Below, in pieces: positions 1-64,000 of a stretch of 64,000 nt of DNA. The notes under the pieces were generated by a model. The model saw only the letters and a program-made list of their open reading frames with translations, searched no databases and was not told the DNA's origin. How positions within the stretch are numbered: the stretch's first letter is position 1; each line of letters starts with the position of its first letter. Position numbers and translations under genes: made by a program. Origin of the DNA: Ulota crispa (Eukaryota > Streptophyta > Bryopsida > Orthotrichales > Orthotrichaceae); the NCBI GenBank assembly GCA_963920765.1, contig OY987249.1, positions 6,492,188 through 6,556,187 of the forward strand, given 5' to 3'.

Positions 1-363
1 TAGATACGTTTCACCGGTATTTTTTTCCTCTACTTGTTGTATTCATACGGCTTGGTCGGTGATGTCTTTCTCGTAACGTCTCGAGACGCGAACATAAATA
101 GAGTTTTTAGTTTTGATGTTGTTATTTGATAAGTGCGAAGAACTTTAGGTGACGGAAACCATAGAAGCGGGTATGGTTGTTGTATGGAGCGTTTTTTGTT
201 TTCATCGTTTTTTCCTTCTCTTAGTACGATTTGGGTTATTTTGGAGGTTGAGTTCTTTTTGATATTATCTCGCTGTGCTGTGCATACTGTTTTTGTTTTT
301 TGGTACGGAATTTTGGTGTACTTATAGAGGAGGCGTTACGTATGTGATTGTTTGGTTGTGCAG

Positions 364-497
364 AGTACGAGAGCAAGGTTCAGTTGCAAGGTTGGCAGTG
401 ATCAAGGGCTTATACAGCATCTTAAATAGTAGGTTGTAGGCTGATTCGAATTGTAGAAGAGACAACAGGTGTGATTGAGAGCGAGTTCTTGACAGAT
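364..497 (+). promoter_or_regulatory. Probable 5' leader exon of the DEAD-box helicase
   Basis: A U-rich stretch ending in a consensus AG (362-363) suggests a 3' splice site of a leader intron. From 364 to the start codon at 498 there is no ATG, whereas several ATGs lie upstream (for example near 61 and 115). This makes 498 the natural first AUG of a spliced transcript. The donor of this leader intron is not identified, and the transcription start may lie before the window. Confidence 0.45.
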
Positions 498-3713
<3,216 letters not shown>

Positions 3714-5608
3714 AGATAGTTGTAGTAGCTTACGAGCAAGCGTAGACAGTAGGTGGTAAATTTTTGGTGGCTTCAGACACGGGCCCTGGTCCCCCTGGGA
3801 GGGCCGTGCACATTTTTGCTCACAATTTCTTTCACGGTGGTTTAGACATGACGAGTGCCCCCCGTTTTTTACTTCGAGGTTGTTGATAGGCTGGTCGGCT
3901 CTTACTCGGCCGGGTGTATAATAGCGCTCAGTATTTGAGGTAGAGCTGAAGAGTCATGGATAGCCGGGGCTTGCATTTGTCATGGGGTTCCGTCCCACAA
4001 TTGTCTGCAAATTGTAGATGAAGCTACATATGCAAAAGTTCACTTGGTATCGAAATTTGTTCAGATTGCGTTTATTCGTGCTGTAGTGTTTCTGGTGTTA
4101 TGTAATGTGCTTTTGGGATGCGGCTTATGTTTGCTGGTTGAAGCTAATTTTAGGTCGTGTAAAAGCGTTCTTCCTTTCCGAGTAGTGTTGGCGTTGTGAG
4201 TGCAAACACGAAAGGATGTTATGGTGGAAATGCTTGTTTGCTTTTCTTATTTTTTCACTTTTGCCGGAGTTGTGCATTCTTAAATTAATTAGTTTGGGTG
4301 TGTGGCAGGAGTAAATTGAAATGAGTTGTCTAGGATTTTGCAGTATGCTCTTGTAATGTAACCTCAGTTGACTCAGCTTGAATTTCGCTACGTGTTAATT
4401 AGGTTCTTCATGGTTCTGAATTCAGAACATTGTTTAGCAAGGGAAATAGGGCCCACTTGTCTCTGGGGATAATCGGTGCTTGTTTTATTTGTAGCCGGTT
4501 GATCTTTTGCTGAAATCCAGTTTGCATGGCTAAGTGGAAAGAGAACCATCAATATAGTGATTCTGATGCGTAAACAAAAGTCATGGAAATCAGTTAATGG
4601 CAGCTTGCATTCAGTAGACAGGTATTGGGAGGAATTTTTTAATTTAGATAGCTTGTTTTCGGTGAATATCAGCTATTAAGAATCTAGGATTTTTCAGATC
4701 AATCTTGTCATGTATGTGCTCATTGGTAGAACTTCAATGGTTGGTTGTAATTGAGAAGAATAGGAGATTTGTTAGGGTTTTTGGTGGAAGATTTTTGGTC
4801 GGGGGAAATAGAGTTGTATTGGGCCATATTTGAATCATTGTCGGTTGAACTGGTGAAGATCATATTGAGTTAGATTAGTTCTAATTCTTTCCAAGATAAA
4901 GGGATGTAGTAATGCTGATGATCATGCAAATCTTGTCATATCAAATCCAAGATACTTGGGTTATATTTAAACTTTATAATATGTCTCAACAAATCACTAC
5001 GTTCAATACTCAAATCACTTCATTCAATACTTCCGCACCTTCTAAAACCTTTCTGTTCATCTCCATTACATTGGTAGTTCGATTGACGAAATGAAGTTTA
5101 TTATGTCTACCGTATTAAGTTTTTACTAAGCTAATGAAATTACAAGCTTGGACCTACAACAACTGTTTATTAATTCTGTAAATGTAGAGTAACAACAATA
5201 TTTGATTTGACCATTACAATTAAAGAGAATTTCTATTTCAATATAAATTACACTTATCAAGTACAAATTGCCTTATTGGGCAGGAGGGCAGGAAAGAGCT
5301 TCATTTCTTCTTGATTTCAAGATTAAAACTTGCACATATTTTTGGCTTTGTTGATACACCATGCTTTAGGATGAGCTTTAGGATGAGCATCAAGTCTTCA
5401 AATTATACCTGGGTGATTGCAAGAAACACTTGTACTATTTTCTGTCCCCTTCACCTCTTGTCGGTGGTTTTTGGCTCCTATCTTTTGCGTATCAAGTCAT
5501 TTTGACTTGGAATTTCAAAGTAATGTTCACTTCAAAGTTATAGACGTTTGGTATATTTTTTGCATTTTTTAAAAATTATTTTACTATTTTTAAACAACCC
5601 CCAAATAG
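3714..5608. other. Helicase 3' flank and AT-rich intergenic DNA
   Basis: The first 600-800 bases after the stop are moderately GC-rich and probably hold the 3' UTR, but no clear AATAAA-type signal decides the end. Beyond about 4.5 kb the sequence becomes AT-rich. Only short random ORFs are seen and no repeat border was recognised. Confidence 0.5.
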
Positions 5609-5616
5609 GTGTCTAC

Positions 5617-5991
5617 TAGGGTTGTTATTTTGGGCAAGTTGAGGTTGTCAGACAGCATGGATGGGTGGACAAATCAGACAAGACGGGCAGTTAAATTAGA
5701 CCAAATAGGCGGATTAGGGCATTTGTAGGGTTTTTGACTTGAAAATGGAAGAATTAAATTATGAATTTTCATTTTTATTACATGATATGGCTTTGAATCC
5801 ACATTTTGACTTCATGTTGGCAACAATGAGTGCCACTAGCATGTACAAAGCAAGTTTTTTTTTATCATTTTGGACCAATTTTTAAAGTAAACTATGAGTT
5901 GACTTCACCGGATGGACCATGACCTCAATTGGACACTTCGGACGTACGGGCGGGCAGGCAGGCGGACGGGCGGCCCAATGTAACAACCACG
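5617..5991. mobile_element. hAT-like non-autonomous element with perfect 8-bp target duplication
   Basis: The 8-mer GTGTCTAC occurs directly before (5609-5616) and directly after (5992-5999) the element. The ends form an imperfect terminal inverted repeat: TAGGGTTGTTATTTTGGGC on the left against CGTGGTTGTTACATTGGGC on the reverse complement of the right. An 8-bp duplication with a short TIR is the hAT superfamily pattern. The 375-bp interior has no ORF; its right subterminal part is rich in GGGCGGGC-type repeats. It must be mobilised in trans if at all. Confidence 0.8.
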
Positions 5992-6616
5992 GTGTCTACC
6001 TTGGCCATTTTGGGGGTTTTTAGTACTATTTTGGGTCCAAAAAAGCAAATCTTGTGCCACAAATCAAGGAAGTTATTTATTGTAGAGCATTACATGGATG
6101 TGTAGAAGAGTTGAATCACAAAATTCTAAATTCCATGCCATGCACATTGCCTCAAAGTGGGCATTCATTCTCCTTGCATTGGTGAAATAAAAAAACTTCC
6201 TCCAAAAACTACTTGCATCAAGTGAAGCTACTCAAAGAGATAAAAATGATTATTTTTTGTTTTATTTTTTTGAAATTTTTTTCTATTTTCTAAAAAGCAA
6301 AAAAGAAATTGTCTTTTTGGGTGTAATTTCTGTCCCTCTATTTTTGTGCTTAATTTTTAAAATAAATTTTTCCTATGTCTGAATTTTCACAAGTATGCTA
6401 TTTTAAGTGCTTTACAAATTTTTCATATTTTATTTTATTTAAAAAAAATTATTTCAAAAGCTCATAGTACTACCTAGTACTACCAGTTTTAAAGGTGTTT
6501 GAAACAAACTGTGAAATGTTTCTTGCAACTACCCACCCACAGATAGTCAATTTTATGGACATATAGGTGTTTCATTGGTTAGATTGGAAACAAGATCAAC
6601 ACAAGGAATGCTATAC

Positions 6617-6806
6617 CATGAGGAGCCGTGAGCCTAGTTTTTTTTTTGTCAAAATACTAAATTTCACTTATAACCATGTACATAGAACCCCATAATTGTG
6701 CATTTTAAGTTTTCATCTCTTCAAAAACTTGCCATTTTTTTAGTTTTCCATAAATTTGAGCTAAAATTGGTTCCCGCCCATAGAACCTTGGCTCATGGCT
6801 CATATC
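6617..6806. mobile_element. Short TIR element, family shared with 11.3 kb
   Basis: Left end GGAGCCGTGAGCC and right end GGCTCATGGCTCAT form an inverted repeat around a roughly 190-bp AT-rich interior. The whole unit matches 11,328-11,522 in opposite orientation, including a run of A/T and a conserved block around 'gtgcatttt/aatgtgcaatt'. Borders are approximate; no clear target duplication was seen. Confidence 0.6.
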
Positions 6807-7076
6807 TCATCATTTTACGCTGACAAAATAGCATCATCCAAGCCAACACTAAGGTAAAGAACCCCACTGTGGACAAAATTGCTAGTTTGACATGTTAAAT
6901 TGAAGTGTAAGATGTGAAATATATACAATAGTAAGAAAAACCCATTCAAAGTATGGAAAAGATGAAATTCATATTGAATGTGCATACAAGCATTTTTTTT
7001 TAAATTGTGAAAGTGTTAAAGCTCATGTGACCTTATGGAGGACATTGGGTGGCTTATCATTGTCATAAAAGTACCT

Positions 7077-8005
7077 TTAACCCCTAAAGTCCTTAACACC
7101 CTTTCCTGGCAACAAAGCAATTTTGGGCAGTTCACTACCAATGGGTTTTTTATTTTTTTTCTTTGAAATTTGCATAAATGATGTGTCTAAGGAGTAGCTT
7201 TAAGACCCAATAATTCTCATAACTTTTGACTTCATGGTTCAAAAGTTATTGCATGATATGTTGTTTTCTTTGCTCGGCGGGCAGAAATAAAATTTCTTTA
7301 AAAATTGCTTTTTAAACTCATTTTTTTGAAGTTGGTTCTTTAGACTTCTATATATATGGGAAGCTTTGAATCATTCAATTTTGATCAATGAGATGATAGT
7401 TATGAGGAGATTTTGTTTGAGGGCAATTATGGATTCTCTACTCTTTTATAAACTTTGAAGTCCTTTATTTTACTCAATTTTCAATGTTTTGGAAAAAATA
7501 CAAAACCAAATGATGTAAAGTGTTTATAACAACACTAAAACCATTGGGATTGAAAATTTTCATTTCCATAATTGAGTTCTTAACAATTTAGTGTTTTGAA
7601 TCATTCTCTACTTCATTTTACTTACTATTTTTTTCCCATGTGTTATATAACTCCAAACAATTTGAAAATATCAATTGTGTACGCAACTTGTTTTGATGAA
7701 AAAATCCAAGAAACTACAACCATTTTGGAAAAAAATTCATATAAATATGACCTTGTAAAGTGCAATTGCCCAGATTTTTGCAGGGACAAAAGACGGCTTT
7801 TTGTCAATTCAAACTCAAATATCTTACAATCTACATGGTGAAAATTTCTGATTTTTTTTTTCAAATTTTTGGATACTAGTGTAGTAGAAGATCTTGTAAT
7901 TACATGTATCAAAAAATGTTCTTTTTCTAAAATTTGGTACTTGTACTAGAAATGGTAGTTTTGGAGCTGTTTTGGTGAAACTTAGCTTAGGACTTTAAGG
8001 GTTAA
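7077..8005. mobile_element. TTAA-flanked MITE, subfamily B (929 bp)
   Basis: It begins TTAA-CCCCTAAAGTCC and ends GGACTTTAAGGG-TTAA, an inverted repeat of about 14 bp with TTAA on both outer sides. The interior closely matches 30,869-31,802 over several hundred bases (for example the stretches around 7,350-7,470 and 31,160-31,280). No coding capacity is seen; the small ORFs at 7.6-7.9 kb are inside AT-rich sequence and look random. Confidence 0.75.
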
Positions 8006-10451
8006 TGTTTGTGAATGCCCCATAATAGACACTAAAAATGTCCATTATTGACCTTACTAAGATCTTGACTTGGTTGCTTTGTTTGTTCATTGTGGCCAAG
8101 TGGAAATCCTTTTATGGAGGTCACATTATCCCAAACTAACCATACCAACCCAATAGCAATGATGCCCATTTAAAACATAAAATTTCCTACAATGCAGCAA
8201 TTATGAGTCTCTAAATGAGCTCTAAATGATCAAAATGAATCTCATACTAAATAAAACATGTTGAAAATTTTATGGCAATTTTTCTTATACAAAATTGACT
8301 AAAATGGAAACTATGTTCACATTGACCACAATGGAAGAAATATTTACAAAGGGATAGTTTACTTTAACCCTTAAAGGACCAAAGGGCATAGTATATATGC
8401 TGCCTTAAAATCAATATTTGCCACCAATAAGAAGTTTTAATTTGGGATCTCAAGTAGCTCACTAGAACCACTTTGATCTATTTTCCAACTTCTTTGTTGA
8501 TCTCAAATATATTAGAGGTGTGGATCCATTCCAAATACAAGTAAAATACCCTGTATCGTACTGGTCACAGCGGAACGCTCAATCCTAAAGTTAGAGGTTA
8601 AACTAATCATGCACCCAATCTCCACTCAATTAAACTAAACAAAAAACAATTTCAAAGATTTTTTGTGTGGGAGTTTGGCATCAGATTTACGGAATAACCC
8701 GCCATTTTTTTTTTAATTTTCTAGAAATCACATGTGTTTACAAACAAAACTTCAGTGCACTTGGCAAAGTGCAAAATTACTGACTTGTATGTCAAGTGTT
8801 GGTAAACATTTGTGTCTTGATAAGTAGATCATTGTTTCAAGCATATGCTTTAAAGATGGTTGGATACTCACCATGTGACGTGAAGCAGAACAAGATATAC
8901 TACATTAAATTTGGATGGTGATTATGAATCATCTCTCCTCATCTCAAAAATCCGAGCCATGGGAAACGTTTCCATGTCCACATACATGCGATAGAGAACC
9001 CTCTCTGAGCACTCTCCAATTGAAGTGCATATAGAAATTAATTTAACCTCTTTGGTTCATACTCACAAACATGGTTTTCAAAAGTGTAAGATTAGTGTAA
9101 AGGGGCAAACAAGTGCAAATAACAAGCACAAAATATGAAAAAGTAGTGGCAAGATATCGCTTATTGTAGCTTCAACATAGCCTAAACAAAATAGTAGCTT
9201 GAATTCTCATGGCTTTAGTCTAACCAAAAACCAGCAGGCAGCTTTCAATGCAGAAATTTCTAATTCTAATGTCTGGTCGTCTTCTTTCCTCCCTTTTTGG
9301 CAAGCTCATCGTGAACAAGTTCTTCTTCTTGAGCAGCCTACAGACCCTTTTTTCTTGTTATTGATCATATGATTATCTTCTCCTATTGTCATGTTACAAA
9401 ATCACATAAGATTAATAAAACTTGTTAGTGGTTTATGATTTTATAGTACTATGTAGAATTGAGGTCATGTCTATGTTCGTGTGAGGCTTAGGCGTTTTAT
9501 GATGCCCCTCTCTCTTTATTGTATTCCTTATTGTTATAACATGTATCAATCCATGTCTATAAAGACATCAAAAATATCCACAAAGATAATTGATATGTTG
9601 TTGGAAAGTTGTTGCTAGTGGTTCTCTTATGCATATATCATACAATTATAATATATTAACTTCTGAATTCAATATGTGAAACTCCACGATGAAGGAGTGG
9701 CCCTCAATTAATTGCAAAAAGGTACTGCAAGCAACAAAGCATGGAGCTCACATACTAACTGACTATCCTCAACATGCAGAGCAACAGCTCATCAGAAATT
9801 AAACTCATGAATTTAGCCAAAGCACTGCAGAGTGCTGTACTGCACAATAAAATTTTCAATGGAAAACGCTGAAGTTAGTCTTATTCAAGAACAAACAATT
9901 AAGACAAAACTCAAAAATTTGACTAGACCTTGAAACTGAAACAAATCATCATTTTTCAGAACGTCCAACAGTTGACTATGTCCGCCAATCGTTTGTTCAA
10001 TAAAACAATTATAATTTGAACTTGTAGTGGAGTTGTTTGTAAGCTAGCTAGCACGCTTCTAATGCACAAATTTGCAAACTTAAATTTGGTTGATTTACCT
10101 AAGATTTTTTTAGCAATGATAAAGGTGTCCCAATTGGACATTCCACCAACTATACATAGAAATATATATAGTACAATTACAATACCACAAACTTATAATT
10201 TAGCAATTATCCTCAGCTGTTTAACAAAAGAATTGGTTCTTTGAGCTTCTTGAAAAGCTCAAAAGTCAGAGCCTCTCAGATATTCACACATATGAAACCA
10301 ACTATATAGTTTATGTGATAAATTGTACACATTTATTTTGAACTTTTCAAAATCGCACTCTATAGAGGACAGTGTTTAGAGCTAGAAATATTTATTTTGT
10401 TAAATTATAAATATCATTATAATTTGGCACTTCTAAAGATGCTTGTTTTGA
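8006..10451. other. AT-rich intergenic stretch with one orphan TTAA-type end
   Basis: No gene is supported. An orphan left-type end, TTAACCCTTAAAGGACC, sits at about 8364 without a recognisable right end. A slightly GC-richer patch at 9,680-9,960 has no open frame of note and could be an old gene or element remnant. Confidence 0.4.
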
Positions 10452-10625
10452 ATTCAAAACAAACACTACAATGAAACCCACTAAATTGTGTAGAGTAGTT
10501 CTTGTTGAATTTTTTGTTTGAGACATAGAATTTTGTTGAACAACGCAAAATTTTGCGTTGAATACAAGGAACTCAATAAGAACTTCCCTACATAATTTAG
10601 TGGATTCTAACCAGAGTTGTTTTGT
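10452..10625. mobile_element. Foldback MITE around a GCAAAATTTTGC core
   Basis: Inverted arms (about 10,452-10,510 and 10,571-10,625; 'cactaaattgtgtag' against 'ctacataatttagtg') flank a short palindromic centre ACGCAAAATTTTGCGT near 10,544. The layout and centre resemble the element at 13,946-14,122, so the two are probably related. No protein-coding content. Confidence 0.6.
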
Positions 10626-11327
10626 TAGACAGATTTTGGAGTCTGGTTGCCGTGTTGTCTATCTGATGTCTGATGTTGTGCAGGACAAAAGTTGAGTACA
10701 AGTGACATTCTTGTCTAATAAGACCCTATTTAACAGCTAAGATAATTTGAAAATCTCCTTTAAATATGATCCAAATTGTAGAATCTAATAAATATATATT
10801 GAATTGAGATACTTCAATACAATGAAATTGTAATATGCTAAGATCGGAAATAGAGAGTGCTTTACTAAAAAGTCAACTTTAAAATTCACTTTACTAAACG
10901 GACAGAGGGTCTCTTGTCCGTCTGTGACGTTAAGTTTGTTGAGTTGTCGCCATGTTGGGGAAGACAACCATGGTACTTCTAACGCAATTTTTTACAAGTG
11001 GAAGCTGAAAATTCATTCTCTCTCCTCAAAATGGTGTAATCATGTTCTTGAAATGGATTTTACACTTTACTTCTATGATTCTTTTTTAAAGAGTTCTAAA
11101 ACTGCAATTGTCATCAACAGACTTCACTATCTATAAAGTAGCAAGTTCTTCTCTTCTTATCTTGTATGCAATATCATTAATCTTAAATTCTAAAGACTTC
11201 AATCTTAGTTTCTTTGAAACAATGGAATATGAAGTGTACCTCTAGTACAGCCGCTTTCCTTGTTGTAAATTCATAATTGATATCACACTTTGAGGTAAGC
11301 TATTTAGTGAGCGTAGAACGCTGAACC
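10626..11327. other. Intergenic DNA, no gene recognised
   Basis: AT-rich sequence with two slightly GC-richer patches (about 10,620-10,730 and 10,900-10,975) that look like decayed element fragments. Nothing else is supported. Confidence 0.3.
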
Positions 11328-11522
11328 TATGAGCAGCGAGTGAAGATTTGGTGAGCAGGAATCAATTTTGAGTTTAAAATTAATGGAAAAACATTAAAAA
11401 ACAACAATTTTTCAAAAGATGAATGTTCATAATGTGCAATTGTAAGATCCTATACACACATTTATAAATGAAATTTAATATCTTAAAAAAAAAATTACGC
11501 TTACGGCTCACGGCTCATGGAT
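11328..11522. mobile_element. Short TIR element, inverted copy of the 6.6-kb element
   Basis: It ends with GGCTCACGGCTCATGG and starts near CTATGAGCAGCGAG. Read in reverse complement, the interior matches 6,617-6,806. It directly abuts the 2.2-kb repeat that starts near 11,530. Confidence 0.6.
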
Positions 11523-12036
11523 CCATTGTCAAATTGAAAGGAGCGCGCCTTGGGAACTCGCAGGGTGTATTGTTGCGATCGTGCGTTGCCAACTAAAATC
11601 GTCGTCAATCTTGATCTTCTCTTCAAATCTTCAGTATTCAGTCTTCCGTTAGCCTATCCTGTGGCTGACTCTAAAGGTATAAGGGTCAAGATATGGATAA
11701 GAGCTCACTGGATACAAGACGGATAAATCGGGACAGCAAACACGAGCTGCCGTCCGTATGACGGGATCCTAAAATCAAATTCACGATCTGCTGGCCAAAA
11801 CTCCAGATCGTGAGAACAAAGCAAGTCTCGACCATGTAGGTGATCAATCCCACTTTGTCATTACAACAATAAATGAGGTTAAATTTGGTTTAATTCAAAC
11901 TGCCCGCAACAAGGTTTACAAAACAGAATGGAAATAAATTGACAAACGAGCCTCCAAAACTGGCTAAGAATAACAAAGCCACATCCCACACATACATAAA
12001 AAATAAATCCAAAACATTCATCTTAAAATTTTCATA

Positions 12037-12126
12037 TCTTCAGATCTTCAAATCTTCATGTCTTCAAATCTTCATGTCTTCAAATCTTCATGTCTTCAAA
12101 TCTTCATGTCTTCAAGTCTTCATGTT
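12037..12126 (+). repeat. 16-bp minisatellite (TCTTCAAATCTTCATG)n
   Basis: About five near-perfect copies of a 16-bp unit inside repeat copy 1. The matching place in copy 2 (near 23,950) has only one or two degenerate units, so the array expanded after the copies diverged. Confidence 0.85.
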
Positions 12127-13451
12127 TTAATAAAAACAATGGGATAAATCACAAATAACAAGTCCTAGAAAAGCAACAACCTTCTATCTAGTGCCACAGA
12201 TGGCTCAAAGATTCAAATGCTAAATGTAATAGCAATTTGAAAAGCTCTTCTAACCTTCTAACATTGCTTTAAATTTCAACTTAATCTAAGATACTATCCA
12301 AAAGTTATGCGGGTTCAAAATAGAGGCTCTTCTTCCTCCTTACAAACTAAACACTGCTTCTATAAACCTCTATAACTTTTGTTCTTTACATCACCCATAA
12401 AAACGTAATATCAATTTAGAAAAATGATATTATTGGCTACAACCCATAAAATTTTCACTTCAAAATAAAATTTTGTCCAAAAGCTCTAGTCAATCAAAGT
12501 GTGGGTTTCAATTTTTTAAAGAGCATCGAGACCCCCAACTTCTACCCACTATAACTTCTTCAATAAAACTCCAAATGAAATGATTAAAGACAATTTAAAA
12601 AGCTATGACAACAGACTATCACTCGTAAAAATTTGAAAAGAAAATTTCATATTGTCCAAAAGTTGTAGCTCTTCAAAGTCTCGGTTTTCTCATAACAAAA
12701 GGGCAGCCACCTCCAAACCTTCACACCTCCATAACTTTCTCGTTCAAATTTCAAATTTCAAGTTTAAGGACTTTCTAGAAAGCTAAGACTATGATGAACA
12801 CTCCCTCAAAATTTTGTTGTAAAAAAATCTACATATCATAAGCTATGGCTTGTTAAAATCTCAACATTTCTTCATAGTTTGGTTTTTTGACTCCAAAATT
12901 TGAACACTCATAACATTTACATCACAACTCCAAATCAAACTTGCAAACTCATTTTCAAAAGGTAATCACACAAAAAACAACTCTTTCAAATTTCAATTCA
13001 AAATCATGTATACACAAAAAATTCTCTCACATCAAAGTTTCGGGATTTCTTTCCTCTTCCAACCAACACTCATCCACTAACTTCCAACATACTAAGGAAT
13101 CTCTTCTCCTTGATTTTGATCCTATCTAATGTAAGAAGGTGGGGCACATCAGCCCATACTCCTCTCTATCCTAACCCCACCATAAATGCCAAACCCCTTT
13201 TCCTTTCACACCTTTTTCATTCACTTCTAAATCCTTAATATTTTTTTTTATTCAAACAAAGGCAAAATATATGAGCCTTCTAAAACATCTAGATAAACAC
13301 ATAAAAAAGATTAAATTACGAAATAAACACCACCGTAAAATGGCCACGTGCCTTTGCGAGCATATAATAGAGTCAATCGTTTGTCTTCAGTCACCAAGTT
13401 GTGGATTTGGTTGGCTGGAGAAGCAGTTGTCTTTGGCTGCCCGCCGGTCCG

Positions 13452-13548
13452 GATTCGAACCCCATTGGACTCATTGAGCAGTGACGGCGGCCCACGGCTT
13501 GGCAGCTAGTGAAGCAGGAAATTGGTCCAACCAACCCGCTACCTACCC
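13452..13548 (-). promoter_or_regulatory. Possible RNA polymerase III internal promoter (A/B-box-like) in the 2.2-kb repeat
   Basis: On the minus strand GGTTCGAATCC (13,452-13,462) is a perfect B box. About 80 bases upstream of it in that orientation TAGCGGGTTGG gives a 9 of 11 match to the A-box consensus. The spacing is wider than in a tRNA and no tRNA cloverleaf closes. It may mark a tRNA-derived SINE piece inside the repeat or be chance. Confidence 0.3.
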
Positions 13549-13945
13549 CTCTGAGTTGTGCATGTAACAAGACGGCGCAGCGCACTGGAATCTATGGCTG
13601 CTGCGCTGTCACCAAACCGTAGTCCTCACCACGACCACCTCTTTTGCTTCAATTGTTGATTTATTGAAATCAACACAAACATAAATAAATAACAAGTATC
13701 TACATGATGGAGGAATTTCCATCAGGACACCATGCTCACAATTTAGCATTTCCCATCACATTTTGTTGACTACTTCTCTGTAAGAGTCTATGCAATACTT
13801 CTAACAATACTATAAGGTGCATTTTACAGACTTAAATAAAAATTGAATGCAAAAAAAAACAACCATCACTAATTACTATTGCAATCCTCAGCACATAATA
13901 CTTTATATTGTTTTGCTTGCAAATTGCACTAGAAGAAAAGTACAA

Positions 13946-14122
13946 AAAACTGCGTTCTATTTAACAAAACCATATGAAATTGATTGTACTGAGTTCTCCC
14001 TTTCTAGCGCAAAAATTCATGTTCCAATGCAAAATTTTGCTTTGGAATGTGAAATTTTGAGTTGGAAAGGGAGAATTCAACACAATCAACTTCATATGGT
14101 TTTGTTAAGTAGAATACAGTTT
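13946..14122. mobile_element. Foldback MITE with AAAACCATATGAA arms
   Basis: The left arm 'aacaaaaccatatgaa' (about 13,962) is mirrored by 'ttcatatggttttgtt' (about 14,090). The arms run nearly the full 177 bp and meet at GCAAAATTTTGC near 14,033. Structure and centre resemble the 10.5-kb element. Non-coding; borders are by eye. Confidence 0.7.
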
Positions 14123-16263
14123 TCTCTAATTTAAACTAATCAAAAACATTTGATTCATTGAATATCTTTAATCAATATTTTTATGAGTTTGATACATTTT
14201 GTAGTATAATTAATTTTTCAAACATGCACTAATTTAAACAAAAATCATATTTCTAAATAGCTAAGGCGTTTTTAAGTTTTAAGAAAAAGTTGTAAAAAGT
14301 TTCACCAAAATATAAGGTCATAGGAATTTGCTCAATGGCAAATTAGTGGATCATTATTTATTTACAATTACTAAATAAAAAACATTTTTGTTGAATTTTT
14401 TTGCATAATAAAATCAAGACTACTTGACATACTACACGCCAATCCTCTAGCCTAGAAAAGCACAATTTTTTACTTTTTTGCAATACACACAGGTTCCAAA
14501 GGTGGAACAACAAATTCACTAAAATTTGATTTCCTCCTAGGACAACATCCTCATTTATTTGCAATGACTCAACATAGAATACGCAAGCAATTGGACTTTC
14601 CAAATCTTATCACCTCTTTTAAGTAATGCAACACATTCCAAATTCAATTTTGACAACTCGGACAAATTAATCACAAAGTGTCATTGCAAATCAATTGTCT
14701 CCATATCAATTCCATGTCTACTTGCATCTTTGATCCATGCTGATGCTATAAAGTAGCAGTGTTAATCCTAGATAAAGGCCAACTAGAATGAATTGGCCCT
14801 CTTGTTGCCCGTCCTTTGTTTTCCTTAGGATGGATGTGAAACAAAAGACCATTATTTTGAAGGTTAATCAATTTATCTACTAGACCCCTCATAGAGTCAT
14901 AGTTGATTCAGAGCATCTGATTCCATATATAAATCCAAAACTTCCAAATTTTATTATGCGTTATAAATAAGAAGATCCATTTATTTTTCTCAATGATGAA
15001 ACAATGTCTATTGTAAGCAAGGGGTTGGTTCACCTTGGCATAGATAAACTGTTTGTATGACCACACAATTTACTTCTGAAGTCATTATTTTTCTGCTTAA
15101 CATTGTCCTTGAGCTAGAGTAATATATTTTTTAATTAATTCTTATATCATTCTTATAATCATTGGTGATAATTTGAAATTTACTTTGATTTATGGGAAAA
15201 AAAACTTTGACAAAAGCACATGAAAAAGACAATTACTTGAAAGGATTTCAAAATTTTAGTAGACATGTTTTTAATAGAATTTACTATTATAGTGGAAAAG
15301 GTACTTCTATATTATTTGACAAATACAAAAATTATATTAGTACTACTATCATGATACAAATTAAGCTTAGCTAAATTCTCACACACATGAGATAGGGCTC
15401 CTAAGTTCTTTAAAGATAAGAGTATTTCATAAGTAAGATGTGATTTATTACTTAAAGATTTTGGGTGTTGATGTTATGAAGTTTGGATTCAAACTTGTTT
15501 GAGGTTTGGGTCCCAAAGTCATAAAGTGAACGTCCAAAATTCATGAAGTTTGGATTCAAAAATCTTGAAGTTTGGGTTCCAAAGATATGAAGTTGGGGCT
15601 TGAGACTCATGAAATTTGGGCACCAAACTCATCATCCCCTCCTTTAATGTCATTAGGTTTGGCCGTTTGGATTTTAAAATCATGAAGTTTGTTGCCCAAA
15701 GTCATGAATTTTAGATACAATAGTCTTGAAGTTTAAATAAACTTAAAGTAAATTTAGTATCAAATTTGATATATCTGCATTTGGACTTATGATCATGCAC
15801 TTAACCATAATGATTATTAAATTGAATACTGGTATTGACAATGATTAGAAATTAAACTTTTTAACTAACATTTGATTATTGTATGTAAATAAGGACCATC
15901 TTAACTTATTTTAAATTTTGTTATAAAATTTTTCAAGTAATAATTCATCAAGTGGTCAAATGAATTGATTACTGCATACAATAGATCAAGTCTTGTACAC
16001 ATTAGACCAAATCTTGTACATCAAGATTTATCATGGAGACGCTATTAATAATTATCTTGGCTTACTTTGTATAAAGACAAAGTGCAAATAATCATGTTGT
16101 GCTTTTATTTACTTCTTTTATCATCAAAGTGTTCTTTACTCATTTCTAATGTTCCAATAAACATAAAGTAATTTTACTAAATTCATCTTTAAAAAAAGAT
16201 TCATTTTTTTTAAAGAATTGTAAGAACGTTTGCTTGTTTTGCTTTTTCTTATTTGATTTCAAT
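14123..16263. other. AT-rich intergenic DNA with a degenerate tandem tract
   Basis: No gene. Between about 15,475 and 15,735 a loosely repeated phrase of roughly 30-40 bp ('catgaagtttggattcaaa'-like) occurs several times. The rest is featureless AT-rich DNA. Confidence 0.4.
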
Positions 16264-16358
16264 TTAACCCTTTAGCACTAGGGCCTATCGCCTCAAATGC
16301 ATGGGCTCAATGTATTTGCAGGGGACAATTTTTGTCCTTGTCGGCATTTAAGGGTTAA
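16264..16358. mobile_element. Minimal TTAA-flanked MITE, subfamily C (95 bp)
   Basis: TTAA-CCCTTTAGCAC at the left and GCATTTAAGGG-TTAA at the right enclose a short, relatively GC-rich core. The same core occurs at 35,855-35,948 (shared 'ggggacaatttttgt'). Confidence 0.65.
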
Positions 16359-19300
16359 GTGAACATAAAGTCAATTAATTTATTTTATTTTCAAAATTAT
16401 TTGCATTTATTTAAATGAACTTGATAAGTTTTTTTCTCAAATTAGTTTGTTATTATTATAAGTGAATTTGATGCACATTTGATAATTTTATTTTGAAATT
16501 GCATAGCTTTTATTTTAAAATAATTTAGTTTTACTTTAAACTAAAGTTGTGCATATTAAATGGAATACTTTTTCCTTGCAGCTAAAAGTTGATTTTTACT
16601 TTAAGTTTTTGACAAGTCACTTAATGTATTTACACAAGTAACTTACTTTGTGCATTGAAGTTACATTTTGAATCCTTATCATTGAATGCTTATAGTTATT
16701 TGTCATTTTTTTTCAAAGTGTATATTTTCTTGGTATTCCTAACTTTCTTTTGTTTAGCAAAACATTTAGAAGAAATTTTTTCTAGATTTGGATTTTTACC
16801 AACATGCTATTTTAAGTGTTGTACACATTACTATTACTTTATTTTACTTAAAAAAAATGTATTCCAAAAGCTCAATGTATCTTAATATTAGAGTTGATTA
16901 AATTGAAACCATGAAGTATTTCTTACAACGTCTCATTAATTCTTTTACATATGTACAATATAGATTGCAAGGATTTTGTTTTGCAAATGTTCTAAATTTC
17001 AAAAGGATATTGGTAGATTTGGCATCAAAAAAATAACTTTTCAACTTTAATAAAAACACTAGAAACTGACTTGAATAAAAAAGTAAAATAAAAGATTTTT
17101 CAACAATCCATATGAAAGGATCTTTACTTTTTGACTTCAAATGTTTTTTTTGAAAAATTACAAATATCCAAATTGCAATTAATTCTAGTAGGATTTCTTA
17201 ACTTGCTTCAAAGAGTTATTGAATTTTTTTGCCTTAATACACGTTGATCTAAGTATATGGTGACTATGTTTGTATGGATGTGCCTTATAAATTGTGTTTT
17301 ACAACTATTGTTTGAGATTCATCATTGAATTATTTGTTGTAGTTGCATTTTGTAATCTCTTTTTACAATTTTTGAAATCTGGCTTATCTTTTGGTTTTTT
17401 AGGGATTAATTTTTGTTAGCTATGAAAATGACACTATTGTAGTCAATGGAAATGTAAACAGGTTGCATTTTATTGATGAGTGAAGGCAGTGTTCATCTTC
17501 ATTTATAAAAAATTAATTAATTTGGAACTTGTGAGTATTTCTTTGTATCCTTTTTGCGGAAAAAATTGTTTACCTAAAATTTGAGAATTAATTTTATTTG
17601 ATTGAAAATATTATTTAATTACAAGTTTGACCTTCTAAATTTTTTTTTGAATGAGAAGCGTTATTTTTTGAAGAATATTTTTGAACAGAGAAATTTTGTT
17701 TGAATCTTAAAAATGACTTTAAACTTGGTTGTAGCTTTAAGAGGTTCATTGTTGTTTGGTTATTTACTAATTTAGTATAGTGTTTCAAAGTTTGATGTTG
17801 CTTCAAAATATCTGTACCTAAAGCAAATCTAAAACTTGATTTGAATTTAATCATTAACAAACTCAACTATAGAAAATTTTAGCTTGGGGTCACACCCCTT
17901 TACGATTGGATACCACCTGCAATAATGGGGTAATTAAATGGGGGGTATTTAGATTCTTTGAAGTAAATTTTACCTCCTTTTCTTTAGATAAAAAGCTATT
18001 GTGGTGTATTTTAGGGTACCCTATGCTTATTTCTAAATGGTTATATGACTTAATTTTTCTAACCCTGTTTTTTTTACAAATACAAAAGTATCATAAGAAA
18101 AAATTATGTGTATACAATGGGTTTATAAAAGACTTTGGCCCGCAAGAAAATAGCATAAGAATTGAACATATAGCAAGTCCCTAAAACCATACTTACAAAG
18201 CAACCTTCCTAAATCTTAACTCATTCTTGAAAATTTAGGTTACCCTCAACCACATGCATACTCAAGAAACGGCAAATGATGAGTTTTGAAGCACTGAACT
18301 CTAAAATGGAAAAAAAAGGAAGAAAGAAAACCGGGCAGAAGACAACAGATAAGTCTGAATGCAAACTTGAGCTCTTATTGTCAAGAACCGCAGAAAGAAG
18401 TTAGCGGTAATACCAACGTCTACCACCATCGTTGGCAATTGAAGATAAGAAATCCAACCCTCAACGCACCAACAAAGAAAACAAATCCATCCCTGAACGC
18501 AAATTCCACAAAGGTCACACTCCCGCGCTTACAAGTACAGCACTGTGACGAAAATTCTGTAAGGAGGATGAAAAGCTTCAATTGTATAGCACCTTTGTCA
18601 CCACTTTCAACGCACTCAAATAATCTTGGGGGATAAAAATTGTAAACATGAAGAAAATAATCTCAAATATGAAAATCCTAATTGTCAGCAAGTGCAACGG
18701 TAAGCTTAGTACAACAACTTGTAAAGAAGCTAGTGTATAAAGAATCCAAAGTGTTTGCCAGTACAAACCCTACTCTTGAGATTCTACAACAATGCCAGCC
18801 TTTACCAACACGCCTGACCCTTCTTCAATTATCCTTCAACCTATTGCTAAATCCTACACTGTTACAACCCAAAACTTGGAAAGAAAACCCGTTTTTCATC
18901 TATATTGCTCATAAACTCTAAACCCTACACTCATCCTACTAAACTCTTTTAGGATAATTCTATAATTCCCACCCTATTTTTTTTCTACATTATTCTAAAA
19001 TGGAGGATTATACACCACCCTATTTTACATATAATGAAGCAAGTCATCTTTTTTCAATGCTATGTTAAATCTAAAAAAGATATAAAATTTATCTCCAATG
19101 AATAAAATTGACCCTATTTTTTATCTCACGCAGTTTACTAAAAATTGGAGAGTGACTCCCCTGAGAATTTTAGTTACTTCATTCAAGTATATTTTCCCAA
19201 AATTTAAGTGTGAAAATTGCTTTCATTTGTAGATTTAATTAATAAGTCTAAATTTTCAAAAACATTTTTATTGCCCTTTCCAAAAACAAAGTTTTGTCTT

Positions 19301-22300
19301 TCAACATTTCTAAAAACAAACGCGTATATCTAGAATTAGTGAATTTTTGCAAATATTCTGAAAAATGCGTTCAAATTTTATCTAAAAATTCTTTATTCAT
19401 CTTTGAAAATTAAAAAAGTGCAAAGTGCTACTTTTTGATAAAAAAAACAAGAACATGAACAACTTCTAAAAAAAAAAAATCTAAAACTAATAGTGAAAAT
19501 GCTTTAGTAAACAATAAGAATATATTCTTTATATTGGAGAATTTTAGAGCTTGGGTTCAAAAAATGTCTTTATTAAGATTTTCTATATTTGTTTCTTGAA
19601 AACTAAAACTCTACATAATACAAACATCATATATTCATTAATTAATTAATGGTCATAATTTAATTGATAATTAGACTATCACAAATTAACTAATCATTAA
19701 TGTAAAACAAATTAATTTTAAAATTATTGAAATATCATAAATGGATTTAGAATTGAAAAATAACAAATTTATTATAGTAGAACTTCTTTAAAGAGAACTC
19801 CTCAAAAACAATAAATTCTCTAAAGAAATAGAGTATTAATTGCATGTAGTACTCTTTGCAATTCCATCCATATAGATCAGAGAAATTCCTTGAAATATTG
19901 AGCAAAGAGGTATGAGTCCAATCTTTATACTATTCTTTTATAGAAGCTCTACTATCTTAATAAAAACATTAAAATTTTTGTAAAAATAAATGAAGCAATA
20001 AAATTTGAAACAGTGTGAATTTGTTGTGTAATTACAAAGAGGCACTCCATGTTTTTCAAATTTTACAAAATTATTTGAAAAAACAAATCATAAGAACAAA
20101 AGTAAATGAAATCAGCATACACTTCTACTATTTTTAAATCTCCATGAAATTGTACAGTTATTCATGGCGTTGTAATCTTTATGTAAGGCTACTATAAATT
20201 TTTCAAGTTTTTGATTAAATTAATAAGTTCATGCCTTAACAGCAAACGTATTGCTTCATTTTGCGACATAGCATGTAAGTCACCAAACAAGTAGACTTTT
20301 ATACTATTAGATTAATTGAAGAAGGTGGAGGACTCCACTCTTCATTGCATGGAGAAAGATTTATTCTTCATCTTTAATTTTTAGTGTTTTAGGTCCAAAT
20401 GCAATTTAATACAACTGAGTGTCGTGTTGTACATCATTGTTAACATATTACAATTGACTCCTTCAATACATAGTGTCTTTTCATTTGTTTAGGCTAAGAA
20501 AAAAATGCCTCATCCATATCAACTTTGTCCTTGAGGTTATTCAAAGTATGTATTAAAGGGGTAGAAGCATTGAGAATAGCAGTCACAATTAAAATTTATA
20601 TAATGTTGTATAATTCTTGAGGAAAACATAACATAACAATCTTCAATTTTTGTGATGTTGTTGTAACGTATTGCATAATTCAATAATTTAAAAATGGTTT
20701 GATAATAAATATTTCATTTCATTGTGTACATTGCATTCAGTGATGATTACATATTTGTAACATTATACAACTTCTCTGTTTTGAACAAAAACGATAATCT
20801 TATAGAGTACTTTTTATGCAATGATTTTTATAGTGGACCATTGTTTTATATAGACTAAATAATTGATAACTCAAATTTGTTATAATATCAAGTGAAATCT
20901 GTGAAGGTTAAACATGTATATATATTTTAATGCTCAAACATGCATTTCCATTGATCTTGCATTTTTGCAAAGTTATAGAACAACTATTTTATAGTCATTT
21001 ATTTTGTTAGATTTATTGTTTCAGTTCTCAAACACCAAATTTTTAAATGAAGATTTTTGTTTAAGTTGTTAGCCAGAAATAAGTTTTAGAGATGAGCATA
21101 TTAATGTCTCTCATTATAAAAAAGAAACTCAATTGCGTATCAATTATCTTCATTTATAACATGACTATGTATTTGATTATGCATACATGGCATTACCAAA
21201 TCATATTTAAAAAGACTTATTAACTTATCAAGAAAACTTGTATAATAATATTGATGAGATATTTAGTGACGCTAGAAATGGAAAAAATAATTTACATGAA
21301 AATCTAAAATTGTACAAGAGCTATAGGAAGGGAAAATTATCTTCTATTTCTTTGTTCCAAAACATTAAAACAATTTGCCAATGGAGTGATGCAAGTATCA
21401 ACGTGTTGCTATGATTTTTTTCTATAGCATCAGTTATTTAAGCATTTAATTTTTTTTGAAATGAGACTAATAATGTCAACATCTTTGCAAAAGCACACAT
21501 TTCTCATATGCTGTATTGTCCGTACTAACCCTTCATACATATAAATGGCTAAAGTTGAACATATATTGAACATTGTCTTGAAGACAATATAAAAATGTAA
21601 CTATAGTACATTCATATTTTGCTGATATAATTTTAATTTTAGATTCAGATTTTTGAAAGAAAATGTGCTTTCAAAAAATAATAAACTAATAGCATATTTG
21701 CATCAATGTTAGAGATGAAAAAAGTAGTTATTTATGGATCAAAATAAAAAAATATTAATGTATGCATTATAGGTTGTATTTTGTTTTGCAAAGTGAACTA
21801 TGCAAATTTAAATTTATGTCCCAAATGTAATGAACATCAATATCATGAAGATTTATAAAGATTTTATATTCCTCAAAAAATATGATTATTTATTTTATTT
21901 TAGATAAAAAATATGTTCATCAATTGATATTTTTATTAAAACATTCATTTCAATTTCTAATGAATTTGTTTATTTTTTCACATGATAGATACTTTGATAT
22001 CTACCATTACTTCAAAGAGATGCTCTAATATCTACCATTATCTCAAAGAGTTGTTAACAAATTTGCAACCCCAACTATAAGGCACTAATGGATTTATATA
22101 TGACAAATAAAAATAAAGATGGAATAAAATGTATCCAAAATTTCAAAATTTAGAGACAATCAGAGAAAATTTTGGACTTGCATTTTTGTGACGTTTGATT
22201 GGGAATGTGTAATGATTATATTAATCCATTTTCATTACTGAATACATGTTATAATGTTTGTCCAGCTGCCATGATTAATTATAATTTGCTTCCAAACATG

Positions 22301-23439
22301 CAAGCAAGAAGCTTATTTTTATTTTTATTATGATTATTCTTGAAAAATATCAATCAACATATATAAATATGCTTCTACAGTTATTGTTAAAAGAGCTAAA
22401 TATACTGTGGATAAATAATATTCAAGTGCATGATTCATCTAAACTTAATAAGCACTTTTTTCATGTAAAAGTAGTTAATCTATGAACGACAATAAATAGC
22501 CAAAATCTTTAAATGTGCTCTAGTGAGTTCAAAGTTTGATGAACAAATGAACAAAAATTTAAAACTGATTTTAAAAGGTTTAAGTTCTACAACCACAATC
22601 AATATAAAAAGACAGTGTAAAATCATATAGTCAAATGAATGACTTTACAATTTATTATAAAAGTAAAAATGGGATTATTAATTTAATCAACAAAGCATTG
22701 TTGTATATTACCTTGATCATGGGCCTTCATTTTTTTAGATTGAATGTGTACATTAATTTTACATGGTTTTTTTTTTTTTTTTTTCATTTTACATTGAAGG
22801 AATATAAATTGTGTATGGAGAATTTCAATGAAATAGAAATACTTCAATGCTATTCTTTTGTTTATATCAAGAATTGATATAGATTTCAAAATGCAAGCTT
22901 TAAACTTAATAATGTCAAGTTTGCAGAACTTTACCATTTTAATGAAATTTTTCATATTCCAATAATTAGGTGTAAAAAAAAAACAAAAAAATATATTGTA
23001 AAATGTATGGTCTTAGTGTCTTCTTTATTAGTATATATAATATATTCAAAAATATGATCTCAATAGTTTTTTTTCAATGTAAATGATTTATTAAGTTAAA
23101 AATTTGTATAACACTTATTTGTGGCTCAATTTCAATACAATTGTGAATAAACTTTTATTTGTAATATTGATAGAAAATTGAGCACAAAATCAACAGACTC
23201 TTAACCAGAGAATATTGATTTTTTCCTGTTGATTTAATCAAATTGATTTGAGTAATTTTCAACAAGAGTTTGTTGTCTTTTTGTCATTTTTTGTTAACTT
23301 TTATTTATTTTATGTTGATCAGTTGCTATTATATATATTATTTATGTGTTTTTATTTATTTAAATAATAAAAAAAAAAAAATTGTAAAAATGTTTATTGT
23401 GATCCAAACCTTGTTTATATCTAAGCGTCCACTGCTGTG
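16359..23439. other. Seven-kilobase AT-rich gene desert
   Basis: Only scattered short ORFs without domains. A patch at about 18,230-18,900 is less AT-rich and contains frames of 60-90 codons on both strands, none recognisable. Several A or T runs occur (for example the T run near 22,770). No repeat border could be fixed. Confidence 0.4.
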
Positions 23440-25893
23440 GTAGAAAAGAGAGTGCCTTGGAAATACACTGGGTGTCTAACTGTGATTATGCATTATTAAC
23501 TTGAAATTGTCGTCAATCTTTAATATTCTATTTTCAATCTTTAACCTTTTGTTTTTTGTTAGCATATCACGTGGCTGACTCTAGAGATATAAAAATCAAG
23601 GTAAAGATAAAAATCTATAGAATTATGGAACGAGTAGAACGGAACAGCAGACACGAGTTGCTATTTGATTAACAAGATCTTAAAATCAAATTCACGATTT
23701 ATTGATCAAAACTCTGGACCGGAAAAACAGACCAAATCTTGATTTTGTGGATGACCAATCACTTTTTGTTATTACAATAATAAATGATATTAAGTTTGGT
23801 TTAACCAAAACTCCTTGTAACGATGTTTACAAAATAGAATGGAAATAAAATGACAAACAATCCTTCAAAATTTGCTAAAAATAACAAAACCACATTTCAC
23901 ACATACATAAAAAATAAACTCAAAAAATTCCTCTTGAAATCTTCATATTTTTAGGTATTCAAATTTTTATGTTTTCAAGTTTCTATGTTTTAAAAAAAAT
24001 GGAAAAAATTACAATCAATAAATCCTAAAAAGGCTGCAACTTTTTATCTAATGTCACAGATGGCTTAAAAATTTAAATGCTAAGCATAATAGCATTTTAG
24101 AAAGTGCATTTAATCATCTAATACCTCTTCAAATCTCAATTCATTTTAAATTATTGTCCCAAAGTTTTGCAGATTTAAAGTAAAGGCTTTTCTTCCTCCT
24201 TGCAAACTAATTATTATCTCTTCAAACCTTTATAACTTTTGTTCTATAACTTTTGCAAATAAATTCTATATTAGTTTAAAAAGGCAATATAACTAACTAC
24301 AACTTATAAAATTTTCACTACAAACTAAAACTCAATTCGTAAGTTTTAGTGAATCAAAGTTTGAGTCTCAAACATTTAAATAGCACTTAGCTTCCTAACT
24401 TATATATATTATAACCCTTCCAATAAAACTTCAAATAAAATAAATAATATCAATTTGGAAAGCCAGTATAACAACCTATCACTCCTGAAATTTTGACAAG
24501 AAAAATTTATATTGTCCAAAAGTTATAGCTCCTTAGAGTTCCGGCTTTTTTCCAACAAAATGACAATCACCTCCAATCCTTTTTATCTTCATAACTTTCT
24601 CTTTTAAGCTCTAAATCTTGAATTTAATGGCTTTTAAAAAATCTAAGACAATAATAAATAAATTTTTCAAATATTATATTAAAATAATAAACGGATTGTA
24701 AGTTGTGGTTTGTCAAAGTTTCAGCATTTCTTTTGTAATTTGATTTTTTAATTCCAAAATTCAAACATTCATAATTTTTGCATGCCAACTCTAAATGAAA
24801 TTTGCAAATTTATTTTGGAAAGATAATAGTATAAGAAACAACTTCTCTAAATTTCAATTCAAAATAATTCATATACAGAAAATTATATTACTACAAAGTT
24901 ACACATTTTTTCTTCCATTTAAAACTCTTCTTTTATAAACCATTAGAAAAAATGAGAGCCCTCAATAAGGCTTTTAAAAATTCAGTTAATTTTATTCATA
25001 ATGTAAGAACTAGCAGTGCTAATTGCTAAAAAAAATTAATTAAAAAAAAAAAAATCTAAGAAAAAAATTAAAAACCTCTTTGATTTTGATTTTGATTTTT
25101 TAAAACTAATAAAATGACGTGACACTAATGGTGTCATGTCATACTACGCATGTGCAAAGTTTGATTTAATAGGCCTAAGATTTCCATGCTTGAGAACTCA
25201 TGGCCTTATTGAAGGTCCAAGTTTTTTATAATGACATTCTAACACACTAAAAAATCTTCCCTTTTATTTTTTGACCCTATTTAAAGTAGAGAAATGGACA
25301 CGTTAGCTGACACCTATCTCTTTCATTACTCCATCAAAGATACTTATCTCTTTCTCTATTTATACATTCCAAATTATTTCTAATTCTTTAGTAGTTTTAT
25401 TTAAAGAAATGTAAAATATATAAGTCTTTCAAGTACCTAAATAAAAATATGAAAATAAAGAAATACAAAATAAAAACTACCGTCCAGTGGATACGTGCCC
25501 TTGCAAGCATACAATAACGTCAAACGCATATCTTCAATCACCAAATCGTGGACTTGGTTCACTGGAGAAAAAGTCGTCTTTGGTTGTCTTTGGTCGTCCG
25601 CCTGTCCAAGTTTGAATCCAACCAAACTTGCCTAACGGTAATAGTGGCCCACAGCTTGGTACGCTAATGAGGCAAGAAATTAGCCCAGCCAACCTATTAC
25701 CTATCTTTTGAGTTGTGCATGTGACAAAATGGTGCAGCATTTTGGTAAATATGGCCACTACGCTGTCATCAAATCGTAGTTCTCACCACAACCACCCATT
25801 TTGCTTCAGTTATTTGTTTGTTGAAATTCAAGCAAATATAAATAATAAATGTATATATATATGATAGAAGTATCTTTATCAAAACACCACGGC
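23440..25893. repeat. 2.2-kb dispersed repeat, copy 2 (decayed)
   Basis: Same order and orientation as 11,530-13,735. Many C in copy 1 are T here and many G are A, and CpG sites are depleted. The GGTTCGAATCC block of copy 1 is destroyed by such transitions. Direct repeats 12 kb apart could suggest LTRs, but no internal retroelement genes, primer site or shared flank duplication is seen. Confidence 0.75.
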
Positions 25894-26106
25894 ACAACCA
25901 ATGCCAGTTGTTTGAAGCGTTGAGAGTTTAGATTAAACCCCCTACCTCGAAATTGGCACTAAACCACCCTCTATAATCATTTTATGTCACTTGCACACAT
26001 GAAATTACACATGTGCACATGTGAATTAAAATTATATTTATACATTAAATGTGCATGTTTTCATTAATTTACAAAGTCAATGGGCTTTGGAGGCTATTTT
26101 GGCCTA

Positions 26107-26748
26107 TTTACTCCTAAATATCTAAAGCCTCTTTGGAGCTTCTAGGAGTTTGTTCTAACTTGAACAAAAAGCAAAAATTTAACAAGTTGTCTAATTTCTT
26201 TTTAATTTGTAACCGTACAAATTCAAATTAGATATACTAGAGATTATATAGGAAAAAAAAAACACAGCAATATCACTTATGGATAGAAAGATTATAATAT
26301 TTAATCATGAGAGTGATAAAATTGCAAATATGACTTGTAATCTTTCAATCCTCTTTTCACATGTTGGATTCATAAAGTTGGTCACCAAAAAAATATAAGG
26401 TTAAAGAGCACAACATACATAACTCCAATCACTTTATGGCTTTTCAAAATCTCTTCTAATCTTTTTTTAAATGAATTTCTAGTATAAATTTTCATCTAAA
26501 ATCTAGTGTATTTGAGGCTGATTTCCAAGAGCTTTCACCACTACAGACTATCTAGATCCTTGTACATAATCTTGAATAGAAAAATCATAATCAATCATTT
26601 TTAAAATTAGCTTTTTGATACTAAAACTAGACTTCAAAACAAACATTGCAAAAATATAAAGTATTAAAAATAGCAGCTTAATTAGATTTGATGAGCTTCA
26701 AACTATTTTCAACACCAAATGTTGGTGCCCGAGGCATTTAGAGGTTAA
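26107..26748. mobile_element. TTAA-type MITE, subfamily A copy 1 (642 bp)
   Basis: The interior matches 32,950-33,572 and 49,521-50,174 in the same orientation; shared landmarks are 'tatcacttatggat' and 'catttccaagagc'-like words. The right end is GCATTTAGAGG-TTAA. The left end reads TTTA-CTCCTAAA, so the left TTAA has mutated. Non-coding. Confidence 0.7.
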
Positions 26749-28095
26749 AGGACTTTTCATCAAAAAACTTAAAACAACAAAAAGTTGGTTATTGTAATGC
26801 ACTTTCACCTCCATTAAATTTTTTCAGATTTCATTCTTTTAAGCAAAAGTTATGAGCAAAAATCAAAGAAGGTATTCATAAATTTTATAAAATTCATTTA
26901 TTTCCACACTTTTGATTTTGTTTATAGCTTTTGATTGGAATTTACAGATCTCAAAAGGATTGTTGTAGGTGAAGGTTGGCTTCATTTTTAATTGTTTTTT
27001 AGTTCAAATTTTTTTGAAAAAAAAACCTTATTATGTTAAAATAGCCTCTAGAGTTTGCTAGCTTTAAAAAACATGAAATTGTGAAAACTTATGGAAATGG
27101 AACCTTGCAATTATAAAATCAATATTCTATAAACTTCTGAATTTTTTTGAATTTTTTTAAAGATTCTAAAAATATTTCATAAGATTTTCTTTTTTCTTTG
27201 ATTTGGTCAATAAAAGAAGGAAAATTTCTAAAAATGCCCTTCAATTCTTTCAAAATATCAAATTTACCCCTCAATTATTTAAAACATCAAAAATACTCTT
27301 AATATTTGTAGAAGTATCAATTATACTTCTAGTATTTTGGAAAAATATTAAAAATGCTCTTCCGTTTTGAAATGTCAAATATACCCTTGTGTTATTTGAA
27401 ATGTAAAAATCACCTTTGGTTTTTTGAAGAATGTGAATTAAATTACATCATTGGATATCATATAACACAAAGATATTTGATAATTTAAAATAATTGAGGA
27501 GCATTTTTATTTTCCCAATATATTAGAGGCATTGTTGAAAGTTTTACAAAAAGCCAAGGTATTTTGATAATTTTAATCTTTGAGGGGCATATAAGATTTT
27601 TTGAAAGAAGTAAGGGACATCTTTTATACTTTTCATAATTGTGGTATTTAAAACAACAAAATGTTGTACTTTTTGTATAGAATTTAGTTGAATTAGTAAA
27701 TTTGTGTCCAAAAGTGTCCAGATCAACTGAATTTTTTTGATTTTTTGTTGTTTTGTTGTGTCTAAAAGTGTCCAGATTAACAAAAAACTATTGATTTGTT
27801 GTTGTTTTGGTCATGCTTTTAGTAAACTTTAAAGGCTACTAATTTTAAATCATACCAAATTGTGAAAAATGAACGAAAAAACCATTCAATTTACACTCAA
27901 AATTCTAAAAGATTCTATTTTTTTTAAACCTTTTTTATTCTTAAAAACTTCAAAACATTTTAATGAAGTCCAAAAAGATTCAAGAAATATTTCAAAAACA
28001 ACCCAAATTACTCTAGTTGTTTTTTTATGAAATATTATTTTAAGTATTTAAATGAATTCCAAAAAGATTCTAAAACAACTCTAATTGAGTCTAAG
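26749..28095. other. AT-rich DNA with a degenerate tandem tract
   Basis: No gene. At 27,228-27,640 phrases such as 'aaaaatgcccttcaatt' and 'aaatttacccctcaatt' recur about every 45-50 bp, indicating an old degenerate tandem array. Confidence 0.4.
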
Positions 28096-28223
28096 CACTA
28101 CAAGGAAACCATGGTCAAATCTACAAAAAGTTGACAAAGATTGTGACCTAATCTACAATATTGTAGATTAGGTCACAATCTTTGTCAACTTTTTGTAGAT
28201 TTGACCATGGTTTCCTTGTAGTG
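28096..28223. mobile_element. Perfect palindromic CACTA (En/Spm-like) MITE with AAG target duplication
   Basis: The element begins CACTACAAGGAAACC and ends with its exact complement. The two 64-bp arms are perfect inverted copies meeting between 28,159 and 28,160, with no loop. Flanking trinucleotides are AAG on both sides (28,093-28,095 and 28,224-28,226). CACTACAAG ends plus a 3-bp duplication are diagnostic of CACTA elements. Zero mismatch between arms suggests recent insertion or strong arm homogenisation. It has no coding capacity. Confidence 0.93.
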
Positions 28224-28269
28224 AAGAGACTCTATTTTTATAAAGATTTTGAAGTATTTTAACAAATTT

Positions 28270-28690
28270 CTTAATTCCAAGAAGATTCTTGAAGATTCTT
28301 GAAGATTCTTAAAGATTTTGGAAAGGTTCTCAAATATCTTCAAAATTCTTAAAGATTCTCAAAGATTCTCAAAAAACTTGAAAGGATTCTCAAAGATTTC
28401 CCCAAAGATTCCCAAAGATTTCCAAAGATTCTTCAAAAACTTGAAAAGATACTCAAAAATTCTTTTAAAATTCTCAAAGATTCTTAAAATTCCAAAAGGA
28501 TTCTAAAATATTTTCAAAGATTCTCCAAAATTCTTAAAGATTTTTAAAAAGTTGAAAAGATTTTCAAAGATTCTCAAATATTTTTTAAAAAATTGAAAAG
28601 ATTTTCAAAGATTCTTAAAGATTCCCAAAAGATTCTCAAAAATTCCAAAATAGATTTTGAAAGATTCTAAAATTTCTATTGATTTAGACA
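28270..28690 (+). repeat. Degenerate short tandem repeat, AAAGATTCTC-like unit
   Basis: Dozens of variants of 'aaagattct(c/t)' with 8-12 bp periodicity. The frame at 28.3 kb coding a repetitive 62-aa peptide is a by-product of this array and not a gene. Confidence 0.8.
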
Positions 28691-29575
28691 ATGGTGTCCA
28701 AATCCACATAATATACGCAGATTTTTTCAAAATTCTGTTAAATTAGTCAAGTAGTGTGTGCAAGTACCCAAAACAACAAGAAATTGTTGACTTTCTGTTG
28801 CTTAGGACAAAGTTTTCTACTAGTGTAATATATAATCTATATATTTTAATGTAAGAATAGGTTAAATAAAAGATATATCTATTTTTTGAAAATTTGGAAG
28901 TCAAAACATATGTAAAACAATATCTTCAAAGACAATTATATATATAATTTCAATCACTATATATACAAACAAAACAAACTTTTTACAAAATTTTAAAAAC
29001 ATATAAGTATTTGAAGGACAATGAGACCTCAATCTAGGGGACTTGTTGTGACCTACAACAATTAAGAAGACTTTCTGAACTTATAATAGAAGAACTCTGA
29101 AATGAGAATTACTCAATGCTCAAACTTGACAGGTTGATATTGTTTGTTTTTCTCGATTAGTAAGTTTTGTAACTAAAAGGAAGCATGCTTGCCTTTTTTG
29201 TGCAAAAGAGTTGAGCCCTTGTTAATTTGCATGAGAAGCTTTTTGTATTATAAATGACAAGAGCAATTAAGAGCCCATGCCACATCCCATACACAAAAAG
29301 GGGAGGATTTTTTCCTAGAGGGATGAACAATAGTTGACATAGGCAAGAGGACGTGGTCATTGTGGTGCTCACCTTTGTGTTGTTGATTCTTACGGCCCAA
29401 TTGAATCCATTTGCCCTAGATGCAAAATAACAAAGATAGAGTCCCTACATTAGAGGGTGTCAAATCTATAATTTCCGGATAATTTTATCCTAAAATTCAC
29501 ACAAAGTTATTAGGTGATTGCTTATGTAGCATTCCACAAAGTTGTCACCGTCACAAAGTTTCAGAAACCACTTAA
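28691..29575. other. AT-rich intergenic DNA
   Basis: No gene or repeat boundary recognised. Confidence 0.35.
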
Positions 29576-29578
29576 TAA

Positions 29579-29921
29579 GGGCGGCTTCACACTATGACTG
29601 GCCAAGTCGAGAGGCCCTCAAATTGAGTGGCCAAACTTTGTCGAGAGGCCAAGAAAATCTGCTGAAAATAGACAATAAATGTTGAAACTATTGGCCTCTC
29701 GCACATAGTTTGGGTTTCCATTTTTGCTAAACCCAAACTTCCCTTTGAGAGGCCATCAACCTTGGTTGATAAAGTGCTGCCATGTAGGCAAATGGTGGAT
29801 GACAGCCTTTGAAGTTTGGCCTCTAGTGTGAAGGCTTGAGTGACAGGACTCTTGATTTCGTGCAATCTAATTGGTGCAGACTGATGGCCTCTCAACCTTT
29901 GGCCATAGTGTGAAGCCGCCC
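29579..29921. mobile_element. PIF/Harbinger (Tourist)-like MITE with TAA target duplications
   Basis: The terminal inverted repeat GGGCGGCTTCACACTATG is perfect at both ends (29,579-29,596 and 29,904-29,921). TAA is directly repeated outside each end (29,576-29,578 and 29,922-29,924). A GGG-starting TIR with TAA duplication fits PIF/Harbinger. The interior repeats 'gagaggcc'-type words on both strands. The 123-aa minus-strand frame across it is not a recognisable protein. Confidence 0.85.
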
Positions 29922-29924
29922 TAA

Positions 29925-30868
29925 CTGTGGTTGCATCTCTGCATAATTCCTCTTTCAAATGCCATCATTTTGCTCCCAACCCACATGCAATCATGTCCTA
30001 CTTGTCACGTTACAATGTACTCATTTAGCAAATTGCAGAGGCGCTTCCCTACGCACTTGTTGAGCAGTTATTGGACTAGGTCACCTTGCTAGAAGAGAAG
30101 AACCCCTACAAGATCACTTGATAATTTATGTCAAAAAACTGTAACTTCTTTAAGTTATGGGGCACCTCTTGAGGTGTATGATAGAGTTATTAAACTTGAG
30201 AATTTGCAAAAAGTTGTTGAGCTATGGAATGAATTCACCTAGAGTTATTAGGTGAAAAACACCAAGGTTTGACACCCCTATTGGGCGCATAAGAGCATCT
30301 CCACTAGGGCTTCTCTATCCCTATCTCCATCCCCATCCCCATCTAGATGAAGGGAGTGCAAAGATGGAGATAAGAATAGGCAAGCCCCACCAATTCTTCT
30401 CCATCAAGGAGCTTTTTACTCAATAATTACTAAGATGGGCTAGGAAAGATGAGTGGGGAGAGAAGCTAGAGGTGTAAAGGGGTAACAAGTTGCAATTTTT
30501 TAGAAAAAATGAGAATACAATTTATTACATTTGAGTTCCATACATGGCCTCTTGTATAGGAAATGTGGGCTCTCCTTCATCTAGATTCTTTAAATATTTG
30601 GGGATACATGCTCTTGTTGTTGACAACCTTAACTTAGAAGGTGTGTTCTTTGTATTAAAAAGCATGCAAAGAGTTGTATATTATGCCATGCAAGTGGTTG
30701 CAAGTTGAGCCTAGTAAGGCAAGACATACAACCTTACACGGAACCAAATGCTTCATGCTTGCTTTGAAACATTAAAAGTGACAAGGACTTATTATGACAC
30801 ACTAAAATTGGTCCATTTTACAAAATTGGTCCATATTTGCAAAATTGATCCATTGCGGATTCTACAAT
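29925..30868. other. Intergenic DNA; possible MITE remnant near 30,291
   Basis: AAGAGCATCTCCACTAGGG at 30,291 resembles the 'gagcatctcca' end common to plant MITEs, but a matching right end was not found. No gene is seen. Confidence 0.3.
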
Positions 30869-31802
30869 TTAACCCCTAACGGACCATTGTCCCTTTGGGG
30901 GACGGGTTGGACTTTGAGCATGTACCTATGGCTAAACTACTTTGTGCGATTTTCTCACCTTTTTTTTGAAGGTGGAGAGTTCAAAGATCAATGTGGGTGT
31001 CTAATTTTGTCTTCATTCCGACATTTGATGAAGAAGTTATGCATGAACTTCTAAAAAATTGGGGAGGATTGCCCATTTGGATAGCCCAAAAACTTCTTTA
31101 AAATTATATTTTTTTAAATAAAAACTTGAAATTGGTTCTTTAGATTTTTTTATACATGAGAAGCTTTGAGATATTCAATTTCAATCAATAAGATGAAAGT
31201 TATGAGGAGTTTTTGTTTGCAGGCAATTATGGATTCTCTACTCTCAAATAAACTTTGAAGTCTTTTATTTTACTTAATTTTCATTATATTGGAAAAAAAA
31301 CAAAACCAAAGTAAGTAGATTGTTTATTACAACATTATAACCGTGGGGATTTGCATTTTTCATTTCAGCTATTAAATTCTCAACAATTTAGTGTTTTGAC
31401 TCATTCTCTACTTCTTTTTACTTACTATTTTTTCCCATGTGTTGTATAGTTCCAATTGATTTGAAAATTCTCCCACACATACCTAACTCAATCTCCTACA
31501 TGGAAAAAATAAAGTGCAACTTGGAGTAGAGCAATTTTTTTGTTATAAGAGTGGTCAAAGGCTTCTAAATTTTTTGGGGAGCATGGAAAAACTTCTATTC
31601 ACTTTAGATGCAAATATCTCACTCCTTTCCATATGCAATGAGCTGATTTTTTTCCCACAAGTACCTCTTCTAGTCTAGGGCAAGATCCTATGGTTGGATT
31701 TCCTAGAAACAAAACATAAAAATTCCATTTTACTAAACCTCCTAAAAGTGGCAATTTTGAGTGCTTTTCACAGAAAAATGGGCTTGGTCCTTTAGGGGTT
31801 GA
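30869..31802. mobile_element. TTAA-flanked MITE, subfamily B copy 2 (934 bp)
   Basis: The left end is TTAA-CCCCTAACGGACC; the right end GGTCCTTTAGGGG-TTGA has one mutation in the TTAA. The interior aligns with 7,077-8,005 over most of its length, in the same orientation. Confidence 0.75.
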
Positions 31803-32390
31803 AAACAACACAAAAATGAACAAATAATCCCCCTTTTGCTTTTCAACATTTCTATTTTGCAATGTCTTTCTCAATAGGGGGCTTCAAACATAAATCTGGC
31901 CTTTGAACTTCTCACCTCATGGGATCTCCACTCACTAGTGAACTATTTTTGTTCCCTTGCACGCGCAAAGTTTGAGACATCCGTGAGTTTGCGGATGTTT
32001 TTGTGAAAGAAATTTTGGGGTTTGAGGAAGTAAGTAAATGAGCCTTGAGAAATCACAAAAGTGAATTTCTGAAATTCACTCCTCATGTGAATCACGTTAA
32101 GAGTGAAATCCAGAGGTGAGTCACATCAAAATTCACTAATGAATTCATAGAGAGTTTATAAGAGAGTTTATAGAGGTGAATCTCGACGTGAGTCACCTGA
32201 AAAAGTTTAAGTTTGAAGCCCCTAATAATGAAAATGGTCATGAACATCTGTTGTGCGTGATTCTCAAGACGTTCTCCTCCAGCCTTTCCAGTCCAACCCT
32301 TTTCAGTCCAAGTTTCGAGTACACTTGGCACGGCTTTAGAGGACTCAGTCAAGTGGTAGTTGTAACACCCCCTTACCTTTACCATTCAAA
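31803..32390. other. Intergenic DNA with locally repeated GTGARTCAC words
   Basis: Short phrases such as 'gtgaatcacg', 'gtgagtcac' and 'gagagtttata' recur at 32,080-32,210. No gene and no clear element border. Confidence 0.35.
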
Positions 32391-32535
32391 CTTCTCAATG
32401 AGTGACTAGTTGACTAAAACTTCTCAATGAGTGACTAGTTGACTAAAACTTCTCAATGAGTGACTAGTTGACTAAAACTCCTCAATGAGTGACTAGTTGA
32501 CTAAAAGTCCTCAATGAGTGACTAGTTGACTAAAA
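32391..32535 (+). repeat. 29-bp minisatellite, five units, each with TTGACT
   Basis: Five head-to-tail copies with only a few substitutions, followed by a partial sixth. Each unit holds GAGTGACTAGTTGACTAAA, which includes a W-box-like TTGACT. Whether it has any regulatory role is unknown; no gene is nearby. Confidence 0.93.
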
Positions 32536-32557
32536 CTCCTCTAAGTTCGGATATTTT

Positions 32558-32924
32558 TTAACCCCTAAATGTTGAGAAGGACAAAAAACGTCCTCTGACT
32601 GTGAAAAAATATTCTGTGATTTAGAAAAAAGTCATTTTTCATTTGATATTTTTTTAAAAGTGACCATAAACACATGGTCCATCATGGAGGACAAAAAATT
32701 ACCTCTTGAGATGCATTCATTTTTTTTGTAACCCAAATTGTGATAAGATTCAAAAACATAGTGTTAGTTCCCAAGCTGCCCTTCTTGTAATTTTCATGAG
32801 GGCACCATGTACTGTTGACTTTTTCAACTTTTTGAAGCAATACTATTGATGCCCATGTGCAAAACACTAGAGACTGCTATAGGCAAGGCAAGCCACGGTG
32901 ATCCATCAGTCCTTTAAGGGTTAA
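32558..32924. mobile_element. TTAA-flanked MITE, subfamily D (367 bp)
   Basis: Starts TTAA-CCCCTAAATG and ends CAGTCCTTTAAGGG-TTAA. The interior has no match to the other TTAA elements in the window. It lies 25 bp before another TTAA element, so the two inserted close together. Confidence 0.65.
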
Positions 32925-32949
32925 GCTTTGTCCAGCACTCGCGGGCATT

Positions 32950-33572
32950 TTAACCCCTACATGCCTTAGGCTTTTTTAGAGATGCCTCTAAATTGAACAA
33001 AAAGCCAACATTTTAATGAGTTGTATCAATTTTTTCTAAATTGTAACTGTACAAATTCAAATCAGATTTGTTAAAAATCACATAGGAAAAGAAAGCACAA
33101 AAATATCACTTATGGATTGAAAGATTGTAATGTTTGAACATGAGGGTGTTAAATTGCAAAAATAACTTGAAGTTCTTTTAATCCTCTTAACATATGTTGA
33201 ATCTTAAAAATAGGTCACCAAAAAAAGGCAAAAGGACATTTCATGCATAACTTTAATCACTTTACAATTTTTCAAAAAAAATCTAAATTTTTTTTTGATG
33301 AATTTCTAGCATAATTTTTTCTCCAAGATCTAGTGTATTTGAGGCTCATTTCCAAGAGCTCTCAACACTATAGAAAGTCAAGACCTCTAAACAAAATCTT
33401 GAATAGAAATATCATAATCAATCATTTTCAAAACAAATTTTTTGATACTAAAACTAACTTTAAAAAGAATATTCCAAAATATAAACTATTAAAATAGAAA
33501 CTTAGTTAGGCTTATTGAACTTCAAAGTATTGTCAACACCCAAATTGGGTGCCTCAGGCATTTAGGAGCTAA
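32950..33572. mobile_element. TTAA-type MITE, subfamily A copy 2 (623 bp)
   Basis: The left end is TTAA-CCCCTACATGCC; the right end GGCATTTAGGAG-CTAA has a mutated TTAA. The interior is homologous to 26,107-26,748 and 49,521-50,174. Non-coding. Confidence 0.72.
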
Positions 33573-35854
33573 TATCATGTCATAGCGTAGACGCCCAAAA
33601 TGCACATGATGCTATACTACACAAGGTATTTAGGTTGATTTAACAATTAGGTTGCCTTACCCTAGAAAGTTACTGCATGTCTCATGGCTTGACCACTTGA
33701 AAGCACATGTAACTCTTTAGGTATGAGGATTTCACATGATTTACAACCTAAATGTTGTTAGTTTGTTTTTCTACAACTTTGTTATTGTTGTCAAGCCCTT
33801 TCAGAATTGTTCATTGCATTGATGAAAATTATTGTATTAGTAAGTATCTACATAGTGTAAAATTTTGAGAAATTAGTGTGAGGCTGCAATCCAAAAGCAA
33901 TATTTAGTATATATAACATTTCTTGGAATTAAAGTGTGATAATGAGAGTATAGGGCAATTTTTGAAATAGTTACACCGTACATATGCTTGCTCCCAGAGG
34001 TGTAATAAGGGTTTTCAATGCTCTCTTTGGTATCTATAGCTAGATGCAGCTTGGGTAACCGAACCAATTCTTACCCCAATATTATTGCTTTGGGACCACT
34101 TATAGTAGTTTTCATTTCCTTCATCAAACTCGGTGATTAACCGTGAGTTACAAATACCAATAGGAATTAAATAGCAAGCAAAATAATGCAGTTTTCAAAA
34201 TTACCTCAAGTGACTAATAACATTACTAATTGTAACATTACTAATTGTGCTAAATTCTCAAGTTCAACATTGTAGTATTCGCAACAATGGACGTCAGACT
34301 TAGAATTTTTGCAAGAGGATGGAACTCTTGGATGATACTCAATCATGTCACATTTATAAAAAATCCAAAAATGATCTTGAATGAATGCCCCTGTTAAATC
34401 TAAAAGAAAAAGTATCAGTTTTTAATAATTAGGAACTAGAGGTTCAACAAAAGCGATTCCAAAAATAAAAAATGGTACTCAAAATTTAACATTCCTTTTA
34501 ATGTTTTAGAATGATTGGAAGAAGGAATCTTGAATGAGGTGATTGGTTATTAAAAAAATTGTGCATACTTTTGAAACTTAGTTTTTCCATCTTTTGACAA
34601 AAATTTCAACTTTGACTCCCATTACAGTACTACACCATAAATAGCATCTAGTATTATAACTTTATGGATGTCACTATCGTCAATTAGTGTCACTATTTAT
34701 ACATAGTGTCACTTACACTATTTATGTGAGTCCCATTTTTCAAAAATATTGGCACTACTTGAAATAAACACTAACACTGGTTTGTGTAAATTCTTATGAA
34801 TAATTACAATCATTGTCAATCTAGAAAATCCAATTGTGTTTACTTTTATTTATTTCTGATTTTGTATGTGTTGAAATATAATCATAAATTTTGAAACAAA
34901 ATTGAAATGAGATCATCAAATATTTAAATAAATAACGAAGAATGCCAATTTCATAGCATATGAAGCACATATGATTTTAATCCAAGTATGGAACTTCGTT
35001 TTTCCAACTTTGCAAGTATGGTTTTGAATTTTGAATTTTAGAATGCATACTTGTTTCATACAAATCCGATGGTACGATAAGCAAGATCATATATTTGTGA
35101 AGCCAAATCTAAAATTATAGTTTATGAGTATTTTGGAAGTGAGCTCAAAACTTTAGCTAGCAATTTATAAAGCTTTGCCCACTGGAGTTTGGATTATTTT
35201 TCTCAAGAATATTTTTTTACACAAACTCAATGATATAACACTGGATCACTAATTCCCTTATGGATCAAAATTTGATAAAATTCTTCCGATTGATTTTGGA
35301 AGATTTTTTTCTTCATTGTCAATTGTTCTTGACTTTGCTAGACTGGCTCATGTAGCAAATACTCAACATACTATACACTATTCAATGTTTCTAGCGACAT
35401 CAATACAAAGAAAAAACATGTTATGTCATTTAGAAATAATAAAATTTTAAAAAGAAGAAGAGGAAGATATCGTACCTAAGAAGATAATGAAGTTTGAGTC
35501 AAACATTGGTTGTTTGTGCTGAAAAACAGAGAATAAAAATTCAACATGTATGGACAAAAGAAATAAGATTGAAGCTTGCGAAATAGATGACTATCCAACA
35601 TGGTCTTGATGAGATTGAAAAGAGACTCATTACAATAGCCATTTGCAAATAAAAAATCATACTTTTATTCCGATTTGATGAAAGTTTCAAGGATTTGGAG
35701 AAATCAAGCTCTTATTCTACAAATTATGAAGAAAGACAAAGATTTTATCCAGTGTTCAAGTGCAACAATTTGGAATTTATTAAAAAATTTGATCAAAACT
35801 TATGTTAGAAGAGAAAGAAAGTAGGCTGAACAAATCACTTGGTTGTATGCAGCA
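33573..35854. other. AT-rich DNA including the empty-site relative of the 41.7-kb insertion
   Basis: No gene. Sequence around 33,780-33,900 is homologous to both flanks of the foldback element at 41,682-42,100 but lacks the insertion. The rest is featureless. Confidence 0.45.
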
Positions 35855-35948
35855 TTAACTTTTAAGCGCCAGGCCTATTGCCGTGAATATATGGGCTTAG
35901 TGTATTTGTCGGGGACAATTTTTGTGCCTGCCAACGTTTAAGGATTAA
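35855..35948. mobile_element. Minimal TTAA-flanked MITE, subfamily C copy 2 (94 bp)
   Basis: TTAA-CTTTTAAGCGCC on the left and CGTTTAAGGA-TTAA on the right. The core matches 16,264-16,358. Confidence 0.62.
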
Positions 35949-37402
35949 GGAATGAGTTTGATTGACTAAAAGAGTCGGCTCTAAAAGCGTTTGGTCATTT
36001 TGAATTGTCCAATTAGGGGTCACTAAAATAGTGCATCAAGCCTTTTTAATCAATGACACTTTCTTTATTTTAGAAATTGTACTTGTGCATGCACAAGTTT
36101 AGAACCTCAAGAGAGTGACATAAGCTACCATTAAGTGTGTTTATTGGTCAAAATTGTGTTCAGATTTGTCTTTTAATAAAATATAGATGTATGTCATACT
36201 AAAATAAATGAAAACTTGTTCTCAATCATGATTTGAGTATTAGAATATGGAATGGGTGCTTGCCCTCTTTAAGAGCCTTATCAGATTATTCCTTGCTTTG
36301 TAGTGGTTGCTTTTAGGACTCATGTCCCCCATTTACAAGCTGCCTTTGCATCATGAATGCTACCATCTATGATCAAGAATAGATACTTATGCACCTTTTA
36401 CTTTGATAAATTGTAGTTAATTCATACCAACTCAAAAAAATTCAATTTAAATGGCTATAGAATTGTTTCTTCTTTGTCTTTCCACTAAAAATATATCTAG
36501 GTTGCTAATCTGACTTTGTTTTAGTATAGATATCATCTTTCCCTTAGATGGTCGATTTAAGAGCCAACTACCTTATGCAAGATTGAATTCATGATTTTAT
36601 GTGTGATATTTTCAATTTTGGAAAGTAACCTTATTATTCATACTATTCATAAATTTTATAATTGTGTTTGTATTCATTCAGAAGGTAAAATTTGTACTCT
36701 AGTAAAATCCAATGCTTGTTGAATTTGCTCTTTTTAAGACAATCATAACATGTGACTAGAAAAGAATCAAAAAAATTAATGGTGTCTTTTAAAAAACAAG
36801 AATGTATTAAAATTTCTTTAGAGCATTACTTGGGCATATAAATTGTCAATTTGAATCAAGACTTGGGTAGATCATTCTTTGTATATTTGGGTACCTCCTC
36901 GTGTGGCAAGGGGATAATTTTTGGGAGGCTAAATAACTCCTAGGCAAAAATAAAAGTACCTCTTTAATTATGTAACTTGGCAAAATGGCCTATTTTAGGG
37001 CACTCTATAATCACTTATACAACTTTGGAGATTCCATTTTTTCCTTGGCTATTTTCTTTATAAAGTGGAAAAATAAACTTTCAAGCAAAGTGATGGCAAA
37101 AAGTCTAGGGTAAGAAGGACAAAGGAGTTATGTGTTTATTTGATGGTTGTATTTGACCAAGGTAGAAAAGTTTGGATTTCTTGTTCTCACCTTGTTTTAT
37201 ACCCACATGCTTGAATAAAGACCCATATTAAATACTGTATTTTCAATAGTATTGCAAGGATACCTTTGACCCATACTAAATAAAATAGTCTACATAGTAT
37301 TGCATAGGATACCTATATATTTATTACTCTAGATTAGTTGTAAAAAATAACAATGTCCCATGTTTGTAGTGTACCTATATTATTTAGGTAATTACTAAAT
37401 TG
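35949..37402. other. AT-rich intergenic DNA
   Basis: No gene, RNA or repeat border recognised. Confidence 0.35.
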
Positions 37403-37768
37403 ACACCCTAAATTACTAATGAGACACCCCCTCTGAGCATGTAATTTGATAATTTAGTACTATTTTTGATTTATTAAGTGGTTCATCATTCATTCAATCA
37501 CAACGTTATCACTACCTTGAAAGAAAACATGACAAATACAAAAAAAAACTGAAATTTTATTGCACCAATACTATTTTTGATATGTTTTTGCTTTAAGTAA
37601 TTCAAAAGTCCTATATTTTTAATTTGAAATTTAAGCACACTTATTTTTTATTTAGTATAACCTTAGAATGATAAAGGTGAAACAAATCTTTTGATCCAAA
37701 TAAAAAAATTAGTATTGAAAATCACATTTACATGCTCAAAGGAGGTGTCCTGTTAGCAATTTAGGGTG
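37403..37768. mobile_element. TIR element with CACCCTAAATT ends (366 bp)
   Basis: Left CACCCTAAATTACTAATG is mirrored by right 'ttagcaatttagggtg'. The inverted match continues through 'gacacccccTCTGAGCATGTAA' versus 'ttTACATGCTCAaaggaggtgtc'. The interior is AT-rich. No certain target duplication. The next element starts immediately after it. Confidence 0.65.
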
Positions 37769-38376
37769 CTGCTGTAGCACGGGGGGTGCACTCCCTATTT
37801 TCTTGTGGTACACGTGCGATCAAAATCTTTGACCCCTATCTTTATATTGTAAGAAATCAATTAAATAGTTTGAAAAAATTATGATGTGTTCTTCTATATT
37901 GAAAGTTTATATTGTGAATTATTGAAATTTTCTTTATTCTAAATAATTACTTACAATTTTTGGAAGAAAATAAAAACACTGTATAGCTGAAAAAAATTTT
38001 GACCCCTTGCATTATGTGGTAAAAATTATTTTTAAAATTATTTTGAAATTGCCAATAAATGAAGGTTTGGTTATTGTTTGTGTATACTAAAAATTGGATA
38101 CACTTGTCATTCAAACGCAATCTTGATAAATATTTGAAGCAAAAATTCAGCCATTTTGGTGCAATTTTCAATTGAGTGTTTGGATATCTTGTTTAATTCA
38201 TTTGAATCCAATTTTTTTTACATGAAAGGTATATTGATTTTGTAAGACCACCCAAAATTTTGGAGCTAAATCAAATTTTATTGAAAAGTAAATAAGGAGT
38301 GGAAAATTTGCTTGATTGCACGTGACCTCCAAAGAATACATTGAGTGACCTCCCTGTGCGCTGTAGTAATTCCTAT
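37769..38376. mobile_element. TIR element with CTGTAGCACGGGGGG ends (about 605 bp)
   Basis: About 55 bp near 37,770-37,825 (CTGTAGCAC...ACACGTGCGATCAA) is an imperfect inverted copy of 38,320-38,375 (TTGATTGCACGTGACC...GCGCTGTAG). Class unclear; no coding sequence. Confidence 0.6.
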
Positions 38377-38945
38377 TATTTATATTGGATTTACCACTTT
38401 GAATGTTCCCATTCTTATTTGTAATTTTGTTATAATTTTATCTCCAATGAATAAACCCTTCTTCTATTATGCCGCACGTTGTTTCTAAAATGCTCTAAGT
38501 GATCTACCCGGGAATCAAGATAATTACAAGAAGATTTTGTTAAAAATGCAAAGAAGATATATTTTATTACCAATTGTGGAAATAGAAAAGTACATGGAAG
38601 TTAAAAGTGATGAGCATGTCAAATATGCAATTTTTATCTTTGTTGAACTTGATATGACCATGGTTGTCAAGGTAATTGGTAGATAAGATATTAAAATAAT
38701 TTGCCCTTTATGAAAGTTTTAATGACGATTGCAACTATCCAATTTGCAACGCATTTGATAATATATGTATTTTCACATGGTACACTTGAAAAAAGTATGT
38801 AGTATTTCAATTTTTTGCTCAATGGTTGAATGAAAAGCGTGCCAATCTTTGAGACGTCTATCATTGTTCCAAGCATATTATTGTGGACAATTTTGCAAGT
38901 GACAATATGTCAAGACAGACTAAAGAAAGATAGGCTAAAGAAGCA
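38377..38945. other. AT-rich intergenic DNA
   Basis: Nothing recognised beyond short random frames. Confidence 0.35.
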
Positions 38946-39133
38946 TTAACCTTTGAACGCCATGAATGCCTCTTTGCCTGTATATCTTGGTGTTTAATGC
39001 CCATTTTAGAGGCAATTGGATTGGTTGAAAACCAAAATTGAAACCCCACCTTGCATGTGCAAACTTCCACCCTCACCGTATTGCTGATATATGGTCTAGT
39101 ATAGCAGAGGCCCGACAGGCATTCAAGAGTTAA
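38946..39133. mobile_element. TTAA-flanked MITE, subfamily E (188 bp)
   Basis: Left TTAA-CCTTTGAACGCC and right GGCATTCAAGAG-TTAA give a TIR of about 12 bp with TTAA outside. The interior is unlike the other TTAA elements here. Confidence 0.6.
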
Positions 39134-41080
39134 TACACTTGGATGTTTCAATTAGGAACTCAATCATTCAAACGATCTACATCAACCATGATAATCATTT
39201 GTCATCTTTGTCATTAAAATGCTTGAATAAAGCATTGGGAGAAAAAAATAACAACTGATTAATGACAATTCATTAGCAAGGTAATGGCTTGCCAAGTTCT
39301 TTAGGAGCATTAAAAAACCTGAGTAAGTCTTATATTCTCTTACAAGCACTTGATGCAATACATAATGTCAACGCACAAATTGACAAAAATGGAGTTTTAT
39401 ACAAAACAAAAGCATCAATGTGAATTATCATTGGATTTAGTTGTAGTATGGAAAGTTGAGAAACGTTCCAAAGAGTTGCAAAATATTGTAAGTAGATACA
39501 CATTTTTTTAAAGGTGCGAAAATGATTATGGAAAATCTACCAGTAATTACTAAGCAACAATTTGTTTATATTTTTTGCAATAATAGCCTGATTTCCTTAT
39601 TTTGTTTTGTTTGCTAGAAAATTTATGCCATTTTCCCAACTATTATCAATTGAATGCAGCTTACTAAATCTATAACATCTATATGAATTTTCAATTGAAA
39701 ATTATGTTGGAAACAACCTTCATCTTACATACCTTGTAAAAATTGTCTTTAACGTGTATTTTTTTATAAAGTTTATTTCTTAGCTTAATTCCTAACTTTT
39801 GTTAATTTGACAACACTTAAGAAAAGTTGAACATCTACATGTATTTTTGTTCCAAAATTATGCTAGTAGCAACCCTCATATTTTCCACTTACCTATATCG
39901 CCTATATCTTTTCCCTATGAAGGTCAGTTTCATAATTGTTTTCACTAGAAAGCTCATTTACATCATGAACTTTTATGAATTCAAACTAATGCAACTTGAG
40001 AAATTTTGCAAATATGCTCATTTTCTCTTTGAAATTATTCTAGCTCAAGATTGACAGGTTATTGATTGTTGAATGAACAATTTTCTATACAATCATATGT
40101 AAATGAGTTTTTATAGAAAATAGTTTGATATATCAATTATATTATCTTTACGCTAGTGACCAAGGGTTGTGATCAAAGTACTTAGAGCATTGTGATTGGA
40201 GGAGGAGAAGGTCGGATGGTCCAAACTCACTTTACACTAATCTCAAAAATGAAAAGTGATCAAAGCTCAAAATGGATGATAAAATGACATGGAATCCTAC
40301 ATGTCATAAAAGGGATGAGATTTCATGGTCACAAAGATTTTGTGTTAAGACACTCTAAGAGGCGCTTGGGCCGGATTTTAGGATGACCAAGCCATCTCAG
40401 CCATCTCAAAATTCTATATGATCTACTTTTGTCAAGCTTTAATGCTATTTACTATTAAGAATGTTATTTATTATCGTTTTATTGTTGTGAGCATAGCTTT
40501 TATTGCTATGAATGCAATTTTTACTACGTAAATGTTGTTTTAAGACAAGAGATGCATTATGGTTGCAATAATTTCAATTTTATTGCAATACTTAAAATTT
40601 GTTAGTGTTGATTGTTACAAATGTTTTTTTTTTCATCATCTTACAACAACTAATTCCATTGTAAAGACATATCTAAACGAAGCATGGTCATTTTTTTTTG
40701 TATTTTCCTCATTGCACTATTGATAATAATTTTAATAGTAAATATTTATAATCTTTTTGGCTACAAATCTCCTCCTTTATTTCTTGTCATTGAGATTTTT
40801 GAAATTTTACTAAGAGATGAGAAAAAAGAGAGAGGATAGAATAAAAATTAAAAAATAAAGAAAAAATATAGAATAAATAATCAAATCTTCCATGGATTGG
40901 TTCAAGTTTACTTTGCACTATTGAAGGTGACCAATGGATGAAAAAACTGGAAAAATTCATATCTTTTAGGGTTCAGTTTCAAATCTAAATTTACAAGTAT
41001 TGCAAAAACGGCTTTAGAGTCCTTTACTAGTAGTGCAATTTTTGTTCCATTTGACCAAAATTTGCAAAAATATAGCTTTT
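39134..41080. other. AT-rich intergenic DNA
   Basis: No gene or clear repeat border. Confidence 0.35.
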
Positions 41081-41184
41081 AGCTATAAAAGACCTTAATT
41101 AGATATACAGTTTAATGCCTAAGCGCCTTAGCTATAAAAGACCTTAATTAGATATACAGTTTATTGCCCAAGCGCCTTAGCTAT
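41081..41184 (+). repeat. 49-bp tandem duplication
   Basis: A 49-bp unit beginning AGCTATAAAAGACC is repeated twice (41,081 and 41,130) with two or so differences, followed by a few bases of a third unit. Confidence 0.9.
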
Positions 41185-41673
41185 AGCAATGTCGGATGCA
41201 AAATATCAAAAATAAATGAAAATTGTTAATTAAATTAGCACTTGTGGATGACCACAAAGGTCAAGGAAAAGAAGAATTTCAAAGATGAAAATGATAAAAT
41301 ATTATCATGTATGACAATGAAAACCTCTAAGGAAGTGATAAAGAAGAGATAATAGGGCAATTTCAAATTTGAGTGGAACCTTGACCTTACCTCATAGAAA
41401 CCTTGATAACTAACTCATACTTTAGTCATCTAAGAAATTGGAACTTGATACAAAACCTTGACTTGATTATCTTTTAGATGAGACCATAACCATGTCATTT
41501 GATATATTATAACTAATTTTTTATTGATTTTTGTCTAAGGTCCAATGATAATAGGGTAAACTACTTGTAATTCACATGCTTTTATAGTTTGGACATCATT
41601 AATTTGAGTTTCCATAGGTTTGTTGTCACTAAACCCTTTAAAATTTGTTTACTTCAATAATTATTAATGAAAA
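41185..41673. other. AT-rich intergenic DNA
   Basis: No gene. The last 100 bases are homologous to about 33,720-33,836. Confidence 0.35.
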
Positions 41674-41681
41674 TTATTGTA

Positions 41682-42100
41682 AGGGAATTGATACATGTAC
41701 CACCCCTTTTTGACTATTCTACTACACCTGTTATACATGGCCAATATTTACAATATTAAAGTATGTGTGGACCACGGATAAAACATCACTAATTTGAAAA
41801 TACAGCTTAACATAGAAGTTGCAACTATAATTCATTTTTATGCTCTAGATCTCGCTCATAGTATCAATTAAAAAAACCTAAATCAAACTAAGCATAATCT
41901 AGATTTTTTAATTGATACTATGAGCAAGATCCGGAGCTAAAATTATATAAATAAGAGTTGCAACTTCTATGTGAAGCTGTATTTTTAAAATAGTGATGTT
42001 TTGCCCATAGTCCACACCTACTTTAATATTGTAGATATTGACCATGTATTATAGGTGTGGTAGAATAGTCAAAAATAGGTGGTACATATATCAAATCTCT
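41682..42100. mobile_element. 419-bp foldback element with 7-8 bp target duplication
   Basis: The arms are inverted copies over almost the whole length (for example AATTGATACTATGAGC near 41,920 mirrors GCTCATAGTATCAATT near 41,855). Ends are AGGGAATTGATA and TATCAAATCTCT. TATTGTA, or TTATTGTA if one base longer, stands on both sides (41,675-41,681 and 42,101-42,107). The related empty site at 33,829-33,836 has a single TTATTGTA. The superfamily is not fixed by the ends. Confidence 0.8.
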
Positions 42101-42107
42101 TATTGTA

Positions 42108-42647
42108 GTAACAATAAATATTTATATAGTGTAAAATGTGAATAAACTAGTGTGGGACAACCTAAATGCACTATTTAGTGTTGTGTAAAGAGACCCTTAA
42201 TGTGTGTAATATTATATGTTAATGTGTGTAATATTAGATGATGCCTCAATCCTTTGAAAAATGCTACCTAAATTAGTATTGCAGCACTAAATGCCATGTT
42301 TGGTGTAGTGTCTATAATCAAAAAAGTAATGGTAGAAATTTTCTAAGTTTAGCCTGCATTTGCACGGTTTTTTTTTGGCAAAAATTTGTCTAAATTCTAC
42401 CTCAATTCTTCACTGGCCATTGTAACATTACAAAAAATTGATGAAAAAGTGGATGAAATCTCCAATTTCCTCCGTAGGCAAACACCAAATTTGCTAGATT
42501 TTGGATGAAGTTTACTAATATTAGTACAATTTAAGGATGAATATGCACTTGTCACTTGTTTTATCCAATTTTGTTCATTTTTTCCTTACCTGCTTATATT
42601 GCTGTATGCCGGTTGGTCTATCAATGAAAAAAAAAACAAGGGGATTG
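42108..42647. other. AT-rich DNA between foldback elements
   Basis: Repeat sequence related to 33.84-33.95 kb continues to about 42,200. No gene. Confidence 0.4.
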
Positions 42648-43619
42648 CTAAATCCACCACAGTTTTTGCTAGATCCACCACATGGCGTACCAAGACACCA
42701 CACCACAGGCCCCACCAAAGACCCCACACCACTCATTTTCATCTAGATTTTTAATCCAAGCACCACAAAATAAAAAATAAAAATGGTTTTTAACCAATTG
42801 ATTTTGGTTTCTCAACTTTTTTCACATTTTATTTGGCTAACTTTTAATTGCTTCTTGGCTCTCCCCTTACATTATTTAGAAGTTCCTTAAAGAAAAAAAA
42901 GGGAATTGATATGGGCACACTTGGAGTTTGATATATGCACACTTGGGGTTTGATATATACACACCTTTCGGGATAAATTTTAGAATTTTACCATCAAAAA
43001 GATGAATTTGAAAACTTTGAATTCAAATTTGGACTTAGAGACCTTGATTTAGTCTAGTGCCATAAAGGAGGTTACAATTGAATAACACCCAATGTAAAAG
43101 CTTAGCTAGGGGAGAAAGTATTACTTTTATTTTTGTTTGTTTAAAAAAACTAAGCTTTACATTGGATGTTATTCAATTCTAATCTCCTTTATGGCACTAG
43201 ACTAAATCAAAGTCTCTAAGTCCAAATTTGAATTCAAAGTTTTCAAATTCATCTTTTTGATGGTAAAATTCTAAAATTTACCCCAAAGGGTGAGCATATA
43301 TCAAACCCTAGGTGTGCCCATATCAATTCTTTTTTTTTTTCTTTAAGGAACTTCTAAACAATATAAGGGGAGAGCCAAGAAGCAATTAAAAGTTAGCCAA
43401 ATAAAATATGAAAAAAGTTGAGAAGCCAAAATCAATTGGTTAAAAACCATTTTTATTTTTTATTTTTTGGTGCTTGGATTAAAAAGGCAGATGAAAATGA
43501 GTGGGGTGGGGTCTGTGGTGGATTGGTGGGGCTTGTGGTGTGGTGTCTCAAGTGGGGCTTGTGGTGTGGTGTCTCGGTGGGCCATGTGGTGGGTCTAGCA
43601 AAAATTGAGGTGGATTTAA
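42648..43619. mobile_element. Near-1-kb foldback (inverted-repeat) element
   Basis: Left AAATCCACC...GCTAGATCCACCACATGG is mirrored by CCATGTGGTGGGTCTAGC...GGTGGATTTAAG. The arms are about 450-490 bp, similar by eye at roughly 90%, with a short spacer near 43,100-43,150. The right arm carries an extra roughly 30-bp 'caccacaccacaagccc' unit. The inner part (about 42,900-43,335) has GGGAATTGATATGGGC ends like those of the 41.7-kb element. Transcription through it would give a long hairpin RNA. No ORF of known type. Confidence 0.85.
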
Positions 43620-43990
43620 GGTAGAAATACCATAAACAATTAAAATAAGCCACTTTAGCCTGAAGATATGGAGAATTTCTTGAGAAATTAAGCTCAATTT
43701 GTGGAGAAACAAGGATATGGAAGAGTGCAAAAAAAATTCACTCAAGAATGAATATTTTATGCAATATAAATGTGGATTTAGGATTTGGACTCATTCTCGT
43801 TTCATAGGTGCACCTTAAACAGCTACCTCTAGAACCTTGTTCCGAAACAAATTTGAACCAATCAAATGTGAGGAAATAACATCTTATTAGAATATTTCAA
43901 AATCTTTTTCAGATCCAGCTATTGTTGGTTTCAAAACAATCTGCTTCTCCAAATAGAGGTGAGTAACATTTTATGGTATTTCTACCTTAA
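43616..43990. mobile_element. TIR element with TTAAGGTAGAAATACC ends (375 bp)
   Basis: The 21-bp inverted repeat at 43,616-43,636 (TTAAGGTAGAAATACCAT...) is matched at 43,970-43,990. It overlaps the right tip of the previous foldback by a few bases. Non-coding interior. Confidence 0.65.
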
Positions 43991-44001
43991 ACGCATTATA
44001 T

Positions 44002-44289
44002 GTTAATTTGGGAAAATGCTTACAAAGTGGGACTTTTGGTTTTTTTGGAATTGAACGCCATGTTTGCAAATCTATTGACTATTTTCTAATGAAAGGAGAT
44101 ATATACCTTCCAAAAAGACGCTCTTTTTGGACAGAAAATTCATTTACATTTGAAAATTTGGACAAAAAGTTCATTAAGCAAGTTTCAGGAGGCCTCCTGA
44201 ATTTAACAAATATGGTTCCACATAAATTAAGGTGACAATCTCAGATTTAGGTGAGTATAAATTGGGACAGCTCATTTTCCCAAATTAAC
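44002..44289. mobile_element. TIR element with perfect 17-bp ends (288 bp)
   Basis: GTTAATTTGGGAAAATG (44,002-44,018) is exactly complemented by CATTTTCCCAAATTAAC (44,273-44,289). The 75-codon frame within it has no recognisable family. No target duplication was determined. Confidence 0.6.
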
Positions 44290-44356
44290 AAATAACGTGT
44301 TCTTAGCAATTCCCAAAAACAAACCCTGCCCATTTGTGAGCTCTCAATCTCCCATA

Positions 44357-44674
44357 AGGTAGCCACACCCATAACCATCATTGTACCCATAACCATCACC
44401 TCTAAAATCTTGGAAAATCTGTGGAAGTACATAGATGTAATGACAAGGATGTACAACATGTGGACATGAAACCTTAGTGTTGGTTATGGGTGCAATGGCA
44501 TTTAGCTCTTCAAAAATTCATAACTTGTTCTCACAATATCCAAATAATACATTCAAAAGTGCAAACTCATTATTTTACAGTAAGTTGCTAATAGGATCCT
44601 ATAATTTGCTAGATGTTTATTAATAATCATCATGTTCAAAACCCTTAGTTTGACGGTTATGGGTGTGGCTACCT
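44357..44674. mobile_element. TA-flanked MITE, family shared with AAA-ATPase intron 2
   Basis: Ends AGGTAGCCACACCCATAAC and its complement, with TA directly outside each end (44,355-44,356 and 44,675-44,676), as in Tc1/mariner-type insertions. The interior is a close inverted copy of 47,788-48,081. Confidence 0.75.
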
Positions 44675-44779
44675 TATACTTTATAGACCAAGGAATCTTG
44701 CACATGTCCGGAGGAAACGGTCCTTGTTAGAGATTTTTGTCCTCTCAGCAATGGAGTGCCACCCGAGACTCCACCCACA

Positions 44780-45230
44780 GACTAGACACAAGTGGTAGTC
44801 ACGATTAGTGTGAGATTGAGATTCTGTGAAGATTGAGAAATGGCTAAGCGATTGTGGGAGCTAATGGAAGCACTTCTTCATGGAAGGAGGTGTGACACCC
44901 CTTTTGTGTGTGATGGAGGATGAAGAATGAAAGAATGGAGAATGTTTTACTTAGAGGAAGGCAACACGGCCACCGATTGGAGCAAAAAAAGCAAGGGTCA
45001 AAAGTAATTCATGAGCAAGTAAATGGTAAGGGTTCTCACACAAAAAGAATTCTTAGCCCATTTCTCCACACTTGGGAAACGAGAATTTTTTTTCTCAATC
45101 TTCATGGAATTGGCCTTGCGCCAGTAGCAGACAACTTGGCAAGTAGGTTTTCCGTGAAGATTGAGAAAACGGAAACTCAACCGTGATTACCACTACTAAC
45201 TTACTCACTAGTCACTAGTCTCGCCGGAGA
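44780..45230. mobile_element. Weak foldback around 44.8-45.2 kb
   Basis: GACTAGACACAAGTGGTAGTC near 44,791-44,812 is an imperfect inverted copy of sequence at about 45,180-45,225 (ATTACCACTACTAAC...GACTAGTC order reversed). 'tgaagattgagaaa' occurs near both ends as well. Borders and class are uncertain. Confidence 0.4.
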
Positions 45231-45737
45231 GATTGCGGTACAGTTGGTGGTAAGCCTCGTAACGCAGACGAGCAGAGCAGAGGCATGCATGCCGATTCTG
45301 CTTATTTTATTGTCGAGGAACAGGATCAACGTGCGATTCAGCAGAAAGATGGTCAGACCTCACCAGAAGAGTTTTCTAACTTTTCTTTACCAATTGCGTC
45401 AAAGTGAAGGCATGGGAACTTGCTACCGAACCTGCAACAGCAGCTAAGCTAGTGCAGGAATCAAGTAGTGTCTAAGTTTTTCTGCTAGGGAGAAGGCGGA
45501 GAGAGTCGAGTTGAGGAGAGGCGAGGACGGTGTTGGCTGTGGAGTGTTGCGCACTCATGATCAGTCTTCTACGGTTACGGAGAGTGTGGCGGAGGAGTTT
45601 CATCACATTTAACTTATCAGCACATGATATGTATGAATTTATTTTCCTCTCGCTCGTCAACACCTTCGCCGTGGCGACAGGTGGACGGCGGGGCCCCCGA
45701 GCACCGACGTTTTCCCCGGACGGTAGTCGTGTTTCAG

Positions 45738-45745
45738 TATAAATA
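45738..45745 (+). promoter_or_regulatory. TATA box of the AAA-ATPase gene
   Basis: TATAAATA within a GC-richer promoter stretch, predicting transcription start near 45,770. From about 45,768 to the start codon at 46,309 no ATG occurs in any frame, as expected for a true long leader. One very short upstream ORF (ATG at 45,765, 11 codons) would be read only if transcription starts upstream of it. Confidence 0.65.
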
Positions 45746-46308
45746 GCAGAGGCTCAGCACTTGAATGTGTTGTGATTTCGTTCCGGGGTGCGTGCGTTAG
45801 CTAGTTTGTCTTTAGGAAGGAAGACAACTGAAGGACTGGTGGGGTGACGAGGTTTTAGGTTCGGTTTTTGAACTGAATTTGTTCAAAGTGGGAAGGATTT
45901 CGTGCTTTCGGCTTTTGTAGAGAGATCTGTAGTGACGGTTTAGTGGAATTGGAGTGAAGATTTAGTGGAATTGGCTCGGAGTGTAGTGTAGTGAGTGAAG
46001 TTTGATTCGATACACGTTTCGTGTGCTTGCTTGGAGAAGTGGATCAGAGGGCAATTGGCAGGGAATTCGAGGTTCTGTTTGAAAGGAATTGGGGTTCACC
46101 AGGAGGAGTGTCTCTAGGGGACGAATTCGAGCTGCTGCTGTCATAATCTTTGAGGGCGTTTCCAGAGATAATTGTAGTGAAGACTTGTTCCTTGAGCAGG
46201 ACGTTAGCTCGCATTTCTATCTGGTCAAGCCGAAAAGTGGACGGGGATTACGAGGTTGCGGAATTGAGTTTTGAATTGGGTTCCGAAGTGGTCTGGTCAG
46301 CAGTGAAA

Positions 46309-48740
46309 ATGGCAGGCACGATGGAACTGTGGACGTTCTGGGCGGCGATGCTGGGAGTGTTGAGCTTCCTTCGTAATTTGCTTCCGAAGGAGTACACAAA
46401 CATGTTCGACACATGGATTCGGCGTGGCCTCAACCGCTTCGTGCCGTACGTGTTCTTCGACATTCCGGAGTTTTACGGCGCAGGCAACAATGAAATCTAC
46501 GACTACGTGCAATCGTATTTGAGCTCGTCCACCGCCATTGCTGCAGGACATGTCAACTTGTGCCGCCCGAAGAACGCCACACAGAACACATTTTCTCTGG
46601 CGCACCACGAGACTGTGGAGGATGTCTTCATGGAGACCAAAGTGTGGTGGACGCACGAGGTGTCGCAGCGCCAACAAGGCGCCATTCAATGGGGTGCCAC
46701 CCCCAACGATGAGAAGCGCAAGTTCACGCTCAAGATGCGCAAGAAGGACAAGAGCCGGTTGCTGGAACCGTATGTGCAGCATGTCATGGACGTCGCCAGG
46801 TCGGAGAAGGAGCTCACTCGTGATCGCCTCCTTTACACCAACGTCAAGAATGGATCCAACGGGTACCCTCACTTCTCCCCTTTCTTCCCAAATTCTTTCA
46901 TGCTCTTGCTCTATGCGTTTTTCTCATTCTAAGTCAACCCTAAGATTTATGCACGATTTCAGCCCTACGATTTCTACATTACTTTGACTTGAAGTTGCAT
47001 TTTCTGATACAATCTTTGTTGTGGTTGGTAAGATCCAGGTACAAGATGAAAGCATGGGAATCCGTGCCTTTCAAGCATCCATCAACGTTCGAAACGCTCG
47101 CAATGGACCCAGACTTGAAGGAGGATATCAAGGAGGATCTTTTGGACTTTACGCAGGGGAAAGAATTCTATCACAAAGCAGGGAAGCCATGGAAGAGAGG
47201 ATACCTTTTATACGGTCCACCGGGAACTGGAAAATCCAGCATGATTGCTGCCATAGCCAATTTTCTCAAGTATGACATCTACGACGTGGAGTTGACAGAA
47301 GTGAGCTCCAACTCGGAGCTCCGGAAACTGTTGATTCAAACCACCAACCGCTCCGTTATTGTCATTGAGGACATTGATTGCTCCGTTGACCTTGCAGAGC
47401 GTGCCAAGGCCCGCAAGGAGGCTGCTGCCAAAGACAAAGGGGATGGATCCAACCGTGGTGGCAAACCTGAACCAGAGGAGGTACATATATACATTTTGTC
47501 AATACTGGAGCTTTTGGGAATTCTTTCCTTTATCACGTTTTGTCACGTTTTTACTTGACATATTTCACTAATGTTTGGACTTGTTTGGACTATACAAAGT
47601 CTAGAAATCATAACCCATATGCAAAACATAGAGAGATTACTCAGTGTTTTGTATAATTTTGTAAAAATACTGGGAGGTTTGTGTAAAACATCTAAAAAAT
47701 TTTGCAAAATATCTGCAAACTATTGGGATGTTTATGCAAAACAAAGACCTATGTAGGAAGATCTTAACATCAGTAAATCTTTATTTATGTAGCAACACCC
47801 ATAACCGTCAAATCAAGGGTTTTGAACATGATGATTATTAATAAACATCTAGCAAATTATAGGATCCTATTAGCAAGGAAAAAATGATGAGTTTGCACTT
47901 TTGAATGTATTATTTGGATATTGTGAGAATAAGTTGTGAATTTTAAAGAGCCGACTGCAATTGCACCTAATACCAACACTAAGGTTTCATGTTCACATGT
48001 TATATATACTTGTAATTACATCTATTGACTTCCACAAATTTTCCAAAATTTTAGAGGTGATGGTTATGGATGTTGCTACCTTATACTGCTTTTTAGCCAA
48101 AGTCCAGAATTACATGAATAGTCTAGATTTTGGGGCTGATTTCCGTGTCTACGAATATTTATTGCAGGGAAGCCGGGTGACGTTGTCAGGGCTGCTCAAT
48201 TTCACAGACGGGCTATGGTCGTGTTGCGGAAGTGAGCGCATCATCATCTTCACTACAAACCACATTGAGAAACTGGACAAGGCGCTGTTACGAGCAGGAC
48301 GGATGGACAGACACATCAACATGTCCTGGTGCGAGTTCCCGGCGTTCCGCACTCTCGCCAAAAACAACCTAGACCTCGAGTGGCACGACCTGTTCCCTCA
48401 GATCGAGCAAGCTTTCATCGACAAGGCCATTGCCCCTGCCGACGTGAGCGAGATTCTGTTGAAGAAGAAGCGCAAACCTACAGCCGCTCTCCTTGCACTC
48501 CTCGAAGCCCTCAGCAAAGCTCCATCCGTTTCTGAGAAGCCTGCTGTGAAGATTGACTTCGAAGAAATCTTGCTATCTGGAGCAACAACAACTGCCACAA
48601 GCAGCGCTGCTGATGACCTTGTTGTGCCTTCTCTCGACTCCAACGACGAGTCTAGTAAAAAGGTTGAAACTAATGGAGCAACAGCCAATGGAGATGTCAA
48701 GGAAGAAGCAGTGCCTGTGGATACCGCAGAGCCCAGCTAA
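46309..48740 (+). CDS. Plant BCS1/AATP1-type membrane AAA-ATPase
   Basis: Three exons: 46,309-46,862, 47,039-47,480 and 48,168-48,740 (introns 176 and 687 bp). The phase-2 first junction rebuilds a Gly codon. Product 522 aa. A hydrophobic segment at residues 7-22 (ELWTFWAAMLGVLSFL) is followed by the plant-specific N-terminal AAA-associated region (NMFDTWIRRGLNRFVPYVFF...EIYDYVQSYL). The AAA module has Walker A GPPGTGKS 244-251, Walker B-type VIVIEDID with E295/D296, sensor FTTN near 363 and LLRAGRMDRHI 372-382 with the arginine region. A charged, low-complexity Ala/Thr/Ser/Glu tail ends the protein. Relatives sit in mitochondrial or ER membranes and are often stress- or defence-induced; substrates are mostly unknown. 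Start chosen as the first ATG of a 540-base leader. Intron 2 contains a MITE. The exact subgroup is not resolved. Confidence 0.93.
47788..48081. mobile_element. TA-flanked MITE inside AAA-ATPase intron 2
   Basis: Inverted relative to the copy at 44,357-44,674 and very similar to it. Left end TGTAGCAACACCCATAACC, right end GGTTATGGATGTTGCTACCT, with TA on both outer sides (47,786-47,787 and 48,082-48,083). It ends 86 bp before the exon 3 acceptor and accounts for nearly half of this intron. Confidence 0.75.
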
Positions 48741-49168
48741 GACTTTTTCCATCTTTCTTCATGCTCGTGATTCTTCTCTTCTGCTCGTTTCCTGGGATTG
48801 AGAGAGAGACATTGTGTAGAATGTTTGATGATGAGTTTCAATGAATTCGTCTCAGAACACTGAAGAAGAATGAGTTGCACACCAAGCTATTGCTAGAAAC
48901 GGCATCGATTGATCGATTCTGAGGTCTTGTAGAATATTTAGTTCTTACTTTAGTGCAGTTTATGAAATTGGGAATCTATTCCAAGTATTGCACTATGATA
49001 TTGTACTATAATTAATTGAAATCTGTAAACGGACTCCCTTCACTTCACTTGATGCTCACAAGGGGCGTGAATATGAGTTGCAGCTGCGTAGCAGTTTTGT
49101 AATTGGCTGATCCATTGCAGGCAAGATTATTTCACTGCAACCACATGTTTTGTTTAGTCATTAGGATT
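48741..49168 (+). repeat. AAA-ATPase 3' region with segments A and B duplicated near SRP9
   Basis: Probably 3' UTR plus downstream DNA. Segment A (48,872-49,028) is followed by segment B (about 49,040-49,168). Both recur on the minus strand downstream of SRP9 at 60,005-60,297, in the order B then A. Words such as 'tgctagaaacgg', 'gcactatg' and 'gatgctcacaaggggcgtg' are shared. Confidence 0.8.
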
Positions 49169-49520
49169 ATGGATTAGAATCCTGTTTAGTTACAAAGATC
49201 CAATGATTAATGATGAGACGTTTTTGCTCAGAATAGGTAATTCATTTGGTGTAAATCTGTCGGCTGAGAAAAGACCTGAGGCTGACGAAGTGAGTAGTTA
49301 CTGGAATCAAGACCTACTCACACTTTCGTAGGCATCTATAATTCAAAAAAGTTCATAACTTATTCACGCATCAACTGTTTCCATGGGCTTCAAAGTAGTA
49401 GTAGTGGCTTGGAAGAGCGCTTGCTTTTCTATGACGATGTCATCTCGCAGCTGAGAAATCTTCACACGGGCAAGGATGATGAGGAAGCTGAAGATGTGTT
49501 AATACGGGGGAGTTATGATA

Positions 49521-50174
49521 TTAACCCCTCACCGCCCATGGTAGTTTGGAGTATCTTAGAATTTACTTGAAAATTAACAAAATGTTGGTATTTCGATTAA
49601 TCTTATTAAATTTTACTAAAGCGCAACCGCATAAATTCAAAGTAGACATGTTATAGATCATATAGGAAAAGAAATCACAACAATATCATTTATGGATTGA
49701 AAGATTATAATGTATGATCATGAGGGTGTTAAAATTGCAAAAGTGATTTGAAGCCTTTCAATCCTCTTTTTGCATCTCAAACCTAAAATTGAGGGTACCA
49801 AAAAAATATGAGTATGTAAAATATAACATGCTTAACCCCAATCAATTTACAGCTTCTCAAAATCTATTCTAAATTTTTCTTAAATTGAATTTTTAATGTG
49901 ATTTTTTCTCCAAGTTCTAGTGTACTTGAAGCTCATTTCCAAGAGCCTTCAACACTAGAAAGTAAAGATTTGCAATGGACACCCTTGCACAAAATCTTGA
50001 ATAGATAAATCACTTTAATTCATTTTCAAAATCAGACTCTTGATGCTGAAACTAGACTTCAATACGAGCTTAAGAATTTAAAAATCACTAAAAAAAATCC
50101 TATACAAAGGTTGAGCATCCCTAAATAAAATTTGGAGAAGCCCAATTTGGGCCCCTTGGGCGGTGAGGGGTTAA
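49521..50174. mobile_element. TTAA-flanked MITE, subfamily A copy 3 (654 bp, best preserved)
   Basis: TTAA-CCCCTCACCGCCCA at the left, TGGGCGGTGAGGGG-TTAA at the right: TIR of 13-14 bp, nearly perfect, with TTAA on both outer sides. The interior matches 26,107-26,748 and 32,950-33,572. No ORF. Confidence 0.82.
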
Positions 50175-51375
50175 ACAACCCTTTTAGCAGAGGTCCGTTT
50201 TTGGCTCGAAAATTCAAGCGCTAGTTCAATGTGTGCTTGTACACTAGTGAGAAGAGGGAGTTGATAGATAGTGTCAAGCACAGCCTTGGTGAGTAGCACT
50301 AACGCACTACAGTGTTTCTGTCTAAATGACTTACAAGCTACGGAGCGTTTCGCTCTGACTTGGTGAGCGAGATTTTCACACGAAGTACTGCACATGTACT
50401 TGAGTCTACGAATCTGATTTGTTTTGTAAACATGTAAGGATCAGTGTTTTTCCACGAGAAGGCATCCCACAAATTCTTAGCAGAACGACAAGACTATCTG
50501 AAGCCAATGCAGTCTTTAGAATGTTTGTGTACTACCCTTCTCATCAACAGAGTAACGAACTCAGCGTCAGTCACGCAATTTAAAGTTGGGATACCGGTAC
50601 ACAAGAGATAGTTTCGTTTTTTTCTTGCGAGATTCCGTTCCTGTTGGTCAAGGAAATTATCAGCTTTAAATTCCTCCCTTCAGAATCCTGTGAAAGCAGC
50701 CTCTGCTTTCCCTGGATTCAGCATGTCAGTCATCCTTGCTCCCTCAGCCAATACTCGGCCATTGACATCATCTCAGCGCATCATTTCTAGCTCTGAGATT
50801 CTAAATTGGACTGCGAGGAGGGGTCACTAGAAGAGTCCACATCTCATTCTGAAGCGAGCAACCACTTTAGCTTTACATTATTCTGACATCGACCAGGACG
50901 ACGAAGACGGTAGAGAGAGAGAGGTTTCAAAGTTTGTAGGCAATTGATTGTTCACGGTAGAGAGCCACAACCGGTAGTTGGAGCAGGGCTGATTCAGCGG
51001 AGACGAGGCCAGCTACAATCTCAACCAACAGTTCGTGGTGGAAGAATATTGCAAGAGGCCGTTCGGATTGAACCAGGAGGGGAGGTGGCCCTTGCAATCT
51101 CTCAAAATACTTTTCTTGAATTTTTTTTGATCTGCGAAACTTCATTTGTTGCAGCGTGGACTTACAGAGGAATACATCAACTAAACTGATTGGTACACTC
51201 GATTCGTGATTCTCTGCTACTAGTCCAAGTTTTTAGTATTTTCCCAGAATTAGCATAAAGCATCTTAGAGCATTAGTGTAACTACTTGAGATTATGTAAA
51301 TCACAGCAAAAGAATTTGATGCTGAAAAGAGAGATCATCATGTAAGTGACAAAAAAGGTTCTACCTGGCAATGAA
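50175..51375. other. Intergenic DNA downstream of the AAA and PPR genes
   Basis: Converging 3' flanks. The part at 50,880-51,130 is less AT-rich and has 72-81-codon frames on both strands with no recognised domain. It may be the 3' UTR of the PPR gene (minus strand) or a non-coding transcript. Confidence 0.35.
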
Positions 51376-54300
51376 TCACGAAGGGCGTGTATTACTCAAC
51401 TGCAAACGATCCTTGTACATGGAAACCCACCGGACGACCTGTTCTGTTTCAGCTTGAAACTGTGTAGGGCCAGACTCCTTACTAATCCGAACAAAGGGAA
51501 TCCCCAGAGCATCCACAGCTTCCTCCACCATTTGCTTAACAACCCCAGCTCCTTTGCCTCTTCCCGAATAGGGCCGCAGGACGGTGCTGCTTTCCTCCTT
51601 GCCGCCAGTGACAAGTATTAATCTCGATGCAACTACTGGACATTCTGCAGCCCGCTCAGCAATTTCTTCTAGCCAATGCAAAAGGGCGAGTTGTGAGGCT
51701 CCTTTCGAGAGAATGCGTAGATCCAGTGACCATGCTTCTTCGTTGTACTGTGGACGTGAGTAATCCTCCAGGAGTTCCCGAGCTTCCAAGAACACCAACT
51801 TTGCACGCAGACGCAAGCGTCGTGCCCACAGTGCATGAATCAGTGCATTATAGAAGGAGACGTTTGTCGCCAAATCCTTCATCGATGCATAATGTCTAAA
51901 GAAGCTTGATGACTCTTCCACAATAGGATCAGCTTCCAAATAGGCGGTGCCACCGGTTTGTGATGGCGAGAGCTCCGGTCTGACAGCTTCGTTTGCTGGT
52001 GGCACAAACACTAACCGGTAGGCTACTTGGCAGGGCTCAAATTGGCTGCATTCCAGTGCCTTGGCCAATGGCGCAAACGATGCATCATCTTGTTCTCCAC
52101 ATGCGGAAATCAATGTTCCATACGCAGCTACATCAGGTTCGACTCCTTGCCTTCCCATTTCTTCCAAGACTGCTGCTGCATAAGAGTACCATCGGCCTTT
52201 GATGTACAGATGAAGCATTGCCCCATAAAGAGCATTTGTGACTGCCCCCCTCGAAGCTGCCAAGCATATCTAAAGAACACAAGAAGGCTCAAATCAGAAT
52301 CAATTAAATGGCGATAAGATTATAAAACTTGCAACAACGACGATTCGTCCCTCGGAGCCTTAAGTCATTGAAAACAGCCTTGTTTTTTGGTCATTCAAAG
52401 CGACATGAAGTTGAAGAGAGAAGAAGCAAAGGGTATGTTTCGAACTGATGATATTTATACCTCGTGGCCGTACTTAGTCCACCCACGCATTGCGCATGCG
52501 TGGATCATGGTGGAGAATGTGTGAGCAGTTGGCTCTAGTCGATCATTCAACATTCTTTGGTAGAGCTCATCAGCTTTTTCGTAACGACCAGCTTGAACAA
52601 CAGCGCTTATCAGAGATGTGTAGGTAACGATGTTTGGACGGTACCGGACCTCCATGAGGTCTACATAAAATTGCACAGCCTCCTCATGTCGGCCTGCCTT
52701 GCCGGTGGCATCGATTATAATATTAAAGGCTATCAATGACGGCTTCATAATCTGTCCAGCACAACAAAAATGGTCAATTAAAGCTCTTCCACCTCCAAAG
52801 TAACCTAATTATAAAGAAAATCACAAGAATATTACACGTACTAACCATTTTCCCTGCAAGTTGAGCCTAAAAGAAACAACTGGGTTGCATTTGTCACTGT
52901 AGAATTCCGATATGAAGATAGCGCAGTACTTACGAGCTTGTATTCTCGAAACACACTTAGCGCTTGATCAATTTTACCAGCCCGACAATATGAAAGCAGC
53001 AAAGCATCGAAGGCACCACTCTTGATCTCCACCCCGGCCTCTCGCATTTGCTGAAAGAGGCTCTCTACGGCGTCGAATTCTCCTCTCCTTGCATGAAGGT
53101 GCATCACTTTCACCCAAACCTGGGCATCACCCAAGCAAAAGAGAACAATTACCAAAAAGGCTCCCCATCGCAAAATCCTAGCTGCCGTCCCCACTACTTG
53201 TGCTGACGTTGCAATACAACTACAAAAGAATGTGAGGCTTGACTCGAATTGCTTTCATTTCCTGATCACTAATGCTCATTCCAACTTTCTTTGTTAAGGA
53301 AACTGCATAGGCTAAAATGTGTAAGTGCTCCCAAATACATGAAAAGGATCTCTAAAATACATGAAGTTCCATCGAAGTGTAAAGAACATCAAACAGTTGT
53401 CCAGCAGTGGCACGGAGAGGCAATCAAGACAGGTTATGTGAGGGTGGAATCCTAAGAGTTATACCTTTGTATCAACACTGTAATTAGCTGATATCATGTC
53501 TTGAAAGAGGAGATCCGCATCCTCCACCAGGTTAGCCGTCCAACATGCTGTCATAAGATCCGACAATGTTTTGTATGCCACCATGAAATTACTGGCACGT
53601 ACTCCTTGTAAAATTTGCATTGCTTTCTCCAGTTGAGGCTTGTCTCCAGACAAGTAAGCAGCAATTACCTGCGTCAGAAGCAGGCAGATAACAATGTGTA
53701 GGTTAACGATTGTGCAACCGATAAGTACTGACACATCCAGAGTCCTGGTGCCGTTCACGTAAAATTATAATTGCCCAACACCTTTTCATCCTAAATCTAC
53801 GCAGTAAAGCAGAATGGATTTGACAGCCTCTACAAATGCCTTACACCCTGTCGAGCACAATCCTAACACTTATTTGGAAAAGTAATTGTCGCGTTAAGGA
53901 AAAACATACGTATTCTCAAGATAATTATTAATGACCAGTTAGACTTTGCTGCCATGTTATCTGAATCCAAGGCTTGGGAGTTAACATCACATGTACATTT
54001 ACATTGTAAACCAGCAACATCAGTAAACTTCAGATTAATGGAAAATACCGGTAAGCATATCAAAACAGAATTCCCTGGTTCAACTTTTTTTAGTGGTGTC
54101 AATACCAATGTTACCACAACGAACCCTTGCCACAACTACTACCAGAGATCTGACCTATATACTGGATCGAATTATACACGTGAGGTGCTTACCCTTTCAT
54201 GAGTAGCATTGTTCGGTTTGACTCCATATCTATCCATTTGCATCAACACCTGCGAGGCTAGGTGGACAAGCCCTTTACTTCCATAGCCTCTTATAAGTGT

Positions 54301-55520
54301 GTTGAAAAGATGAGCATCAGGATCTACTCCCAGGCCTCTCATCTCTGAGACAAGTATCTCAACCTCTGCCTCCCTCCCATTCTTAGCCAGCACTGTTCCA
54401 ATTGTCGTAAACGCCTTGAGCAACTTCAATTTCTCCTCCCTGCGAACATTTTTACATAGCAGGATTATTTACATGCAGCAGCAATTAGATAGACATTTCC
54501 AAGACTAGTAATTGTCACAAACTTCCTCTAAAAGAATTAGGAATTTTACTTGAAAATGGTATCGACGACTCACTCATCAGCCTCTTCACACGAGGGAACT
54601 AGGATGTTCTTCGTTTTTAGAAAGTTAAAAACGAGAAGAGATAGTTTCCAATCAACATCTCCTGTCTGTGCCACAACCTTGTTCCAGTCTTCCGGTGAAA
54701 ATACTCCTGCCCACGGTGCTACAGTTCTCTCAACATCCTCGCCCCTGCGTAATGCCGCAACAATCTCCACGAGCTCAGGTCTTCCCCCCAAAGCGGCTCG
54801 TTTACTTATGACTGGACTCGTTTGTCTGCGCTCATTCTGTTTATCCAGTGTCTCTCATATCAGTCATGGAACCAAGAACCTTGAATAAGCTCAGTCGATG
54901 TCAATCAAATTGATCTCCAGGAAAATCAAGATTATCAGACGAGATTTATTGAAACCAGAAAAAAACTATTGAAAACCTGAGTAAAATGAAGTCACTGCTC
55001 TAACCAGAAACTCTAGGCTAAACATTCGGCATTTAGAATCCACGAAACATGGAAAAAGAATTTAATCGGATACTTCCTGAACCTTAGCGCCAGACTATGG
55101 CAAAGTTGCAGTAGGAGTTTCTACAGCGCTCTAATCCAGCCCTAATTACACGAAAAAGGAACCGGATAAGAGGACATTAGAAAGAACTCATACCATCGCG
55201 CAATGGATTGTATAAAAACTATTTTTCAAATCAGAACAAATCAAGGAATCCAGAGATGCGTTTCTCACCTTGTCATTAGCCACCACAGAAATATCTTCCA
55301 CGAGAGCTCCAACTACCGCCGCCCTGGCAGCGACAATGCAGAACGAGGGAGACAAGGAGGAGCTCAAGGGAAACCGTCTTGAAAAGAACACAGCAGCACG
55401 CGATTGGCTAACACCTCCAGCTGATGAGGTGCTGCTGCTGCTACTCACAGAACTTCTACATCGCGAATTAGCAACTGCCTTATTATTGACGAGCCCCGGA
55501 GGAGCTCGTGACAGTAGCAT
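51376..55520 (-). CDS. Plastid-type PPR-SMR protein
   Basis: Eight coding exons on the minus strand: 55,520-55,269, 54,836-54,574, 54,439-54,193, 53,668-53,465, 53,119-52,934, 52,866-52,846 (21-bp microexon), 52,751-52,461 and 52,269-51,376. All have GT-AG borders and matching phases, giving 785 aa. Residues 1-60 are rich in Ser, Ala and Arg with few acidic residues, like a chloroplast transit peptide. P-type PPR motifs run through about 180-560, for example AEVEILVSEMRGLGVDPDAHLFNTLIRGYG and NIVTYTSLISAVVQAGRYEKADELYQRM (split here only for reference). A C-terminal SMR-like domain covers about 668-750 (WSLDLRILSKGAS; SGRGKGAG). PPR-SMR proteins bind organelle RNA or DNA and act in plastid gene expression or signalling. 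The usual LDxH motif reads LDLR here. The match to pTAC2/GUN1/SVR7-type proteins is by architecture only. Confidence 0.87.
52846..52866 (-). other. Predicted 21-bp microexon of the PPR-SMR gene
   Basis: It encodes AQLAGKM, is phase 0 at both ends, and is preceded by a U-rich tract ending CTTTTAG and followed by GTTAGT. The intron before it is only 67 bp. Because exon 5 and exon 7 (52,751-52,461) would also join in frame, the microexon could be skipped without frameshift. Confidence 0.65.
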
Positions 55521-55595
55521 TTAAAAAAATAGTGCAATGTCGCCAATAAAAACTTCTCAATCGTCTCACAATTTCACGACAGTCAAGCTCAGTCT

Positions 55596-55602
55596 TCTTA
55601 TA
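55596..55602 (-). promoter_or_regulatory. Possible TATA element of the PPR-SMR gene
   Basis: Minus-strand TATAAGA 76-82 bases before the start codon. Weak match; the distance would leave a leader of about 45-50 bases. Confidence 0.35.
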
Positions 55603-55927
55603 CCAACAAGCTCGACCCTCAAAACTCGAACGCGTGCTTCACTTCATAGAATACTCCCTGCTCAATCACAGAAATCAGCATCAATTAGACAGAGCTCGAA
55701 ACAGCAACACTAGGGCTTTGCAGCCTGGTTACTTTTTACCTGGAATTATTCAACAGGAAACATGTTTTCAGCTGAAAGTATGTCTACATATCCACCATCT
55801 CCTCTGCTCACAACACACTGTCTGATCTCACACTTTCTTCTCTCCTTTCTCAAAACCCTAGTTATGGCAGCAGAGCAGAGCATCGACCAGGCTACTTAGC
55901 TAGCTAGTTTGTTTGAGGAGTCCGAAG

Positions 55928-56116
55928 ATGAGTATAGTTTTGAAGAAGAAGACAGAGGTCATGTGCAAGGGCCTACTGTTTATTGCAAAAGGATTCACCA
56001 GACTATTTCAAGCTTCAACAGCCACTCCGATGTGCGGATTGAGACTATGCCGGGTATACAAAATCTTCGGCGTGTGGATACAGACAGCACTGGATATAGC
56101 ATCGTCCGTTTTTTAA
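55928..56116 (+). CDS. Small ORF of 62 codons, unrecognised
   Basis: ATG at 55,928, stop ending at 56,116. The N-terminus is MSIVLKKKTEVMCKGLL, basic then hydrophobic, with three further cysteine/arginine clusters; no known domain is recognised. About 75 bases upstream stands a pyrimidine-rich tract with AAAACCCTAG (telo-box-like, 55,852-55,861), a common feature of plant promoters and leaders, divergent from the PPR gene. An overlapping frame (55,909-56,124) encodes an acidic peptide, so coding status is uncertain. It could equally be part of a non-coding divergent transcript. Confidence 0.3.
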   Translation: MSIVLKKKTEVMCKGLLFIAKGFTRLFQASTATPMCGLRLCRVYKIFGVWIQTALDIASSVF

Positions 56117-57816
56117 GCACATAAACCTAAACCTCTCTAATTGCACACTCTATATCAGCAAAATTTTGTAATAGCATGAAGATCCGTTGAACGTGCGTTT
56201 GCGGTTCAAAGTTCCCCATATTTTACCTATTACAACCTCTCACATGCTAACATGATAGAGGAAATTTTGTAAAAAAGGGTTGAGGTTTAGAGGCTAGAAG
56301 GTTTCAAACTATTATCTCTTATGTCAACGTTCCAGATTATTCTCTCACTCCCATATTGTCACTGGAATTATCTTCTCAAGATAGTGCAAATAGGGAGGAT
56401 TGAGTGTAGCAGGAAACTATTTCAAAACTAGGAAGACACGTAAAGATTTGAAGGATTAATTATAGACCGTAACCCTAAGTTAGAAGCAACTAATGACCAT
56501 TCAGACTACTTTGTACCTTCTGTAAGCAACATTATAGACCACGAAAAGACCCCAGGCTTGCACAGCAATTAAATGAGATAACGAGAACAAATTGCAGTGA
56601 CTGTATATACCCTAAACCCTAGATTCTGAACCAGTAAGAAAACTACATTTTGAAGGAAAATTTTGCGACCAATTCCACCAATTCCAAGCCCCCTAGCCTC
56701 TCTAACATCCAAATCCCGGCTTTGGACCTATAGGGAAACCATGTTTAAATAAAATCACAACGCTAGAACTCCTTGAAGACAAGCAACCAAAGCAAAACGC
56801 TCCAACTATAAAGCTGGGAGTGATCAAGAAGAATTGTTATATAATGATGACTTTCTATCAGTCACTACATCCCTGCATTTCCGAAAACCTAAAATCCATT
56901 TTCTTCATTGACTAGTCCAAAGAGTACATGTGAATCCACTACTCTAATCACTACACAAACAACTCCTACCAGAATAATAAGCAGCTGCCTTAATAGCAGG
57001 TGCCTTTAGTCCAAATTGAAATGTAAAAATATTCATACATCTCTTTCAGGCAGCACTTGTCCTACAAACCTGAGTATTATCTGCAAACCTTGATATTGAA
57101 AATATTGAAAATAGTACGTAATTGTCGCATTAGAATCAGGCAATATGGTGCCACTACTACATCACAAGCGTAAACATTCAAAATCAACAAAACTCCAAAA
57201 TGTCGAACTATCAAACGCCATTTTTCACTCATTGAAAACCTCCATAACCCAATTGACAATTATATATAATCACAAAGTCTACTACAATTCTCCATGACAA
57301 AAGAAAATTGAGGACCGATATTGCTATTAATTAACACATGTCGCAATTTCGTTTGGCACCAAAACTGTCTACGATTTTTTATCTGTAACTTAGTCGAAAC
57401 AATGTGTGGGAATAGCGAACATTTTCATGCGCTAGAATTGGAAAAGAAACGCTATTGAACTAGACAAATGGAAACCGGCTGTTTGCACGAACTCTCGCTT
57501 CTTAGAGCTGCAGAACGATGTAAAAATAACCATGAAGAGAGGTAAATAAAATACACACACCGGTTAAGAATTTGCAATAAACCAAAGCTGTAGTTGTCGC
57601 AACAGAAAGCGCAAAATAACTCCAAACTCCACGAAGGGGGATTTGAAACCAGGAAGGGGAACCTTGAAAGAATCTCTGCAAGACCGAGGGAGGGAACGAA
57701 GGCAGAGAGATTGGAGATTTGGAGGGAGAGCGTGTTTTGCACGAGGAGCTCTTATTGGCCGAGCGAGTTGTCACAGCTTGAGAGACGAGAACCCAATCCG
57801 GAATGAGAGACCGAAT
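56117..57816. other. Intergenic DNA, no gene supported
   Basis: Moderately AT-rich. A minus-strand frame at 57,502-57,774 has a Ser-rich start and a hydrophobic stretch but no ATG. No repeat border recognised. Confidence 0.35.
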
Positions 57817-58313
57817 GTGGATGAGGGCGGAGGTGGATGAGGGTTGATGTGGATGAGGGTTAGTGTGGATGAAGGAGGACTTGGATGAAGGTTAGATTGG
57901 ATGAGGGTTGGGATGGATGAGGATGGAGGTGGATGAAGGTTGGATTCGATGAGGGTTGGGATGCATGAGGGTGGAGGCAGATGAAGGTGGACGTGGATGA
58001 AGGTTAGATTGGATGAGGATTGGGATGGATGAGAGTGGAGGTGGATGAAGGCTAGATTGGATGAGGGTTAGAATGGATGAGGGTTAGAATGGATGAAGGT
58101 GAAGGTGGATGGGAGTGAAGGTGGATGAGGGTGGAGATGGATGAGGGTTGATGTGGATGAGGGTTGATGTGGATGAGGGTTGATGTGGATGAGGGTTATG
58201 TGGATGAAGGTTGACGTAGATAAGGGTTATGTGGATGAAGGTTGACGTAGATAAGGGTTGATGTAGATGAGGGTTGATGTAGATGAGAGTTGATGTAGAT
58301 GAGGGTTGATGTA
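57817..58313 (+). repeat. Minisatellite of GTGGATGAGGGTTGAT-like units
   Basis: About 30 degenerate units of 12-17 bp over 500 bp. Higher-order duplications are visible near the right end (for example two copies of a 33-bp block with 'gttgacgtagataagggtt' near 58,207-58,260). The repetitive His/Pro/Ser/Thr frame on the minus strand is a by-product. Confidence 0.92.
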
Positions 58314-58369
58314 GGAGTTGGAAAATAGAATTGATGTTCCAAGAAGTTTTTGCAAGGAGCATTGGAATT

Positions 58370-59260
58370 TTATCCCCTAAATACCCAAGGCATTAGATTT
58401 TGGTGTTCAAAAACCTTCATGTTACTTTGAAACCCTATTGAGGGCACATACTTTGTTGTTTTAAGTTTTTTTTTTGAAAAAGTTGCTCACTAAAGTTAGC
58501 TTCACCATTCAAATTTCATTTCCTCCATATCTTATTTCAATTGTTTTTTGGTGGAAGATTAACCGCAAGCATACATTTTGTGTCATGAATACAGTCACAA
58601 AGCATATGAGAAGTCACCACATTGAAAAGACAGACATCAAGTTGAGCAAAAGGTGAAGATATCCCTTGGGCACTCCCTTGGGCAATAAGGTCCTTTTTAC
58701 TAAAATTATGACATTTAACAAAATCTAAAAATGCTTTTGAACTAATTTCACTTGGAATGTCTTGGTTAAAAAAATTAGAATTCATTCGCCATTGAATTTT
58801 TTTTCATTCATAATGATTTTCGGTCAATAATTGAAGCGAAAAAAATTCTTTGTATCAGATGGTTGCACTTTGACAATTGTGTTGCAGGCTCATTTGTGAA
58901 AATGTGTTCATGGATTTGGAAGGGGGGCCATTAGTTTGAACTAACAACAATAAACACTAAAGCATCCTAGGTGGTTGTTTCCCAATTTTGTATCCAAAAG
59001 TTACCAATTTACATTAGAAGTTTCAAGAAGCTCCAAAAAAAGCAAAGAATTCTATACTTATCATCATTCAATCACGTATATCTTAAGATCTACATGGCCA
59101 TTTTGGATTTTTTTGGGTAGCACCATCTAGAAGCCTTGAAGTTCAAGATTCAATGGTTACAATTTTGTTTTGATGTTTAATGATCAACTTACAAGGACAG
59201 TTCAAAAACTTCAAAACTACTTTCCGAAAACAAGAAAAACCTTGGGTGTTTAGGGGTTAA
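58370..59260. mobile_element. TTAA-type MITE, subfamily F (891 bp)
   Basis: Left TTAT-CCCCTAAATACCCAAGG, right CCTTGGGTGTTTAGGGG-TTAA: a 16-17 bp near-perfect TIR, with one TTAA mutated to TTAT. The interior is AT-rich, without coding potential, and unlike subfamilies A-E. Confidence 0.75.
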
Positions 59261-59454
59261 GGATTTGAATTTTTCAAAGTCAAAAAACAATACCATGATC
59301 AATTCCAATACATCATGGAAGTTTGCCCTAAATAAGGCATGTTTTTTGAACTACCCATTGGGCGGTGAGGTGATACTATTTATCCACATTCTACCCATCG
59401 TTGATGGGCAAAATACCAACAGGCAAAATACCAACAGGATTCAATTGCCTTCTA

Positions 59455-59577
59455 GGGTATGTTCACACTTGGTGTTAGGAGGGGTATTAGCAATATGAAT
59501 GTAATCGAAAGGTGTGTCCAAATACATCAAATTTTTCTTTGCTACTACCCCTCTTAACACCAAGTGTGAACATACCC
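59455..59577. mobile_element. 123-bp MITE with long TIR GGGTATGTTCACACTTGG
   Basis: The arms at 59,455-59,487 and 59,545-59,577 are inverted copies over about 33 bp, with a single-base difference in the run TGTTAGGAGG/TGTTAAGAGG. TA stands directly outside each end. The TIR start resembles the Harbinger-like element at 29.6 kb (GGG..CTTCACAC), which leaves the superfamily open. Confidence 0.75.
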
Positions 59578-60004
59578 TAAGCCTCGTTCATAGCCTACGC
59601 AGTTTCAATTCTTAACAGAACTACTACGCACTGTTCCCAAATGTAGCTAAACTTAGCTGAACTTCCACCAAAAATCTTCTACAGCTACAAACTATAAAAA
59701 AAACCAGTGTCAAACTGGAAGTTTTAGCACAGTCAGCAGTAACTTCTTTTTAGCAACTTGAGCTAATTACGAAAACCACTGCTGAAGCTTAAACCGAGAA
59801 CTCTACTAAACAACCATACTAATTTCGTCAACATAATCCTTATAACCAATTCTATAACGTCTAGAACGCCAAGTGTTTCCCACCAAGCGAAAAGACATGC
59901 CCATGCGTGTCCATTCCAGTCTTTGCAGACCAATTTCAAAACAAACTTTGCAAGAAAGTCCCACCAGGGATGCCGGTATCGACCCTTGCTAAAAACCTAT
60001 TAAA
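59578..60004. other. Intergenic DNA
   Basis: No gene or element recognised. Confidence 0.3.
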
Positions 60005-60297
60005 CTGCATGGATGAGATTGAAATATACCTTAACTATAGTACTGTACAATACCATAGTGCAAAACTTGGAATAGTTTCCCAATTTTTAACTGCACTAAA
60101 GTAAGAACTAAATATTCTACAAAACCTCAAAATCGATCAACACCGTTTCTAGCAATAGCTTGATGTGCAACTCCTAACGAGTAAACAAAACATGTGGTTG
60201 CAGTGAAGTACCATTACCTGCAATGGACCAGCCAGTTACAAAACTACAACGCAACTGCAACCCATGTTCACGCCCCTTGTGAGCATCAAGTGAAAGG
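60005..60297 (-). repeat. Permuted copy of the AAA-ATPase downstream segment
   Basis: On the minus strand, segment B' (60,297-60,173) precedes segment A' (60,172-60,005), the opposite order to 48,872-49,168. Similarity by eye is high in both halves. It lies 245 bp after the SRP9 stop codon, in the sense orientation of SRP9, as the original lies after the AAA gene. Confidence 0.8.
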
Positions 60298-60541
60298 ACA
60301 AGGCGTTTGTCGAGTTCAATTAAACTTCAGGAGTAAGAAAGAAGCTACGAAAGGCAGCCAACACCAAATTACACCAAAATAATTCAACGAAACGTGCCAA
60401 CCTCACAAAGGTTCTATGCTTAGAAACTGCCGCCAAGAATATTAAAGACATCGTTCTGCGTACTCGCCCAAAAAAGGAGGGAAATACACTATGTTCAACA
60501 TGATACAAAGTAGTACCAAACTACACCTAAGATGTATGACC

Positions 60542-62407
60542 TCATTGTCTGCGCCCCCTTCCTTTCTTTGAAGGCGGTGGTGCAACAGGCTCTTTTGGCA
60601 AGTCTTCTGGCACTTCGGCTGCGGTCATGGGCGAGGAGAAAACTTGAGATTTCATGCGCAACTCGTAGGTAATTTGGACAAAATCAAGGTTTTTATTAAA
60701 ATATGAATCATTGATGCTAGATATCACAGAGGCACACACACCGTGACGAGCAATGAAAGCGGAAGCGAAATTTTAAATTACTTGACAAAGTTTGAACTGA
60801 CAATAGCATGAAATTACAAGCATAAAATTCCTCAAATCAGAACTGCACTGAGCAAAACAGGTCAGAATGGATCAATGAAAACGCACCATCTGGTCCTCGA
60901 GCCATCATGCTAAAAAACGTGTTATTGAGCTTCTCCATCTTCCTTATATCCTGAGCTTGATCAGTCTTAAACTTCAGACACTGCAGGAAAAATAAAGACG
61001 AATTTATATCCTAAACTCAGAAAACCGTGCAAGGCCCAGCTCACGTAGTATGCAAAAATAAAAGAAACGTCCTTTCTTTTTCCCTCATTTCAAGCAACAA
61101 GGCCTACAAGAAGACACGTGCTTCTTCATTTCCATGGAATCTTTCATGTGCCACAGAGAATGCCCAAATAATAAAAGGACACAATTTTAATTGTCATTCC
61201 TCGTGTGATAACCACCTGCTCTAGTACAGTACAGCAATGGCATTGAGACGCATGGCTTTTCTTCTAGTATATCTCTGATGCCTTAAAGAAATAAAGCAAC
61301 AAGTACAGAAACGAAGCGAGAATGTGCAGGTCAAGGTTTAGAACTATACAGCGTCTCAACAGGCAAGCACATTGACTCCATCAGCCTAAACACAGGCGAT
61401 GTTATTCCCATATGACAGAGTTTGAGATCTACATGTGCAAACCAACGACCTTGAACCTACCAAGTTGGTTGTCACGACTGGTAATGCTCCTAAAACCCTA
61501 ACCCCTCTCAAGTGCTAGAGCTTGCCTCGAAAAAAATCACGTCACATCGACGTTTCACGTATTCGATCAATTAAGTAAGTGTTATATACGGAGAATAAAC
61601 TAGCGTTGAGCACAGTTTGCAAGGTTGGGACTACTACACGTCATGAAAGAAGACTCCCCTTGACGTCAACACTAAATAACAAAGAGGACTAATATTTGAA
61701 CTATGTGAACACCTAGCGACCCATCCAGAACTAGAAAGAAAAAAAATGCAGCTGATCAACTGATACAAGAGCATCAGATCAATCAACAGGCAGAAAACAC
61801 ATAATCTACAAAAAAGCAGAATAATAGATATATTTGATCTAAAACCCTAATGTCATATCTAGGGTTTCTCGATTGATCAATTCCGCCGAACCGAACAGAA
61901 CCAAAACTGTATGCAAAAATCTCTCAACAACGCCTCGAAAGCTGCAAAGGATTAGGGTAGTGAAATCCGACCAGGAACATAAGGATTCAAATTCGACCTG
62001 CCAAAATCCAGTTCTCGACCAAGTCTTAGCAAAAGCGTGATTGCAGGTGAGAGTTTAAGGTAGCGTACCACTTTATCGTCCGTGACTTTGAGAACGAGCT
62101 TGCCATCACAATGTCGGTATTTCATCACATACCGCGTCTGAATGACCAAGTTAAAAATCAAGGATCCGAGCTGGAATACAAAAAGATTCATACGAGAAAA
62201 CTCAAACCAAATAATCAATATACGATTAGTGGTATCAATACCCTAAACCATTCACAACCCAAAACCTAAATAAATGCAGACACAAACTCAGGAAAAAATG
62301 CAAGAATGAGCGCAAGAGAGTGGATAAGCGGATACGGCCACAGGATCCGAGCGGAAGAGCTTGATGGAGCTTTCCTGAAAGTCATCCCAATTCTCGATGT
62401 ACACCAT
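60542..62407 (-). CDS. SRP9: Signal recognition particle 9 kDa subunit (SRP9)
   Basis: Four coding exons on the minus strand: 62,407-62,336, 62,137-62,069, 60,980-60,887 and 60,642-60,542 (introns 198, 1,088 and 244 bp). The phases agree (0, 0, then a codon split 1+2). Product 111 aa. It starts MVYIENWDDF, continues RYVMKYRHCDGKLVLKVTDD and CLKFKTDQAQD, and ends KKGRGRRQ. This order and the basic C-terminal tail are characteristic of plant SRP9. SRP9 pairs with SRP14 on the Alu domain of SRP RNA and causes elongation arrest while the ribosome is carried to the ER. The 24-residue first exon and the tail exon are short and easy to miss. The long second intron contains several AAACCCTAA-like telo-box words. 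Nothing appears broken. Confidence 0.95.
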
Positions 62408-62700
62408 CGCTCCTGCTTCTTTCTGATGCTTCGAAAGCTCCCTTAGTTTGCTCTCTCGCAATCTCTCTTGCTTTTGATTCCGGACACAATTTTGAAACCT
62501 CAGAAAGAACAGCAATAGCAGCAGGGGATGCGGAGCTCCTCGGAAGGTGGCCACGATAGTAAGCGAGCTCGGAGTGCTGCTGCGATGGCGCCCAAGTTGG
62601 GCTTCGCCTGCAAAAACAGTGCGAGTTTGGTTTGCCTCGTTGCCGTCACCAGCGACAGGGATGACGGTAAAGAAAAGATGGACTTCGGAGCTGGGCCGGC
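62408..62700 (-). promoter_or_regulatory. SRP9 leader and promoter region
   Basis: A GC-richer stretch upstream of the SRP9 start codon. No ATG-initiated frame on the minus strand continues into the SRP9 start with coding character. No convincing TATA box was seen. Confidence 0.45.
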
Positions 62701-64000
62701 AACTCAACGAAGTTTGGCTGTAGACGTAAAAGATGAAAATTCATGTGTACCCATTTCCGTGTATTTCTTTTATGTTGATCTTGCTTACGGTGCATGACAC
62801 TTATAACCAACAACTCCCAACTCCCAATTCAAGTGGTTAGTTTAAGGCTTTGTCAAAAAATATATATCAAAAACTAATTTACGTATTTGTTGTACTAACG
62901 GAAGTAACAAAATTATCCTCGTAATAAACAAATTGTGCATTAGCAATCTCATCCGTGTCGTATTGACAGGATTATGTCTTCCATGGTCTCCATGATCCCA
63001 TGATCTCATGCCCCCATGCCCCCATGACCCTAAGACCACATGTTCTTCTATTTGTTGTATCAATGAGATCACATCACCCCTATCATGTGCTCCCTATCCT
63101 CGTGACTCCCTATTCCCGTGCCCATGTCCTTGTGCTCCCAAATTTTACTTCATTCCATTTATAACTTTAGTTAAACTTGAACTCTACTCTATTTTTATGT
63201 GGGACTAAAGATGAACTTTGCGAAATCGTCCTCCTCACCTACGGAATTGTTGAGTTCAACTGCCTAATATTTATATGTATAGATAGAAATGAGTTCACCA
63301 AGATGAAGCTTAGGGTTTGTCCCACTTGGTGGTGAAATTACTTTTGAGCAAATGGGTATATGTGTGGTGCTTTAGTATTTCTTGTTAGGCCAATAGTTGT
63401 TGGTTATAAGTATCATGCACTATAGTACTCTAAAGGATTTTCAAGGTATTAGAATATGTAGACATTTATTTAGATATTTGTTTGTTTAGACTTTTTTTTG
63501 CTATTAAATTAAAAATTCCAATATTAAATTCAAAAATGAAGACATTGGGACTTTAAAACCCAAAATAAACATCTTTGCTACTGTAGAAAAAACTACAATT
63601 TTTTTGCTTTTATGCGTTCTTTTTTTTATCTTGCAACTATTTTGAGTGTTTCACATGACATAGCATTCAATAGCACTCAGTAGGCCTGCCCTCCTTTCAA
63701 CTAAAGAGTGTAGAATATTCCACACCCATCAGTAGCTAAGAGGACACTTGGCTGAATTTGTCAAAGAGTTTATGAAAGAGAGGCTCAGTTTAGTGCACAT
63801 ACATTGATGTGGAGGTCAGCTATGTTAGGGAAAAAAAAAATTGTCAAGATGAAGTTTGCAGATGATACTTGAAGAGAGGGAAAGGTATCCTCTCTTCAAG
63901 CTACTAAATGTTATGGACTATACATATATTCTATAGATTTCTTTTCTAGATATAGAAGTCTATCAAACTACACTTATTAAAATGCACAAATTCCTATTCT
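62701..64000. other. AT-rich right flank
   Basis: No gene. At about 62,980-63,130 'cccatg/ctcatg' words recur as a loose short repeat (CCCCCATGCCCCCATG near 63,008). The remainder is featureless. Confidence 0.4.

Follow-up and report, generated by a model that had tools for sequence, protein, structure and literature searches.

The window analysed here, a stretch of 64,000 nucleotides from the moss Ulota crispa, contains short repeats that we assign, with a probability of roughly 95 %, to non-autonomous elements of the piggyBac superfamily, moved at TTAA by a piggyBac transposase. Directly observed are a duplication of TTAA and nothing longer, ends common to the elements, transposase genes of the DDE_Tnp_1_7 type inside elements with these same ends and a 549-bp match between one MITE and such a coding element, all of which support the piggyBac interpretation proposed in a first-pass annotation. 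The plastid gene psaB indicates a moss host. The case is new and very large, and it is of a known kind.

Results and Discussion

The best-preserved MITE of the window lies at 49521–50174 (654 bp) and has a perfect 16-bp TIR. Its group also includes 32950–33572 (623 bp) and 26107–26748 (642 bp, with a decayed 5' end), the latter being 75 % identical to 49521–50174 and 78 % to 32950–33572. A second group joins 7077–8005 (929 bp) and 30869–31802 (934 bp), whose interiors are 82 % identical over 382 bp; 30869–31802 also matches a copy at locus L035 at 80 % over 935 columns. The mini elements 16264–16358 (95 bp) and 35855–35948 (94 bp) form a third group with 76 % identity over 95 columns, while 58370–59260 (891 bp, plus strand, the only element given with a strand), the mini element 38946–39133 (188 bp, TIR identity 13/16) and 8364–8601 (238 bp) each stand alone. 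The last is an eleventh, smaller TTAA element missing from the first list; its ends are only weakly alike (TIR identity 9/16), which makes it a weaker pair and a less certain element, and TIR identity is low in 35855–35948 as well. The MITE 32558–32924 (367 bp) has a 40-bp end in common with the third group, and 7077–8005 is also joined to 58370–59260 by a weak, short match of 52 bp. This grouping by interior similarity agrees with the earlier estimate of about six groups.

All ten elements listed initially are present, although their description as ending in TTAA-CCCY or a one-base variant was slightly generous. Exact TTAACCCY ends were found at 11 of the 20 termini, namely both ends of 7077, 16264, 32558 and 49521, the 5' ends of 30869 and 32950 and the 3' end of 58370. 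Six termini deviate by one base (both ends of 38946, the 3' ends of 26107, 30869 and 35855, and the 5' end of 58370) and three by two bases (the 5' ends of 26107 and 35855 and the 3' end of 32950). The groups have a common terminal consensus of approximately TTAACCCYTNA, and the TIRs start with CCC inside the TTAA in the window, in further copies of the 49521 family and in the genome-wide count described below. Inspection of the 15-bp flanks of the ten elements by eye revealed no direct repeat longer than TTAA.

Three window elements were searched across the genome, and for each of them 40 places were scored, 39 in addition to the window copy; the end points were the same in most of them. First-look candidates numbered 4170 for the family of 49521–50174, 1928 for 58370–59260 and 89 for 16264–16358, where the 39 other places matched at 79–86 %, most of them end to end. 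Ten copies of the 49521 family were fetched; both ends fell at the same place in 10/10 and the flanks were unrelated, with TTAA at 18 and CTAA at 2 of the 20 copy ends.

An all-against-all BLAST of the loci for empty sites returned eight candidate gaps, only one of which was of the TTAA type (window position 49880 versus L038). As its insert looks composite, we switched to junction patterns at one conserved internal TTAA of the 49521 family, which is in its empty state in the window (49729–49732) and serves as target for nested insertions in sister copies. Among 11 exact nested insertions, the host sequence is kept up to the TTAA at all 11 left junctions and resumes at TTAA after the insert at nine right junctions, the remaining two not being closed. 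In each of six uninserted copies the TTAA is present only once, and the same site holds inserts of several families. The target duplication is TTAA and nothing longer, and a family with a longer duplication is rejected by the closed nested junctions, which keep exactly TTAA. For the nine closed insertions this also rules out the alternative, raised at the outset, that TTAA is merely the outer part of the TIR of another family. Insertions at a TTAA were seen at L064, which holds a full-length copy of 32558–32924 (80 %), and at L065, which carries a nested copy of 7077–8005 (81 % over 920 columns).

The earlier suggestion to search for a DDE_Tnp_1_7 transposase with matching ends proved productive, as the domain is abundant in the genome and located inside elements with TTAACCC ends. 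PF13843 (DDE_Tnp_1_7) gave at least 120 matched stretches with a best E-value of 1e-73, in a count for which 116 of 528 candidates were scored, and the domain was found in all three frames tested. Compared with solved structures, the L019 frame matched the piggyBac transposase 6x67 (E 4e-20) and piggyBat 9c0f (E 6e-17). Across 14 stop-free pieces the catalytic Asp triad is conserved in 12/12, 14/14 and 7/8 covered rows for D1, D2 and D3, respectively, the one exception at D3 being an Asn. The C-terminus was judged by eye to be Cys/His-rich in L027, L030, L031, L034 and others. These 14 pieces are deeply diverged, with 25–79 % identity across 87 pairs. PF13843 was absent from 14 control genomes, one of them a cyanobacterium, which says nothing on its rarity in plants.

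Most of the transposase copies seen are broken: 10 of 120 matched stretches are stop-free, and seven of those ten cover less than 80 % of the domain model, so that no competent source is found among the 120 matched stretches. Of the proposal that a TTAA-specific transposase family is or was active, only the past tense is therefore demonstrated, and piggyBac activity in this genome appears to be mostly past.

Between the transposase-coding elements L030 and L033, the alignment runs exactly from TTAA to TTAA (894–6201 versus 1078–6307) at 89–93 % identity. The closest connection to the window is provided by 58370–59260, whose last 549 bp are 84 % identical to the 3' element end of L027 (554 columns, E 1e-171) and 82 % to that of L035 (E 1e-154). 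Its positions 343–891 thus correspond to the 3' terminus of piggyBac elements that code for transposase, and this MITE is therefore probably an internal-deletion derivative. It is the only one of the 11 window elements with a long sequence in common with a transposase element. The others have only the terminal consensus (13–21 of 24 bases, best of 18 ends) or a short stretch in common, such as the 3' end of 32950–33572, which is 86 % identical to the 5' end of L027 over 37 bp, or the ends of 49521–50174, which match L028 at 19/24 and L024 at 21/24 bases.

For a comparison of each coding element with its own opposite end, 20 transposase loci were fetched with 8 kb. Left and right ends agree at 17 or more of 20 bases within 4/20 loci, versus 9/380 cross-locus pairs. 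None of 5000 permutations reached the observed sum, a sum that also rewards loci merely having both kinds of ends and so does not measure TIR matching cleanly. Only 8/20 loci reach 15/20 identity, versus 71/380 cross pairs, and one of these eight, L035, uses the end of a neighbouring MITE copy. Ten of the 20 loci lack a strict left or right end and hence scored zero.

Taken as a mechanism, the source would be a DDD transposase encoded by piggyBac elements of about 5–6 kb with TTAACCC...GGGTTAA ends, which may recognise the common ends of copies that are internally deleted or non-coding for other reasons. These copies would be cut out at TTAA and placed in other TTAA sites, duplicating the TTAA each time. 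Each window MITE would accordingly be mobilised in trans by this transposase, presumably through cut-and-paste chemistry, and excision may be seamless by analogy to insect piggyBac.

Kolobok and Sola3 are TTAA users as well. A TTAA duplication alone is thus not specific to piggyBac, and several groups (16264, 38946 and 8364) have no identified coding relative, so one of these superfamilies could have mobilised some groups while piggyBac merely coexists. We consider this improbable, since the coding loci with matching ends, recovered in a search for piggyBac alone, are piggyBac, one terminal consensus extends across the groups, and inserts of several families occupy the same TTAA.

PIF/Harbinger elements generate a 3-bp TTA/TAA (TWA) duplication, and Tc1/mariner elements (Stowaway) a TA duplication with CTCCCTCC-type ends. 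TTA, TAA and TA are all contained in TTAA, and a shorter duplication might hide inside a conserved TTAA context. Both are common plant MITE classes, included in the five-superfamily scheme of a recent survey (PMC12550479). Their involvement is nevertheless very unlikely: the nine closed insertions are flanked left and right by the whole TTAA, of which uninserted copies have just one, the ends read CCCYTNA, and the domain encoded by elements with such ends is that of piggyBac.

Within the window alone, the end-motif excess is modest yet clear. TTAACCCY occurs 13 times versus 5.3 ± 2.0 and TTAACYYYTNA 17 times versus 3.0 ± 1.9 in ten Markov shuffles, and strict inverted pairs (TTAACYYY ends, 80–1200 bp apart, at least 11/16 matching) number 5, whereas 100 shuffles gave 0.6 on average and never more than 4. 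Allowing one mismatch removes the clear excess of both patterns in the window (87 versus 100.7 and 84 versus 78, respectively). These whole-window tests are weak because AT-rich shuffles often make TTAA. Genome-wide the excess is overwhelming, with 43,676 occurrences of the end motif TTAACCCYTVANNRNC versus 316 for the reversed control pattern. A by-product of base composition or unrelated repeats, as the few strict pairs and the one-mismatch counts of the window might suggest, is refuted by this count, by the many copies with identical end points and by the exact nested junctions.

The moss elements thus resemble the piggyBac superfamily, whose type element comes from the cabbage looper moth (transposase 6x67/6x68), in their exact TTAA duplication, CCC ends, DDE_Tnp_1_7 domain and conserved Asp triad, and possibly in the C-terminal zinc domain, to which the Cys/His-rich C-terminus judged by eye in several frames might correspond. 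They differ from the type element in their moss host, in their deeply diverged proteins and in that most copies seen are broken. Stowaway and Tourist MITEs, which belong to Tc1/mariner and PIF/Harbinger, are comparable to the moss MITEs in size range and copy number; the moss elements differ in duplicating TTAA instead of TA or TTA/TAA, and the transposase found is piggyBac. As short non-coding TTAA elements beside coding piggyBac, they are similar to animal piggyBac-derived MITEs as described for corals and Daphnia (Pokey). Such MITEs also occur in bats. Unlike in animals, tens of thousands of end motifs with several unrelated interiors are present in a 275-Mb plant genome. The moss piggyBac elements span about 5–6 kb, compared to approximately 2472 bp given for the type element in PMC10813416.

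The first-pass annotation had called piggyBac in a plant unusual. The superfamily is indeed known mainly from animals, but its mere presence in plants is not new, as PMC8086355 and PMC10004981 mention piggyBac-like elements there in passing. The latter also lists a PiggyBac MITE superfamily for angiosperms, so that plant MITEs have been assigned to piggyBac before; unlike that listing, the moss case shows a coding partner, common ends and empty sites. Among the titles and abstract openings listed for piggyBac in plants or mosses in the open-licence literature, none reported piggyBac elements in a moss, which does not establish their absence from print.

Conclusion

While the piggyBac kind is known, its scale in this moss is striking. 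As far as its available text shows, a recent survey of plant MITEs in 207 genomes, including four bryophytes, sorts them into five superfamilies and one special group, without piggyBac (PMC12550479), and such elements could therefore be misfiled or missed under this scheme. It is possible, with the balance tipping slightly to the other side, that this moss lineage has seen a long, multi-lineage piggyBac radiation with many deeply diverged transposase families and at least about 20,000 TTAA MITEs, making piggyBac maybe a leading DNA transposon class. If true, piggyBac would for the first time be well documented as a major force shaping the genome of a land plant, and some transposase genes might have been retained as host genes. 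Since one land plant combines the transposase family, MITEs whose ends match and clean empty sites, it becomes possible to test directly what history piggyBac has had in plants and how it was spread by non-coding copies, and the multi-copy MITE families supply ready-made nested insertions for the dating of bursts.

Elements of the Window and Their Ends

All ten elements that the first-pass annotation had described as TTAA-CCCY...RGGG-TTAA MITEs and read as piggyBac-like were confirmed by inspection of both ends. They are named here by their start and lie at 7077–8005, 16264–16358, 26107–26748, 30869–31802, 32558–32924, 32950–33572, 35855–35948, 38946–39133, 49521–50174 and 58370–59260 of the window. 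The claim that they end in TTAACCCY or a one-base variant holds for most ends (11 of 20 exact, 6 of 20 with one difference) and fails for three of the 20, which carry two differences. An eleventh, weaker end pair was found at 8364–8601.

Interiors were grouped by all-versus-all BLAST among the window elements, placing 7077 with 30869 (82 % over 382 columns), 26107 with 32950 and 49521 (74–78 %), and 16264 with 35855, along with a 40-bp end common to 32558. Save for a single weak 52-bp match, 58370, 38946 and 8364 stayed ungrouped. TTAACCCY occurs 13 times in the window versus 5.3 in shuffles, TTAACYYYTNA 17 times versus 3.0, and strict inverted end pairs 5 times versus a mean of 0.6 and a maximum of 4 in 100 shuffles. 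The motif excess inside the window is moderate, and no excess over shuffles was found there once one mismatch was allowed.

The window also holds a 374-bp insertion at 5616–5991 that is missing from the homologous stretches in two fetched loci (L008, L027); flanked on both sides by the 9-bp direct repeat GGTGTCTAC, it is classified, judging by duplication length, as a putative Mutator-like MITE. Within a 32558-family copy, a 741-bp insert (L008 1661–2401) is bounded by GGGYRRTTGCAAGAA termini and a duplicated GCTA, and appears to be an unnamed DNA transposon of another type, one that targets 4 bp. Open frames called by eye mark putative host genes: at 471–3713, where GC content is high, for a DEAD-box RNA helicase, at 46150–48740 for a BCS1-like AAA ATPase and at 51376–52263 for a PPR-like protein.

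TTAA as Exact Target Site Duplication

Ten 49521-family copies were taken with both ends and 60-bp flanks. Both ends lie at the same place in 10/10 copies, reading TTAA at 18 of 20 ends and CTAA at two, the flanks are mutually unrelated, and no direct repeat longer than TTAA was seen by eye around these copies. For an empty-site test we used an internal TTAA of the family (context GAGGGTG-TTAA) that is kept in six aligned copies. The left-junction pattern at this site gave 40 matches with at most one mismatch, 11 of them exact, and the right-junction pattern 458, seven of them exact, with a single match for the reversed control in each case; among the matches listed, nearly all one-mismatch hits of the right junction represent the uninserted state.

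All 11 exact left-junction loci were examined, leaving out the 29 one-mismatch matches. On the left side, the host follows the family through TTAA and then passes into an element end at 11/11 loci; on the right, it resumes at TTAA straight after an RRGGTTAA end at 9/11, while the two other inserts (L068, L073) are unclosed within the fetched stretch. The nine closed inserts measure 220 to 945 bp, both TTAA included, and belong to several families: by alignment, those at L064, L065 and L067 are related to 32558, 7077 and 49521, respectively, the one at L071 resembles 49521 by ends and length, and the remaining five are unrelated to any window element beyond the 49521 group. As uninserted copies carry a single TTAA at the internal site, the duplication is TTAA exactly.

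Transposase Genes and Their Element Borders

With 116 of the 528 first-look candidates scored, the PF13843 profile (DDE_Tnp_1_7, the piggyBac transposase domain) matched 120 stretches in the genome, the best at E 1.3e-73. PF13843 was the sole Pfam match at E 0.001 in three stop-free frames, and the frame of locus L019 matched the solved piggyBac transposase 6x67 (E 4e-20) and piggyBat 9c0f (E 6e-17). In the covered rows of 14 stop-free pieces, the Asp triad is kept at 12/12, 14/14 and 7/8 for its first, second and third residue. Identity among these pieces ranges from 25 % to 79 % (median 34 %, 87 pairs), which divides them into several separate lineages. Stop-free stretches number only 10 out of 120, and 7 of those cover less than 80 % of the model; the family is therefore judged largely broken, its copies being at most candidates for present competence.

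Stops in the 120 matches comprise 252 TAG, 157 TGA and only 61 TAA, and in the 18 loci counted CAA (159) is commoner than CAG (99) despite the rarity of TAA stops; such a spectrum would fit methylation-linked C-to-T decay at CG/CHG more than at CHH. Two matched stretches without stops (L022, L023) show no clear TTAA ends near by and are possibly host-adopted genes or decayed elements, and locus L026 contains a long simple-repeat run at about 4970–5620 with HTYI in frame. Three opposite-strand transposase pairs 15–110 kb apart in the assembly (C7:18203169/18223004, C2:36765124/36779670, C10:676128/785346) have equal or nearly equal scores and equal stop counts, being putative inverted segmental duplications or assembly fold-backs.

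Twenty 8-kb transposase regions, holding 22 of the 120 stretches, were examined for ends. Inspected end pairs delimit full elements of about 5.0–6.0 kb in 8/20 regions (L024, L025, L027, L028, L030, L031, L033, L034). Homology between L030 894–6201 and L033 1078–6307 runs from the TTAA ends inward with none beyond, so the borders of a transposase-coding element are fixed without recourse to the motif. In a strict test of terminal inverted repeats, at least 17/20 identity was reached in 4/20 loci versus 9/380 cross-locus pairs, and at least 15/20 in 8/20 loci versus 71/380, one of the eight (L035) using an end that belongs to a neighbouring MITE copy. No permutation (0/5000) reached the observed sum; as this sum also favours loci holding both kinds of end, the L030/L033 borders are the stronger evidence.

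The final 549 bp of 58370 are 84 % identical to the 3' terminus of element L027 and 82 % to L035, making this MITE a probable internal-deletion derivative of a transposase-coding element. Compared over 24 bases, the ends of 49521 agree with an end of L028 at 19 positions and with one of L024 at 21, and a 37-bp stretch of 32950 is 86 % identical to the end of L027. For other window elements the best terminal agreement is 13–20 of 24 bases (best of 18 ends), which leaves the shared end consensus as the basis of their assignment, joined for 7077- and 32558-like families by the common TTAA target. The checks proposed in the first-pass annotation gave DDE_Tnp_1_7 genes in the 120 stretches, a transposase with matching ends in the L030/L033 borders and the 549 bp shared with L027, and single-TTAA empty sites in the uninserted 49521-family copies.

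Abundance and Age

The assembly comprises 274.8 Mb in 157 contigs, among them ten that measure 16–41 Mb and one more that reaches 5 Mb or above. Genome-wide, TTAACCCY occurs 83,965 times versus 36,312 for the reversed pattern, and the longer end motif TTAACCCYTVANNRNC 43,676 times versus 316. If each element had two perfect ends, the latter count would correspond to some 21,800 elements; multiplied by the average length of the 11 window elements (514 bp), this makes about 11 Mb, or 4 % of the assembly. The load estimate is rough, as it overlooks decayed ends and includes solo ends.

First-look candidates of the 49521 family number 4170; the 40 that were scored are the window's own copy and 39 others at 90–93 %, nearly all matching end to end. 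For the 58370 family (1928 candidates) and the 95-bp 16264 family (89 candidates), 39 others each were scored, at 81–86 % and 79–86 %. In none of these three families did scoring turn up a copy near-identical to the window's, and the bursts concerned therefore look old.

We take contig C157, which has psaA and psaB at full length, to be the plastid genome. For its psaB protein, the entries 7ksq, 6l35 and 8htu score 1681 bits, the last two presumably likewise from Physcomitrium patens, and the next entry reaches 1643. PMC11629750 describes 7KSQ as photosystem I from the moss Physcomitrium patens. The host is accordingly concluded to be a moss. Of 48 psaA/psaB matches, 46 lie outside C157 on nuclear contigs, mostly as short pieces, and are likely nuclear plastid fragments.

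Discussion

This kind of element is already known. Piggybac-like elements are reported from fungi, plants and metazoans (PMC8086355), PiggyBac is one of seven angiosperm MITE superfamilies (PMC10004981), the fern Ceratopteris has 1230 PiggyBac hits amounting to 122 kb (PMC6890710), and insect piggyBac is functional in rice cells (PMC10905368). In PMC10619864 the matching word was piggybacking. A survey of 207 genomes, four of them bryophytes, applied five superfamilies, the word piggybac having 0 occurrences in the text available from that source (PMC12550479). TTAA, the CCCT motifs and the type-element length of piggyBac follow PMC10813416.

The moss elements choose TTAA and duplicate it exactly, they have common ends, and coding elements carry those same ends. 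From what is known of piggyBac, movement would involve staggered cutting at TTAA and cut-and-paste with subsequent seamless repair, and the short copies may be mobilised in trans. Claiming no priority over print, we add to the known picture a moss host, the density of the elements and direct empty-site evidence.
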